Shown here: positions 1 to 57,475 of the stretch, one piece after another
How the letters are laid out: the number at the start of each line of letters is the position of its first letter
Position numbering within the stretch: position 1 is the first letter of the stretch
Position numbers and translations under genes: made by a program
The notes under the pieces: model-generated
Database searches by the model: none
Told to the model about the DNA's origin: nothing
What the model saw: only the letters and a program-made list of their open reading frames with translations
NCBI GenBank assembly: GCA_015207195.1
Contig: JADEXJ010000016.1
Span: forward strand, 1 to 57,475
DNA length: 57,475 bases
Direction: 5' to 3'
Source: Pleurocapsales cyanobacterium LEGE 10410
GTDB taxonomy: Bacteria; Cyanobacteriota; Cyanobacteriia; Cyanobacteriales; Xenococcaceae

Positions 1-1543
1 GGGGAATACGATAAAACTTATTGAACATGCGATTCAGTTCGGTGTCGCTCAATTCTATCCCAGAATTAGTCACCACAAGCTTTAAAGTTGAAGTATTTAA
101 TTCTACACTCACACTAATCTTTTCTCCTTGAGGAGTATACTTACAGGCGTTGTTTAGCAGTTCGGTGAGAATGCGCTCCAAGATATTAGAATTAGTTTCA
201 ATTAGGGGTAAAGCCTCAGGTATGTCGATTCCTAGCTGTTGTTGATGCTGTTTTGCCCGTTTAGTGAACAGCTTGACTATATAGGAAATCGATAAATTGA
301 GATTGACTGGTTCGACTATCACGGGTTCGGTGCTAGCATCAAGATGAACCAATTCTAAAAGATCGTTAACCAGCTTGATCTCCCTTTGACATCCCTCTTC
401 CAAGATTTCTAAAGACTCTGACGCAGCTTCAACGTGTTGTTGTTGCCAGTCGGGTAGTTCAAACAGCATCTTTAGAGTATCTGCCCCCATCTCAATATTG
501 GTCAAAGGGGTACGTAGTTCGTGAGAAATAGTTTTAAGAAAATCGTCTTTTAACAGGTTGAGTCTCTGTAATTCCTTCACCTGTAACTTGGCAGCACGAT
601 ATAGGCGAGCCTGTCGGATCGCGATCGCGCATTTCGCTGCAACCCATTCGACCAAACTAACTTCATCATCGCTAAAAGCTTCTCTGTTGAGACGATAAAG
701 CCATAAATCCCCCAGAATTTGTCGTTCGTCACGCATCGGACAAGCTAAGATAGATACCGATTCGGGAAGTTGCAGCCGACTAAAATCAGAGCATTTGCCA
801 AACTGAATGCTACGCCCTTGTAATAGCTCCTGATAGATATCGCTAAATTCTGTAAAATCGTAAATAGTTTCGGCGATCGTCGGCAGAGAAGGAGAATATT
901 CGTGGGTAATTTTGGAAGTAGATTGAGTCGAGTCGTAAATCCCCGTATGGCAACGGTCTAATTCTAGAGCTTCGGCTAGTTCGCGAACTATGGTAGCTAA
1001 TATTTGAGATTCATCAAGACTGGTTCGTACCCGTTCGGTAATGCGTTTAGAAATCGCTTCAAAATTTAACGTCCTTTGTAATTGGGCAGTTCGCTGTTGG
1101 ACTTGCTGTTCCAAAACACTATTCAAATGAGTTAGCTCTTCTCTAGCTTGCTTTAATTCTAAATGGGTGCGAACGCGAGCTAATAGTTCGGGCAGGTAAA
1201 AAGGTTTGGTTAGATAGTCTACTGCACCGCTGTCAAAAGCTTTGAGGAGATTTTGACGTTCGTGACTGGCGGTTAAAAAGATAATCGGAATTTTGGCGTA
1301 GTTCTCGTCTGCTTTGAGTAGCTCGCATACCTGCAAGCCGTCCATTTCGGGCATCATGAGATCTAGTAAAACTAGATCTGGTCGAGCAGTTTTGACGCGG
1401 TCTAAAGCTTGTTTACCATTGATAGCAAAAGTCACTCCATAACCTTCCCCTTCAAGCATGTCTCCCACTACCCTAAGATTATCGGCGATGTCATCAACGA
1501 CTAAAATCAAAAATGATTCGGGAGCGAATAGTTTGGCTGACAT
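1..1543 (-). CDS. Response regulator/GAF/sensor histidine kinase (partial, C-terminus beyond window)
   Basis: I translated this by hand on the minus strand from the ATG at 1543; the frame is open to the window edge (about 514 codons), so the C-terminus is missing. Residues 1-125 are a receiver domain with the acidic pair VVDD near 16-18, the phospho-acceptor Asp61 in LLDLMMPEMDG and the conserved Lys in LTKPF. A coiled-coil linker (about 128-160) follows, then a GAF domain (about 165-315), a HisKA dimerisation domain with His341 in the H-box SHELRTP, and the start of the HATPase domain with the N-box NNACKY. It should receive a phosphate through the receiver and signal through its own kinase. 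It lies 3 bp after the larger hybrid kinase, so the two are probably co-transcribed and may form one phosphorelay. Its ligand cannot be read from sequence. Confidence 0.88.
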   Translation of the reverse strand, partial: MSAKLFAPESFLILVVDDIADNLRVVGDMLEGEGYGVTFAINGKQALDRVKTARPDLVLLDLMMPEMDGLQVCELLKADENYAKIPIIFLTASHERQNLLKAFDSGAVDYLTKPFYLPELLARVRTHLELKQAREELTHLNSVLEQQVQQRTAQLQRTLNFEAISKRITERVRTSLDESQILATIVRELAEALELDRCHTGIYDSTQSTSKITHEYSPSLPTIAETIYDFTEFSDIYQELLQGRSIQFGKCSDFSRLQLPESVSILACPMRDERQILGDLWLYRLNREAFSDDEVSLVEWVAAKCAIAIRQARLYRAAKLQVKELQRLNLLKDDFLKTISHELRTPLTNIEMGADTLKMLFELPDWQQQHVEAASESLEILEEGCQREIKLVNDLLELVHLDASTEPVIVEPVNLNLSISYIVKLFTKRAKQHQQQLGIDIPEALPLIETNSNILERILTELLNNACKYTPQGEKISVSVELNTSTLKLVVTNSGIELSDTELNRMFNKFYRIP

Positions 1544-1546
1544 TGT

Positions 1547-4500
1547 TTATTCACCTCCTCTTTCGAGCGATCGCACTATCTGGGGAAATTCATTAACTGT
1601 TTGGGGTAAATTACCCCAGTCAAAAGCTGACATCTGTTTTTGCAAACGACGCGCATAATCTTGTAGAACTTGGCATTGATATTCTTCTCCCCAAGCTTTT
1701 AGTCGAATGATAAAGTCTCGCAAATCTCTACTCTTAAGAGTTTTACACAAGCTTGTCCAAGAGGTTGCTGACTCGCGACGTAACTTAATAATCAGTTCGG
1801 GATGTAAGCTCATGGCAGCTACAGTTTCTGGTTTATTAGCTGGGACTGCTTCTGGTTCGCTAGGCAAATTTCTGTTCTCAAAAATACGTTTGAGTACCTC
1901 TACCAATTGGGAACGGCTGATAGGTTTGTGCAAGTAGCCCTGGCAAATTTTTTCTAAATCTACCAGGTTGGAATTGCTCGAAGTGGCGGTAATAATTACA
2001 ATGGGAATGTCTTTGGTTTCGGGAGATAATGCAAGCGATCGCGCCACTTGATGTCCGTTGAGGTAAGGCATTCGTACATCTAGCAAAATAAGCGAGGGGC
2101 GATGTTGTCTAGCAAGTTCTAAAGCTTTTCTGCCATCTGAAGCCAACAGTAAATTACAGTTGGTGTCGGCAAAGTAACCCCTTATCAGTTCACGATTTGA
2201 TCCCACATCATCGGCAATCAAAACCTTGGTTAAAGAAAATTGCCCCAAGTCTTCATCTAGAAGATTATGTTTTGTCGGCTCGTTAGCATCATTAATGACC
2301 CCGATTCTGGGAAAATTGAACGTAAACCGACTACCGCAACCTAATTGGCTGGTTAATGTTACTGTTCCCCCTAAAAGCTCGACCAAGCGACGCACGATCG
2401 CTAATCCCAATCCCGTACCGCCATATTTGCGATTAATCTGCCCATCGCTTTGAGTAAAAGCTACAAAAATTTGCTTTTGGCGATCGCTAGCTATCCCAAT
2501 TCCCGTATCTTCCACTAATAAAGTTAGCTCACCGAAATTGCAATTGTGCAGGTCATAACGAAAGCCAACCTGTAATTTTACATAGCCCGTTTCGGTAAAC
2601 TTGAGGGCATTGCCGATGACGTTAAGCAAAATTTGACGCAAACGAACTTCATCAAAACGAATGTAGGTAGGAACTAAAGGAGCGCTCTCGACTAATAGCT
2701 GAAGGTCTTTTTGGGCTGCCTTTTGAGCAAAAATTTGGCGTAGCTCTTCGATGGCTCCTAGTAAATTAACTGGCTCGTAATAAAGCTGAAGCCTGCTTGC
2801 CTCTATTTTTGATAGATCCAATAAATCTTCAATTAAAGCTAATAAGGTCTTTCCCCCTGTGGCGATCGCCTGGAGATAACTTTGCCCCCGCTCATCGGTA
2901 ACTATGGGTTTTAATAAATCGCTAAAACCCAGAATGGCGTTCATCGGAGTACGAATTTCGTGGCTGATATTGGCTAAAAACTCGCTTTTGGCACGGTTGG
3001 CACTCTCTGCTGCATCTCTAGCTTGCTGGAGCTGTAGGACTAACTCCGCCTGTTGGATTGCCACCCCCAAGCGATCGCCTACCTGTGCCAATAACTGCAC
3101 TTCTTCCGATTTCCACTTCCGAGGGGCAGAGTTTTGGTAGGCTGCCAAGAGTCCCCAGAGTTTTTTGCCCTGAAATACGGGAGATACACATAAAGCTTTG
3201 GCTTGAAATCGCTCTAACAACTCAACATGGCATTCTTGAAACCCCATTTGATAGATATTAAAGACGGCAAAACTCTCATGGTCGCTATAGCGTCCCCCTG
3301 CGGTTGACTGCAAATAGGTATCTTTAATTACCGATGGTTCTGCCCCCACCAAAGGCAACCAGCCATCAGCTAGAGACTCAAAGACAAACTCGCCACTCCA
3401 ATCAGGATGAAACCGATAGAGAGCAACGCGATCGCAATTGAGAATTGTCCTTACTTCCTCGGTGGTAGTCCAAAAAATTGTCTCCAAATCTAAAGTTTGA
3501 CGCATCCGTTCGCTTAACTGCGCTAGAGTTTGTGACCGCGCCAAATTTTGTTGTAGCTGTGCCTCTGCTGCCTTGCGATCGCTAATATCTTCCACGATGT
3601 AGGAAAAACGCGGACGACCGCCAGGACTCAAAGAAATCGGGCAGACGGTAGCCAGTAACCACTTTTCTCCTTGGGTGGTTTGATGGGTATATTCAAAGCT
3701 GACTGGAGCAGCAATACGTTCTGCTTGACGATAGTGTTCGAGCCACATTTGAATATGGGGTTTTGGCACACCATTTTCACTAGCTAGACGATTGGCGATC
3801 GCTGCGGGAGTTGTGCCAAAAAATTCTGCCGTTTTTTGATTGTCAGCCAGATGTAAAATATCATCCCCTACCAGTTCGACAATACCCATCATCATCGAAC
3901 CACTATTAAAGAAACTGCGTAGTGTTGATTCACTTTGGCGTAACGAAGCTTCTGCTTGTTTTTGCTCGGTAATATCGGTAACAATGCCAAAATACCCTGT
4001 TAGCACTCCGCGGTCGTCGTAAATAGCCAACGCCCTTCCGAATACCCAGTTAACCTTGCCCTCAGTAGTTTGAAACCGATATTCTAAGGCAAATTCTCGA
4101 TGTTCTTGGGTGGCTCGTTCCCACTCAGTAAACACGCGATCGCGATCATCGGGATGCAATGCGCTCATCCAGCCCTGTCCTTTGGCTTCGGCTAAAGAAA
4201 GCCCCGTCAACGACCTCCAACGAGGATTGACAAACAAACAGTTGCCCGACTCGTCGGTTTGAAAAATGCCCACTGGTGCTTGGGTGACTAACAGGCGAAA
4301 ATGGGATTCACTTTGGCGTAAAGCTCTTTCTGCCTGTTTTTGTAGAGTGGTATCGATAGCGTAGGAAAGCAACAGATGATTTTCGGTATCTGCCGTAGGT
4401 TGAATTAGAGTCCTACCTAGAACTAAATCACATAGTTGAGTGTCATGAGTAAAACTTTCTTCTTTAGTCAGAGGTTGACCCGCTGCCCAAACTTTTAGGT

Positions 4501-5191
4501 CGTCTTGTTTATATCGTTCTGCATTACTGCCAAATAACTCTTCATAGCTAACTGTCGATGAGTCTCGATCTTGCAAACCAAAGGCATCTCTTACGGTTTG
4601 ATTGAGAAAGACAAATTGAGAATCACGGTTTTTAAGAAAAATAGAAAAGGGCAAAGCATGAAGAATTTTTTCCCATAGCTGCTTTTGCGCTGCTAACTGC
4701 TCGTTTGCTTCTAGGCAGGTTTGGTTTTGCTGTTCTAACCGTTTTTGCCAATCTCTCTGTTCACCAGATCTTTCTCTCTGGAACGAGGCTCGTTGTTGCG
4801 CCGTAACGTCTTTAACTATGCCGACAACGTTAATGTTTTCTCCTGACGCGTTTTGCAGATAAATAAATCTACAGTGTAACCAGCGTTCATGCAGTGCCTC
4901 GCCAGAAAGTTCCCCATTTTCGGCTACTCGGTATTGGCAATCAAAATTTTCTCCCATCAAATGCTTTTGCCAAGCAAGATTAACTTGTTCTCGATTTTCT
5001 GGATGAACCGTAGCAATCCAAGACGGGGTAGATAAATAAAGTTTCTCGATGCCAAAACCTAAAACGTGCTGGCAATCAGGACTAGCGTATGAAAATGTGT
5101 TGTGTTCGATCTGACGAATAAAGACAATTTCCTCTATTGCCTCTGCTAGCTGTAGCAAAGCAAGTTCGTCGGAGGGAAATTTTAAGCTCAC
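1547..5191 (-). CDS. Multi-PAS/GAF hybrid sensor histidine kinase
   Basis: A 1214-residue hybrid kinase with no obvious membrane segment, so probably cytoplasmic. Domains in order: four PAS-like domains (about 20-130, 175-285, 295-412 and 422-540; PAS 3 and 4 end in the usual DIT/DIS linkers), a GAF domain (about 565-715) of the type common in cyanobacterial phytochrome-like proteins, HisKA with His744 in [10 protein letters not shown], HATPase_c (about 845-965) with N-box NVIGNALKF and G-boxes DTGIGI and GTGLGL, and a receiver domain (about 988-1105) with Asp1038 in LLDVRMP and Lys in LHKP. A helical tail of about 85 residues follows. The GAF domain lacks an obvious chromophore Cys-His pair, so bilin binding is doubtful. 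It is followed directly by a second receiver-kinase gene, probably its relay partner. Confidence 0.9.
1551..1559 (-). promoter_or_regulatory. Strong Shine-Dalgarno inside the end of the upstream gene
   Basis: On the minus strand the sequence AGGAGGTGA lies just before the ATG at 1543. It overlaps the last Gly-Gly-Glu codons of the upstream kinase, whose stop codon is at 1549-1547. This fixes the start of the downstream kinase and suggests translational coupling of the pair. Confidence 0.7.
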
Positions 5192-5303
5192 GGTTCGTCA
5201 AGTATCTCAATTTTAATAGGAAGACAATACTTATATTGCCACTGATACATCTTAATATCTTCTTTATATTTTTAGTACAGTTATTATAAGAGGGGCATTC
5301 TCG

Positions 5304-5318
5304 CTCACCTCTGGTGAG
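5304..5318 (-). terminator. Possible terminator hairpin after purM
   Basis: A perfect 6-bp inverted repeat (CTCACC/GGTGAG, 3-nt loop) lies 6 bp past the purM stop codon. There is no T-run after it on the minus strand, so it is a weak terminator candidate. Confidence 0.25.
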
Positions 5319-5323
5319 AAACG

Positions 5324-6346
5324 CTAGACAATAGACAAAGTTCGCTCTCCTGAAGTTACTCGACCAATCTCAAAGGCAGTAATATCTTGGGATTTGAACC
5401 ATTCTAGAGAGGAATTTACTCGATCGCCAGGCACGATCACTACAAACCCAACACCCATATTAAAAGTATTGTACATAGCTTCTGGTGCTATTTTCCCTGC
5501 TTCGGCTAACCAATTAAAAATGGGGGGAATTGTCCAGCTACCACGCTTTATTTCGATGGATTGTCCTTGGTTTAAACAACGGGGTAAGTTTTCGGGTAAG
5601 CCACCCCCTGTAATATGTGCCATGGCATGAACCTCTGCGCCTGTAGCGAGAAACTCCAAAATTGGCTTGACGTAGATTTGTGTTGGGGTAATTAGCTCTG
5701 TTCCCAAACTATTGCCATTCAACATTTCTGGAGTATCTGACCAGGAAAAACCACCCGAATCGATAATTTTGCGTACCAAGCTAAAGCCGTTGCTGTGAAC
5801 CCCCGAACTAGCCAGAGCGATCGCTACATCGCCAACTTTGACCTGCGAACCATCTAAAAGCTGGCTTTTTTCTACTACCCCCACGCAAAATCCTGCCAGA
5901 TCGTATTCTCCTAGCTGATAAAACCCAGGCATTTCTGCGGTTTCTCCCCCTAAAAGAGCGCAACCACTTAGACGGCACCCCTGAGCAATTCCCTTTACTA
6001 CTTCTGCTAGCTGTCGAGCATTCAGTTTGCCTGTAGCTAAATAATCCAAAAAGAACAGTGGTTCTGCACCAGAGGTTAGGATATCATTGACGCACATCGC
6101 CACGAGATCGATGCCTACTGTATCGTGACGGTTAAGTTCTTGAGCAATTTTTAACTTGGTGCCAACTCCATCTGTACCAGAGACTAAAACGGGTTGTTGA
6201 TAACCTGATGGCATTTGAAAATAGCCACCAAACCCCCCTAACCCCCCTAAGACTTCCGAGCGATTTGTACTTTCAACGTCCCGACGAATTTGGTTGACAA
6301 AAGAGCGTCCCGCTTCAACATCTACACCAGCCTCTTTATAGTCCAT
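5324..6346 (-). CDS. purM: Phosphoribosylformylglycinamidine cyclo-ligase (AIR synthetase)
   Basis: PurM (340 residues, normal family length) closes the imidazole ring in purine biosynthesis, converting FGAM and ATP to AIR in the cytoplasm. The N-terminal [12 protein letters not shown], the Gly-rich [11 protein letters not shown], the ATP-site region [30 protein letters not shown] and the C-terminal [13 protein letters not shown] are all characteristic. The ATG at 6346 gives the standard N-terminus. It appears to be a single-gene unit; the other purine gene here, purT, lies 16 kb away. Nothing is missing. Confidence 0.97.
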
Positions 6347-6676
6347 AAATATTCTTACTTGATAACAAATACTAAGGTCGTAGCATCAATTCAATTGAGA
6401 ATTTTTTGATCTAACTCAATAAGATTCGGTTAGCGATCGCTAGATCGATCCGCTTTCTAGATGCTGAGAAATCATTTGCAGCTTAGCTTGCTCGTCAATT
6501 AATTCCCTAGCTATTTTACCGATTTTTTGACATTTGCAGCTTATGATGACCAAAATTATTAATTTTGTTAGCCAAAACTGTATTCATGTTTTGAGTATTT
6601 ACCCAATTTTCTGCAAAAGCGATGCAGATTGGGAAAAAGTGACAAAAAAGCTTATTTAGTTGACTAGCAAGCCAAA
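6347..6676. other. Intergenic region between divergent purM and rlpA-like genes
   Basis: About 330 bp with no coding frame that I can support. It must carry promoters for both divergent genes but I see no convincing -35/-10 pair. A short direct repeat (ATTTGCAGCTTA-like, near 6473 and 6532) and one HIP1 octamer are the only structures. Confidence 0.4.
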
Positions 6677-7222
6677 ATGTCGATTAGTTGTTTAAAAAAC
6701 CTTAAATTTGTTTCTTTTACAGTTCTTTTAGCTATTTTGAACATCAGCTTACATCATTCTGTAGCTGGGGCAAAAACTAGAAATACAAAAACTAGAAATA
6801 ACATTGTTAGAGCTAAATCTGCTATGCTGAAAACCTCTACAGAGCGGACTTGGCAGAATTTACCGCAACAACTTGAATCATCGAAAATAAAGCAAACCAT
6901 TCCCCTAACTCAGCAAACTTTAATCGCTAATTCTTTTGGTGGTCGAGCATCTTGGTATGGTCCTGGGTTTCACGGTCGTCTGACCGCCAATGGAGAAGTA
7001 TACGACCAAAATGCCATGACTGCTGCTCATCCTTCTTTGGGATTTGGTACTAAGGTAAAAGTTACTAATCTCGATAATGGTCGTTCGGTTATTGTCAGAA
7101 TCAACGATCGCGGTCCTTATGCAGGTGGTCGAGTAATCGATCTGTCCGCTGCTGCTGCCCGTTCGCTAAACATGATTCATTCGGGAGTCGCACCAGTAGA
7201 GGTAACTATTTTGGAAAGATAG
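6677..7222 (+). CDS. rlpA: RlpA-like septal ring/lytic transglycosylase family protein
   Basis: A 181-residue exported protein. Residues 1-32 form a signal peptide (hydrophobic core [15 protein letters not shown]). A low-complexity Lys/Thr-rich linker follows, and the last 95 residues form a double-psi beta-barrel RlpA domain: [19 protein letters not shown], then [16 protein letters not shown], then VRINDRGPY and [10 protein letters not shown]. The Asp of NDRGP and the His of GFHG match the catalytic positions known for RlpA lytic transglycosylases. There is no SPOR domain. The likely role is peptidoglycan remodelling in the periplasm. It is transcribed alone. Confidence 0.9.
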
Positions 7223-7260
7223 ACATAAAGTTTTCTCCGCTTCGCTACAAGCGCATAGTT

Positions 7261-7362
7261 GAGTAGCAAGTAGCGAGTAAAAAGTAAAAAGCAGCAATTA
7301 TTGAACTCCCAGGCTTTGAGAAACTTGAGAGCTATAAAATTAGAAACCCTAACTTGCTACTC
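7261..7362. repeat. Inverted repeat (10-bp arms) between rlpA-like and panC/cmk
   Basis: GAGTAGCAAG at 7261-7270 is exactly complementary to CTTGCTACTC at 7353-7362. The arms resemble the GTAG/CTAC-rich heptamer repeats elsewhere in the window. It may be a decayed member of that family. Confidence 0.4.
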
Positions 7363-7480
7363 AGTCGCCAAGATCTAAGGGTTTCTATACATTTAATAAA
7401 ATAGCATCCAATAAAATAATTTTGTGCCAAGTAGGAAGATCGCTGATAATCTATCGTTAGATAATTAATCGTTGATGCTC

Positions 7481-9025
7481 ATGGTGCTTTGGTCACAAAC
7501 AATTTTAGAGCTACGTTCTCATCTGGCAACTTATCGCCGACAACCCGAGTATAAAATCGGTTTAGTGCCGACGATGGGGGCTTTGCATCAAGGTCATTTA
7601 AGCTTAATTAAACGAGCGATCGCCGAAAATGATGCGGTAGTTGTCAGTATTTTTGTAAATCCTCTACAGTTTTCTCCGACAGAAGATTTAATCAACTATC
7701 CCCGTCAGCTAGAACAAGATCTTGAGCTTTGCCGACAGTTAGGTGTAGATCTGGTTTTTGCCCCCGAACCTGGGGAGATGAATAGTAGCGGAAATACAAA
7801 AGCTCTAAACAACATGACCGCCGTGATTCCGCCACAAAGCATGACTGAGGTGCTGTGTGGAAAATATCGCCCCAATCACTTTACAGGGGTTGCCACCATT
7901 ATCACCAAGCTGTTGAATCTTATCCAGCCCGATCGCGCCTACTTTGGTCAGAAAGATGCCCAACAACTAGCAATTATTCATCGTTTGGTAAGAGACTTAA
8001 ATATTCCTGTAGCAATTGTTGCTTGCCCAATTGTGAGAGAGACATCGGGATTAGCCCTAAGCTCTCGCAATCAATATTTAGCACCTGCTCAAAAACAAGA
8101 GGCTGCGAAAATCTATCGTAGTTTGCGACAGGCAGAACTAGCTTTTAGACAGGGAGAGTTAAAGACTGAAATTTTAGTTAATTTAGTCAAACAAGAATTA
8201 AGTCAAGCCGAAGGAGTTAAAATTCAATACGTCGAGCTAGTCGATCCCATAAGTCTCAAACCAATCAAAGAGATTGAGCAGACTGGATTATTGGCGATCG
8301 CTGCTCATGTTGGTTCTACTCGTTTAATTGATAATATCGTGTTGCAAAAACATCAGCCAATTATCGCTATTGATGGTCCTGCGGGGGCAGGAAAATCCAC
8401 CGTCACCCGTCGTCTGGCACACAAATTAGACTTGCTCTATTTGGATACGGGGGCAATGTATCGGGCGGTCACTTGGTTGGCAATGGAGTCGGGTGTGGCT
8501 ATCGATAACGAACGGGTGATCGCCGATTTGGTAGAAAATATTGATTTAAAACTAACCTCCCCTAATGGCGCAGAGCTACCTACCGTAGTTCACGTAAACG
8601 GACAAGAAGTAACCAACGCCATCCGTACTCCAGAAGTCACCGCCAACGTCTCGGCGATCGCTGCTCAGAGTGCGGTAAGGGAAAAACTAGTCAAGATGCA
8701 GCAGCAATGGGGAGAACAAGGGGGCTTGATAGCCGAAGGTCGAGATATCGGGACAAATGTATTTCCCAATGCAGAATTGAAAGTATATTTAACCGCTTCT
8801 GCTGCCGAAAGAGCCAGAAGACGCTGGCAAGATCTCCAAAATCAGGGTCGAGAAGACATTAATATTCAACAATTAGAGCAAGACATCCAACAACGAGACG
8901 AACGAGACAGCAATAGGGCGATCGCCCCTCTAAAAAAAGCCGATGACGCGATCGAACTAATTACCGATAATCTCACCGTTGACGAAGTAATTAATAAGAT
9001 TGTCGAATTTTACCAGCAACTATAA
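7481..9025 (+). CDS. panC/cmk: Bifunctional pantothenate synthetase/cytidylate kinase
   Basis: A single frame of about 514 residues joins two enzymes. PanC (about 1-280) ligates pantoate and beta-alanine: VPTMGALHQGH contains the HxGH motif, with VSIFVNPLQF, GQKDAQQ and the SSRNQYL loop. CMK (about 285-514) phosphorylates CMP/dCMP: P-loop IDGPAGAGKST, YLDTGAMYRA, IAEGRDIGT, then DERDSNR. This fusion is well known in cyanobacteria, so it is not an assembly artefact. TTG 7472, ATG 7475 and ATG 7481 are all possible starts; I chose 7481 because its MVLW N-terminus best matches the usual family start. No strong ribosome binding site decides it. Genes on both sides face away or are unrelated. Confidence 0.95.
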   Translation: MVLWSQTILELRSHLATYRRQPEYKIGLVPTMGALHQGHLSLIKRAIAENDAVVVSIFVNPLQFSPTEDLINYPRQLEQDLELCRQLGVDLVFAPEPGEMNSSGNTKALNNMTAVIPPQSMTEVLCGKYRPNHFTGVATIITKLLNLIQPDRAYFGQKDAQQLAIIHRLVRDLNIPVAIVACPIVRETSGLALSSRNQYLAPAQKQEAAKIYRSLRQAELAFRQGELKTEILVNLVKQELSQAEGVKIQYVELVDPISLKPIKEIEQTGLLAIAAHVGSTRLIDNIVLQKHQPIIAIDGPAGAGKSTVTRRLAHKLDLLYLDTGAMYRAVTWLAMESGVAIDNERVIADLVENIDLKLTSPNGAELPTVVHVNGQEVTNAIRTPEVTANVSAIAAQSAVREKLVKMQQQWGEQGGLIAEGRDIGTNVFPNAELKVYLTASAAERARRRWQDLQNQGREDINIQQLEQDIQQRDERDSNRAIAPLKKADDAIELITDNLTVDEVINKIVEFYQQL

Positions 9026-9083
9026 TTTTAAGAGTTAGGAGTTCGTAGAAAGAACACTACTCAATTAACCTGGTATTTTCTGA

Positions 9084-9320
9084 CTCGCTACTTACTACTT
9101 ACTATTTACTACTCCCTACTCCCTACTCCCTACTCCCTACTCCCTACTCCCTACTTACTACTCCCTACTCCCTACTCCCTACTTCCTACTTACTACTTCC
9201 TACTTACTACTCCCTACTCCCTACTCCCTACTTCCTACTCCCTACTCCCTACTCCCTACTTACTACTCCCTACTTACTACTTACTACTTACTACTCCCTA
9301 CTTACTACTCCCTACTTACT
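9084..9320. repeat. Heptamer short tandem repeat array (STRR)
   Basis: About 235 bp made almost entirely of 7-bp units alternating between CTCCCTA and CTTACTA variants, more than 30 in total. It begins about 60 bp after panC/cmk and runs into the last codon and stop of ruvA. Heptamer STRRs are a known feature of cyanobacterial genomes. It has no spacers, so it is not a CRISPR array. Confidence 0.9.
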
Positions 9321-9957
9321 CTCCACTCAACCAAGCGATCGCGCTTCTAATCCATTCTTCCACGTTGTTGTTTTTGAGTAGCTGATTATCTTGACTCAAG
9401 GCAGTCAAAACCTGTTCGATCTCTTCATTGGTATAGCCCAAAGCCAACAGAGTCATTTCTAGGTCTTCTTTAATTTCTGGTTTGGGAGCAAACACGGCTG
9501 CTGGTTGTTGAACCTCCATGCCCGATATTTTATGCCACTGAGCGAGTTTGGCTTTTAACTCTAGAGCAATTCTTTCGGCGGTTTTTTTACCTACACCAGG
9601 AGTTTTAGTTAGAGTAGGAATATTGCTGGTGACAATTGCCCCAACCAGATCCGAAATACCTAAAGTATCGATTAGGGCGATCGCCAACTGCATACCGATA
9701 CCGCTAACAGCAACTAACTGACGGAATAAATCCCTTTCTGCCGAGGTGGGAAAACCATAGAGAATTTGCTTGTCTTCCTGAACCTGGAGGTGAGTAAAAA
9801 CTTGAATTATCTCGTCTGCTTCCTCATCTAGCTTACGAGCAAAGCGTGTTGAAATCTGCATTTCATATCCAACGTCATTGACATCTAAAATAAGAAACAG
9901 ACGATTTTGAGTTGTTTTAGTGATTTCTACTTTTCTACCCTTGAGGTAACTAATCAT
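9316..9957 (-). CDS. ruvA: Holliday junction branch migration protein RuvA
   Basis: RuvA (213 residues) binds the four-way junction and loads the RuvB motor during homologous recombination. The N-terminal OB-fold (1-65, MISYLKGRKVEI and YEMQIST), the helix-hairpin-helix pair (LFRQLVAVSGIGMQLAIAL and TPGVGKKTAERIALELK) and the C-terminal RuvB-contacting domain III (about 160-213, LALGYTNEEIEQ) are all present. The ATG at 9957 gives the standard start. The stop codon at 9316-9318 lies inside the heptamer array, so the array has grown right up to the coding end and repeat changes there could alter the C-terminus. RuvB is not in the window. Confidence 0.96.
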   Translation of the reverse strand: MISYLKGRKVEITKTTQNRLFLILDVNDVGYEMQISTRFARKLDEEADEIIQVFTHLQVQEDKQILYGFPTSAERDLFRQLVAVSGIGMQLAIALIDTLGISDLVGAIVTSNIPTLTKTPGVGKKTAERIALELKAKLAQWHKISGMEVQQPAAVFAPKPEIKEDLEMTLLALGYTNEEIEQVLTALSQDNQLLKNNNVEEWIRSAIAWLSGE

Positions 9958-10067
9958 TAAGGTGACTCGGTATAGCTAAAATTAACAGACTGGATCTGGT
10001 AATGCAAATTATTGCCTATTATTTGATTATTCAGCAAATTATCGCTCCTGACAGATCGTTATCTATG

Positions 10068-10167
10068 GCTATCAAAAACCCAATTATTTGTTGGTAAGCA
10101 AACAAACCATCTGTGTTCATCTGCGTTCATCTGTGGACTTTTTCCAAGCAGCATTTAAGGCGTGTCA
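10068..10167 (+). repeat. Dispersed intergenic repeat, copy 1
   Basis: About 100 bp upstream of the DUF255 gene that reads clearly similar to 40994-41093 throughout. Landmarks are ATCTGTGTTCATCTGCGTTC and GCATTTAAGGCGTGTCAG. No coding frame. Partial copies lie near 13875, 14312, 53395 and 55650. Confidence 0.75.
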
Positions 10168-10231
10168 GATTACTTGTTATAGTCAGTAAAAAAAATCAAA
10201 TTGCTCTTGTTCGCAAAAGCTAAAAAACATC

Positions 10232-12286
10232 ATGACCAATCATCTTCAATCGACTCAAAGTCTTTACCTACAAAAACACGCAGACAATCCAATTAACTGG
10301 TGGTATTGGTGCGATTCGGCTCTAGAAGAGGCAAAACAAGCAAATAAACCGATTTTTCTTTCTATTGGTTACTCTAGCTGTCACTGGTGTACGGTGATGG
10401 AGGGTGAGGTTTTTTCAGATCGGGCGATCGCCGATTATCTCAACGCTAATTTTTTGCCGATTAAGGTAGACCGCGAAGAAAGACCAGATATCGACAGCAT
10501 ATATATGCAGGCTTTACAGATGATGACTGGTCAAGGGGGTTGGCCCTTAAATATTTTTCTCAATCCTGAAGATTTAATACCATTCTATGGCGGTACTTAT
10601 TTCCCTGTCGAACCAAAATACGGTCGTCCTGGGTTTTTAGAAATTCTCAAGGCGATACGCCGTTTTTACGATCACGAACCAGAAAAGCTGATGGCTTTTA
10701 AAACCGAGATTCTCAGCAATCTCCAACAGTCGGCTTTGTTACCGAAAGATACGGCAAGTGATTTGACTCAAGACTTACTGGATCGGGGAATTACTGCCAA
10801 TTCCGCAGCATTATTACCAAATGATTTTGGTCGTCCCAGTTTCCCCATGATCCCCTATTCTACTGTTGCCTTGCAAGGAAGCCGATTTAAACGGGAATAT
10901 AACTATGATCCTCAAGCCTTATCCCGACAACGAGGATTGGATTTAGTTACGGGGGGCATCTACGACCATGTAGGAGGAGGTTTTCACCGCTATACCGTAG
11001 ACAATACCTGGACAGTTCCCCATTTTGAAAAGATGCTCTATGATAACGGACAAATTTTAGAGTATCTGGCTAATTTATGGAGTATTGGGGTACGGCAGCC
11101 TGCAATCGAAAGGGCGATCGCGGGGACGGTCGAATGGCTACAGCGAGAAATTACTCATCCCCAGGGCTATTTTTATGCTGCACAGGATGCGGATAATTTT
11201 ACTACTCCAGAGGAAGCAGAACCAGAAGAGGGAGCTTTTTATGTTTGGGACTATGAAGAACTAGAATCTATCTTGAGCGCGACGGAATTGGCTGAATTAC
11301 AGCGAGAATTTGCTCTTACGACTCAAGGAAACTTTGAGGGCAACAATGTTCTACAACGTCGATCAGATCGGGCATTATCCGATAGCATGGAAGGTGCTTT
11401 AGCCAAACTATTTACTATACGCTACGGAAAACCCGCAACGGAAATAACTACATTTCCTCCTGCGAAAAACAACCAGGAAGCTAAGACCAAAGATTGGTCA
11501 GGACGTATTCCCCCCGTTACCGATACCAAAGCGATCGCAGCCTGGAACAGTTTGATTATTTCAGGTTTAGCTAGAGCTTATGCGGTATTTAAAGAACCAG
11601 CTTATCTGAACCTAGCTTGTAATGCGGTTCAATTTATGCTGCAAAATCAATGGCCAGACGGTAGATTTCAACGGCTTAACTATGATGGAGTTGCCACAGT
11701 TCCAGCACAATCAGAAGACTATGCTCTATTTATTAAAGCTTTACTAGATCTCCAGACTGCTTGTCCCAATGATCCCCAGTGGTTAGAACGGGCGATCGCT
11801 ATTCAACAAGAATTTGACGAACTGCTTTGGAGTATCGAACTAGGTGGCTATTACAATAATTCGACCGATGCAGGAAAAGAACTATTAATCCGAGAACGCA
11901 GCTATATGGATAATGCTACCCCTTCGGCTAACGGAGTGGCGATCGCCAATTTAGTCCGTCTGAGTTTACTTACCGATAACTTAGAATATCGCGGTCTTGC
12001 AGAACAAGGCTTACAGGCTTTTGCAGTAGTAATGGACAAATCTCCTACTGCCTGTCCTAGCTTGTTTACCGCCTTAGACTGGTTTTTACACGGCACGAGC
12101 GTTAAAACTAGTTCAGAAAATTTAGAACAATTGAGTTCGTATTATTTGCCCACTACCGTTTTTCGAGTCGAAACTGAATTACCTCAAGATGCCGTAGCTT
12201 TAGTATGTCAGGGTTTATCCTGTCTCGAACCCGCCACCAATATCGAACAGGTGTTACAGCAGATCGAGCAAGCGATCGATAATTAA
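10232..12286 (+). CDS. DUF255 thioredoxin-fold/six-hairpin protein (YyaL/SPATA20 family)
   Basis: 684 residues, full length for the family. The N-terminal 160 residues are a thioredoxin-like DUF255 domain with the redox motif Cys50-His-Trp-Cys53 (YSSCHWCTVM), ADYLNANFLPIKVDREERPD and MTGQGGWPLNIF. The rest is an (alpha/alpha)-barrel of the six-hairpin glycosidase type, with YDHVGGGFHRY, VPHFEKMLYDNGQ and QDADN. The family is widespread from bacteria to man, but its substrate is not firmly established; redox or carbohydrate-related roles have been proposed. It appears monocistronic. A dispersed repeat copy ends about 65 bp upstream of the ATG. Confidence 0.93.
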   Translation: MTNHLQSTQSLYLQKHADNPINWWYWCDSALEEAKQANKPIFLSIGYSSCHWCTVMEGEVFSDRAIADYLNANFLPIKVDREERPDIDSIYMQALQMMTGQGGWPLNIFLNPEDLIPFYGGTYFPVEPKYGRPGFLEILKAIRRFYDHEPEKLMAFKTEILSNLQQSALLPKDTASDLTQDLLDRGITANSAALLPNDFGRPSFPMIPYSTVALQGSRFKREYNYDPQALSRQRGLDLVTGGIYDHVGGGFHRYTVDNTWTVPHFEKMLYDNGQILEYLANLWSIGVRQPAIERAIAGTVEWLQREITHPQGYFYAAQDADNFTTPEEAEPEEGAFYVWDYEELESILSATELAELQREFALTTQGNFEGNNVLQRRSDRALSDSMEGALAKLFTIRYGKPATEITTFPPAKNNQEAKTKDWSGRIPPVTDTKAIAAWNSLIISGLARAYAVFKEPAYLNLACNAVQFMLQNQWPDGRFQRLNYDGVATVPAQSEDYALFIKALLDLQTACPNDPQWLERAIAIQQEFDELLWSIELGGYYNNSTDAGKELLIRERSYMDNATPSANGVAIANLVRLSLLTDNLEYRGLAEQGLQAFAVVMDKSPTACPSLFTALDWFLHGTSVKTSSENLEQLSSYYLPTTVFRVETELPQDAVALVCQGLSCLEPATNIEQVLQQIEQAIDN

Positions 12287-12437
12287 CCATCGAACCAATA
12301 CACGAGCGAGAATTCTGCTTTTTTGTTCATTTGGTCACTCTTAATCGTGGTAATGACTTTATATTGATTATTAAATCCCTCGACAAACCTCAAAATCATG
12401 CTGTTTCAATTGAGAAACTCCAGCAAAAATCAAAGTC

Positions 12438-12764
12438 ATGACCAAAAATAGAAATCCAGTTGATTCGGGTGCTGTATCACAATGCACGGCTAACAATTGC
12501 CTACACAATCAGGAAAAACAATGTAACGCAGGAGCAATTTACTTTAACGTTTTAGCAGAACAAGCCAACTGTTATAACTATACAAGCGATACACAGCAGA
12601 CTTTAGAAACCAAAGAAGCAGGACAAGTAGCTCAATGTAGCGTAATTGATTGTTTTTATAACGAAGTACAGGGATGCGTTGCTGACTCGATAACTGTATC
12701 CTTGACCGACGGCATAGCAAAATGCGATACGTATGTTGTTGCAGACGGCGATCGCCAGATATAG
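12438..12764 (+). CDS. DUF1540 domain protein (two Cys-rich repeats)
   Basis: 108 residues containing two copies of a four-cysteine module: C-x5-C-x7-C then NC (QCTANNCLHNQEKQCNAG) and C-x5-C-x7-C then KC (QCSVIDCFYNEVQGCVAD). This spacing is the DUF1540 signature, which suggests metal binding. There is no signal peptide, so it is likely cytoplasmic. It is 150 bp after the DUF255 gene and 104 bp before an AEC carrier on the same strand. Function is unknown. Confidence 0.85.
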   Translation: MTKNRNPVDSGAVSQCTANNCLHNQEKQCNAGAIYFNVLAEQANCYNYTSDTQQTLETKEAGQVAQCSVIDCFYNEVQGCVADSITVSLTDGIAKCDTYVVADGDRQI

Positions 12765-12868
12765 AGGTCAATCCAGATTGTGTTCTTAAATTTTAGCTTT
12801 CAGTGACAATGAGAGTAAAGAGAAAAATTAAGGATAATTCTCTTGTTTATTTGGTCTTTTTTCCCTAA

Positions 12869-13822
12869 ATGTATATTCTCAATACTCTCGCGCCAGTTTT
12901 TCTAATTATTTTTTTGGGTGCAACACTGCAAAAAACTGGTTTTCTCAATTCTCAATTATCACGCCAAAACAACCGCTTAGTTTATTGGATTGCCATGCCT
13001 TGTTTGTTATTCAATAAAACCGCACAGGCAGAAATTGCTGGTGATTCCGCACTCAGAGTAACCTTAGTATTGTTGTTTACGGCAGTGGGCTGTACGATTT
13101 TTGCTTATTTACTGGCACGATTATTAAGTTTGTCTGGTGCATCAACAGGAGCTTTTGTACAAGCTTCTTTTCGAGGTAATTTAGCCTACATTGGCTTGCC
13201 AGTAGTTAGTTATGCTCTAACGGAGTTGACTGCACATAATTCAGCCATCGGCTCTTTGACTGAGGCACAAATTCAATCATTAGCCATACTTTCTATTGCT
13301 CCTCTCGTACCTGCATATAATGCTTTAGCCGTTTTTGTTCTGGTAACAGGAAGTAAAAAAGGTAAACAGTCTTGGTTAAAATTATTGCGCCCTATTCTCA
13401 CCAATCCTCTTCTGCTAGCTTGTGCTTTGGGTTTGAGTTGGGGTTTTCTCAATTTACCCCTGCCTCTAGCCTTGAGTAAAACCTTGCAAACCCTAGGACA
13501 AATCGCACTTCCTCTAGCTCTATTCAGTATTGGGGTATCTTTAGCTACTACTAAAGTTACAGGAAAAGTAACTGTGCCGATTATTGCCACTTCGATCAAA
13601 GTAGTTGTTGCCCCAATCTTTGGATTATTACTTGCTAACTGGCTTGGTTTATCTAATATAGAAACAGCGATCGCTTTGCTTTATTTAGCCTGTCCTACGG
13701 CGATTGCTTCTTATATCATGGCGCAACAGTTAGGAGGAGATGAAGTTTTGACCAGTAATAGTATTGTTTTAAGTACTTTACTTTCTGCTTTATCTTTAGC
13801 GATCGTGTTAGCTACTTTTTGA
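12869..13822 (+). CDS. AEC family transporter (auxin efflux carrier-like permease)
   Basis: 317 residues with about ten hydrophobic segments in two halves separated by a short loop near 165-175 (GSKKGKQSWLK). Family features include the N-terminal LNTLAPVFLIIFLGATLQK, FRGNLAYIGLPV in the first half, LPLALFSIGVSLA in the second and CPTAIASYIMAQQLGG near the end. AEC proteins are secondary carriers of small carboxylates or other metabolites in the inner membrane. The substrate cannot be predicted and no neighbour points to one. Confidence 0.9.
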   Translation: MYILNTLAPVFLIIFLGATLQKTGFLNSQLSRQNNRLVYWIAMPCLLFNKTAQAEIAGDSALRVTLVLLFTAVGCTIFAYLLARLLSLSGASTGAFVQASFRGNLAYIGLPVVSYALTELTAHNSAIGSLTEAQIQSLAILSIAPLVPAYNALAVFVLVTGSKKGKQSWLKLLRPILTNPLLLACALGLSWGFLNLPLPLALSKTLQTLGQIALPLALFSIGVSLATTKVTGKVTVPIIATSIKVVVAPIFGLLLANWLGLSNIETAIALLYLACPTAIASYIMAQQLGGDEVLTSNSIVLSTLLSALSLAIVLATF

Positions 13823-13872
13823 GTGGTTTTTCCTAAAATCCATTCTGGGCGATCGAGACGGAGAACCTGGAG

Positions 13873-13903
13873 GACTGACACGCCTTCAATGTTGCGTAAT
13901 TAG
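13873..13903 (-). repeat. Partial copy of the dispersed repeat, inverted
   Basis: GACTGACACGCCTTCAATGT matches the reverse complement of the end of the dispersed repeat (AAGGCGTGTCAG end at 41093). It directly precedes the truncated Uma2 frame. Confidence 0.55.
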
Positions 13904-13907
13904 TAGA

Positions 13908-14267
13908 GTGACGGCTAGAGTTCCCGATCTGATGGTATTAACTCCAGAAGGTGCAGCAAAATTAGCACAATACAAACGTTCGACTATAATCGTCGATATG
14001 CCACCTCCATCGCTAGTAGTAGAGGTAGTTTCTCCTGGCAAAAAAAATCGCGACAGGGATTATCGATTTAAGCGATCTGAATATGCAGCCAGAGGAATCG
14101 AGCATTACTGGATTATTGATCCCCAGGATAAAAAGTTCGTCTGTCTCGAACTACAAGATGGTTTATACGAAGAGAAGATTTTTAATAATTTTAGAGAAAC
14201 AATTTCATTTGAACGTCCTTTTGAGCTGAAAATTAAATTAGAAGAAATATTTTTTGATGCTTTTTAA
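13908..14267 (+). CDS. Uma2-family nuclease fragment (N-terminally truncated)
   Basis: 119 residues corresponding only to the C-terminal part of a Uma2/DUF820 protein, normally about 190 residues. RVPDLMVLTPE, PSLVVEVVSPGKKNRDRDY, KRSEYAARGIEHYWIIDPQ and the C-terminal beta segments match the restriction-endonuclease-like fold: the Asp of PDL and the ExxS strand are present, but the first 70 or so residues are missing and cannot be found upstream in any frame. The frame starts with GTG. Pieces of a dispersed repeat lie on both sides. It is probably a decayed remnant, although an expressed short protein cannot be excluded. Confidence 0.75.
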   Translation: MTARVPDLMVLTPEGAAKLAQYKRSTIIVDMPPPSLVVEVVSPGKKNRDRDYRFKRSEYAARGIEHYWIIDPQDKKFVCLELQDGLYEEKIFNNFRETISFERPFELKIKLEEIFFDAF

Positions 14268-14285
14268 GTCGGAGAGCGACTTTTT
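14266..14285 (+). terminator. Intrinsic terminator after the Uma2 fragment
   Basis: Stem AAGTCG/CGACTT with a 5-nt loop followed by TTT, overlapping the stop codon. The flanking A/T runs would also let it act on transcripts from the opposite strand. Confidence 0.5.
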
Positions 14286-14311
14286 CATTACTGACGCTAC
14301 AGCACAAAAGA

Positions 14312-14361
14312 AAAATTATCTGTGTTCATCTTCTTAATGCAGTACTAAAGGGGACTGCATT
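14312..14361. repeat. Dispersed repeat fragment plus 8-bp hairpin
   Basis: AATTATCTGTGTTCATC matches the body of the dispersed repeat. It runs into a perfect 8-bp inverted repeat (AATGCAGT at 14336-14343, ACTGCATT at 14354-14361) with no T-run. The hairpin is 46 bp after the lptC stop. Confidence 0.45.
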
Positions 14362-14406
14362 CTAACACCTCAAATCAATCCCAACAAACCAACAAAAGCA
14401 CGCAAT

Positions 14407-15543
14407 TCAATTATCGATCGTCGATGTTACCTGCTGTTTCTTACCGTTGCTAGTAACTACAATATTGTTGTCTCCTAGAGTACCTACTGCTTTTTCCCCT
14501 GTCAAACGAGCTTGGGGATCGCTCTGCTCGTAAATCACGTTGCCCATAGCCTCTACTTGTTCGGTGTCGATGTTCCAGGTTAGTTGACGAGCATATAACT
14601 CTGAGCCTTTTTGCCGATTTATTCCTCGTACGCCATTTTGCAGCTTGGCTATTTGTTGCGGAAGGTTTATTTCTCCCTGATTACCCGTTAGGCTGATTTG
14701 GCGATCGCGATCTAAAATTTGAATTGGGCGATCGCTACTGCCGACACGCTGTTGATAGTTCCAGAAAAAAGAGTCCGTAGCAGCCTGTAGCTTTGGCTCA
14801 AGGGTAATCAACTCCACATTCTGGTTTAAAATTGCCAGATTTTCAGTTAGGTTGACTTCGGCGCGATCGGCAACTAATTTATCTGTAATTCTTTCTCCTT
14901 CGTAGCGAACTATTTCTACTGTACCAGGACTTTTAAGCTTATTTTGTGCAATATCCCACAACAGGCGATCGCTTGTTAGCTGTAGCGCGGGATCGCTAAT
15001 AGTTGCCACAACATCGCCCTCTATTTCTAGGGTTTCTAGATCGGTAAAGTATTTTCCCCCCGCAGCAGTAACTTCTAGATCTTGGTGAATACCGTTCAAG
15101 TTTTCTTTAATTAACAATAAGTTTTCTTGAGGTCGCCATTCTACCGCATTACTATTAATCACGCTGCCGTTGCGCGGGTCACGAGCAATTATTTCTTCGT
15201 TTAACAGAATTATATTGCCGTTATCTTGAATTTTTCCTGTCTTGGCACTGACCTTGAGAATTATTACGCCATTCTGCCACAAATTGCCTACTACTTTGTT
15301 TAAATTAGCAGTTTGCTTGTCCTGACTATAAGAGATGCTATCTGCTTTGATTTTCCAGACAGTATCCTCTTGTTGGTTAGACTGTTCCAAAACAGCGTTA
15401 TTTAGCACTAGTTGCGTATCTAAGCGGCTTTCCTGGGAAACATCATCGGTAACGGCAGGAGGTGCCTGGCAGCCGAAAATACTAACTATCAGTACCGTTG
15501 GCAGTAAATAAGCTGAATTGACTTTTAATTTTTTGATGTTCAA
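14407..15543 (-). CDS. lptC: LPS export protein LptC (cyanobacterial long form)
   Basis: 378 residues. A lipoprotein-type signal peptide ends in the lipobox SIFGC (Cys25), so the protein should be anchored at the periplasmic face of the inner membrane. The rest consists of repeating beta strands of the LptC/OstA type, such as WKIKADSISYSQDKQTANL, KYFTDLETLEIEGDVVATI and ARLTGEKAVGTL. It is about twice the length of proteobacterial LptC, as is usual in cyanobacteria. LptC joins the LptBFG transporter to LptA-like proteins that carry lipopolysaccharide to the outer membrane. No other lpt gene is in the window; its neighbour in the same direction is the NYN gene. Confidence 0.88.
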   Translation of the reverse strand: MNIKKLKVNSAYLLPTVLIVSIFGCQAPPAVTDDVSQESRLDTQLVLNNAVLEQSNQQEDTVWKIKADSISYSQDKQTANLNKVVGNLWQNGVIILKVSAKTGKIQDNGNIILLNEEIIARDPRNGSVINSNAVEWRPQENLLLIKENLNGIHQDLEVTAAGGKYFTDLETLEIEGDVVATISDPALQLTSDRLLWDIAQNKLKSPGTVEIVRYEGERITDKLVADRAEVNLTENLAILNQNVELITLEPKLQAATDSFFWNYQQRVGSSDRPIQILDRDRQISLTGNQGEINLPQQIAKLQNGVRGINRQKGSELYARQLTWNIDTEQVEAMGNVIYEQSDPQARLTGEKAVGTLGDNNIVVTSNGKKQQVTSTIDN

Positions 15544-15727
15544 ATTTAGCGAGTAAAGGTAGTTCCAAATCTCTTCTATACTATACCCCGACTAATTTTT
15601 GCAATAAAACAAATTCTGGAAGCTATATATCTCTTTAATTTTTCTAATCGAAGAGGGGCTAAATTGATTAGGCTTATAGCTCCCAAAAGTTGATTACATC
15701 AGGCATAATACAGTATTTGGAGATGCT

Positions 15728-16321
15728 TTATTCGTTTAAAATGCCAAAACCAGAGAAAGCTCTGTAAGGGTCGCTGTGCTTGTAGTTTTTCTGGATATCT
15801 TCCTTAATTTGGTCAAGATCGATATAGCGATCGGCTACATTAATCAGGCTGTCGCTGGTCATCGAGCGCAAACTGACTACTTCTACCCTTGCTCCGCGGT
15901 AGCTGACTGCATCTACTGCATAAGCCAAATCTCCATCACCACTAACTAAGACAGCCGTGTCATAAGAAGAAACCAGAGCCATCATGTCTACGGCGATTTC
16001 TACGTCCAAATTAGCTTTTTTCGAGCCATCTGGTAGCTGCACTAAGTCTTTAGCAATAACGCGATAACCATTGCGACGCATCCACAACAAAAAACCCTGT
16101 TGCTTTTCGTTGGTGCGGTCTACTCCAGTATAGAAAAAAGATCTTAACAGTCTTGAACCGCCAGTAAGACGATACAACAGTTTGCTGTAATCAATTTCGA
16201 TACCCAACTGTAGGGCAGCATAAAACAAATTTGAGCCATCGATGAAAATAGCGACACGCCCCCTGTTCTCTAAAATTTGTTCTGGGGTAAAAATCGGATC
16301 GCTACCAAAATTGTCCAACAT
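15728..16321 (-). CDS. LabA-like NYN domain protein
   Basis: 197 residues from the ATG at 16321; an ATG at 16336 would add five residues, but the family usually starts MLDNFGSD. The NYN fold is a PIN-like nuclease fold. Its acidic residues are visible in VAIFIDGSNLFYA, ANLDVEIAVDMM and VLVSGDGDLAYAVD. LabA-like proteins are conserved in cyanobacteria; LabA of Synechococcus is known for a role in circadian transcription output. Whether this protein cleaves RNA is untested. Transcribed towards lptC with a 184-bp gap. Confidence 0.88.
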   Translation of the reverse strand: MLDNFGSDPIFTPEQILENRGRVAIFIDGSNLFYAALQLGIEIDYSKLLYRLTGGSRLLRSFFYTGVDRTNEKQQGFLLWMRRNGYRVIAKDLVQLPDGSKKANLDVEIAVDMMALVSSYDTAVLVSGDGDLAYAVDAVSYRGARVEVVSLRSMTSDSLINVADRYIDLDQIKEDIQKNYKHSDPYRAFSGFGILNE

Positions 16322-16593
16322 TGTATTAAGCCTCATTTTTTAGGAAAAGTATTCTATTTAGGCGCATTAGCTCGATAATTAATGACTACTTAGGTAATCA
16401 ATCCAAGTATTCTAGTTTTAGTTTTATAGGCAACGAAGCTTTTAAAATTTTGCTGGTGAAGGCAAAGAGTTAATTAGTTAAAAACCAGGTATTTCTGCCC
16501 AATGATTAAAAGTGATATTAAGTATGACTTGTATTCTACCTAGTAATTTTTAATTCGTAAAAAAATATACTGAGCTAAATTGCTTGCCATAAT

Positions 16594-18189
16594 TTAATCT
16601 TCTGACGGTAGCTCTAATTTAGAAAAGACTGGACTAGCCTTGCCTAAGGTTCTATCGTTAGATAATTTGCCCCACTTTGAATGAAGCTGAAATTCGTTTT
16701 CTTGGACTGGTTTATTATGGTTAAAATCTCGCTCAAACCCCAGCTGCTGATAGATTTTGCTGCTAATCCCTGGAATAATAGGCGATAGCAGATAGGCAGA
16801 CAGGCGGACAGACTCTAAAGCAGCATACAAAATCTGCTCCACCTCAGCTTGTTCCCCCTGTTTGAACAACTTCCAAGGTGCGCTATCGTCTATATATTTA
16901 TTGCTAGCACGCACCAAAGTTAAAATTGCTTCGCAGGATTGACTGATTTGAAGATTGTTATACATCTCAACAACGCGATCGCCTAAGTCCACGCCAATAC
17001 TTTTAAGTGGATGGTCTGAACTATAATCGTCGCTAGTTAATTGCGGAGCGTTACCCTGGCAATATTTTTTTAACATTCCCAGATTACGATTGAGCAAATT
17101 ACCTAGAACGTTGGCGAGATCGTTGTTCAGCACTTCAATAAAACGAGTTTCATTAAAATCGCCGTCTTTACCAAGTTCGATCTCTTTGAGAAAGTAATAG
17201 CGCACGGCATCTGCACCGTATCGGTCAACCAAATTGAATGGATCGATGGTGTTACCCAACGTTTTACCCATTTTTAGTCCGTCTTTGGTCAGAAATCCAT
17301 GACCAAACACCATTTTTGGTAAAGGCAAACCAGCAGAAGCTAACATAGCTGGCCAGTAAACTGCATGAAATCGTAATATATCTTTACCAATTAGATGAAG
17401 CTCGATCGGCCACCACTGGGATAAAGCATTATCCAAGGTTGGTTTTTGATCGGGTTCAAGTAAAGCAGTCACATAGCCCAAAAGCGCGTCGAACCAGACA
17501 TAGATAGTATGTTGATCGTCGGTGGGAATTGGAAAACCCCAATCCAAATTGACGCGAGAAATCGAAAAATCTTTTAAACCCTGCTTGACAAAGTTAAGCA
17601 CCTCGTTACGTCGGCTGACTGGCTGAATAAAGTCTGGACGAGATTCATAAAGTTCTTCTAGCCGTTGCTGATATTTAGAAAGTCGAAAGAAATAGTTTTC
17701 TTCATCGCGCCACTCTGCTGGTTTATTAGTGTGAATGGCACAGTGATGATTCTCAATCAACTCTCGTTCTTCCTTAAATTCTTCGCAGGATACACAGTAC
17801 CAACCTTGCTGGCGATCGAGGTAAATATCGCCCTGTTGCCAGACACGTTCAAAAAATTGATTGACAATTGCCTGGTGGTTGGGCGCAGTAGTCCGACTAA
17901 AGCGGTCGTATTGAATGTCTAATAAATCCCAAAGAGATTTAAAACTATCGACAATGCGATCGCAGTGAACTTGAGGTTCTAAACCCAGTTCTTCGGCGGT
18001 ACGCTGAATTTTTTGTCCATGTTCGTCTGTTCCTGTAATAAACAAGACAGATTTCCCTTGCAAACGCTGAAATCTAGCGATCGCATCCGCCACTATAGTA
18101 GTGTAGGCACTACCTATATGTGGTACACCGTTAACGTAATAAAGGGGTGTGGTTAAAGCAAATTTAAAATTACCGTCAGAATTATTCAT
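16594..18189 (-). CDS. metG: Methionyl-tRNA synthetase
   Basis: MetRS (531 residues) charges tRNA-Met. The class I HIGH motif appears as PHIGSAYT (residues 23-30). The KMSKS loop appears as LKMGKTLGN, a known relaxed variant. A single zinc-knuckle-like stretch (CVSCEEF with a downstream His/Cys pair) inserts in the connective peptide. The C-terminal anticodon-binding helical domain (about 385-500) contains NKYIDDSAPWKLFK. There is no C-terminal EMAP-like tRNA-binding domain, consistent with the short bacterial form. ATG start at 18189. No T-box or other leader is visible upstream. Confidence 0.96.
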   Translation of the reverse strand: MNNSDGNFKFALTTPLYYVNGVPHIGSAYTTIVADAIARFQRLQGKSVLFITGTDEHGQKIQRTAEELGLEPQVHCDRIVDSFKSLWDLLDIQYDRFSRTTAPNHQAIVNQFFERVWQQGDIYLDRQQGWYCVSCEEFKEERELIENHHCAIHTNKPAEWRDEENYFFRLSKYQQRLEELYESRPDFIQPVSRRNEVLNFVKQGLKDFSISRVNLDWGFPIPTDDQHTIYVWFDALLGYVTALLEPDQKPTLDNALSQWWPIELHLIGKDILRFHAVYWPAMLASAGLPLPKMVFGHGFLTKDGLKMGKTLGNTIDPFNLVDRYGADAVRYYFLKEIELGKDGDFNETRFIEVLNNDLANVLGNLLNRNLGMLKKYCQGNAPQLTSDDYSSDHPLKSIGVDLGDRVVEMYNNLQISQSCEAILTLVRASNKYIDDSAPWKLFKQGEQAEVEQILYAALESVRLSAYLLSPIIPGISSKIYQQLGFERDFNHNKPVQENEFQLHSKWGKLSNDRTLGKASPVFSKLELPSED

Positions 18190-18636
18190 TTAAATTAGCG
18201 AGAAGTTGCTCGGACGCAAAAGGTATAAACTATATAGCCTTTCGGGTTCAATAGCAACATTCTATAAGTCGGCACAGATTGCGCCAATATTTGTTGTTAT
18301 TGGTTCTCTAAACAGAGAATATTTTAGTAAATCAAAGAACCTGGGGTTAAATTATCTAATTTTGCAAACTCTATCTATAGTATTGGTTACTACCAAGTTT
18401 TAAACTGAGGTTAAGGAAAATACTTAATATATTTTCGATTTCGTTTACAAAGCTAATTAAGTTTACAAACTAATTTAAGATTGCCGATCTTCAACCTCAA
18501 TATAGCTCTATCCCCAGTCTAGATTGAGAAACTTTGTTAATTATTAAGCATTGCTGCATCTCAAAAAGGATCTTTAGTCTGGCGAAAAAAAGCAAGTATT
18601 CGTTACTTTAATACAGATAGGCTAAATCTAAATTGA
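18190..18636. other. Intergenic region between divergent metG and the acyltransferase gene
   Basis: About 450 bp. A 65-codon frame at 18206-18403 starts with TTG, has no ribosome binding site and looks random. I see AT-rich DNA suitable for divergent promoters and a short CCTTTCGGGTTC fragment (near 18238) shared with the repeat at 47354, but no RNA gene. Confidence 0.4.
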
Positions 18637-19359
18637 ATGTTATCTCTTACACCTCGTTTAATTGCTCAATCTTTAATTTCAGCAGTCAATCTCGATTTGA
18701 CTCAGGCTCATACGAATCGGATTCCCCAAGATATCCCTACCATAGTGATTAGTAATCACCGCAGCTTTCTCGATGCACCGATTTTAATTCAGTCTATTCC
18801 CAATACTTTAAGAATTGCCTGTCATCACTACATGGGGCAGACTCCCGTTGTTCGAGAATTTGTCACTTCCTTGGGCTGTTTTCCTCTGGCACAAGCCGAA
18901 CAAAGGCAACGACAGTTTTTTCAACAAGCCACTCAACTTTTAACTGCCAGACAGTGGGTAGGGTTATTTCCCGAAGGCACCAAACCGATGATCGAACCAA
19001 CAGCCCCTCACGAGGTTGGCGAGTTTCATCGTGGCTTTGCTCACTTAGCCTGGAAAACACCAGTACCTAGTTTGGCTGTCTTGCCAGTGGCGATCGCCTC
19101 TTTATCTGAAACCAATTATCCCAGTATACCGATTCGTTGGCTCAAACAATTTGATCAAAACGAACCATTTTTTGAGCGTCAAGGTTCACATCCCATGCTG
19201 ATTTACCATCGCGCTAAAGTACTGATCGGCAATCCTTACTTGATTGATAGGACGCAAAAGCAAGAATATAAAGGAAAACAGGCAAAAGAACTTGCCTTAG
19301 ATCTGACTCAATATTGCCAGAGTCAAATCACCGAACTATTACAAAAAGGATGTTATTAA
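18637..19359 (+). CDS. Lysophospholipid acyltransferase-like protein (PlsC/LPLAT family)
   Basis: 240 residues with acyltransferase block I His41-x4-Asp46 (SNHRSFLDAP), FPLAQAEQRQR in the block II region, block III FPEGTK and block IV-like LAVLPVAIA. It has no long hydrophobic N-terminus, so it may be peripheral. The next gene (133 bp on, same strand) encodes a hydrolase resembling the N-terminal half of plant phytyl ester synthases, where hydrolase and acyltransferase are fused. The pair may therefore make phytyl esters, wax esters or triacylglycerol rather than phosphatidate. Ordinary lysophosphatidate acyltransfer is the alternative. Confidence 0.82.
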   Translation: MLSLTPRLIAQSLISAVNLDLTQAHTNRIPQDIPTIVISNHRSFLDAPILIQSIPNTLRIACHHYMGQTPVVREFVTSLGCFPLAQAEQRQRQFFQQATQLLTARQWVGLFPEGTKPMIEPTAPHEVGEFHRGFAHLAWKTPVPSLAVLPVAIASLSETNYPSIPIRWLKQFDQNEPFFERQGSHPMLIYHRAKVLIGNPYLIDRTQKQEYKGKQAKELALDLTQYCQSQITELLQKGCY

Positions 19360-19492
19360 ATTAGATAGTTATTAGACAGTAGTTTTATTAGGTCAAAATA
19401 CTAAGAAAAAAGTATTAATCTTTGTTCTTGAGCAAGAATATTAGACAATAATAAAATATTAAGAATGTTTAAGCTATAGCTATTAATTTCAT

Positions 19493-20296
19493 ATGTTTGA
19501 AAATTCTGAATCTAGCGTGGATTTCATCGATCCCCGAAAAGTTAATCGCGATGAGCCTTTGTTTGTTTATTTGCCTGGGATGGACGGTACGGGTAAACTA
19601 TTTCAAATTCAAGAAGATAATTTGGCAGTTAACTTTGATTTACGTTGCCTGTCGATTCGCACAGATAACCATAGTACCTGGCAAGATTTAGCTAGAGACA
19701 CGGTAAAACTAATTAGGGCGGAATTAGCTGGTAAGGGCAATCGAGAAGTGTATTTATGTGGCGAGTCTTTCGGGGGCTGCTTGGCACTACAAACAGCTTT
19801 GGCTGCACCATCTTTGGTTAGCAAATTGATTTTGGTCAATCCTGCCTCTTCTTTTAATCAACTACCTCTTTTGGGCTTGGGAGCAAATATTGCCCCTTGG
19901 TTGCCAACCTGGATGCATCGCTATTCTTCTCTAGGACTATTACCTTTTTTAGCTAATTTAAACAGGATTAGTGATGGCGATCGCCATAGCCTAGTAGAAA
20001 ATATGAAATCCTTGCCTCCTCACGTATCAAACTGGCGTTTATCTCTCCTCAGAGATTTTGATGTCACCGACGAGCAATTACGTAATTTAGATGTTGCCAG
20101 TTTAATTATTGCTGGGGCAGCAGATAGTCTATTGCCCTCCGTAGAAGAAGCCAGAAAATTAGTGAGTCTTTTACCAGATGCACGCATGACGATACTACCT
20201 CAAAGTGGTCATGCCTGTCTTTTGGAAACCGAGGTAGACCTCTATCGGATTTTGGTAGAACAAAATTTTATCTCGGCTAGGTATGCTCTTTGCTGA
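19493..20296 (+). CDS. Alpha/beta hydrolase (phytyl ester synthase-type hydrolase half)
   Basis: 267 residues. The oxyanion-side motif FVYLPGMDGTG (24-34) and the nucleophile elbow GESFGG with Ser92 are clear. An Asp near 210 (GAADSLLP) and a His near 240 (PQSGHACL) complete the triad. The YLPGxDGTG start and the NPASSFN segment after the elbow resemble the hydrolase domain of plant esterase/lipase/thioesterase-type phytyl ester synthases. With the preceding acyltransferase gene it may form a two-subunit version of that enzyme. A general esterase role is the alternative. Confidence 0.85.
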   Translation: MFENSESSVDFIDPRKVNRDEPLFVYLPGMDGTGKLFQIQEDNLAVNFDLRCLSIRTDNHSTWQDLARDTVKLIRAELAGKGNREVYLCGESFGGCLALQTALAAPSLVSKLILVNPASSFNQLPLLGLGANIAPWLPTWMHRYSSLGLLPFLANLNRISDGDRHSLVENMKSLPPHVSNWRLSLLRDFDVTDEQLRNLDVASLIIAGAADSLLPSVEEARKLVSLLPDARMTILPQSGHACLLETEVDLYRILVEQNFISARYALC

Positions 20297-20329
20297 GTTA
20301 TTTAGCCGAATATATTCAATAAATCAATT

Positions 20330-20857
20330 CTACAGGGTCACCTTTGCTTCTAAAGACTTGAGATATTCTGTATTTACCTTAGATTCTCTAACCAAAGCAA
20401 TTTTACCCGTACGGGCGATTTCGCGAATCCCGAATTTATTTAACATTTGAATAATTGCCACAATTTTTCCTGGGTCGCCTACAACTTCGATTGTTAAAGT
20501 TTCTTCCGAAAGATCGACAATTCTGGCGCGAAAAATTTGCGCTAACTGGATAACTTCTGCCCGATTAGAAGCAGTAGCATTAACCTTAATTAGCATTAGC
20601 TCTCTTTCTACACAGGGCTGTTGGCTAATATCCTGTACTTTTAGCACGCTAATCAGTTTGTAGAGTTGTTTGATTAGCTGTTCGATAACTTTTTCGTCTC
20701 CAGGTACAACCATAGTAATCCGTGAGACACCCATTTGTTCGGCAGGACCTACCGCCAAGCTTTCAATATTAAAACCACGTCGGGCGAATAATCCTGCAAT
20801 ACGAGTTAAAACTCCTGCTTCATCTTCTACTAAGACAGAAATTGTACGCTTGATCAT
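20330..20857 (-). CDS. ilvN: Acetolactate synthase small (regulatory) subunit
   Basis: 175 residues from the ATG at 20857, where the sequence begins [20 protein letters not shown]. The frame stays open to 20980, but that extension reads through a GTTCGGA repeat and does not resemble the family. The N-terminal ACT domain (about 3-75, with [15 protein letters not shown]) senses valine, and the C-terminal domain (about 85-165) contacts the catalytic subunit IlvB. It regulates the first step of branched-chain amino acid synthesis. ilvB is not in the window, as is usual in cyanobacteria, where the two genes are unlinked. Confidence 0.95.
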
Positions 20858-20985
20858 AATGGAAAAATGAGTAAGTTCTGATGAGGTTAGTTTTTTATGA
20901 TAAATGAAATTGACTTTGATATGAGTTCGGAGTTCGGAGTTAAGTAAAATCAACGGCGATCGCTCTAAAAATTGAACCAAAATTC

Positions 20986-21296
20986 TCAGCCTCTTTCTTG
21001 GAAGCCCAATTTTTTGTATAGTTGATGAACCTGGGGGCGAGAGATGTTCTACTAGTGGCGATCGGCTTGTAGCAACCTAGTTCTTTCGCTGCTGTGATAA
21101 CTTGTTTGACTCTTTTTGTTCCCCAACCTTTACGGCGATCGCTTTAACCTACATAAACATCTTCGAGTAAACCAAACGGCTCCTGGTGCAGGTCATTGTA
21201 CATTATGTATAGATAGGCTCTGGCAATTTCTCGTTCACCTTCAGCAATAGAGAACCTAATTCCTTTAGTCTTGATAGCTTGAGTGATGATTTCCAT
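20986..21296 (-). pseudogene. GNAT acetyltransferase pseudogene
   Basis: Reading the minus strand from the ATG at 21296 gives MEIITQAIKTKGIRFSIAEG and then FGLLEDVYVG, followed by an in-frame TAA (21146-21144). The same frame continues [32 protein letters not shown] single-base frameshift in the run near 21030 then moves the reading to [15 protein letters not shown] before TGA at 20988. LEDVYV, RRKGWGT and LYKKLGF are the beta-4, acetyl-CoA loop and beta-6 motifs of small GNAT N-acetyltransferases. One nonsense change and one frameshift make it inactive as it stands. Readthrough or sequence error are less likely alternatives. Confidence 0.8.
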
Positions 21297-21441
21297 GCAA
21301 AATTTGGGGTCTGATAACCAGTAAGATGGACATTTTTGAATTGTCGATTAAGATATTTAAATTGGCTAAAAATATTTGATTAGTATCATAGTCAAGAGCT
21401 GCAAGCAAGCTAAAAAAATTGTCTTTTTAAAAGATGTGTCA

Positions 21442-22080
21442 ATGAATAAATATCAAAGACTTAGCAAAATAAACTTTTATTCGTTCTTATTATTACTAAT
21501 TCCTTTTACCATACTTTGTGGTCAAATACTGACCAAAAACTATCCTGTAGTCGATCTTCAAATTGTAGAAATAATTCGCGAAAATAGATCTGCTATACTC
21601 GACTTCTTCTTTGTAAATACTTATCGAATTACTGATACTTATGTTACTGGGTCGTTGATTTTTATCATATTAATCTTCTTAGTTCGCCAGCGGTATTGGC
21701 AAGAAGTTAAGGCGTTAGTTTTTGCCACTCTTGGTATCTTAATTCTGGTAGATCGAATTCTCAAGCCTTTGTTTGATCGCCCCCGTCCACCCAAACCAAG
21801 ATTAGTTGCAGATCTTAGTCCAGATAGTTTTCCTAGTGGTCATGCAGCAGGCAACTTAGTGCTTTACTTCTATTTGTCTTTTATTTTTGCTGCGCGGTAT
21901 CCCAAGCTGACCAAATATATTTATGGTTTAGCTACAATCATCGTATTTCTAGTAGGTTTTGGGAGCATGTACGTAAATGCTCACTGGGCGACGGATATTT
22001 TGGCAGGCTATGTTTTTGGCTATTGCTGGTTGCTGATTAGTCTAGCTTTATTAAAATTTCTAAGTTATAAACAAAACTAA
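21442..22080 (+). CDS. PAP2 superfamily membrane phosphatase
   Basis: 212 residues from the ATG at 21442; a TTG at 21376 would add 22 residues of poor character. The three PAP2 motifs are intact: KPLFDRPRPP (KxxxxxxRP), PSGHAAGN, and NAHWATDILAG (the SRxxxxxHxxxD equivalent, with His and Asp kept and Asn-Ala for Ser-Arg). Five or six membrane spans are visible. Such enzymes dephosphorylate phosphatidate, undecaprenyl diphosphate or similar lipids at the outer face of the inner membrane. The exact substrate is unknown. Confidence 0.88.
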   Translation: MNKYQRLSKINFYSFLLLLIPFTILCGQILTKNYPVVDLQIVEIIRENRSAILDFFFVNTYRITDTYVTGSLIFIILIFLVRQRYWQEVKALVFATLGILILVDRILKPLFDRPRPPKPRLVADLSPDSFPSGHAAGNLVLYFYLSFIFAARYPKLTKYIYGLATIIVFLVGFGSMYVNAHWATDILAGYVFGYCWLLISLALLKFLSYKQN

Positions 22081-22120
22081 TTCTTAAAGAGCGATCGCCA
22101 ACTGGGATCAACTAAACATT

Positions 22121-22387
22121 TTACTCGACAACTATACACCACTCATGCAGTTCGTAAGCAACACAATTATTTGCAATCAAAGGGTCGCGATCGACAATTT
22201 TTTGAGCCTCTGCTAAAGATTCTGCCTCAAAAACCAACATCCCTCCTCCTAATCCTTTCCAATAGCCAGTCTTGGCTTTGTGTCCCTGAGCAATTAATTG
22301 GCGAACATAGCTGTGGTGAGCGGGAACATAGCGATCAAAGATTGTTTTGTTGACTATTCCCTTTTCTATTTTGACAAAAGTAGGCAT
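22121..22387 (-). CDS. YciI-like protein
   Basis: 88 residues matching the YCII-related ferredoxin-like fold: the conserved His of RYVPAHHSYVRQL, GYWKGLGGGMLVFEAESLAEAQKIVDRDPL and a final beta strand EWCIVV. The family has an Asp/His pair thought to be catalytic in some members, but no general function is known. It is convergent with the PAP2 gene 40 bp away. Confidence 0.85.
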   Translation of the reverse strand: MPTFVKIEKGIVNKTIFDRYVPAHHSYVRQLIAQGHKAKTGYWKGLGGGMLVFEAESLAEAQKIVDRDPLIANNCVAYELHEWCIVVE

Positions 22388-22438
22388 AAGCGACAGTTAT
22401 TTGTTGCAACCAGCGAAATAATCTTGTGTATTGTTTTT

Positions 22439-22732
22439 TTAAGACTCGTGATGGGAAAGTATATTTTGAGCATCGGATTTGGTATGAACTGTCGTTTTAT
22501 TATCTTTCTCAGCTTTAGAACCTGTTTTAGATTTGGTAGGTGTGGTATTTGACTTTGCCTTAGACTTAATTTCCCACAGAGAAATTGGGATGACAACAAA
22601 CCACAAGCTAGATGCTATAGCTATCACGAGCCAAGAAGTAACGTCTCGAAGATCGGACTCCGAGTCTCCCAGAAACTTAACTAGCAAGAAAAATAAATAA
22701 GCTCCCGCGCCAGACAAGTAGAAGACTATCAT
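22439..22732 (-). CDS. Small hypothetical membrane protein
   Basis: 97 residues. Two predicted membrane spans (about 1-20, VFYLSGAGAYLFFLLV, and 33-54, WLVIAIASSLWFVVIPISLW) are followed by a Lys/Ser/Thr-rich hydrophilic tail of about 40 residues. ATG at 22732. I do not recognise a family. Its position between the YciI-like gene and purT, on their strand, gives no functional hint. Confidence 0.65.
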   Translation of the reverse strand: MIVFYLSGAGAYLFFLLVKFLGDSESDLRDVTSWLVIAIASSLWFVVIPISLWEIKSKAKSNTTPTKSKTGSKAEKDNKTTVHTKSDAQNILSHHES

Positions 22733-22853
22733 TGTTTAATAGGATCTAGGTGGGTTAAATTAAAACATCATACTACAATGTAGTGGCTGGCAAAAACTTT
22801 TTATCATTAGTATTACCTATATAATATAAGCCAGCTAAATTTTTTAACTCAGC

Positions 22854-24020
22854 TCAGTATATAGAAATAATCTTAGCTGCGGTTGTGGCTTTATTTCTGG
22901 CTTCCTCAATTGTTTTTCCCTTGGCTAAAGCTACACCCATACGGCGATAGGGACGAGAATCTGGTTTACCAAATAGTCTGATGTCGGTATCTGCTACTTT
23001 TAAAGCTTCGGCAACATTGGCAAATCTTATTTCATCTGAATGCTTTTCGGCTAGGATAACCGCACTGGCAGAAGGAGCAAACAGTTCGATTTTGGGAATA
23101 GGCAAGCCGAGAATTGCCCGCAAATGTAGTTCAAATTCATTGAAGTTTTGGGAAATTAAAGTTACCATCCCCGTGTCGTGGGGACGGGGAGAAAGTTCAG
23201 AAAATATCACTTCATTCTTAGTGATGAAAAACTCTACGCCAAAGATTCCCGCCCCGCCCAAAGCATCTGTCACCTTGGTAGCAATTTCCTCTGCCTGCTG
23301 GATCTTGCTAGCAGATATTCCCGCAGGTTGCCAAGACTCTTGATAATCTCCTCTTTCTTGTCGATGACCGATGGGAGGACAGAAAACTGTCGGTGCATTC
23401 CATTGTTTTACGGTTAGCAGAGTAATTTCGATTTCAAAATCAATAAACTCTTCAACAATGATCTTTGGCGTATCTCCCCTCGCACCTTCAAGAGCATTTT
23501 CCCAAGCGGTTGTAACTTCCTCTGGTGAGCGAACAACTGACTGACCCTTGCCAGAAGAAGACATGACGGGTTTAACAACATTAGGAAAGCCTAGATCTGC
23601 TAATACATGAACTAATTCTTCAAGGCTAGTGGCGTAGGCATATTTGGCAGTGCGAATACCCAATTCTTGAGCAGCTAATTCCCGAATGCGATCGCGATTC
23701 ATCGTGTAGTTGGTAGCTGCTGCGGTAGGAATTACCGTAATTCCTCGTCGTTCAAATTCCTCAAGTTTCTCGGTGCGAATTGCCTCAATTTCTGGCACAA
23801 TCAAGTCTGGCTGGTATTTCTGTACGACCTGTTCTAGGTCATCACCATTGAGCATAGAAATAACTTCTGCTGCATCTGCTACCTGCATGGCTGGTGCGTT
23901 GGCGTAACGGTCGATCGCTACGACAAAATTCCCTAAACGTTGTGCTGCGATGACAAACTCTTTTCCTAGTTCTCCCGAACCCAAGAGCATGATTTTTTGG
24001 GGTAATTGCAGATTTTTCAT
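22854..24020 (-). CDS. purT: Formate-dependent phosphoribosylglycinamide formyltransferase
   Basis: PurT (388 residues) makes formyl-GAR from GAR, formate and ATP, the folate-independent third step of purine synthesis. It is an ATP-grasp enzyme: N-terminal PreATP-grasp with [19 protein letters not shown], then [14 protein letters not shown] (ATP loop), [38 protein letters not shown] and [16 protein letters not shown]. It is a stand-alone gene with a full-length, standard N-terminus. Confidence 0.96.
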
Positions 24021-24027
24021 TGATTAG

Positions 24028-24101
24028 GGCGATCGCTATAACTCATATAATATTGATCGACATTGTAAAACTATCTCGACCACCTAAAGCCAAAACGACT
24101 A
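24028..24101 (+). repeat. Direct repeat flanking a Uma2 gene, copy A
   Basis: About 70 bp from GGCGATCGCTATAACTC to the AAAACGA near 24101. It aligns over its whole length, imperfectly, with 25088-25158 (shared landmarks: GGCGATCGCTA, CATTGTA, ATCTCGA). The two copies bracket the Uma2 gene in the same orientation. Confidence 0.5.
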
Positions 24102-24207
24102 TTAAACCTAATCGGATCGAGTCTGCATATAGATTTATTATTTTATGTTTCTACAGCTAAGGTTAAATAAACTAAGCAGAATTACATAACACTGGGTACA
24201 AAAACTA

Positions 24208-24816
24208 TTAATTCATTTTTAACCAACTAAACACTTGAGTTACTTCTAATTTCAAATCAATATCTTCTAAAACGGGTAAAAGCTCGCTCAACTGTAGCAA
24301 AACAGGTGGTCGATTTGTAAAGAAAACCAAAATAGAACGATCTTCTGGATCGATTAACCAGCCTAACTGACAACCATACTGTAAACAATAGAGAATGTTT
24401 CCAGTTACCCGATTGGCTCTTTGTTCGGTAGAGAGAATTTCAATTGTCCAATCTGGACAGAGTAGAAAATCATTGGGTATTTCTCCATTAGCATCAAAGG
24501 GGATTCGCGACCATTTGAATACTGCTATGTCTGGGACAATGGAGCGATCGCCAAAACTACAGCGTAGCTCTGGTAAAGCATAGGCTACTTGTGTATTTTC
24601 TACCGCTGCGTTAATACGATTACAAAGCTTTAGCTGCAATCGGCTATGTTTCCCTTTTGGCATTGGCTTAGAAATTATTTTGCCATCTATGTATTCTCGT
24701 ACGGGTTTACTTTCTGGCAACAAAAGAAACTCATCTAGACCAATGGCTTTGCTAGTAGATGTAGTCACAATCTTTAAGTTCTGCTTTACAGGATAAGTTT
24801 TAGTGTAACAAAACAA
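24208..24816 (-). CDS. Uma2 family endonuclease-like protein
   Basis: 202 residues, full length for Uma2/DUF820. LDEFLLLPESKPVREYIDGKI (N-terminal helix and strand), MPKGKHSRLQ, ELRCSFGDRSIVPDIAVFKW (Asp of the PD motif), PDWTIEILSTEQ (Glu of the ExK/ExxS strand) and GWLIDPEDRSILVF match the PD-(D/E)XK restriction-like fold. Such genes are multicopy and often mobile in cyanobacteria; their biological role is unclear. The first 15-20 residues are variable and the start may be later. It is flanked by imperfect direct repeats. Confidence 0.88.
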   Translation of the reverse strand: MFCYTKTYPVKQNLKIVTTSTSKAIGLDEFLLLPESKPVREYIDGKIISKPMPKGKHSRLQLKLCNRINAAVENTQVAYALPELRCSFGDRSIVPDIAVFKWSRIPFDANGEIPNDFLLCPDWTIEILSTEQRANRVTGNILYCLQYGCQLGWLIDPEDRSILVFFTNRPPVLLQLSELLPVLEDIDLKLEVTQVFSWLKMN

Positions 24817-24898
24817 TTTTGTTTGCTACCCGATCTAAAACTATTGGTACTGATACTAAATCCTGTTCGTACAGGTTACTTTTAATCGCCCCCTAAAT

Positions 24899-24914
24899 CC
24901 CCCAAACTTGGGGG
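24899..24914. repeat. Short palindromic repeat CCCCCAA-TTGGGGG
   Basis: A near-perfect palindrome inside the run CCCCCTAAATCCCCCAAACTTGGGGGA. Runs of this kind recur between genes in many cyanobacteria. Confidence 0.5.
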
Positions 24915-25087
24915 ACTTGAAGAATTCGATAATAACTTTTACCAAGCGGATTTAGTATGATTATCCGCTAGAACACAGCCAACGCAAACATAAGGTTGTC
25001 CTGCGCCACAAACCAGGGCTAAAAATTAGTTCTTTTTTTAGTCTGCGGATTAGCGACTTTAGCTAACGAGACAATCCAAAACTTTCT

Positions 25088-25158
25088 GGCGATCGCTACT
25101 ACGATAAAACGTTGATTGCCATTGTAGAACCATCTCGAACATCCCAAGCTCAACGATA
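25088..25158 (+). repeat. Direct repeat flanking a Uma2 gene, copy B
   Basis: Partner of the copy at 24028-24101. It sits in the otherwise featureless 430-bp gap (24817-25250) between the Uma2 gene and tRNA-Thr. Confidence 0.5.
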
Positions 25159-25250
25159 AATTTAGTTTATGTTTTAAAGGTTTATCATTAAATAAAATCC
25201 AACCCCTACCCTAACTAGCGTTTGATGTTATATGATTGTTATTCGGACGC

Positions 25251-25322
25251 GCCCATGTGGCTCAGTGGTAGAGCACACCCTTGGTAAGGGTGAGGTCACG
25301 AGTTCAATCCTCGTCATGGGCT
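25251..25322 (+). tRNA. tRNA-Thr (anticodon GGU)
   Basis: A 72-nt cloverleaf: acceptor stem GCCCATG/CATGGGC with discriminator T, D-arm GCTCAGTGGTAGAGC, anticodon stem CACCC/GGGTG enclosing the loop TTGGTAA (anticodon GGT), a short AGGTC variable loop, and T-arm ACGAG-TTCAATC-CTCGT. CCA is not encoded. The glycan cluster starts about 100 bp downstream on the opposite strand. tRNA 3' ends are common integration sites, but I see no attachment-site duplication. Confidence 0.95.
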
Positions 25323-25419
25323 TGTGAACAGCTTACAGAATAGTATTTTTGGCTAACGGGATTGGAATGAAACTAAATTCCGTTTTTTACCTTGGCGAAC
25401 ATATTTTAGAAGGGGAAAA

Positions 25420-28272
25420 TTATGACCAACTATAGTCTTCTCTGACTTTACTTAGATTAATGTTGTAGCAAGGATCCTTACCAATCAAACTTCCCCATCT
25501 TTCTGTCATGATCGCTACTTCTTGCTGAAATCTGTGTTGTTTTTCTGGAGTATCATCATTACCTCTACTTTTTGATTCGTAATGATATAGAACTACATGA
25601 GGAAGCCAAACATTATTGTAGCCATTTTGTTTCATTTTCAAACAGAGGTCTACGTCGTTGAATGCTACTGGCAAACCTTCATCAAATCCATTCACTTCTT
25701 GATAAACCTCTTTTCTACACATCAAGCAAGCAGCAGTTACGGCAGAATAATTGTTGATAGATAGAAGTTGACCAGCATATCCAGAATCTCCATAGGCGTA
25801 ATGTTTGTGACTATGACCAGCAACACCGCGAATACCCAGAATCACTCCCCCGTGTTGAATCGTGCGATCTTGATAGAGCAACATCGCGCCAACTGCACCA
25901 ATGGAATCTCTTTGAGCTTGTTCGACCATTGCCTCAATCCAATCTTTGGTAATTACTTCCGTATCGTTGTTTAAAAACAGTAAATAATCACCTTTAGCTT
26001 TTGATATACCAAAATTATTTAGCTGGGAATAATTGAAAGGAATATCTAAACTGTGGCAGGAAAATCTTTCTGGTTCGTTTTCTTGCCATTGTGCCATTAA
26101 TTCGAGAAAGTCTGGTTCTGTACTGCCATTATCAACGACAATTACTTCATAATTAGGATAGGTGCTATGGTCAAAAATAGACTTGAGGCATTGGTTGAGA
26201 ATACTGCCCTGATTTTTGGTAGGAATGAGAATACTAACGAGTTTGTAATCGGTAATTTTATATCGTATGGCATATACTCCTTTTACCTTGTCATGTTCGA
26301 TTACTCGACCATCTTCATTACGTCGTTCTAAAGCTTCCGCGATCGCTTTAACGGCTGCTGTATTTGTCGGAACACCGTAGGTTGTCATAGAAGCAGAATC
26401 AACCCTTTGATGATAGAGAATTTTTGAGATATGAAAAATTTTATGGGTTTGTTCGGTAAACCTTAATACTAGATCGTAATCTAATGCACCTTCGTGGTCA
26501 GAACGAAAACCGCCAAGCTCGTCAATAATCGAGCGACGATAAACTCCCAGGTGAGAAATATACATTCTAGAGAGAAAAGAATCGGGACACCAATCTGGCT
26601 TTAAATAGGGTTCAAAATACTGCTCGTCTGCATTGACTTTATCTTCATCTGAATAAATTAAATCTGCTTCGGGATGTTGATTGAGTAATTCAGCAACTTC
26701 ATATAAAGCATCGGATGTCAGAAGATCTTTGTGGTTTAAAAATGTAATAAAGTCTCCTGTAGCTAATTCTAAAATTGAATTGAGAGCAGCAGCAGTATTG
26801 TCCCAATCTTTTATAGAGATCGGTTTGATGCGTGAATCTCTAGCAGCATACTTTTCTAAGATTGTTTGGACTTGTTGACAAGAAGCGCGATCGGCAATAC
26901 ACAGTTCCCAATAAGGATAAATTTGCAATATAACAGATTCGAGAGTTTTTATTAAATAACTTTCTGATGTATTAAAGTTTAATACTACTATACTAATTAG
27001 TGGCTCATATCCAAGCGTATCTATTGTTTCTGGAATCCAATCTATATCAGAAGAATCTATCGAGTTTCTTTTCAACCATGAATGATAGTCTGAGGAGACC
27101 GTTGAAAATTCTTCGACATTTTTATAAAATTTGCTTTGTATATTCTGAATTCGTTTGATAGCTATCTGGACATCAGCATTATTAGGACTAATGTTTAACG
27201 CTCTTTTGCATAAGGCGATCGCTTTAACCAATCTGTTTTGTTCTGCATATATGTTTGCTAATTCCAGATATGCTTCAATTTCATTGGGATATGCTTCTAA
27301 TATTTGTGAATAAATACCTAATAGCCTGTGTTGTTTTTGAAATAGCGTATTAGAAAGATTCCGCTGTTGTGTAGTATTTTTATTAGGCGGTAGTTTGACT
27401 TCTAGTTCAAATCTGCTAATAGTTTTCTGGATTTCAAATCCATCGCCAAATACTTCTTGATTGTTAATATATATATTGACTAAATTACAGTTAAGAGCAA
27501 TAGCTTTTTGGTAATATTGGATTGCATTATTAAAATTGTTTCTTTCTGCTAAAGAAAAAGCCAACTTTAACAAAATCAATACATTATAATAATCTTCGTA
27601 TAATAATTTATAGTAAACTTCAACATTTTTAGGGTTTTGCCCGATCTCCTCTAAACACTCTAAAACATTATCTTCGCGATCGTTTAATGCTTTTTTTTCG
27701 GTCACAAAATTAATTTTAGAGCGAACCATTGGCAAATTGTTTTGCTGTTTATCGGCTGTTTTATAGGCATCTAAAGCCTTCGACCACTGTTCTAGACTAG
27801 AAAAACAATCCCCCAAATGATAGTTAATCCAGGCAGAATTTGGATATATTGCAATACCTTTTATCCCAAGCTCGACCGCCCGTTTTAATTGATTTTTCTC
27901 AACAAATTTCTCTATTAAACAAGAATATAGCCAATCGGGTTGGTTGCGATCGATTTCTATTGCTGTTAAATAATAATTGATACTATTTTCTATGTCTCCC
28001 TGTTTGGTCAGCGTCAGTCCAATTGCTCGATAAATCTCATCTGAGTCGGGATAAATATTCAAAGCTCGTTCTCCCAGACTAAACCCAGAATCTATTCGAC
28101 CAGATTGGGCTAATAAAGTAATAACATTACCATAAATCCAGGCTGGTTGATTTTCATCAAGCTCAATAGATTGTTGGTAGAGAATTATAGCTTCTTCGAT
28201 TTGCCCTTCTTTATGCTTAGTTACAGCTAAAGTTAATAAAGATTTAATTTGTTGTTGAAGGGCAGTAACCAT
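25420..28272 (-). CDS. TPR protein fused to two GT2 glycosyltransferase domains
   Basis: About 950 residues from the ATG at 28272; the frame is open 20 codons further to a TTG, but the paralogue at 31.7-35.6 kb aligns from this Met. Residues 1-400 are TPR-like repeats. Two family 2 glycosyltransferase domains follow. The first (about 423-660) begins PLISIVVLNFN and has YSDEDK as its DxD-type site. The second (about 678-935) begins LVSILIPTKNQG, with VVDNGSTE, LFLNNDTEV and NDVDLCLKM. Both look catalytically complete. It has no membrane span, so it is cytoplasmic or peripheral. Such double-GT2 proteins act in O-antigen, exopolysaccharide or glycoprotein assembly; the TPR part may bind the acceptor or a partner. 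Confidence 0.9.
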   Translation of the reverse strand: MVTALQQQIKSLLTLAVTKHKEGQIEEAIILYQQSIELDENQPAWIYGNVITLLAQSGRIDSGFSLGERALNIYPDSDEIYRAIGLTLTKQGDIENSINYYLTAIEIDRNQPDWLYSCLIEKFVEKNQLKRAVELGIKGIAIYPNSAWINYHLGDCFSSLEQWSKALDAYKTADKQQNNLPMVRSKINFVTEKKALNDREDNVLECLEEIGQNPKNVEVYYKLLYEDYYNVLILLKLAFSLAERNNFNNAIQYYQKAIALNCNLVNIYINNQEVFGDGFEIQKTISRFELEVKLPPNKNTTQQRNLSNTLFQKQHRLLGIYSQILEAYPNEIEAYLELANIYAEQNRLVKAIALCKRALNISPNNADVQIAIKRIQNIQSKFYKNVEEFSTVSSDYHSWLKRNSIDSSDIDWIPETIDTLGYEPLISIVVLNFNTSESYLIKTLESVILQIYPYWELCIADRASCQQVQTILEKYAARDSRIKPISIKDWDNTAAALNSILELATGDFITFLNHKDLLTSDALYEVAELLNQHPEADLIYSDEDKVNADEQYFEPYLKPDWCPDSFLSRMYISHLGVYRRSIIDELGGFRSDHEGALDYDLVLRFTEQTHKIFHISKILYHQRVDSASMTTYGVPTNTAAVKAIAEALERRNEDGRVIEHDKVKGVYAIRYKITDYKLVSILIPTKNQGSILNQCLKSIFDHSTYPNYEVIVVDNGSTEPDFLELMAQWQENEPERFSCHSLDIPFNYSQLNNFGISKAKGDYLLFLNNDTEVITKDWIEAMVEQAQRDSIGAVGAMLLYQDRTIQHGGVILGIRGVAGHSHKHYAYGDSGYAGQLLSINNYSAVTAACLMCRKEVYQEVNGFDEGLPVAFNDVDLCLKMKQNGYNNVWLPHVVLYHYESKSRGNDDTPEKQHRFQQEVAIMTERWGSLIGKDPCYNINLSKVREDYSWS

Positions 28273-28477
28273 TAGATCTTGTGCATGAATAAGAAGTTTC
28301 AAGATTATATAAGATTGTTGTTCATCCTCCAAAAATTATATTGTCAAAAGCATTTAGAGATCTCCGAAAACAATTCGTGGAAAAAATCAATAATGGATTT
28401 CTAGCAACAAGCAGTGTTATTGATTTTAGATGTGTATAAACTTGGTTGCAAAATTTGTTAATTTGGGACTGAGTTAC

Positions 28478-28507
28478 TTAATGGTTTAAACTCATTTAAA
28501 CCATTAA
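28478..28507. terminator. Perfect 13-bp hairpin after the TPR-DUF1796 gene
   Basis: TTAATGGTTTAAA and TTTAAACCATTAA are fully complementary with a CTCA loop. The hairpin starts 2 bp past the stop codon of the minus-strand gene. It is AT-rich and has no clear T-run after it, so mRNA stabilisation is as likely as termination. Confidence 0.45.
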
Positions 28508-28509
28508 AA

Positions 28510-29790
28510 TTAAAAATTGTTTATGATAGTTTCCTTGATCGCTTCTGATATAGTTTTCTCGTAGGTTATTCTTCGAGCGCTAGTAGTAGGCCAACGATAA
28601 TTACTAGGACAGGGAATATTATATGTCATAGCTAATCCATCGTTTATCTTTGGCGATATTGCCTTAGTTCCAGATACAAGTAACATAACTTTGAATTTTA
28701 AGTTAGGAAACTTATGTAACAAAATTTGAATCAAGGGGTCAAGGTTAATATTCTTTCTAGAATGAATCAGAAATAAAACGGGACTAGAATTAATATACCG
28801 ATAAAAATTATGAATTCTACGTCGATAGAGAGCGATAAGTTTGGCGAAATTGTTTATTCTAAATTGCTCTGCTCGTTCATGGGAAAAAAGACAATTGTAG
28901 CGAGTATTTTTTACGCAAGTAAACTTTTCATTTTCATCGTAGGCTTTGACAACCTGAAAAGAAATTAGAAAATCTGGGTTTAGATAATTATAAAAATCGG
29001 TATTTAGTGCTTCAACTATAGATTCATAAGGATGTAACGCTAAATCGAATGGACAAGTCAATTCTCCAGCCGACTTTCTAGGTTTCAATCCCCAAAGAGT
29101 TGCTACTGTTCTGGGTAAGCAATCATAACCTAAGGAAATTATTTTATAATCGCGATCTTGTAATAAGACTTGGTTCTGTTTAGCTTGATTGACGCTAACC
29201 CATAAATATTCAAGTTCTTGTTGCTGGGAAAAATCTGCATCAAACTTGCTGAGTTCTTGGGCTTTAGTTAGAAAAGCGATCGCTTCGTCGTATTTTTCTA
29301 ACTTCAACAGTTTTCGTGTAGTTGTAAGACAAAAAGCAACATCATTAATATGGTTACTAATTTGAGCCAAAGAAGCAGACAGATCTTGAGTCTGATTACA
29401 GGCTATAGAAAGATTGACTATTGTGTTAGATAAGCTGTAGAATTGACGCTCATTTAAAATTGAATATCTACTTTTCTTGCTGGGTTGTTTGAGCCTTAAA
29501 TTATGATTAATAGAATTAATCTCCAAGGCTTTTCTATATGATTCTAACCCTTGAAGGCGATCGCCACCTTTTTCGTAAGCATTGCCTAACACGAAATAAC
29601 TAAAGGGATAATCATGATGATATTCGATTGCCTCTTTATAGACATCAAGTGATTCAGCAATCAAACCTTTAGCTAATAGTTCTTTTCCTCTCTCAAAAAA
29701 ATACGAGTATGGTTGTTTGTTTTGAGGTTCTAATGTTTCTGAGACATCAGAAAATGATTTACTTTCGAGTTGTTTAGCTTGACTCATCAT
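28510..29790 (-). CDS. TPR protein with C-terminal DUF1796 (putative papain-like) domain
   Basis: 426 residues. The N-terminal 200 residues contain TPR units (for example SYFVLGNAYEKGGDRLQGLE). The C-terminal half (about 218-420) matches DUF1796, described as a putative papain-like cysteine peptidase family. It starts IISLGYDCLPR (Cys candidate nucleophile), then PFDLALHPYESIVEAL, SHERAEQF and VLFLIHSRK. The same fold is often linked to capsule or glycan loci. Here it sits between a TPR-glycosyltransferase and two sulfotransferases, so a glycan-related role (for example a transferase on the same scaffold) is as plausible as proteolysis. The start could be either of two adjacent ATGs. Confidence 0.75.
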   Translation of the reverse strand: MMSQAKQLESKSFSDVSETLEPQNKQPYSYFFERGKELLAKGLIAESLDVYKEAIEYHHDYPFSYFVLGNAYEKGGDRLQGLESYRKALEINSINHNLRLKQPSKKSRYSILNERQFYSLSNTIVNLSIACNQTQDLSASLAQISNHINDVAFCLTTTRKLLKLEKYDEAIAFLTKAQELSKFDADFSQQQELEYLWVSVNQAKQNQVLLQDRDYKIISLGYDCLPRTVATLWGLKPRKSAGELTCPFDLALHPYESIVEALNTDFYNYLNPDFLISFQVVKAYDENEKFTCVKNTRYNCLFSHERAEQFRINNFAKLIALYRRRIHNFYRYINSSPVLFLIHSRKNINLDPLIQILLHKFPNLKFKVMLLVSGTKAISPKINDGLAMTYNIPCPSNYRWPTTSARRITYEKTISEAIKETIINNF

Positions 29791-29817
29791 TTAATTATTT
29801 ACTATTAAAACATTCGA

Positions 29818-30606
29818 TTAAGCATAAAACCAATCTTCTAGTAGAGCGAAATCTTGCTCAATTAGAGCATTTTGTTCCTTGTTAAATCCATTTAAATATT
29901 CAAAAGGTATTCGAGAAGATATTTGTGGCTGCCTAGTATTCTCGTATTTCAAGTTTTCCAGCATAAGATATTTTATATCAAATTCATATCCCACGTGATT
30001 GAAAATCTTCTCCATCGTTTCTCTGGTGTTCAAACAAACGTTTTCCAAACTGACACACATAATATCTTTCGTGTTGTTAAAAGATTGAGATTCTCTTTCC
30101 TTCCACTTTATATAGCTATTAGTATATACATCTTTCAAATAACCAATTTTTGGGGTTTTGTAGTTTTCGTACCATGAAATAAAATCTTCAGGTTTACCGC
30201 TTCGCTTGTAATCGGAATAAACTACAGAACGCGGATCTTTATACATACAAATGAAAGGAACTTTTACTTTTTCATAATTTTTATACACATCCAAAAAATA
30301 TCTTGGAGTTTTATCAAAAATACAATCCACTTTTGGGCTAATTGCTTTTGAATTAAGTTTTAATTGAGCATAAAAATTGCTAAAACTATCGGTATCGCAA
30401 ATTTTTTTTAGAGTATCTGATTCTATTTGCCATCCACTAACCATATGTTTATAAAATGGTTGAATCTGAGGAAAGTCACGGGGTGATTTTCCTAACAACA
30501 CTCCTATCTCAAATCCAGAGTCAACGTTGTTAGTTTGTCTAAATATATCTGATATTAATGTAGTTCCACTATGTTCCAACCCACAAATTACAAATTTTAT
30601 AGTCAT
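29818..30606 (-). CDS. Sulfotransferase family protein
   Basis: 262 residues from the ATG at 30606; the frame has another ATG eight codons upstream. KFVICGLEHSGTTLIS is the 5'-phosphosulfate-binding loop near the N-terminus, and YKDPRSVVYSDYKRSG is the 3'-phosphate-binding region. FDKTPRYF and SLENVCLN are also typical of PAPS-dependent sulfotransferases. It would transfer sulfate from PAPS to a sugar or other acceptor. It is 27 bp upstream of the TPR-DUF1796 gene on the same strand, so probably co-transcribed. The window has no sulfate-activation gene. The AT content is higher than in the flanking housekeeping genes. Confidence 0.82.
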   Translation of the reverse strand: MTIKFVICGLEHSGTTLISDIFRQTNNVDSGFEIGVLLGKSPRDFPQIQPFYKHMVSGWQIESDTLKKICDTDSFSNFYAQLKLNSKAISPKVDCIFDKTPRYFLDVYKNYEKVKVPFICMYKDPRSVVYSDYKRSGKPEDFISWYENYKTPKIGYLKDVYTNSYIKWKERESQSFNNTKDIMCVSLENVCLNTRETMEKIFNHVGYEFDIKYLMLENLKYENTRQPQISSRIPFEYLNGFNKEQNALIEQDFALLEDWFYA

Positions 30607-30745
30607 AGAATTATAGCTGTATCTCTCCAAGTTTAAGTTGATTTCGCTTCAGTTTAAATGCATTTTGAACAAGTTGATGCTGATTTTTATTAATCTTAGC
30701 GCCCTATACTTATTTTGGGCTATTAAAAAAAATAGCGATTGCCAA

Positions 30746-31624
30746 TTAGTGAATTAAAGGTTTGACAAATAAAGAATTTAAATCTTCAATCTGATTTTCT
30801 AACAAATTTTCAAGCTTCGATCTTACTAAGGCGTTTGGGGAATATTTCAATGAAAGAGAATTAATTTTTTTATTAAACAAACTAATCATATTTTTTGAAC
30901 TAAAATCCAAATCAACGAATTGTGACAAAAGATCTAAGATATTTTGCGGATTGTCTATTAAATCATCATAAGATAGATACAATACTTTATCAAAAACTTT
31001 GCTATAATAGTCAATTATCTTGCTATAATTATTGTAATTCATTTGTCTGACAATCCAATTATCATTGTTGTTAATTAATTTCAAGAAAAAAGCATCGTAA
31101 CTTTCTTGAGTATGTGACATATTCTGTTTAAAACCTTCGAGTAATAAGCGAAATGAAGATATCATTCTTTTTACAGGATTTCTACACATAATAATTATGT
31201 GTGCATCGCCTACTATAGATTTCATTACCTCAATTTGAGATAAATTCAATAGCATATATTCTGGGGTACATTCACCAGTAAATTTTATATTATCTATATT
31301 GGTAACATTGGCAAATAGATCGAGATATTTTATCTTAGAAACTGAAGTTTTTAACAACTGTTGATTAGTCTTTAAATACCATTGCCATTTAGGATTTACA
31401 AAGCTTAAGTCTTTAGCATTACAAACTTTATTAATTTCTCTGTCAAATTGAGCTTGAGAGAATTCTTTTAACACTGATTCATTTCTCAAGCCAAATACAG
31501 TATCAAAATAATGAAGCTCTTTTAAGGGATGAATTGCTATTTCTGGATGTTGGTTTAGCAATTCAGTAATAAATGTGCTTCCTGCTCTTTGAGAGCCTAT
31601 ACCTAAAATAAAATTTTTTTGCAT
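30746..31624 (-). CDS. Sulfotransferase domain protein
   Basis: 292 residues. FILGIGSQRAGSTFITELLN is the PAPS 5'-phosphosulfate loop and IIMCRNPVKRMISSFR the 3'-phosphate site. HPLKELHYFD and GECTPEYMLL match the heparan-type sulfotransferase fold, in which a Lys/Glu near the acceptor site is catalytic. It is not closely similar to the neighbouring sulfotransferase, so the two probably sulfate different positions or sugars. It is strongly AT-rich, like its neighbour, consistent with acquisition by transfer. The 3' relic of a glycosyltransferase gene lies immediately upstream. Confidence 0.85.
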   Translation of the reverse strand: MQKNFILGIGSQRAGSTFITELLNQHPEIAIHPLKELHYFDTVFGLRNESVLKEFSQAQFDREINKVCNAKDLSFVNPKWQWYLKTNQQLLKTSVSKIKYLDLFANVTNIDNIKFTGECTPEYMLLNLSQIEVMKSIVGDAHIIIMCRNPVKRMISSFRLLLEGFKQNMSHTQESYDAFFLKLINNNDNWIVRQMNYNNYSKIIDYYSKVFDKVLYLSYDDLIDNPQNILDLLSQFVDLDFSSKNMISLFNKKINSLSLKYSPNALVRSKLENLLENQIEDLNSLFVKPLIH

Positions 31625-31633
31625 GGAGAGTAA

Positions 31634-31704
31634 TTATTCTACTGATGGTTGATGAGTTTGTTGCACTTTTACTTGTTGTTCTGTGGTGGAAATAGAAAGA
31701 TCGC
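31634..31704 (-). repeat. Duplicated 3'-end relic of the TPR-GT4-GT4 gene
   Basis: On the minus strand this reads DLSISTTEQQVKVQQTHQPS, a diverged copy of the neighbouring protein's C-terminus (PIRTTEQQVKELQQTYQSL). It has no start and no body, so it is the tail of a lost or partly duplicated copy. Confidence 0.7.
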
Positions 31705-31725
31705 GCTCGCTCCGATAACAAGCAA

Positions 31726-34700
31726 CTAATCTAGTAATGATTGATAAGTTTGTTGCAGTTCTTTTACTTGTTGTTCTGTGGTTCTAATAGGAAGATCGTG
31801 ATCTATCAGCTGTTGATGTTTTCTCGGTTCACTATCAATACTGCGTAAAATAGCAATCAGATCCTCGATATTATCTGGGTCGAATATATCTCCATTGACC
31901 CCTGCAACCAAATCTTCGGCTAACGCACCTTTATTTGATGCTACTACCCAAACCCCTGCTGCTGCTGCTTCACGGGTTACCAGCCCAAAACTTTCTGGCC
32001 ACATCGAAGGTGCCATCAGCACGTCAATTGTACTGTAGAATTCATACATTTTTGTTTGGGGAATTTTGGAGATAAAAGTAACTGGTGTACTTCCCCAGGA
32101 ATCGTGGTTAATCGAACCTGCAACCTGTGCATGAGAAACTACGATTACTTCACAGTTCGATAACTGAGCTTTTTCTACCGCTTCTTTAAATAAGAAGTAG
32201 CCTTTGTGTGCTGCCATACCGCCAATATGAGCTATGCGTACTTTACCACTAACCGAAGGCGTTCTAGGTAAGCGTGGTTGAGGGATAATTCCATTGCGAT
32301 TTGCCTGGGTTTTTGTAATGCCATTAAGACGATACAGTTCAGTAAAGGCTTCAGAGACTGCTAATACTCCACTGGCTTTTGCCAAAAGCTGCTTTAAATA
32401 GCGTTTTCTCTTTAAAGAACTACCAACATCATTGCTATCGCAAGCAGCTACTATCGGATCGTTTTGTTGATAATTACATTCAATTCCGCGATCGTTAACT
32501 AAAAATTGATGATCGCTAATCCACCAAGCATCATGAACAGTAACTAAATAGGGAATATTTAGCTCCGACGTTGCTTCTAATACCGAGCCTGTCAATCTTT
32601 GAACACAGTGAAAATGAACTAAATCGGGTTGATTATATTGTAGGTATTCGGTAAATATTTCATACATCTTAGGATTCTGATATTGCCAGTCCATACCTAC
32701 AACCATCGGAGAACTGACTTTAGTTACATGAATTCCTTCATAGCTGTATTCTAAAATTTCATAAGGATGAGGATTTCCGTTATCGGTGGTAAAAACCGAA
32801 ATTTCGTATTCGTCACCATAATGAGCCTTCAAAATATCTACATTATCTTTAACAATGCGGGTTGCGCCTCCAATACTTTGAGGAGGATAAAAGACGTTGA
32901 CAATTAGAAGTTTCTTTTTAGCAGTACGGGGTTTGAGATTACCTGCTATGGTTTCCTGTTCGATCCCAGACAAAACGATATTTTTAATGTTGTCAGCCAT
33001 GACTGGAATACTGTACTCTTGCCAGGCTCTTTCATAAGCAGCTTGAGCAATTTTCTGGCGGAACTCAGCATTCGAGACCAATAAATCTAGCTTGGCGTAC
33101 CATTCTTCTGGGGTACTGGCGATTAAAGCATCGACTCCATCTGAAATAATTTCTGTATAAGTTTGCGTATTACTAACGACGGAGGGTACTCCCAAGCAAC
33201 CAGCTTCAAACCATTTCAGTTCACTTTTGCAGTTATTGACGGCGGTGGGAAGCAACACTGCAATATTAATGTCTGCCTGCCTGAGAAATTCCCAATAGAT
33301 AGAGACATCTTTTACCAAATCTACTCTAATGATTTGTTCTTGATAGGGAATCAATACTTCTGGTAAAGTCAGGTATCCCATTAAAATGAGTCTGACGTGG
33401 GGATACTGCTGGAGAATTTTCGCGATCGCTGGTGCAGCCAACTGCTCGAAATCAGCGTTGTGAGCTTTAGTACCACTACCATAAAAGATAGATAGATAGT
33501 CTTTTTGAATCTTAGGTGTGTTTAGTTCGGCAAATTCTGAATTGAGCTTATCTAAGGCGTTACGATGTATAAAACAAGTTTTTTTCGCGACAACTCGTTT
33601 CATTTCTCTAGCCAATGCAGGGGTAGAAGCAATGCCATAATCACACAAACTCATCGCCTTGTAGAAGAGGGTAGTTCCTCGTAACAAACCTTGATACTGT
33701 TCTTCAGAAACTTGACCGCCATAACTTTCAATCGGATCGGGATATTCTTGTGCTTTGAATATCAGATCGTCTATTTCGTAAAATACTACCTTGTTAATCG
33801 CCTTAGCATATTCAATAGTTTCAATTAAATCTGGCAACGCTGGCACTCGGTAAAAAATTACGACATCATGAAAATGAAGTCGATTTTTAGCCTGTTTGAC
33901 ATCCGACCAAGGAAAGTATTCGACCGAAATTCCAGCGTATTCTAGCTGCTCGATTTTTTGTTCTACTCGGTAATGCATACATTGAGACAGGTGATCGTCA
34001 ACAATCAAAATTACCGAAGGATTTGATGGAATCTCTCTGGCATTTTCTAGCTGAGGAATATAAGAGTGATCTTGGAAAAGCTTGATGGCTTTACAGAAAG
34101 CTTCGCTCGCTTTTTCCTTCTGTCCCTGCTTTAAGAACATATCTCCATGAGTGAACATATCATTCCACTGTTGAAGGAGACTGTCTTTTAATCCTTGGTA
34201 AGGCAGGTAGGAACTAGGATTATATTTGATGCTGCGACGATATAAGGCGATCGCCTCACTCCATTTACCCGAATTGTTATAGGCAACGCCAAGATTATAG
34301 TAAGACCAAAAATAGTCGGGATAGAGTTCTAACGCTCGCTTATAGAAGATAATTGCCTCTTCTGATTTTCCCTGTTTTAATAGGGTATCGGCTAAGTTGT
34401 GATAAGACCAAGAGTATTGTGGATTGCGAATGATTGATTGATGATAATTTAAGACCGCATCCTCTAATTTCCCTTGTGCTTGTAATTCATCAGCCTTGTC
34501 ATGATAGGTTTTCCATCCAGGAAGTGAGGTGATTGAGGGACGATTATCCGTTTCAGCAATAGAATTGGATTGTGCTAATGTAGACTTGTTTGATAACAAT
34601 TGGGAAAGTTTTTGCTTACACAAGACTAGCTGTTTGTTCTCTGGATACAATTCCAGTCCTTTTTGGCACACTGCTGCTGCTTGACCTAATTCATGATGGT

Positions 34701-35577
34701 CTTCTAAGGCTGTTACCAAATCTAAAACAAAGTCTACATCATCATTTTTTGATGTAATTACGCCATCGTAATGAGAATGAAATAGCTTGATCTGTTCGGG
34801 ATATGTTTCAATTGCTCTTTGAATCACTTTAATTGCCGAATCTAGCTGATTTTGTGCGAATAAGCAATCAACCAACTTTAAATAAAACCAGGGTGGCTGC
34901 TGAGGATTGAGCTTGATAGTTCTGTTATAAGTTGCGGTTTCTTCGGAAATATCTAACGCTATGTTTTTGTAGCTGCGATCGGCAACATTCATAACTGCTA
35001 GATTTATTTTACCTTTAATATTGGGTAGATCTGATTGAATTTCAGCAGCTTTGGTATAACAAGACAGTGCTTCTAACCAGCGTGTAGAAACCGCATATGC
35101 TTCCCCTAGGTGATAGTAAATCCAGGCAGAATTACTATGAAGATTTATACCTAATTGACCAATTTCTATCGCTTGTTGTAATTTATTACTACCAACTAGA
35201 TGGCTAACTAAAGAGGAATATAGCCAGTCTGGCTGGTTTTGATTGATTTCTAAAGATTTCAAATAATATTGAATAGTATTTTTGTAATCTCCTTTTTTAT
35301 TTGAGGCTAAACCAATTGCTCGATGAATATCATCAGAATTAGGATGAATATTTAAAGATTGATGTCCGATGCTCAATCCTTTATCTTCCTTTCCTGCTTG
35401 AGCTAATAAAGTAATAACATTTCCATATACCCAATCTAATTGTTTCTCGTCAGATTCTAAAGATTCTAAGTATAAAGAAATAGCTTCTTCTATGTTTCCT
35501 TCTTTATGCTTTTTGACAGCTTCATTTACCAGAGATTCGACTTGTTGACAGTTGATAACATTCATTTGGTTTTTCAT
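31726..35577 (-). CDS. TPR protein fused to two GT4-type glycosyltransferase domains
   Basis: About 1283 residues from the ATG at 35577; the open frame starts four codons earlier at a TTG. Residues 1-510 are TPR repeats, some in the strong WSYYNLGVAYNNSGKW-type consensus. The first GT-B domain (about 520-870) opens SVILIVDDHLS, with YEIDDLIF and KWFEAGCLGVPSVVSN. The second (about 895-1275) opens LLIVNVFYPPQSIGG, with VTVHDAWW, HKGYFLFKEAV and PESFGLVTREAAAAGVWVVA, the E-x7-E signature of GT4. The protein should be a soluble or peripheral bifunctional transferase. Its first 200 residues are paralogous to the GT2-GT2 protein. Confidence 0.9.
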   Translation of the reverse strand: MKNQMNVINCQQVESLVNEAVKKHKEGNIEEAISLYLESLESDEKQLDWVYGNVITLLAQAGKEDKGLSIGHQSLNIHPNSDDIHRAIGLASNKKGDYKNTIQYYLKSLEINQNQPDWLYSSLVSHLVGSNKLQQAIEIGQLGINLHSNSAWIYYHLGEAYAVSTRWLEALSCYTKAAEIQSDLPNIKGKINLAVMNVADRSYKNIALDISEETATYNRTIKLNPQQPPWFYLKLVDCLFAQNQLDSAIKVIQRAIETYPEQIKLFHSHYDGVITSKNDDVDFVLDLVTALEDHHELGQAAAVCQKGLELYPENKQLVLCKQKLSQLLSNKSTLAQSNSIAETDNRPSITSLPGWKTYHDKADELQAQGKLEDAVLNYHQSIIRNPQYSWSYHNLADTLLKQGKSEEAIIFYKRALELYPDYFWSYYNLGVAYNNSGKWSEAIALYRRSIKYNPSSYLPYQGLKDSLLQQWNDMFTHGDMFLKQGQKEKASEAFCKAIKLFQDHSYIPQLENAREIPSNPSVILIVDDHLSQCMHYRVEQKIEQLEYAGISVEYFPWSDVKQAKNRLHFHDVVIFYRVPALPDLIETIEYAKAINKVVFYEIDDLIFKAQEYPDPIESYGGQVSEEQYQGLLRGTTLFYKAMSLCDYGIASTPALAREMKRVVAKKTCFIHRNALDKLNSEFAELNTPKIQKDYLSIFYGSGTKAHNADFEQLAAPAIAKILQQYPHVRLILMGYLTLPEVLIPYQEQIIRVDLVKDVSIYWEFLRQADINIAVLLPTAVNNCKSELKWFEAGCLGVPSVVSNTQTYTEIISDGVDALIASTPEEWYAKLDLLVSNAEFRQKIAQAAYERAWQEYSIPVMADNIKNIVLSGIEQETIAGNLKPRTAKKKLLIVNVFYPPQSIGGATRIVKDNVDILKAHYGDEYEISVFTTDNGNPHPYEILEYSYEGIHVTKVSSPMVVGMDWQYQNPKMYEIFTEYLQYNQPDLVHFHCVQRLTGSVLEATSELNIPYLVTVHDAWWISDHQFLVNDRGIECNYQQNDPIVAACDSNDVGSSLKRKRYLKQLLAKASGVLAVSEAFTELYRLNGITKTQANRNGIIPQPRLPRTPSVSGKVRIAHIGGMAAHKGYFLFKEAVEKAQLSNCEVIVVSHAQVAGSINHDSWGSTPVTFISKIPQTKMYEFYSTIDVLMAPSMWPESFGLVTREAAAAGVWVVASNKGALAEDLVAGVNGDIFDPDNIEDLIAILRSIDSEPRKHQQLIDHDLPIRTTEQQVKELQQTYQSLLD

Positions 35578-36018
35578 TGTAGTAAGCAACCGAAGAAAAA
35601 TACGCTCTCAGATACGATGTTTGTGTAGTGTGCTATATATTTAGTCTTTGTTTAACAGCTATGACAAGCGAGACTATAGATCGCCTGAATAATGGTTCGC
35701 GATCGCCAACTTAACTAGTTGTCAAAAATAGACAAGAAACGCAGCTTATAGCTGATACTTATTACTTAAAGACCAACTAGATCGAATCTCATTAGTAGTA
35801 ATATAAAAAATGTTTTGACAAACTCACCATCTACATAAAATTAACATCGAATACGTAAATTGACATTCGTATAATCACGGATAATCAATAAATACTTGTA
35901 AGAGAATTGACGGATAAATAATGATCGATAGTAGTTTTACAGAGCAAAAATATGTATCTAAAAGCACATTTTTCAGAAAACATTTGAAATCGAAAAATTA
36001 TGCTCGATCGCCTTTTTC
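35578..36018. other. Intergenic gap in the glycan cluster
   Basis: About 440 bp of AT-rich DNA with no supported gene. It probably holds the promoter for the 31.7-35.6 kb gene. No repeat family member is evident. Confidence 0.4.
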
Positions 36019-39000
36019 TTAATTATGTTCTATTGATAAAAGGTGGTGAAATACGCGCTCTATTTGTCGTTTGACCGTTTCAGAAGTAAAAGAGCCAATC
36101 GCCTGAAGAGCATTGGAAGACAGATGATTCCACAAGGGGCGATCGCGATATAGGCGCAGGATACAATCGGCAAACTCCGCCGTGGTGTTCGCTTCTAAAA
36201 TATGCCGTTCGGGAATTAAATTCATTCCTTCAGTACCAATCGCGGTAGAAACCACGGGCAAGCCATACTCCAAACTGTGACCGATTTTGCCCTTCATACC
36301 TGCACCATATCTCAAAGGAGAAACCGAGAGTTTGTGACTCAAAAAATAAGGTGTCACGTCATCTACATAACCCGTTACGGTAATGCGATCGCATCTTAAA
36401 GCTAAAACTTCGGCACTAGGACTACTACCGAGGAGGGTAACTGTAAGATCGGGTTTTTGCTGCCACACCAAAGGCATGATTTCCCGACATAGCCAGACTA
36501 CCCCATCGACGTTGGGCGGATGATTGTAGCTGCCAATAAACAAAATACCCGAACGCTGCTCGTAACTAGGAATATCTCCCTGATAGGCAGTATGGATATT
36601 TGGCACGACTGCGAGGTTGCCAACCTTTTGTTCGCTCAAGATCTGTTGTTCGATTGGGGTAATAGTAATGGTCAAATCTGCCTGATGAGCCATTTTTAAT
36701 TCCCTAGCCTGCATTTCGATCCATTCTGCTGCTTCGATGCTTCTTGTGGGGTCGATTTCCCAGGCTCTTTTGAGACGTAGATAGTGCAGATCGATGGTGT
36801 CATAAATCACCTTGATTTCTGCTCTTTGGCGGATTGTGGGAACGTACTTTTCATTTAGTTCGGGGCGACAAATCCAGGCAAGGTCGATTTTTGATAGGCG
36901 ATCGCTTATTTGCTGGTCGATCAGCGTGCCATAACCCTGTTGGGTATACAAAACCTCGATCTCTAAGTTTTGTAAAGTTGAAGTATAGGGTTCTTCCCTC
37001 ACTCCGTTATCCGCAGCAAAAATTACGTGATAGTCGAGAGCTTTGAAGATTTTTAATAGCTCAAATAGTCGCCGACAGCCAGATTCTTTGTCATAACTGG
37101 GCATATAGCTATCGATGACCAGAATGGTTTGGTGACCCAAATATTTTCTACTGGCTTGAGGAACATGATCGATCCCAATATTTGGTAAATAGCTATCTGG
37201 TTGCAGTACGCTCTGCCATTTTTGCTTGAACTTGACTGCATTGACTAGCTGATATTGCTTGACACCGCTGGCGGTAGAAGTACCAGAGGTAATACCCTCA
37301 TAGTGTATTACCTCAGATTTGGGTTGATACATCACCTTGAGTCCTAGCTGATGGCGAATCGCAAAGCAAAGATCCGTATCTTCATAGTAAGCAGGGGCAA
37401 AATCTCGTTCAAAACCCTGCAAACGGTTAAAAACTTCCTGTTTCACCATCAGGCTGGCTCCCGAACAATAGTCAACGGGACGCAGATAGTTGTACTTAGG
37501 ATCGTAGGGGTTGTCATGTCTGCCATAGTTCCATCCCGAAGCATCCTGCCAAATAATGCCCCCTGCTTCCTGTAAACTTCCTTGGGGATAGACTAGTTTG
37601 GAACCCACCGCGCCAACATCATCCCGTGCCAAAACTTCAACCAGACTTTCAATACAGTTGGGCTTAATCTCGGTATCGTTGTTGAGAAAATACAGATATT
37701 TACCCTTAGCTGCGGATGCTCCCTGATTGCAGGAGTAAATAAATCCTTGATTAGCCTGACTATTGATTAAATTAATTGCGGAAACTGATTCTAAAAGATC
37801 TTTGGTGCGATCGCCAGAGCAGTCATTGACTACAATAATCTCTACCTGAGTAGCTTGAGCCAGATTTTGGGCGATCGCCTTGAGACATTTGAGGGTATAG
37901 TCTAGCTGATTGTAAACGGGAATGATAATCGAAACTTCGGGGCGATCGCTATGGGGTAAAATTCGCTCTAACTCGGCAGCTAAAGCCGATAAATCCTCTG
38001 ACGGTTCGGCATGGGTAACATCCTTCTCGACACTAGAAAAATCTGGTAACAGGGTAACTGGTTTTCCCTGACACTGCTGTAAACGCGCCAAGATCTCGCT
38101 ATTTTTTGGCTGAATTTGTAGAGCCATTTGATAGGTGACGATGGCTTGATCGGTCTTTCCTCGCTGGTGCAACAAATCTCCCAGCTTGAGATACAGGGTA
38201 ATATTTTTGCTATCGATCGCCAAAGCCTGATGATAGGCTTGAGCATCGTTGGGGTCTTGTTCGATAGCCAGTAAAGAATGCTTTAACGCTTGCTCTCGAT
38301 CTTGCTCACTACGGTGATATAAAGCGTCGCCCAGCTTCTGCTGTACCTGGGGTAAATCTGGCTGGATCTGAGCTGTTTTTTGATATGCAGACACTGCCTG
38401 ATTCCAGCGGTTTAGCTTGCCATAGGTCTCGGCTAGATTGTAATACGACCAGGGAAAGCTGGGATTGAGTTTGATTGCTTGATGATAGACAGGAATGGCT
38501 TCTGTCCACTGACCCAACTGAATTAGGGCATAGCCCAAATTGTTATACGACCAGGAAAAATCGGGCTGATGTTTAATTGCTTGACGATAGGCAGCAACTG
38601 CTTGCGACCACTGCTGCTGTTGACTCCAAACTTCTCCCAACTCATGATAGGCAGCACCATAATCGGTGGCGTGTTGTGTGGCTTTTTGATAGCACACCCC
38701 AGCCTGTGACCATTGCTGTCCTTGCTGATAGAGATTGCCTAGACGGTAATAAAGTTTGGGGTCTGGTTTTTGCTTTACACCCTGTAAATAGCAGGCGATC
38801 GCTCGATCTGTTGCTCCCGATCGATTCAGTAATGCGCCTAAAGCTAAATATGCCTCGACCATTTGTGGCTCTAGGGCGATCGCCTGTTGATAGTGAGCAA
38901 TTGCCTGGGATTGCTGCTGCTTAGCGTAGTTACCTGCGAGGTTGTAGTGCGTTTGAGCTTCAGATGAATATTGACCCTCGGCTGGCTTTGAAGAAGTAAC

Positions 39001-39621
39001 CAGAGTCGCAGCAACTTTGCTCTTAGAAGCTTGCTTTAACTGCAAAATCATCCGACAGTATTTAGCTGCTTCTGACCACAACTCCATCTGTTCGTAAAGT
39101 TCGACAACCGCTCGATAAGTTTCAATCCGTTGCGGTTCGAGTCGGGCAGCCCGTAAATATTGTTCCACGGCAGCCTGTAATTGTCCCTGTTGCCGTAGAG
39201 TTTGTCCCTGATGTAAATAGTTTTTTAGATCTTGATTAAACTGAGGTTGATTGCTCTGTTGCAGTTGGCATTTGGCAAGATGCCGATGTACGGCGGTCAA
39301 TTCAGGTTTGATTTTTAATGCCTGCTGATAGTGAGTGATGGCTTGTTGCCACTGTTTTCGTTGAGCGTAGAGCGTTCCTAAGTTGGCATAAACTTCGGCG
39401 AAATCTGGCTCTAGGGAGATCGCCCGTGTATAGTAACCGACTGCTTCGTCAGCTTTACCCGTTTTCTGTAGAGCATCAGCCATCAGCTTGTGAGCTTTAG
39501 CCAAATCTGGCGCGATCGCCAATGCTCGATTGCAGGCTTGAATTGTTGCTTGCCATTGTTGTGACTGCCAATAAGCCTCGGCTTGTTCTAAACAAATTTG
39601 TGCCTCGTCTACTTCGATCAT
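36019..39621 (-). CDS. TPR protein fused to GT2 and GT4 glycosyltransferase domains
   Basis: About 1200 residues from the ATG at 39621 ([18 protein letters not shown]); the frame is open to a GTG at 39744, but that extension is not TPR-like. Residues 1-540 hold 12 or more TPR units. The GT2 domain (about 562-810) opens [15 protein letters not shown] and has [18 protein letters not shown] and [11 protein letters not shown]. The GT4-like GT-B domain (about 840-1190) has [40 protein letters not shown] and [20 protein letters not shown]. The GT2-GT4 order recalls bifunctional rhamnan or O-antigen synthases. It is transcribed with rfbB, 162 bp upstream, which suggests that it uses dTDP-rhamnose. 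Confidence 0.9.
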
Positions 39622-39783
39622 TTTCTTGGATTGAATATTTATTCGGGGACAATAGGAGTTGGGAGTTACTAACTTGCTAATTTCGGCAACGCTAACCAGA
39701 GAAATATAAACATGCAGGGGAGTTGAGGGAAATCGAACCAACACGATACATTCCCCGCGCTTTGCAGTAATTAAGAATTAAAG

Positions 39784-40884
39784 CTAATGACTAACTGCTT
39801 GTTGGGCGTAAACCTGTTCGTAGTAATTTTTATACTCATCACTGAGTAGGGGTTGCCACCAATCGCGGTTAGCTAAATACCATTCAACGGTACGGCGTAA
39901 GCCTCCTTGGACGGTTTCTTGAGGACTCCAGCCCAGCTCGCGCTTGATTTTACTAGCATCGATCGCATAACGGCGATCGTGTCCTGCCCGATCTTTAACA
40001 AAGGTAATTAAACTTTTCGCTGGGCGAACGGGAAGATCTGGTGCTAGCTCATCCATTAGTTCGCACAGTTGCTCTACCAGGTCAATGTTTTTGACTTCGT
40101 TGTTACCGCCCACGTTGTAGGTTTCTCCAGGCGCACCCCGATGAATCACCACATCTAAAGCGCGACAGTGATCTGCAACATAAAGCCAGTCCCGAATATT
40201 TTGCCCATCACCATATACGGGGAGGGGTTTACCCAACAAAATATTGATGCACATCAAGGGAATGAGTTTTTCGGGAAAGTGATAGGGACCGTAATTGTTT
40301 GAGCAGTTGGTAATCATGGTGGGCATACCGTAGGTATGGAAATATGCCCGCGCTAGGTGATCGCTGCCTGCTTTAGATGCAGAGTAGGGACTGTTAGGTG
40401 TATAGGGAGTAGTTTCGGTAAAGGCAGGGTCATCTTGTTCCAAGCTGCCATAGACTTCATCGGTAGAGACGTGTAAAAAGCGATCGCTTTGAGGCTGTTG
40501 CCGTTTGTTCCAACACTGACGGAAAGCTTCTAGTAGGGTAAAGGTTCCCACTACGTTAGTCTGCACGAATGCCCCAGGTCCTAAAATGGAACGGTCTACA
40601 TGAGATTCGGCAGCAAAGTGAGCCACAGTATCGATGTTTTCTGTTTCTAACAGCTTATCGACCAAGGTGCGATCGCAGATATCTCCCCGAACAAACTCCA
40701 AATCGGGATTGCCCGTCAAACTAGCCAAATTTTGCTGATTTCCCGCATAGGTGAGGGCATCTAAGACTACCACGCGATCGCCTGGATAACTATTACACCA
40801 ATGATGGACGAAGTTCGAGCCAATAAAGCCCGCTCCTCCTGTAATCAGTATCCGACGGGGTGTTCTATTACTATCTTGTTGCAT
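39784..40884 (-). CDS. rfbB: dTDP-glucose 4,6-dehydratase
   Basis: About 366 residues from the ATG at 40884; the open frame extends 31 codons upstream with unrelated sequence. An extended short-chain dehydrogenase: Rossmann motif [28 protein letters not shown] (catalytic Thr/Asp/Glu region), [11 protein letters not shown] (Tyr-x3-Lys), [15 protein letters not shown] and [12 protein letters not shown]. It converts dTDP-glucose to the 4-keto-6-deoxy intermediate of dTDP-L-rhamnose synthesis. It is separated from rfbA by a 238-bp gap carrying a dispersed repeat, which may have split a single rfb operon. Confidence 0.96.
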
Positions 40885-40993
40885 AAAAGTAAAATTTTCT
40901 ATTATTTCTGTACGAACAATTCTTTGTAGTGGACTAACACAGCCGAATATAGTGCAATAAACTATTGCAAAGAACAAAAATTATCGACCACAT

Positions 40994-41093
40994 ATCAAAA
41001 ATCCAATCATTCGTTGGTGAGCCAATAAATTATCTGTGTTCATCTGTGTTTATCTGTGGACTCTTCTAATGCAACATTTAAGGCGTGTCAGTT
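40994..41093 (+). repeat. Dispersed intergenic repeat, copy 2
   Basis: Lies between rfbB and rfbA. ATCAAAAATCCAATCATTCG, TTATCTGTGTTCATCTGTG and ACATTTAAGGCGTGTCAG align with the copy at 10068-10167 across about 100 bp. Confidence 0.75.
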
Positions 41094-41122
41094 CATTGGA
41101 ACAAAAAACCTTTCGCCTATAA

Positions 41123-42196
41123 TTACGTTAATTCGATCTTAGAATCATCACCGATCATAAACCGCAAGGCTTTGGGTCGTTGGGGTGCAACTTTCAAATG
41201 CGCTCTTTCTCCTACCAAACTATCGACAATGCGAGAGCTAATTCCTTCCAAGGTTGCGCCTTTGAGAATTACGCTATGTTCGATATCAATATCGATCAGG
41301 GTTGTATCATCCGCAATGCTGCTGTAAGGACCGATAAAGCAGTTCTGGATTTTACAGTTTTTGCCAATAGTGACAGGACCGCGAATCATGGAATTGATAA
41401 TTTGTGAGCCTTCTTCGATGTGAACCCGACCGCTGAGTTTGCTTTCACTATCTACCGAGCCTTCAATGGTTAACTCCAAGCAGGTATCTAAGATAATTTG
41501 ATTAGCTGCCAACAGGTCGTCTTTTTTCCCCGTATCCAACCACCATCCCTGTAGCTTAAAGGATGCTACGCTTTGCTGCTGGTCGATTAGATACTGGATT
41601 GCATCGGTAATTTCTAGTTCTCCCCTAGCAGAAGGCTGAATATTGGCGATCGCCTGGTGAATTACAGGAGAAAACAGATAAACCCCGACTAAAGCCAAAT
41701 TAGACGGAGGATCTTTAGGCTTTTCAATTAGCTGCAACACCTTGCCTGTCTCATCTACCTTTGCCACCCCAAAAGCACTGGGGTTTGCTACTTCACAAAG
41801 CAGAGTTAGAGCATCTAACTGTTTAGATTTAAACTTATCTAAGAATAGGTCGAGTTCGCTTTGTACCAGGTTATCTCCTAAATACATCACAAAAGGAGAA
41901 TCGCCTAAAAAGGGTTGAGCTATCTTAACCGCATGAGCCAGTCCTAAAGGTTCATCTTGTTTAATGTAGGTAATATTTGCGCCAAAGCGATCGCCATTGC
42001 CCGTTTTTGCCTGTACTTCTCCACCCGTTTCGGGGCTGATAATAATCCCAATTTCGGTAATTCCCGCAGCCACAATCGATTCGATCCCATACCAAAGAAT
42101 TGGCTTGTTTGCCACAGGAACTAATTGCTTTGCTCCTGTATAAGTTAGGGGACGCAATCTTGTACCTTTACCACCAGAGAGAATAATTGCTTTCAT
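41123..42196 (-). CDS. rfbA: Glucose-1-phosphate thymidylyltransferase (long, left-handed helix form)
   Basis: 357 residues. The nucleotidyltransferase domain (1-235) has ILSGGKGTRLRPLTYTGAKQ, PVANKPILWYGIE, YLGDNLV (metal Asp) and EKPKDPPSNLALVGVY. The remaining 120 residues form a left-handed beta-helix (hexapeptide-like GPVTIGKNCKIQN). This matches the StrD/long form rather than the 290-residue enterobacterial RmlA. It makes dTDP-glucose. Its start overlaps the rfbD stop (ATGA), so the two are translationally coupled. Confidence 0.94.
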   Translation of the reverse strand: MKAIILSGGKGTRLRPLTYTGAKQLVPVANKPILWYGIESIVAAGITEIGIIISPETGGEVQAKTGNGDRFGANITYIKQDEPLGLAHAVKIAQPFLGDSPFVMYLGDNLVQSELDLFLDKFKSKQLDALTLLCEVANPSAFGVAKVDETGKVLQLIEKPKDPPSNLALVGVYLFSPVIHQAIANIQPSARGELEITDAIQYLIDQQQSVASFKLQGWWLDTGKKDDLLAANQIILDTCLELTIEGSVDSESKLSGRVHIEEGSQIINSMIRGPVTIGKNCKIQNCFIGPYSSIADDTTLIDIDIEHSVILKGATLEGISSRIVDSLVGERAHLKVAPQRPKALRFMIGDDSKIELT

Positions 42197-43149
42197 TGTT
42201 TTCTTGATAGCTGTTGTTGGTTGTTACTTATGAGCTTGTGCAGCTTTTTTTCATCCTTGATTGAAATGGAATGCCACTCGCTTAACATCGTTCTTAGAGA
42301 TTCACGCCAGTAAGGGGGGTAATCTTCTAGGGTTGCTACGATCTTTGCCTTGGATAAGACTGAATAAGCAGGACGTTGGGTGAGGGTAGGAAAATCGTCG
42401 GTGGCGATCGGTAAAACTCGTTTAATTTTTAAAGGAAAGCCTACCTGTCTAGCTTCGGCAAAAGTAGCTACTGCTAGGTCATACCAGCTTGCCACCCCGC
42501 TATTAGTAAAGTGATAAATTCCTTTGATCCTAGGATCGTTTAAAGATTTCGCTAATAGTTGAGTGATAAATACCGCAATGTCATAAGACCAAGTAGGGCT
42601 ACCTATCTGATCGGCAACCACCCTTAATTCTTCTTTGGCTGCACCCAGTTTCAACATAGTTTTGACAAAGTTACCATGTCCCCGCGAACCATATACCCAG
42701 GCGGTGCGGAGAATAATATGGCGATCACAATTATCTTGGACTCCTGCTTCACCCAGTAGCTTCGATTGACCGTATACTCCTAAAGGAGCGGTGGGGTCTG
42801 TCTCTAAGTAGGGAGTATGATTTTGACCGTTAAACACATAGTCGGTTGAAATATGCAGCAGGGTTGCACCTATCTCTTCCGCAGCCTGGGCGATCGCTGT
42901 TGGTGCCTGGGCGTTAATCGCCATTGCCATCTCTGGTTCGTTTTCCGACTTGTCTACAGCAGTATAGGCAGCAGCATTAACTATTATATTAGGCTTAATC
43001 TCTGCAATCCGCCGTCGAATTTCTGCTGGCTGGCTCAAATCTAATTCCTGACGACCAACACCGATAACTTCTCCTAGGGTAGTTAAGGTTTGCTGTAACT
43101 CTTGTCCTACCTGTCCTGTAATTCCCGTGAGTAATATTTTTTGATTCAT
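42193..43149 (-). CDS. rfbD: dTDP-4-dehydrorhamnose reductase
   Basis: 318 residues, slightly long for the family. Short-chain dehydrogenase fold: ILLTGITGQVGQELQQTL, NAAAYTAVDKSE, STDYVFNG, YGQSKLLGE (Tyr-x3-Lys) and RTAWVYGSRG. It performs the NAD(P)H reduction that finishes dTDP-L-rhamnose. About 25 extra C-terminal residues (SIKDEKKLHKLISNNQQQ) have no clear role. It overlaps rfbC upstream and rfbA downstream by four bases each. Confidence 0.95.
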   Translation of the reverse strand: MNQKILLTGITGQVGQELQQTLTTLGEVIGVGRQELDLSQPAEIRRRIAEIKPNIIVNAAAYTAVDKSENEPEMAMAINAQAPTAIAQAAEEIGATLLHISTDYVFNGQNHTPYLETDPTAPLGVYGQSKLLGEAGVQDNCDRHIILRTAWVYGSRGHGNFVKTMLKLGAAKEELRVVADQIGSPTWSYDIAVFITQLLAKSLNDPRIKGIYHFTNSGVASWYDLAVATFAEARQVGFPLKIKRVLPIATDDFPTLTQRPAYSVLSKAKIVATLEDYPPYWRESLRTMLSEWHSISIKDEKKLHKLISNNQQQLSRKQ

Positions 43150-43691
43150 GCAAACACCTCGGCTTGTTCTAGAGGTACTCCTGCTTTGTCTTTAGCTGAT
43201 AAAACTGGTTTTTCTGTTATTTTCCAGTCTATATTTAGTTGTGGATCGTTCCATAAAATAGAACGTTCGTACTCTGGTGCGTAATAATCGGTTGTTTTAT
43301 ATAAAAAATCTGCCGTAGCGGACAATACCACAAACCCATGGGCAAACCCAGGAGGAACCCAAAATTGGCGTTTATTTGTCTCGCTCAATAGACAACCAGT
43401 CCACTGTCCAAAAGTAGGAGAACTTTTACGGATATCTACCGCAACATCATAGACTTCTCCCAAGACGACACGAACTAATTTCCCTTGAGTTTGCTTTGTT
43501 TGATAATGTAAACCTCGCAAAACATTCTTGGCAGAACGAGAGTGATTATCTTGAACAAAATGTGTAGCAACACCAGTTTTCTCTTGAAAAGTTTTGTCAT
43601 TGAAGCTTTCCATAAAAAAGCCACGATCGTCACCAAATACTTTGGGTTCAATAATCAAAACATCGGGGATTGTTGTTTGAATAACATCCAT
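43146..43691 (-). CDS. rfbC: dTDP-4-dehydrorhamnose 3,5-epimerase
   Basis: 181 residues from the ATG at 43691 (MDVIQTTIPDVLIIEPKVFG); the upstream open extension is not family-like. A cupin-fold epimerase with the catalytic His in RGLHYQTKQTQGKLV, the DVAVDIRKSSPTFG strand, and FWVPPGFAHGFVVLS. First gene of the coupled rfbC-rfbD-rfbA set. Confidence 0.96.
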   Translation of the reverse strand: MDVIQTTIPDVLIIEPKVFGDDRGFFMESFNDKTFQEKTGVATHFVQDNHSRSAKNVLRGLHYQTKQTQGKLVRVVLGEVYDVAVDIRKSSPTFGQWTGCLLSETNKRQFWVPPGFAHGFVVLSATADFLYKTTDYYAPEYERSILWNDPQLNIDWKITEKPVLSAKDKAGVPLEQAEVFA

Positions 43692-44020
43692 GAGGCTTAT
43701 TCCATGACTTTTGGTTAAAGCTTTTGACTTCTTGGCTTGAGGGCTTAAAGGCTCAAAGATTCTTAGAGAACATAACAACCTTGGATTGGGCAACTATTTC
43801 ACCTAGATTTGGTGAGTTAGCGTCCGCAAGATACAGGTTATTCTGGTTGTTTCAAATATAAATCAGTCGAGCTTTTTAGTAACCTATAGCCTATAGCCTA
43901 TAGCTTGGTTTACTTGCCTTCAGAGATAACTCTGCCGTAAATTAACGGATTATCTTCTGACTGCATCACGATAACATAGCACTTAATAAAAAATATTCAG
44001 GGAAATTACCGATCATTTGA
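43692..44020. other. Intergenic region upstream of rfbC with CCTATAG repeats
   Basis: About 330 bp between two minus-strand genes. It should carry the rfbC promoter. The one visible structure is three perfect tandem copies of the heptamer CCTATAG at 43883-43903, another short tandem repeat type. Confidence 0.5.
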
Positions 44021-47000
44021 CTAAATTTTGATTTTTTGAGTACAAGTCAAAGTAATAATTTTATAGGGTTCGATCTGATCGCCCTGGTTGATTTTTCGAG
44101 CTGTAATTCTTTCCAAACAATCTAACAGTCGATCTGGCTGTAGATTTAGATCGCTTTTAAGCTGGAAAATAGCTTCCCTGCCATGGGCTTCGTAACAGCG
44201 TAAAATTAATTCACGGTTTTCTGACATTTTTAACGCCGTCAGAATTAAATTAGCTGCCGATAAGTTCAACAATTCGCTAATCGGCGGTAGTTGACTGCCC
44301 TCTTGTGGCTGCCGTCGCTCAATTGCTACCGTTGGAATCTGGGTGTTTAACTCGTAGGCTTTTTGCACGGTTAGAGCCTCTTGCCAGCTATTGAGGTGAG
44401 GATAAATAGCATAGGTGAAGTGATGAATTCCCCGATCGCTTTGGGGATCTGGCCATAAAGGCGAACGCAGCAAGGTCAACCTCAGCCGATCGCTTTGAGC
44501 ATCGTAACCATACTTGCAATCATTGAGCAAACTTACGCCATATTCCCCATTATTGTCGGTCAAGTCAGCCCAATTTAATCCAGAGACTTCCCACTTCGCT
44601 CTTGCTTCTTCTGTCTGGGGCTTGGTAGTTCTCTCGATTACTCCACAGGGTATTTCATAGCTGACGCGATCGCTGTTGAGCTTTAAAGGGAATGCTACCT
44701 TGACCATTACCTGAGTTTCCTGCCAATCTACGGTATTGGCTATTTTTAAAATTGGCGAACTGTTTTCTAAAATATAGTCTTGAACAAACTGAGATTTATT
44801 TAGCTGCTTAGTTACTCTAATTCTTTGCCTTAGTTCTCCATGTTCCATCCAGGCGATCGCTTGAAGTCGGGGAACTTCTAACTGCTTTTGTTCGTATTCG
44901 GGATCGATATTCCAAGCATCCCAATATTGTCCTTTGTCTGTAAAAGCCTGGAGTTGGTTTCCCGCCCCCGATAATATTTCTCGGTCATTTTTTCGGTCGT
45001 AGATACTATCTAAATCTCCCGTAAGAGAATTAATGCTTACTGTTAAATATTCATTTTCTAAAACAAAGTCCTGTTTTTCGACACTGCTATTTAAAACATT
45101 CTCTTGATCTGAAACTAGCCAGTAAACACAATAGCCCACGCTGGGAATTGTCGCTGAAAAATGTAGTTGCCCTGAGTCAATCTGACAAGCGATCGCCTTA
45201 CCCTGAAGATCGCAAACTCGATCGTACTTTCCCCGATCGCCAACGGTTACTATTGCCGATCGCTGCCAGTTTAAAGAATTGAATAAGACCACAGGTCGAG
45301 CATCGGGTTGTGGTGGTGCGGGTAACTCTATACTTGAGGCGATCGCTTCTGTGGCAAACCGTAAAACCTTCTCTCCAATCTCGATAGCAGCTTCCCAATC
45401 CCGATTAGCTTCCGTAAATACTTCGGCGATCGAGGTTCCAGGTAAGATATCGTGAAACTGATTGAACAAGACTTTTTTCCAGGCGACTTCAATTAGCTGT
45501 TGCCCTTGACAAAGACCTCCTTTTTCAGATACTCTACTTACATTGGGAAATAGTGGCTGGCTAACGAACTCGTCTCCACAAAGCAAAGTTGCTAAAGTTA
45601 ACCACAACTCCCCCTGATAAAGTAATCTTTCACAATAGCGGTTATATTGCTTCTGATCTCCGTGGGCAGTATATGAACCGCGATGTAGCTCTAGGTACAG
45701 TTCATCCTTCCAGACGGGGGATGGAGAGATGGGGAGTCCTAAAGGATAAGCTGGCGCGTCATGGGGAGATGGGGAGTTGTTTACATGATGATTATTGCAA
45801 CCAGATATCCTTTTTAAATAATCACTGGCAGTAGAAAACCTAATATCAGGAAAAAACGGCGAGTGCTGCCATTTCTGTGCCACTTCCAACATATCCCTAG
45901 TTGGACCACCACCATGATCGCCAACTCCTGGTAGCCAAAAGATTTCCTGCAAACCCGTTTGAGTTTCCCAATCGATCGCATAATCGGTCATCGTCATCGG
46001 ATTAGTATCCATTACCCCCGTTACGTTGGGGGGAGACATTAGCGTCAGCAACTGCGTACCGTCGGGAGACTCCCACCAAAAACAGCCAAAGGGAAACTTA
46101 GTAGTATCATTCCAGTGCAGCTTGCCCGTAACAAAATATTCAATTCCACACTGCTGCATAATCTGGGGGAGTTGCCAAGTAAAGCCAAAGCTATCGGGTA
46201 GCCAAGCGACTGGAGTAATCTGACCAAATTTGCTTTGATAGTATTGCTGTCCATAAAGCAATTGCCGTATCAGCGACTCTCCCCCAACTAGGTTGGTTTC
46301 GGGTTCGATCCACATTCCCCCTAGTATTTCCCATTTATTTAACTCGACTGCCTGTTTAATTTCGGTAAACAGTTGAGGGCGGTTTTTTTCGAGCCACTGA
46401 TATAGGGCGGGGCTGGTATGACCGAAAGTCAGATCGGGAAAGTCCTGCTGTAAACTGAGGACAGATTTAAAAGTACGCTCGGCTACTTCGTAGGTTTCTT
46501 CGGTAGTCCAAAGCCAAGCCATATCTAGGTGAGCGTGTCCCAGTAAATTAAAACAACGCTGTTTAATATTTTGTGCCAGGGGTAACAGGCGCGATCGCAA
46601 TTTTGCCAAATCGGATTCAAACCCGTCGGCATCTCCCAAATTATGCCAGCTAAAATTATCTAACTCAGTGGCTAATATATCTAAGTGTTCGGGTTCAAAC
46701 TGAGAGATGTATTTATGTAAGACAGCAAGCTCATCGGCTACTAAACCAGGATCGAGATCGGTCGAATTTTGTTGTTCGTAAATTAAATGCGATCGCATCA
46801 ACGCGCCGATATCATGATGGGGACTAACCAGGCAGATAGTAATCAGATATTCTTGTGGCGATCGAGCATTCTCGGTAATCAGTACCCGTGCCGAAGAATC
46901 AAACAAATCCCCCTGCTGTATCAACTCTCCGTTAATAAATATTTGAGCATCTTGCGCCCACCAAGTTAAGACCAAGCGCAAACTCAATCCAGACACCGAA

Positions 47001-47242
47001 TAGCCCTGTAGTGTTTGGGGGATAGTAATCTTTTGTGCCAACCACTTTACCTGTCTTCCTTGGGGAAACACAATATATCCTTTGTCGTTAACCGAGGCGG
47101 TTGAACAGCGATCGAGGTTAATTTTGGCTAACTTACTATTAATGTTGATTAAGTTTAATAGAGTAACGTCATGCCAACTATGCTGTATATCTAGTTGAAC
47201 CTGCTGACGTAACCTGGTAATAAATTGCTCTACGGTTGTCAT
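44021..47242 (-). CDS. Alpha-mannosidase, glycoside hydrolase family 38
   Basis: 1073 residues, normal for GH38. The catalytic domain follows a beta N-terminal domain: GHAHLDMAWLW (zinc-binding His/Asp, near 235), WEILGGMWIEPETNL, and WLPDSFGFTWQLPQIMQQCG with the nucleophile Asp. The helical middle domain (FNQFHDILPGTSI) and C-terminal beta-sandwich domains are all present. It has no signal peptide, so it is likely cytoplasmic, with a role in mannoside turnover or glycan recycling. A Pro/Ser-rich insert near residue 490 is not conserved in the family. Its place beside the glycan cluster may be functional or chance. Confidence 0.93.
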   Translation of the reverse strand: MTTVEQFITRLRQQVQLDIQHSWHDVTLLNLININSKLAKINLDRCSTASVNDKGYIVFPQGRQVKWLAQKITIPQTLQGYSVSGLSLRLVLTWWAQDAQIFINGELIQQGDLFDSSARVLITENARSPQEYLITICLVSPHHDIGALMRSHLIYEQQNSTDLDPGLVADELAVLHKYISQFEPEHLDILATELDNFSWHNLGDADGFESDLAKLRSRLLPLAQNIKQRCFNLLGHAHLDMAWLWTTEETYEVAERTFKSVLSLQQDFPDLTFGHTSPALYQWLEKNRPQLFTEIKQAVELNKWEILGGMWIEPETNLVGGESLIRQLLYGQQYYQSKFGQITPVAWLPDSFGFTWQLPQIMQQCGIEYFVTGKLHWNDTTKFPFGCFWWESPDGTQLLTLMSPPNVTGVMDTNPMTMTDYAIDWETQTGLQEIFWLPGVGDHGGGPTRDMLEVAQKWQHSPFFPDIRFSTASDYLKRISGCNNHHVNNSPSPHDAPAYPLGLPISPSPVWKDELYLELHRGSYTAHGDQKQYNRYCERLLYQGELWLTLATLLCGDEFVSQPLFPNVSRVSEKGGLCQGQQLIEVAWKKVLFNQFHDILPGTSIAEVFTEANRDWEAAIEIGEKVLRFATEAIASSIELPAPPQPDARPVVLFNSLNWQRSAIVTVGDRGKYDRVCDLQGKAIACQIDSGQLHFSATIPSVGYCVYWLVSDQENVLNSSVEKQDFVLENEYLTVSINSLTGDLDSIYDRKNDREILSGAGNQLQAFTDKGQYWDAWNIDPEYEQKQLEVPRLQAIAWMEHGELRQRIRVTKQLNKSQFVQDYILENSSPILKIANTVDWQETQVMVKVAFPLKLNSDRVSYEIPCGVIERTTKPQTEEARAKWEVSGLNWADLTDNNGEYGVSLLNDCKYGYDAQSDRLRLTLLRSPLWPDPQSDRGIHHFTYAIYPHLNSWQEALTVQKAYELNTQIPTVAIERRQPQEGSQLPPISELLNLSAANLILTALKMSENRELILRCYEAHGREAIFQLKSDLNLQPDRLLDCLERITARKINQGDQIEPYKIITLTCTQKIKI

Positions 47243-47303
47243 AAAATTGTCATAAAATTCAATCGCCTACAACTAATATCAGGTTTGGATGAACAGTTAA
47301 AAC

Positions 47304-47431
47304 GGAAGTAGGGAGTAGGAAGTAGGAAGTAGGAAGTAGGGAGTAGGAAGTAGCCCTTCGGGTTCGACAGTTTGCTCAAGTCGGGGAACCCGCCCAACGC
47401 AACTGTCTCAGAAGTAGGAAGTAGGGAGTCG
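47304..47431. repeat. Heptamer STRR with an embedded hairpin element
   Basis: Tandem GGAAGTA/GGGAGTA units at 47304-47353 and 47411-47431 are the reverse complement of the array at 9.1 kb. Between them lies a GC-rich block (CCCTTCGGG, then GGGGAACCC and CAACTGTC complementary to GACAGTTTG) able to fold. It is a composite repeat in the 308-bp gap between the mannosidase and mre genes. Confidence 0.7.
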
Positions 47432-47550
47432 GAGTTTTAAAATAAGGGGTTGTCTGAGAAGTCCCATTTAACCTCATTTGTTACTTTGGAAAATAAAGAA
47501 GAGGGAAAAGATAGGGGCGATTGTTAAGGCTAGGTGACTATTATTAACTT

Positions 47551-48105
47551 CTAACTCCGAACTTTAGAGATTCGTAGTCTTATTTTTTCGTCCCACAAAT
47601 TAAACGGATAATAAAAAGCTGGACTCCAAAGGCTAGTAATAATTGCCGAAATAATAGTTATTTGCTGATATTTCTCGATCGCTTCGGGGATAGTTAAAGA
47701 ATACTGTATCGTATATTGCCAGGCGAAAATAGTTTCGGTCAAGACCGTCATGAAAAAGACCACAAACGCTACAGAAATAAAATCTTCCCCAAGGTACTTT
47801 TGCTTTTGCAAAGCAGAGGTAAATATGCCTACCACCACAAAACTAAGTACGTGGGAAGGAGAACTAACTACTATGCCGTCGTAAATCCAGCCAATAGCCA
47901 AGCCTGCGATCGCTCCTTGCCAAATAGTCCTTTTAATGCTCCAGGCAACTACCCAAATTAATAGCCAGTTGGGATTGGTTTCTAATAACTCTACTCCTGG
48001 AAGATCTAGCAACATCAAAATCGAACAAACAGCTACAGAAGCTGCAAGGAATAGAGCATTGATGATCTTGAGGATATTTGTCTGTATTTGGTTTTTCTTG
48101 GGCAT
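47551..48105 (-). CDS. mreD: Rod shape-determining protein MreD
   Basis: 184 residues with five to six hydrophobic segments (for example VCSILMLLDLPGV, GAIAGLAIGWIYDG, SVAFVVFFMTVL). Sequence conservation in MreD is low; the call rests on its hydrophobic profile, length and position 12 bp after mreC. It is part of the MreBCD elongation complex in the inner membrane. Confidence 0.88.
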   Translation of the reverse strand: MPKKNQIQTNILKIINALFLAASVAVCSILMLLDLPGVELLETNPNWLLIWVVAWSIKRTIWQGAIAGLAIGWIYDGIVVSSPSHVLSFVVVGIFTSALQKQKYLGEDFISVAFVVFFMTVLTETIFAWQYTIQYSLTIPEAIEKYQQITIISAIITSLWSPAFYYPFNLWDEKIRLRISKVRS

Positions 48106-48117
48106 TAATTATGGTCG

Positions 48118-48861
48118 TTAGTTTATTTTTGGTGCAAAAGGCAGCACCGTAACCCATTCTAGTATTTCAACAGGAGCGGTTAGTTCGACCTTGACTTCCA
48201 GAGTGTCATCCATATTTTCCCCTGGAATTACTTGACCAAGAGGTAAACCAGGGGGATATAGTTTACTAAGAGTCGAGGTGACAACTTTGTCTCCAGGCTT
48301 AATATCGGTAACTCGATCAAAAAAGCGCATTACTACTGTAGATGAGCCATTGCCCTTAATATAACCAAGCTGACGATTTCGACTCAAAACTGCGCCAACT
48401 CGGTTGGTAGTATCACTAATCAATAATACTTGACTGGTATGGGGAGTAACTTGGACAACTCGACCAACCAAGCCACCGATACCCACTACTACATATCCAG
48501 GTTGAATATTTTCCTGACTACCTTTCCCCAGAATAATTTTACTCCACCAGCGATCGCGACTTCGCCCAATTACAGAAGCGGTTATGTTTTTAGCTGGTTG
48601 AGCTTCCTGATAGTTTAAAAGCTGTTTGAGCTGCTGGTTTTGCTGTTCTAATTCAATTACGCGCTGCTCTAGTTCTAAAATACGCGCATTAGTCAAACGC
48701 TCTTCTAGGGTAATCTGTTGTTGAGATTCAAACGGGCTAACAATAAAGTAATAGATCTCTGATAAGAATGCTGCTTGAGTTTGCTTTACCCACAATGCCA
48801 AAGTTAAAGCAAGAACCACTGTTATTAGCCGAAAACCATATTTATCCCACCAGCGACTCAT
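48118..48861 (-). CDS. mreC: Rod shape-determining protein MreC
   Basis: 247 residues. One N-terminal membrane span (about 10-26) is followed by a coiled coil (about 52-85, LEERLTNARILELEQRVIEL) and the two beta-barrel periplasmic domains, with VVVGIGGLVGRVVQV, LLISDTTNRVGAVLSRNR and KPGDKVVTSTLSKLYPPGLP. It links MreB filaments to the peptidoglycan synthases. Lies 47 bp after mreB. Confidence 0.95.
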   Translation of the reverse strand: MSRWWDKYGFRLITVVLALTLALWVKQTQAAFLSEIYYFIVSPFESQQQITLEERLTNARILELEQRVIELEQQNQQLKQLLNYQEAQPAKNITASVIGRSRDRWWSKIILGKGSQENIQPGYVVVGIGGLVGRVVQVTPHTSQVLLISDTTNRVGAVLSRNRQLGYIKGNGSSTVVMRFFDRVTDIKPGDKVVTSTLSKLYPPGLPLGQVIPGENMDDTLEVKVELTAPVEILEWVTVLPFAPKIN

Positions 48862-48908
48862 TTTTTGTGTGTAATATAAATTTAAGCAAGTTGGAGCCTA
48901 GAACCTTT

Positions 48909-49946
48909 CTAATCAAGTACGGTGCGATCGCTAAAAACTCGATCTAAGGCTGGGTCTTCCAAAACTCTTCCCGTTCCCAATACCACGCATTTTAGAGGTT
49001 CTGCTGCAATATGAGTAACGATCCCCGTTTCGTGACTAACCAGAGCATCTAGTCCCCTTAACAAAGCACCTCCTCCTGCTAACATAATTCCGCGATCGAT
49101 AATATCAGCAGCCAAATCGGGGGGAGTTTGTTCTAAGGTACGTCTGATTGTATCGATAATATTGTTGACCGATTCTTGGAAACAGTCACGAATTTCTGCT
49201 TCGCTAACTTCAACGGTGCGGGGCAATCCCGATAATAGATGTAACCCTCGGACTTCCATGGTGCGATCGTTGGTGTCAACAGGATAAGCCGAACCTAATC
49301 TAAATTTAATGCTTTCGGCAGTATTTTCACCAATAGCCAGCTTGTGTTCTCGTTTAATTTGGTTGACAATCGCCTGGGTCAACTCGTCCCCTGCAATGCG
49401 GATTGATTCGCTAATTACTTTGCCTTGAGAGCTAATTACTGCCACTTCAGTTGTGCCACCACCGATGTCCACAATCATGTTTCCCGTAGCTTCGGCAATC
49501 GGTAAACCTGCACCAATAGCTGCTGCTAGGGGTTCTTCAATCAGATCGACTTCCCTCGCGCCTGCATTAGATGCTGCTTCAATTACTGCACGGCGTTCTA
49601 GCTTAGTTACACCGCTAGGAATCCCAATCACCATGCGAGGATGAACTAAGGGATTGCCCTCAAAAGCTCGTTTAACAAATTCATGGATCATTGCTTCTGT
49701 CGCGTCAAAATCAGCAATTACCCCATCTTTGAGGGGGCGTAAAGCCTCAATATTTTCAGGAGCGCGTCCCAACAATAATTTTGCTTCTTTACCGAATGCT
49801 CTAGGCATTTCTGTTTGGCGATCGATCGCTACTACCGAAGGTTCTTCTAGGACAATTCCTTTACCAGATACATAGATTAGTGTATTGGCAGTACCCAGAT
49901 CGATACCCATGTCCCGCGAAAGATTAAAACGTTTAAAAAAGCCCAC
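48909..49946 (-). CDS. mreB: Rod shape-determining protein MreB
   Basis: 345 residues, an actin-fold ATPase: MGIDLGTANTLIYV (phosphate 1), VDIGGGTTEVAVIS (phosphate 2) and LAGGGALLRGLDALV (adenosine loop). The N-terminal MGFFKRFNLSRD offers an amphipathic membrane-binding helix. First gene of mreB-mreC-mreD; the divergent gene is the multicopper oxidase, leaving a 229-bp promoter region. Confidence 0.97.
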   Translation of the reverse strand: MGFFKRFNLSRDMGIDLGTANTLIYVSGKGIVLEEPSVVAIDRQTEMPRAFGKEAKLLLGRAPENIEALRPLKDGVIADFDATEAMIHEFVKRAFEGNPLVHPRMVIGIPSGVTKLERRAVIEAASNAGAREVDLIEEPLAAAIGAGLPIAEATGNMIVDIGGGTTEVAVISSQGKVISESIRIAGDELTQAIVNQIKREHKLAIGENTAESIKFRLGSAYPVDTNDRTMEVRGLHLLSGLPRTVEVSEAEIRDCFQESVNNIIDTIRRTLEQTPPDLAADIIDRGIMLAGGGALLRGLDALVSHETGIVTHIAAEPLKCVVLGTGRVLEDPALDRVFSDRTVLD

Positions 49947-50175
49947 TGTTATTTACTGCTCCCAAAATAGTGCTGCTTCACCCGAACCGAGTCTAATTTA
50001 CTCCCAATATAGTAATTAGTCTAATAGAAAATATACTTAAATCGATATGAGTTCGGAGTTTGCAGTGAGAGCTATAGGAGATGACCTTATTTGAAACCAG
50101 TATTATTAATTAAATAATTTTTCTTATTAGTAAAAATATGCAATTATTTTATTTAGGTTATAGATATAATTTCTG

Positions 50176-51174
50176 ATGTCAGAACTTTTTAATTTGACAA
50201 GATTTAAAACTCGTCGTCAGTTTATCCAATGGGGTTTACTAGCAGGGGGAATCACTTTAGTAGGTCTAAAGCTTAATGCTCCTAGGTCTGAGGCTACTAG
50301 CTTAGTTAAAGTTCCTCCCGTACCACAAGACAACGATTTGGACTTGAGCTTCAATCCCATGTCGATTTTGCGAGATTTTGATTATGGTACTCTCAAGCAA
50401 GAAGACGGGCGAACCGTGCGCGAGTTTGAGGTGTTCGCCCACAGTACGCCAATACAGCTAAACCGTGCTATTACCTTTATTAGCTGGAATTTGAACGATC
50501 GCGTCCCCGCCCCAACCTTCAGAGCAACCCAAGGCGATCGCGTCCGTATTATTTTCCACAACGAAGACGGACATTCTCATAGTTTGCACTTCCACGGAAC
50601 TCATCCCGTCGAGATGGACGGAGTTAAATCGGTACGTCGGGGCAAAACCTTTGTGTACGAGTTTGATGCCGAACCCTATGGCGTTCATCCCTATCATTGT
50701 CATGTCGCCCCTGTAACTCGCCATGTAGGTAAGGGACTGTATGGCTTGTTTATCGTCGATCCTCTCGAAGGTCGTCCCCCAGCAGATGAAATGGTGCTGG
50801 TGATGGGTGCTTACGATCTAGATAGCGATGGTAAGAATGAACTGTACGCGTTTAATGGTATTCCCAATTATTATCGCGATCGCCCTATTCCCATCTATCA
50901 AAACCAACTAATTCGCCTCTATGTGCTGAATATGATTGAGTTTGACCCTGCTGTCACTTTTCATATCCACGCCAATATGTTTCAGATCTATCCTACTGGT
51001 CGTAGTTTAGAACCCCATGAGGAAACTGATGTCATTACGATGGGAACCGCCGAACGTCACATCTTAGAGTTTGCCTACAAATATCCTGGTCAATATATGT
51101 TTCATCCCCATCAAGACTATATTGCCGAACATGGCTGCATGGGATATTTTGACGTGATTCCTCAAGAAGCATAA
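50176..51174 (+). CDS. Two-domain multicopper oxidase with Tat signal
   Basis: 332 residues. The N-terminus TRRQFIQWGLLAGG is a twin-arginine signal, so it should be exported folded with its copper. Domain 1 carries HSHSLHFHG (His138, His140) and HPYHCHVAPVTRHVGKGL: His174, Cys175, His176 and His183, with Leu188 where an axial Met would be. Domain 2 has FHIHANMF (263, 265) and FHPHQDYIAEHG (310, 312, 319), with no Cys between the His residues. So the type 1 copper is in domain 1 only, as in nitrite reductases and type C two-domain oxidases. The eight His of the four HxH pairs suggest a trinuclear site at subunit interfaces. It is probably co-transcribed with the next gene. Confidence 0.88.
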   Translation: MSELFNLTRFKTRRQFIQWGLLAGGITLVGLKLNAPRSEATSLVKVPPVPQDNDLDLSFNPMSILRDFDYGTLKQEDGRTVREFEVFAHSTPIQLNRAITFISWNLNDRVPAPTFRATQGDRVRIIFHNEDGHSHSLHFHGTHPVEMDGVKSVRRGKTFVYEFDAEPYGVHPYHCHVAPVTRHVGKGLYGLFIVDPLEGRPPADEMVLVMGAYDLDSDGKNELYAFNGIPNYYRDRPIPIYQNQLIRLYVLNMIEFDPAVTFHIHANMFQIYPTGRSLEPHEETDVITMGTAERHILEFAYKYPGQYMFHPHQDYIAEHGCMGYFDVIPQEA

Positions 51175-51287
51175 TTGTGTACATTTTTAGATAGAAATTA
51201 CTAATAGTTAAAGTTATTGACTTAGTTTCTCAACAATAGTAAATTACTACTTCAGAACAAATAAGAATAAATACCAACAATAGCTTT

Positions 51288-52208
51288 ATGTCTACTCGGA
51301 TCAAAACAATAGAATTATTTTTAGCTTTAGGATTTGCAACCACCGTAGGAACTCAACTGCCCGTCGATGCTTATGAAACAGATGAAATGTTAGAAGAATT
51401 TACTTCCGAACAACTGTTATTAGCTCAAGGTGCTGAAGGCGGTGAAGGTGGCGAAGGTGGTGAAGGCGGTGAAGGCGGTGAAGGTGGCGAAGGCGGTGAA
51501 GGCGGTGAAGGCGGTGAAGGTGGCGAAGGTGGTGAAGGTGGCGAAGGTGGTGAAGGTGGCGAAGGTGCTGTTTCCACTGGCGATCCTGACGTAGACTACA
51601 TGACGGTTTTAGGTTTGATGAGGGGTCATTTAATTGCTGCTGAGGAACTAATCGCCCTCGGAGACTACGAACAAGCCGAACCTCATATTGCTCATCCCGT
51701 GGACGAACTCTACAGCGATATCGAACCCGTGTTACCAGAAAAAGGTGTAGAAGATTTTAAGCCGACTCTAAATCAGCTACAGGATTTGGCAAAAAGCGCA
51801 CCAGAGTCCCCTGAGATGCAGAGTTTATTAAATGAATCTGTTGCCTCGATTGATGAAGCGATCGCGGTTATTCCCGAAGAGCAACGTAACTCTCCAGAGT
51901 TTGTCATCAATGTCATGGTCGAGATGCTGAAAAATGCTGCTACTGAATACGAAGCTGCGATCGCTAACGGTCAATTTGTCGAAGCAGTCGAATATCAGGA
52001 TTCACGGGGATTTGTGCTATATGCCGAAGACTTATATCAAACCGTTGCCGAACAAAAAAGCCAGTCAGACCCCGAAGCTCATCAAACCATTACTGAAAGT
52101 TTGGAAGAACTAAAAACCGCCTGGCCAAGTATCGAACCACCAGCAACACCAGTTTTAGAACCTTCGGAGGTATATGGTTTGGTTTCTCAAATCGAATTTA
52201 GTAAGTAA
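51288..52208 (+). CDS. Secreted protein with (Glu-Gly-Gly)n tract and helical C-terminal domain
   Basis: 306 residues. A signal peptide (hydrophobic core LFLALGFATTVG) is followed by 20 acidic residues, an almost pure Glu-Gly-Gly tract of about 15 units (residues 49-93) and a 210-residue all-helical, acidic domain (for example LMRGHLIAAEELIALGDYEQ). I do not recognise a named family; the helical part recalls periplasmic metal-uptake helper domains, but that is a guess. The 113-bp gap from the multicopper oxidase suggests one operon. An acidic, flexible metal-binding partner for the oxidase is a reasonable inference. Confidence 0.75.
   Translation: MSTRIKTIELFLALGFATTVGTQLPVDAYETDEMLEEFTSEQLLLAQGAEGGEGGEGGEGGEGGEGGEGGEGGEGGEGGEGGEGGEGGEGGEGAVSTGDPDVDYMTVLGLMRGHLIAAEELIALGDYEQAEPHIAHPVDELYSDIEPVLPEKGVEDFKPTLNQLQDLAKSAPESPEMQSLLNESVASIDEAIAVIPEEQRNSPEFVINVMVEMLKNAATEYEAAIANGQFVEAVEYQDSRGFVLYAEDLYQTVAEQKSQSDPEAHQTITESLEELKTAWPSIEPPATPVLEPSEVYGLVSQIEFSK
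51434..51565 (+). repeat. In-frame 9-bp minisatellite encoding Glu-Gly-Gly
   Basis: About 15 tandem units of GAAGGyGGy, varying only at the third codon positions. Slippage in whole units would change the length of the tract without breaking the frame. Confidence 0.9.
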
Positions 52209-52260
52209 ACATTACATATTTAGTAATAATTAGGTAGAAATGCGAAGGTAAGTAGGAAAC

Positions 52261-52295
52261 TTACTACTTACTACTTATTACTTACTACTTACTAC
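52261..52295. repeat. Heptamer STRR (TTACTAC x5)
   Basis: Five tandem TTACTAC units, one with a single change, ending 16 bp before the truncated glycosyltransferase frame. Same family as the 9.1-kb array. Confidence 0.85.
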
Positions 52296-52310
52296 TAGGG
52301 AACAGAAGTA

Positions 52311-53288
52311 GTGTTGCAGGAAGTTCCTCAAGCCTGTAGGCGATCGGGTGTTGAAGCTTTATTAATCGACCAGGCTTTATTTGAAGGTTCGACTATTGCC
52401 GAATATTTAAACCTGCCTTTTATAACTGTTTGTAATGCCCTGTTGTTCAATCCCGAACCCACTGTTCCCCCTGCTTTAACTGGCTGGGATTACGATCCTT
52501 CCTGGCTGGGTCAACTCCGCAACCAAATTGGCAATAGCTTATTAGAGTTAGCAGGTACGCCCGTCAAACTACTAATTAGTGAATATCGGAGAAAATGGAA
52601 TTTAGAACCGATAGATCTTAGCAATAAGCTAAATATCTGGTCAAAAAAAGCTATTATTAGCCAACAGCCACGATCTTTTGAGTTTTCCAGACAAGAATTA
52701 CCAGATTACTTTCACTTTGTAGGACCGTTAGTCAATAATGCTGCCCGCACCGCAATACCTTTTCCTTGGGAGAAACTAACCGATAAACCACTTATTTACG
52801 CCTCTTTAGGCACAATCCAAAACAAACTGATCTGGGTTTTTATTCAAATCGCCTATGCCTGTCTCGGTTTAGACGTTCAGCTAGTTATTTCCCTCGGTGG
52901 CGCATCTGAACCAGAAGAATTGGGTTATGTTCCTGGCAAGCCAATTGTAGTCAAAGCAGCACCACAACTAGATCTACTCAAACGCGCCAGTCTCTGTATT
53001 ACCCACGCAGGAATGAACACAACTTTAGAATGTCTGAGTAACGGCGTACCGATGGTAGCCATTCCCATCACCAACGATCAGCCAGCAGTAGCAGCTCGTA
53101 TCGCCTGGACAAAAACGGGTGAAGTAGCCAACCTCGATAACTGCACCATAGACGCATTAAAAACAGCGATCGCCCAAGTTCTATACCAACCCCAATACCG
53201 CCAAAATGCCCTGAAGTTTAAAACAAAAATCGCACAAGCAGGAGGCGTGACCAAAGCAGCAGAAATTATTGAAAACGTTATTTCTTAA
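52311..53288 (+). CDS. N-terminally truncated UGT/MGT-type glycosyltransferase
   Basis: 325 residues. The C-terminal GT-B half is complete: YASLGTIQNK, PGKPIVVKAAPQLDLLKRAS and the nucleotide-sugar signature CITHAGMNTTLECLSNGVPM. It resembles zeaxanthin glucosyltransferase-type enzymes (CrtX-like, about 420 residues). The match starts mid-protein at LQEVPQACRRSGVEALLIDQ, so about 100 N-terminal residues of the acceptor domain are missing. The region upstream is only a heptamer repeat, with no remaining coding sequence. The frame begins GTG-TTG with no ribosome binding site. Probably an inactive remnant. Confidence 0.8.
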   Translation: MLQEVPQACRRSGVEALLIDQALFEGSTIAEYLNLPFITVCNALLFNPEPTVPPALTGWDYDPSWLGQLRNQIGNSLLELAGTPVKLLISEYRRKWNLEPIDLSNKLNIWSKKAIISQQPRSFEFSRQELPDYFHFVGPLVNNAARTAIPFPWEKLTDKPLIYASLGTIQNKLIWVFIQIAYACLGLDVQLVISLGGASEPEELGYVPGKPIVVKAAPQLDLLKRASLCITHAGMNTTLECLSNGVPMVAIPITNDQPAVAARIAWTKTGEVANLDNCTIDALKTAIAQVLYQPQYRQNALKFKTKIAQAGGVTKAAEIIENVIS

Positions 53289-53392
53289 GTCAATCTTTTT
53301 GCCAATACAGTGGCGCGCTAGGATAAATTTTAAAATCCAGGTCAAACACTACCTAATACTTATCAAAAAACCTAGAAGTAGTTAATAAACCA

Positions 53393-53545
53393 ATAAATTA
53401 TCTGCGTTCATCTGTGTTCATCTGTGTTCATCTGTGCGACGGACGCGACGTAAGGAGCTAATCCTTTAGGGCGGAGCTATATGCGAAGCGGTCCCTACGG
53501 GATACCGTAAACATATATCCTTTAGGAGTCCTTTAGGGGACAACA
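53393..53545. repeat. Composite repeat upstream of the PKHD gene
   Basis: First, CTGCGTTCATCTG followed by two more TGTTCATCTG units, the core of the dispersed repeat. Then a GC-rich block with two or three copies of ATCCTTTAGG and AGTCCTTTAGGGGACAA, able to fold. The gap 53289-53604 holds no gene that I can support. The same two elements recur at the 5' end of the methyltransferase gene. Confidence 0.7.
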
Positions 53546-53604
53546 TTAAAACCAATAATCTATGTAAGCAAACCGTACTTTATCAAAACAAAAATCGCCA
53601 TAAC

Positions 53605-54276
53605 ATGATTTTCTCAATCAATCAAATACTTTCCCCCGATGAAATAACCGAAATTAAAAAAGTTTTAGCACGAGCAGAATTCGTCGATGGAAAACTTACG
53701 GCAGGTTGGCACGCTAAGTTAGTTAAAAACAATCAGCAACTAAAAGCAGGAACGTCCCAAACAGAGCTTAAGTCTAAAATACGCGCTGCCTTAAACAAAA
53801 ATGCTCTATTTCAGTCAGCCATCCGTCCTAAGTCGATCCATTCACTACTGTTTAGCCGATATGACGTAGGGATGTCTTATGATACCCATGTCGATAACGC
53901 GCTGATGGGTGGCAGTTCAGGTTTATATCGCTCAGACGTGTCTTTTACCCTGTTTCTCAATTCTCCCCAAGACTATCAAGGTGGGGAATTAGTCATTGAA
54001 GGGGTACAGTCAGAACAAAGCTATAAACTAGAAGCTGGTTCGGCAATTGTCTATCCTTCTACTACTCTACACCGCGTCAATCCTGTAACCAAAGGAACGA
54101 GATTGGTTGTTGTTGGCTGGGTACAAAGCGTGATTCGGGATGGGAGCGATCGCGAAATTCTCTTCGATCTGGAAACGGCTCGTCGGGCGATCTTTGCCAA
54201 ATCGGGTAAGACTGCCGAATTTGACCTAGTTTCTAAAAGTATTGCCAACCTGCTACGTAAATGGGCTGATGTCTGA
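53605..54276 (+). CDS. Fe(II)/2-oxoglutarate-dependent PKHD-type hydroxylase (PiuC/YbiX family)
   Basis: 223 residues, full length. A double-stranded beta-helix with the iron ligands His-x-Asp in YDTHVDNALM and the distal His in STTLHRVNPV, and the 2-oxoglutarate Arg in TKGTRLVVVGW. The C-terminal PKHD region (EILFDLETARRAIF) is also typical. In proteobacteria the family lies beside TonB-dependent iron receptors; no such gene is nearby here. Substrate unknown. Confidence 0.92.
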   Translation: MIFSINQILSPDEITEIKKVLARAEFVDGKLTAGWHAKLVKNNQQLKAGTSQTELKSKIRAALNKNALFQSAIRPKSIHSLLFSRYDVGMSYDTHVDNALMGGSSGLYRSDVSFTLFLNSPQDYQGGELVIEGVQSEQSYKLEAGSAIVYPSTTLHRVNPVTKGTRLVVVGWVQSVIRDGSDREILFDLETARRAIFAKSGKTAEFDLVSKSIANLLRKWADV

Positions 54277-54281
54277 TTCAA

Positions 54282-54641
54282 CTATACCTGCAACTCAAAG
54301 CCAGGTAAAACAGCTTCACCCGAAATAGTTGCTGGCATTGCTACAATTTCTACAGGTTGTTGCGATCGATAAATTTCTACTTCGGCATTTTTATTAGGAA
54401 GTATAAAAATGGTAGAAGAACTAAAAACTTTACCCAGTTTAGTTTGACGATTCCAAATATTTAAGTCGGTAATTAGATCCGCTTCTCGGTTACCGCTTTC
54501 TCCTCCCACTGGTGGCACGATGATTAACTCTCCCGCTGCATTCATTTCCAAGCTGAGATCCCGATTGGCAATACACAATTGATAAAATTGTTCGTCGGTC
54601 AAACGAGCGATCGGTTCTAGATTCAGCACCACAGTATTCAT
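54282..54641 (-). CDS. Uma2-family gene with internal deletion
   Basis: 119 residues. The first 80 (IARLTDEQFYQLCIANRDLS, GELIIVPPVGGESGNREADL, WNRQTKLGKVFSSSTIFILP) match the N-terminal half of a Uma2 protein. The last 30 (VEIYRSQQPVEIVAMPATIS, then GEAVLPGFEL) match its extreme C-terminus. The 60-70 residues between, which hold the PD and ExK catalytic core, are absent, although the frame is preserved at the junction LPN-KNAEVEIY. It is therefore a probable non-functional deletion derivative. It abuts the PKHD gene tail to tail, 5 bp apart. Confidence 0.78.
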   Translation of the reverse strand: MNTVVLNLEPIARLTDEQFYQLCIANRDLSLEMNAAGELIIVPPVGGESGNREADLITDLNIWNRQTKLGKVFSSSTIFILPNKNAEVEIYRSQQPVEIVAMPATISGEAVLPGFELQV

Positions 54642-54732
54642 TCAAGCTTGCCTCATGTTATTGCTTAGATAATCTTTTAGTTTAAAGTTTAGCAACATTA
54701 CCTATCTCGATCCTGACACCGATCGCGTTATC

Positions 54733-55689
54733 TTAATTCTGTTTTTTATTACGGGTAATCTTTTTAAGATTGTATTTGTTGTGAATCAATAGTTCCTCGA
54801 TCTTTCCTCGTTTGGAACTTACTACATTAATTGCTCTAGTAGCTTTTACTTCTACTATTTCATAGCGCGGATCGTCATACAAAGATTTAATAAACGGTGC
54901 TGCCGAATTGCTAACTAACACCTGAGCGCCCCGATCTGTAAGGCGATCGCAAGCTTCTTTTAGTCTGATTTGTTCGGCTTCGCCAAAGCCATTCATACTG
55001 TAACCAGTGAACGATGAAGTATCGGAAAGGGGATGGTATGGGGGATCGAAGTAGATCAATGCGCCCTGGTTTGCTGTAGCTACTGCCTGTTCAAAGTCAC
55101 CGTTAAGAATGCGTACTCCAGCTCGATTTAGATAAGTACTGATTGCTTTGATTACCGCAGGATCTGCTATGACAGGATTTTTATATTTGCCGTAGGGAAC
55201 GTTAAACTGACCACTACTATTAACCCGAAACAGACCATTAAAACAGGTTTTGTTGAGATAAATAATTCTAGCTGCTCTTTCTATAGGAGTACGATTTTTA
55301 AAGTCGGCTTGACGATCTTGTTCTCGTAGTTTGTAGTAATATTCTTTGGAGTTGTTTGCTTGATGCTGCTGGCATAAAGTAAGTAATTCTTCTGGCTGCT
55401 CTTTAATTACCCGATAGCAATTAATTAGTTCGCTGTTGGTATCGTTAATCGTGCTTTTGTTTGGCTGTAGCGAAAATAGCACCGCCCCCGCCCCGACGAA
55501 GGGTTCGTAGTATTCTGTGTATTCAGCGGGTAAATATTTTTGGATCGTAGGTAAGAGTTGTCTTTTTCCTCCAGCCCACTTGAGAAATGGTCGAACGGAA
55601 GAGTCAGCTTGATGTTGGGGATGGTGGGGATTGTCCCCTAAAGGACTAACTTCGTGTCGCACAGATGAACGCAGGTAAGTTTGATGCAA
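54733..55689 (-). CDS. D12-class adenine-specific DNA methyltransferase (Dam-like)
   Basis: About 318 residues. Motif I FLKWAGGKRQLLP, the phosphate-site YYEPFVGAGAVLFSL, and motif IV YFDPPYHPLSDTSSFTGY (DPPY) mark the alpha-class N6-adenine methyltransferase of the Dam/DpnM type. The likely target is GATC, which also lies inside HIP1, but this is inferred. No restriction gene is adjacent, so it may be an orphan. The frame has no ATG: TTG at 55689 or GTG at 55662 must be used, and the first 25 or so residues are encoded by a dispersed repeat. A truncated or altered N-terminus is therefore likely. Confidence 0.88.
   Translation of the reverse strand: MHQTYLRSSVRHEVSPLGDNPHHPQHQADSSVRPFLKWAGGKRQLLPTIQKYLPAEYTEYYEPFVGAGAVLFSLQPNKSTINDTNSELINCYRVIKEQPEELLTLCQQHQANNSKEYYYKLREQDRQADFKNRTPIERAARIIYLNKTCFNGLFRVNSSGQFNVPYGKYKNPVIADPAVIKAISTYLNRAGVRILNGDFEQAVATANQGALIYFDPPYHPLSDTSSFTGYSMNGFGEAEQIRLKEACDRLTDRGAQVLVSNSAAPFIKSLYDDPRYEIVEVKATRAINVVSSKRGKIEELLIHNKYNLKKITRNKKQN
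55630..55675 (-). repeat. Dispersed repeat pieces at the methyltransferase 5' end
   Basis: On the minus strand CTGCGTTCATCTGTGCGAC followed by AGTCCTTTAGGGGACAA, the same two blocks found at 53403-53545 but closer together. They lie inside the methyltransferase open frame before its conserved region. Confidence 0.7.
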
Positions 55690-55768
55690 GCAGGCTGCTT
55701 AATATTTCAGAAACTATAGCTTAGCAGACATCCTTTTTTGATTAAAGTATTTTCCGCTTCAAGAAACT

Positions 55769-56980
55769 TTAACAGCTTTGACAGAAAGACTTAATTGGTT
55801 TTCTCAGAGCAAGAAAGGCGATCGCCACTACTAACAAAGCCATGCCCGTAAAAATATAAGTTCGATCTAAACCAACTGCATTAGTAATGGGTTGAGAAGC
55901 AATGGGAGACAAAAACTGACCCAAGAAAAAGAACGTAGTTAAACCGCCTAAAGCTCGACCTCTCAAGCTATCGGGAATAATACTAGACAGCCAAACATTA
56001 AGATTGGGCATTAACAAACCAAAACCCAAACCAGCAATAATCAGACCGATTAAAACCAGGTTGTAGCTACCAGCAATGCCCATAATAAAATAGCCTACTG
56101 CTGCAATAGCAAAAGCAATTACCACAATACTGACAAATCCCATTCGCTCTTTAACAAAGCCATATCTAAGAGAAGCAATTGAACTAGCTAAAGTAGAAGC
56201 TGCGATCGCTAAACCAGATGCAGCAGCACTAGAGTTATCGAGATTTTGCAGATAGAAGGGTAGCTGTACTGGAATTAAGTAAAAAGCCAGCATATAAAAT
56301 AAGGCTACGCCATAAATCATTGCCAATACGCCCATAGGCATCCTCGGCTTAGTAGCAGAAGATGATTCACCGCGATCGCTTACCTCAAGTTTTGGTTCGT
56401 ATAGAGTCATGACGATCGCCCCACAGATCGCCCAGGCGGTAAGATAAATCAGAAAAGGAAAACGCCAATTGAGATCGGCAATAAAGCCACCAATAGAGAG
56501 AAACACTACTCCTCCTAACCCCATAAATGCAGCCTGCAAACCCATAAAGTTAGCTCGCGTTTGACCCGTATAGTAATCGGCAATTAGGGTGGTCACTCCC
56601 GTCATGATTCCCGCTACAGCAAGACCTAAGATAGCGCGACCGACTAAAATAGTTCCCAAAGAATTTAAGACCAAGCCCGAAGCACCAGCTAGTCCGTATA
56701 GTGCAGTAGAAGCAATCAGTAAAAATTTACGCCCCAGGCGATCGACTAATTGACCTGCAAATAATCCCCCGATGGCAATAAACAAGGCGGGAATAGTCAA
56801 TACTAAACGAACCAGCAGCGCGGAATTTGGTACGGTAGCAAAATACTCCTGCATTGCGGGAAGTGAGGGGGCAATTGTCGCCCCTGACATTACCGTTAGG
56901 CTACTGGTTAATAGCAGGGTAGCTTTAATCGGGAAAGAATTAGAGTTGGCTAGGTTCATGGTTTTTTTAGAGATTGACAT
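55769..56980 (-). CDS. MFS transporter
   Basis: 403 residues with 12 predicted spans. The loop 2-3 signature GQLVDRLGRKFLLIAS and GSMLTGVTTL-like residues in span 5 (GIMTGVTTLIADYYTG) are typical of drug/proton antiporters (DHA1 type). ATG at 56980, with a second ATG seven codons on. The substrate is not predictable. The small DoxX gene, 17 bp upstream, may be co-transcribed. Confidence 0.9.
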   Translation of the reverse strand: MSISKKTMNLANSNSFPIKATLLLTSSLTVMSGATIAPSLPAMQEYFATVPNSALLVRLVLTIPALFIAIGGLFAGQLVDRLGRKFLLIASTALYGLAGASGLVLNSLGTILVGRAILGLAVAGIMTGVTTLIADYYTGQTRANFMGLQAAFMGLGGVVFLSIGGFIADLNWRFPFLIYLTAWAICGAIVMTLYEPKLEVSDRGESSSATKPRMPMGVLAMIYGVALFYMLAFYLIPVQLPFYLQNLDNSSAAASGLAIAASTLASSIASLRYGFVKERMGFVSIVVIAFAIAAVGYFIMGIAGSYNLVLIGLIIAGLGFGLLMPNLNVWLSSIIPDSLRGRALGGLTTFFFLGQFLSPIASQPITNAVGLDRTYIFTGMALLVVAIAFLALRKPIKSFCQSC

Positions 56981-56997
56981 TTTCCAAATACTGCTTT

Positions 56998-57327
56998 TTA
57001 GCCAAAAAGTAAATAGTCTAGGGATAATGTTCCCGAACCGAGAAACACGAATAGAAGAGCGATCGCTAAATACAAGAGAGATGTATCGTAGGATTCTCCT
57101 GGTGCATCGGGGGCGGATTTAACAAAGGGAGTCCCATGAGAGAGATGAAGAGCCAAAGCAACCAACATTGCTCCTGCCAAACCCAAACCAGCTAGAGGGG
57201 TGAGAAAGCCCGCTAAGATTGCTACCCCACCGCCAAAAACCGACAGCGCGCCCAAAGCCTGTAACACGGGAGGAAAACCCGAAGACTCACCACCTCGATC
57301 CATCCAGTGCAGAGGATTTTTAACCAT
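56998..57327 (-). CDS. DoxX family membrane protein, N-terminally shortened
   Basis: 109 residues, against about 140-150 for DoxX. Three hydrophobic segments (VFGGGVAILAGFLTPLAGLG, LAGAMLVALALHL, LLYLAIALLFVFLG) match the last three spans of the four-span family. The first span, with its Arg-Leu and His-Gly motif, is missing; the frame is closed by a TAA 10 codons before the ATG. An insertion sequence begins only 20 bp upstream, the probable cause. It may be a remnant or be expressed as a short protein. Confidence 0.75.
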   Translation of the reverse strand: MVKNPLHWMDRGGESSGFPPVLQALGALSVFGGGVAILAGFLTPLAGLGLAGAMLVALALHLSHGTPFVKSAPDAPGESYDTSLLYLAIALLFVFLGSGTLSLDYLLFG

Positions 57328-57348
57328 GGGAAAACTGTAATTAATTAA

Positions 57349-57475
57349 CTGACGTTACGCAAAAGCTATCATATTGAAATGGATATCAAGCTTTTGGAAT
57401 TATATAGCGACTACATCATAAGTTCATTTGGGCAGATAACAGCCACGGGATTATCAAGGGCATTGTCAGGAAGTA
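57349..57475 (+). mobile_element. Left end of an insertion sequence (IS701-like), partial
   Basis: CTGACGTTACGCAAAAGC at 57349 has the look of a transposon terminal repeat, preceded by TTAA, a typical target for this family. A transposase frame opens 30 bp inside. The right end is beyond the window. Confidence 0.6.
57379..57475 (+). CDS. IS701/IS4-like transposase, N-terminal part (cut by window)
   Basis: From the ATG at 57379 the frame reads MDIKLLELYSDYIISSFGQI then TATGLSRALSGS to the window edge. This ELYSDYLxSSFGQxTATGLS start is characteristic of a common cyanobacterial DDE transposase group. Only 32 residues are visible, so the catalytic triad cannot be checked. Confidence 0.75.
   Translation, partial: MDIKLLELYSDYIISSFGQITATGLSRALSGS

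What the first reader, a model, noticed from the sequence alone, without database searches (positions are those of the whole stretch)
25420..43691. Surface-glycan locus built around three giant TPR-glycosyltransferase fusions with two sulfotransferases
Seen: TPR+GT2+GT2, TPR+GT4+GT4 and TPR+GT2+GT4 proteins of about 950-1280 residues, a TPR-DUF1796 protein, two distinct sulfotransferase-like proteins and a dTDP-rhamnose set, all on one strand. Known: TPR-linked transferases can glycosylate proteins, and PAPS sulfotransferases decorate cyanobacterial exopolysaccharides. Inferred: the locus makes a sulfated, rhamnose-containing surface glycan or glycoprotein, with TPR modules as the common scaffold. 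The absence of flippase, polymerase and ABC exporter genes sets it apart from usual polysaccharide loci and favours protein glycosylation or export genes elsewhere. This is the best candidate here for an undescribed system.
Basis: partly seen in the sequence, partly recalled or inferred. Interest (0 to 1): 0.75.

Follow-up and report, generated by a model that had tools for sequence, protein, structure and literature searches.

The report
Swappable TPR-linked sulfated-glycan gene locus
A cyanobacterial gene cluster appears to build a rhamnose-containing, sulfated surface sugar with giant soluble enzymes, several of which share the same repeat-protein front end, and relatives swap the downstream genes, which would make it a variable sugar-coat locus that carries no export genes of its own.

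Summary
In detail: TPR+GT2+GT2, TPR+GT4+GT4, TPR+GT2+GT4, TPR+DUF1796, two sulfotransferases and rmlC-D-A-B lie on one strand. The genome belongs to the Pleurocapsa/Xenococcus family. The locus has a conserved anchor (TPR-GT2-GT4, often beside rml) and a low-GC cassette that differs between relatives. No Wzt motif was seen there. New here: a ~190-residue TPR leader, usually with paired QPxWxY-type motifs 69 residues apart, joined to at least seven catalytic architectures and coded first or second after the anchor in 17 of 24 informative loci. Outside the family the same GT2-GT4 didomain showed no such TPRs and, in 23 loci, lies near a Wzt-motif protein. Best reading: a variable locus for a sulfated, rhamnose-containing glycan made by TPR-docked cytoplasmic enzymes; whether the acceptor is protein or lipid is open. 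DUF1796 is not a general part. New variant of a known kind.

The parts
25420..28332 (-). TPR-GT2-GT2 fusion (cassette); likely start 28272
   Evidence: Pfam: PF00535 140.2 bits, two stretches, plus TPR; orthologue in G008; GC 0.354
27688..28272 (-). TPR leader module of TPR-GT2-GT2
   Evidence: Seed of the leader HMM; QPxWxY-type motif at residues 62 and 131
28510..29790 (-). TPR-DUF1796 protein (cassette, not general in relatives)
   Evidence: PF08795 31.5 bits plus TPR; close relative in 1 of 59 other genomes
29818..30630 (-). Sulfotransferase b
   Evidence: PF13469 30.5 bits, PF00685 25.1 bits; GLEHSGTT and KDPRSVVYS stretches
30746..31624 (-). Sulfotransferase a
   Evidence: PF13469 64.6 bits; GSQRAGST and RNPVKRMIS stretches; 58% identical gene in the G008 cassette
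31726..35589 (-). TPR-GT4-GT4 fusion (cassette)
   Evidence: PF00534, two stretches, plus TPR; orthologue in G008, GT4 domains 80 and 79% identical
34981..35568 (-). TPR leader module of TPR-GT4-GT4
   Evidence: Seed of the leader HMM; motif at residues 50 and 119
36019..39744 (-). TPR-GT2-GT4 anchor; likely start 39621
   Evidence: PF00535 and PF13692 plus TPR; didomain in 24 of 27 family genomes at E <= 1e-100
39784..40977 (-). rmlB, dTDP-glucose 4,6-dehydratase
   Evidence: TIGR01181 519 bits, over cut-off
41123..42196 (-). rmlA, long form
   Evidence: TIGR01208 509 bits, over cut-off
42193..43149 (-). rmlD
   Evidence: PF04321 345 bits
43146..43793 (-). rmlC; likely start 43691
   Evidence: PF00908 251 bits
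44021..47242 (-). GH38 alpha-mannosidase-like gene, syntenic neighbour upstream; role in the locus not shown
   Evidence: PF01074 286 bits; precedes rmlCDAB and the anchor in six other genomes

Best explanation
A variable surface-glycan locus of Pleurocapsa-type cyanobacteria. rmlCDAB supply dTDP-L-rhamnose (established pathway; family assignment shown). The conserved TPR-GT2-GT4 anchor builds a core glycan (inferred from homology). The enzymes of the swappable low-GC cassette (leader-TPR glycosyltransferases, sulfotransferases, in relatives also methyltransferases) extend and sulfate it (inferred). All proteins look soluble, so assembly is cytoplasmic (inferred). The shared TPR leader and the anchor's own TPRs dock the enzymes onto a common partner, the acceptor or each other, so that different cassettes give different glycans (inferred). 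Acceptor, as shares within this reading: a protein glycosylated directly in the cytoplasm, roughly as FlmG does with flagellin, 0.45; a lipid-linked glycan exported by genes elsewhere, 0.40; other or undecided, 0.15.
For: Domains and order. Anchor didomain in 24 of 27 family genomes. Sulfotransferase within 12 kb downstream in 15 of 25 anchor loci, 22 genes in 261 kb; 13 control regions, 230 kb, none; genome-wide about 3 PF13469 matches per Mb in 27 genomes (summed by hand, other method). Cassette GC below anchor GC in 22 of 24 loci, the other two equal at two decimals (values copied). Leader HMM separates 20 proteins (92-350 bits; four are its seeds) from all other ORFs tested (at most 72 bits); motif in 19 of 20 leaders, 0 of 25 anchors, 1 of 522 other ORFs; leader gene first or second after the anchor in 17 of 24 loci. 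No Wzt_C match in the source genome; its best Wzt-like hits are 24-32% identical over the ABC part and lack the Wzt-type signature. FlmG precedent: TPR part binds flagellin (passages).
Against: No experiment. No acceptor gene in the locus. 10 of 25 loci show no sulfotransferase within 12 kb (one of them, G015, has only 530 bp). 7 of 24 loci have no leader. TPR modules within a locus are not more alike than between loci (permutation p 0.58). Leaders mostly follow catalytic type; only one well-supported clade (98/97) mixes types. Several loci are near copies of each other (G011/G012, G013/G020, G025/G026, G002a/G003/G005), so they are not independent. Seven Wzy_C matches elsewhere in the genome (six over cut-off) leave a lipid-linked route open.
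Confidence: 0.6

Rival explanations
1. An ordinary lipid-linked O-antigen or exopolysaccharide pathway whose initiation and export genes lie elsewhere. The TPRs only hold the enzymes together or at the membrane.
For: Homologues of the GT2-GT4 didomain outside the family often sit by a Wzt-motif protein and rml genes (24 of 80 loci carry the motif; in Dolichospermum confirmed as ABC2_membrane and Wzt_C). The source genome has Wzy_C genes on sulfotransferase-bearing contigs. Synechan shows a Wzx/Wzy route with two sulfotransferases (passages).
Against: No initiating transferase, flippase, polymerase or ABC exporter in the window locus; no Wzt motif within 12 kb of any of 25 anchors. No Wzt_C match in the source genome nor in G001, G003, G005 and G008, which carry the anchor. 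Wzx was not searched genome-wide.
Confidence: 0.25
2. The sulfotransferases act on something other than the glycan (a lipid, a small molecule or a protein side chain) and only share the locus.
For: PF13469 and PF00685 cover many acceptors (recalled). One PF13469 match of the source genome lies in a 2750-aa frame, so not all members in it need be glycan enzymes.
Against: Sulfotransferase a matches heparan sulfate 3-O-sulfotransferases among solved structures, weakly (E 1e-4, after a bacterial sulfotransferase at 3e-6). Sulfotransferases lie in the same stretches as glycosyltransferases in the cassettes scanned. A TPR-sulfotransferase fusion occurs beside TPR-glycosyltransferases in G020.
Confidence: 0.1

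Closest known systems
FlmG, TPR-glycosyltransferase of Caulobacter (cytoplasmic flagellin O-glycosylation; passages of PMC7591256)
   Same: N-terminal TPR joined to a soluble transferase; no exporter needed for the sugar; TPR part gives acceptor specificity there
   Different: Single GT-B domain and pseudaminic acid; here two GT domains, rml genes, sulfotransferases, several fusions in a row, and no known acceptor
S-layer glycan (slg) clusters, WsaE type (passages of PMC2943079)
   Same: rml genes, multidomain transferases, low-GC core; GT2-GT4 homologues outside the family sit in similar settings
   Different: slg clusters have wzm and wzt just upstream; here none, and TPRs instead
Synechan xss cluster of Synechocystis (passages of PMC8205485)
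   Same: Cyanobacterial glycan genes with two sulfotransferases; product contains rhamnose and sulfate
   Different: xss carries Wzx, Wzy and PCP and eight separate glycosyltransferase genes; here giant fusions and no Wzx/Wzy
Flagellin glycosylation islands of Geobacillus (PMC5109656; search listing and start of abstract only)
   Same: An island of glycosylation genes compared between strains
   Different: Tied to flagellin; here anchored by rml and TPR-GT2-GT4

Membership tests
FlmG-like cytoplasmic O-glycosyltransferase | N-terminal TPR with C-terminal glycosyltransferase in one soluble protein | tested here: met
   Pfam TPR plus GT2/GT4; no TM segment
FlmG-like cytoplasmic O-glycosyltransferase | TPR part binds a protein acceptor that is then glycosylated | not testable with these tools
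   Needs binding and glycan assays
FlmG-like cytoplasmic O-glycosyltransferase | Acceptor gene (flagellin) beside the transferase gene | not tested
   No search for flagellin or other acceptors was made; the named genes of the locus include none
ABC-exported rhamnose glycan (slg/O-antigen type) | rml genes and GT2-GT4 type transferase | tested here: met
ABC-exported rhamnose glycan (slg/O-antigen type) | wzm and wzt just upstream of the transferases | tested here: not met
   No Wzt motif in the window or within 12 kb downstream of 25 anchors; no Wzt_C match in the source genome
Wzx/Wzy sulfated EPS cluster (xss type) | Sulfotransferases among glycosyltransferase genes | tested here: met
Wzx/Wzy sulfated EPS cluster (xss type) | Wzx, Wzy and PCP in the cluster | tested here: not met
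   No membrane protein among the 11 proteins of the locus; Wzy_C matches only on other contigs
PAPS-dependent sulfotransferase | 5'-PSB and 3'-PB PAPS-binding motifs (motif names recalled) | tested here: met
   a: GSQRAGST and RNPVKRMIS; b: GLEHSGTT and the weaker KDPRSVVYS
DUF1796 (annotated as papain-like cysteine peptidase) | Pfam match over the curated cut-off | tested here: met
   31.5 bits, cut-off 23; Cys and His invariant in nine relatives
DUF1796 (annotated as papain-like cysteine peptidase) | Papain-like fold | tested here: inconclusive
   Model mean pLDDT 61.7 from five sequences; no PDB match with E <= 0.001

The most novel reading that the evidence does not exclude
A docking-coded glycan assembly line. 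A ~190-residue TPR leader (usually with paired QPxWxY-type motifs 69 residues apart) acts as a universal plug. Joined to interchangeable catalytic heads (GT2-GT2, GT4-GT4, GT2-GT4-GT4, WbsX, single GT4 or GT2, GT-methyltransferase), it recruits them to one constant partner, perhaps the anchor TPR-GT2-GT4 or the acceptor protein, much as docking domains order polyketide modules. Strains swap low-GC cassettes to change and sulfate the glycan, and no polysaccharide exporter is used.
Probability: 0.27. Interest if true: 0.8.

Novelty: new variant of a known kind. Interest (0 to 1): 0.55.

Why it matters
If right, these cyanobacteria have a variable, sulfated surface-glycan locus whose enzymes are physically addressed by a common TPR plug. 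The order of cytoplasmic glycan assembly would become testable by swapping leaders. It would point to sulfated glycans, perhaps on proteins, outside the Wzx/Wzy route known for synechan, and offer modular parts for making sulfated sugars.

Tried and rejected
Rejected: DUF1796 as a core part. The TPR-DUF1796 query matched 52 of 60 genomes, but nearly always through TPRs; the DUF domain itself matched in the source and 1 of the 59 others, where it lies between tex and a response regulator. The Pfam search found DUF1796 in 83 of 386 genomes of the phylum, including two of those 59 (G032, G034), but missed the window's own copy, so each search undercounts.

Rejected: integration of the cassette at tRNA-Thr. 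No 15-base repeat of the tRNA elsewhere in the window; no tRNA in the 17 relative loci scanned.

Tried, negative: within-locus likeness of TPR modules (33 modules, 21 within-locus and 507 between-locus pairs, permutation p 0.58). Link between anchor and Wzt_C in the genus: Wzt_C matches in 6 of 12 genus genomes (one below cut-off), five anchor-bearing genomes without it; no pattern.

Tried, weak: DUF1796 structure from five sequences; PDB fold search without a match at E <= 0.001; the viral library gave other DUF1796 proteins and, best, a giant-virus glycosyltransferase. A profile search of DUF1796 against PDB sequences gave five chance hits (E 0.14-0.17, all a botulinum light chain), not followed.

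Limits. The 25 anchor loci are 25 of the 37 places listed, from 19 genomes; two more were fetched but left out because the contig ends at the anchor (L307, L316), and ten weaker or cut places were not fetched. The 13 controls are the 20 regions minus six with the anchor and one cut at rmlB (L143). The sulfotransferase HMM was built from genes of the window, G012, G008, G018a and other contigs of the source genome, so 4 of the 15 loci with hits match by construction; the other 11 do not, but include near copies. One search scored only 8 candidates per genome and held 2 members of this family; one search lists part of its matches, and only its per-genome counts were used. Frames in my scripts are greedy and can misplace starts. 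Wzx flippases were not searched for genome-wide. The Wzt motif (Walker A plus S[STV]GM) and the TM count are simple scans. The QPxWxY-type pattern was derived from the leaders it was counted on.
Full report
What is there. In reading direction: mreB, mreC, mreD, a GH38 alpha-mannosidase-like gene, rmlC, rmlD, rmlA, rmlB, TPR-GT2-GT4, TPR-GT4-GT4, sulfotransferase a, sulfotransferase b, TPR-DUF1796, TPR-GT2-GT2, then a tRNA-Thr on the other strand. GC is 0.39-0.46 in the rml and TPR-GT2-GT4 genes and 0.27-0.39 in the five genes after them. None of the 11 proteins from 25420 to 47242 has a TM segment by a simple hydropathy count.

Where it comes from. The genome (G000, 6.64 Mb, 392 contigs) groups with Pleurocapsa and Xenococcus.

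A fixed part and a swapped part. I fetched DNA downstream of GH38 in 20 relatives and around further anchors. GH38-rmlCDAB-anchor is kept in G012, G011, G005 (one extra gene before the anchor), G008, G015 and G003 (anchor read as two ORFs); rml with anchor also in G025 and G026, whose contigs start at rmlC, and partly in others. In G002, G007 and G016 rmlCDAB follows GH38 without TPR-GTs; in G006, G010 and G013 no rmlCDAB follows GH38. G002, G006, G007, G010 and G013 carry the anchor elsewhere: the didomain was found at E <= 1e-100 in 24 of 27 family genomes. After the anchor the genes change. G008 keeps TPR-GT4-GT4 (GT4 domains 80 and 79%, TPR part 56%), sulfotransferase a (58%) and TPR-GT2-GT2 (54 and 72%, TPR part 50%), but has a 1913-aa TPR-GT2-GT4-GT4 protein, another sulfotransferase and a methyltransferase before them, and an FkbM methyltransferase where the window has sulfotransferase b and DUF1796. 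G012 has a TPR-GT2-GT4-GT4 protein and three sulfotransferase genes by Pfam. Xenococcus 7305 has two sulfotransferases and methyltransferases. Other cassettes hold TPR-GT8, TPR-WbsX, TPR-GT4-GT4-methyltransferase and a TPR-sulfotransferase.

Statistics. In 25 anchor loci (of the 37 places), within 12 kb downstream (261 kb in all), a sulfotransferase HMM finds 22 genes in 15 loci; 13 control regions (230 kb, downstream of GH38 without an anchor) have none. Four of the 15 loci supplied HMM seeds; the other 11 include near copies of each other. Genome-wide, PF13469 gives 486 matches in 27 genomes of about 158 Mb, about 3 per Mb, by another method (summed by hand). No Wzt motif appears in the 25 stretches, and one polytopic protein does. 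GC of the 8 kb after the anchor is below that of the anchor in 22 of 24 loci and equal in two (Wilcoxon p 4e-5, two-decimal values, G015 left out).

The leader. Two of the three window fusions begin with the same ~190-residue TPR stretch (50% identical over 206 residues), although their catalytic parts belong to different families. An HMM from four copies (window and G008) separates 20 proteins (92-350 bits, the four seeds included) from the other ORFs of these loci and controls (at most 72 bits, anchors included). A QPxWxY-type motif, derived from these proteins, occurs in 19 of the 20, in 0 of 25 anchors and in 1 of 522 other ORFs; in 16 of the 20 it occurs as a pair exactly 69 residues apart, counted by me from the printed positions. 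Leader genes are first (14) or second (3) after the anchor in 17 of 24 informative loci. Their catalytic parts are GT2-GT2, GT4-GT4, GT2-GT4-GT4, GT2-GT4, GT4-GT2-GT2, GT4-GT4-methyltransferase, WbsX, single GT2, single GT4, or unassigned (some assigned by likeness to a scanned homologue); the GT4-GT4-methyltransferase protein is the weakest leader (92 bits, no motif). In a tree of the 20, one well-supported clade (98/97) unites GT4-GT4 leaders with the WbsX leader; otherwise leaders mostly follow catalytic type. In 386 genomes of the phylum, matches over 250 bits occur only in the two family members sampled (in the source genome only the two window copies), and weaker ones (92-99 bits) in four others; only 8 candidates per genome were scored.

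Outside the family. The didomain is widespread (best 80 loci kept). Of 42 proteins with more than 350 residues before the GT2 domain, the four from Pleurocapsa/Xenococcus relatives match the window's TPRs by BLAST and the other 38 do not; Pfam finds GT4, GT2, a pyruvyltransferase or nothing there, and no TPR, in seven proteins from other phyla. A Wzt-motif protein lies in 24 of the 80 loci, 23 of them outside cyanobacteria, often just upstream, with rml genes in many. In Dolichospermum the TPR-free homologue lies beside ABC2_membrane and Wzt_C genes. So the anchor's catalytic half comes from a family often used in ABC-exported glycans; here it carries TPRs and has no exporter beside it. The source genome has no Wzt_C match; its best Wzt-like hits (24-32% identity over the ABC part) lack the Wzt-type signature. 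It has seven Wzy_C matches, six over cut-off, on other contigs, so other polysaccharide routes exist.

DUF1796. Not a general part. It has links to sulfation and glycan genes: a Sulfuricurvum protein fuses a sulfotransferase to DUF1796 two genes after the GT2-GT4 didomain; a cyanobacterial DUF1796 gene is followed about 50 bp later by a sulfotransferase (L122); the best structural match in the viral library is a giant-virus glycosyltransferase. In the window it follows sulfotransferase b after 27 bp. The model is weak and has no confident PDB match. The 'peptidase' label was neither supported nor excluded.

How it probably works. Shown: domains, order, soluble character, conserved anchor, variable cassette, enrichment of sulfotransferases, shared leader, no exporter genes in the locus. 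Inferred: rhamnose use, cytoplasmic assembly, docking by TPRs, sulfation of the glycan, the acceptor. FlmG shows that an N-terminal TPR can bring a soluble transferase to its protein acceptor (passages of PMC7591256). The slg clusters show the lipid-linked, ABC-exported alternative (passages of PMC2943079), and synechan the Wzx/Wzy alternative with sulfotransferases; the same paper says cyanobacterial sulfotransferase genes lie mostly in putative polysaccharide clusters (passages of PMC8205485). A phylum-wide survey reports missing Wzx or Wzm candidates in several cyanobacteria (passages of PMC4594306). The locus fails the exporter feature of both polysaccharide types, so I do not file it under either. 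Against docking by acceptor: TPRs within a locus are no more alike than between loci.

Literature. Ten searches listed no paper on TPR-GT loci with sulfotransferases in cyanobacteria; one search was too broad to be useful; DUF1796 gave no paper. The library holds open-licence papers only, so this is weak evidence of absence.

Verdict. A real, family-wide and variable glycan locus. The kind is known; the arrangement is a new variant.

Noticed in passing
L219:8698-10215: A Sulfuricurvum protein joins a sulfotransferase domain to DUF1796, two genes after a GT2-GT4 didomain gene.
   Followed up: partly
L124:1-2121: A cyanobacterial frame of about 750 aa joins CBM20, GDSL lipase and DUF1796 domains; DUF1796 frames of 740-815 aa recur.
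   Followed up: no
L317-L323 (contigs C117, C9, C78, C322, C361, C133, C180 of the source genome): Other sulfotransferase-bearing glycan loci; Wzy_C matches lie on C9, C133, C180 and C322.
   Followed up: partly
L001 (G000:C275:21248-21886): The strongest sulfotransferase match of the source genome lies in a 2750-aa frame; similar 1745-2894-aa frames recur in relatives. Possibly an olefin-synthase-type polyketide synthase (recalled, not tested).
   Followed up: no
L140:11193-15961; also L138, L297, L298: A recurring sub-cassette: leader-TPR protein of about 430 aa with an unassigned C-terminal part, a GT4 protein, a 371-aa protein without Pfam match, and in most a 275-aa hexapeptide-like protein.
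   Followed up: partly
L328:4887-5639, L329:3055-3807, L330:4887-5651: DUF1796 relatives (31-33% identity) on contigs of the viral collection.
   Followed up: no
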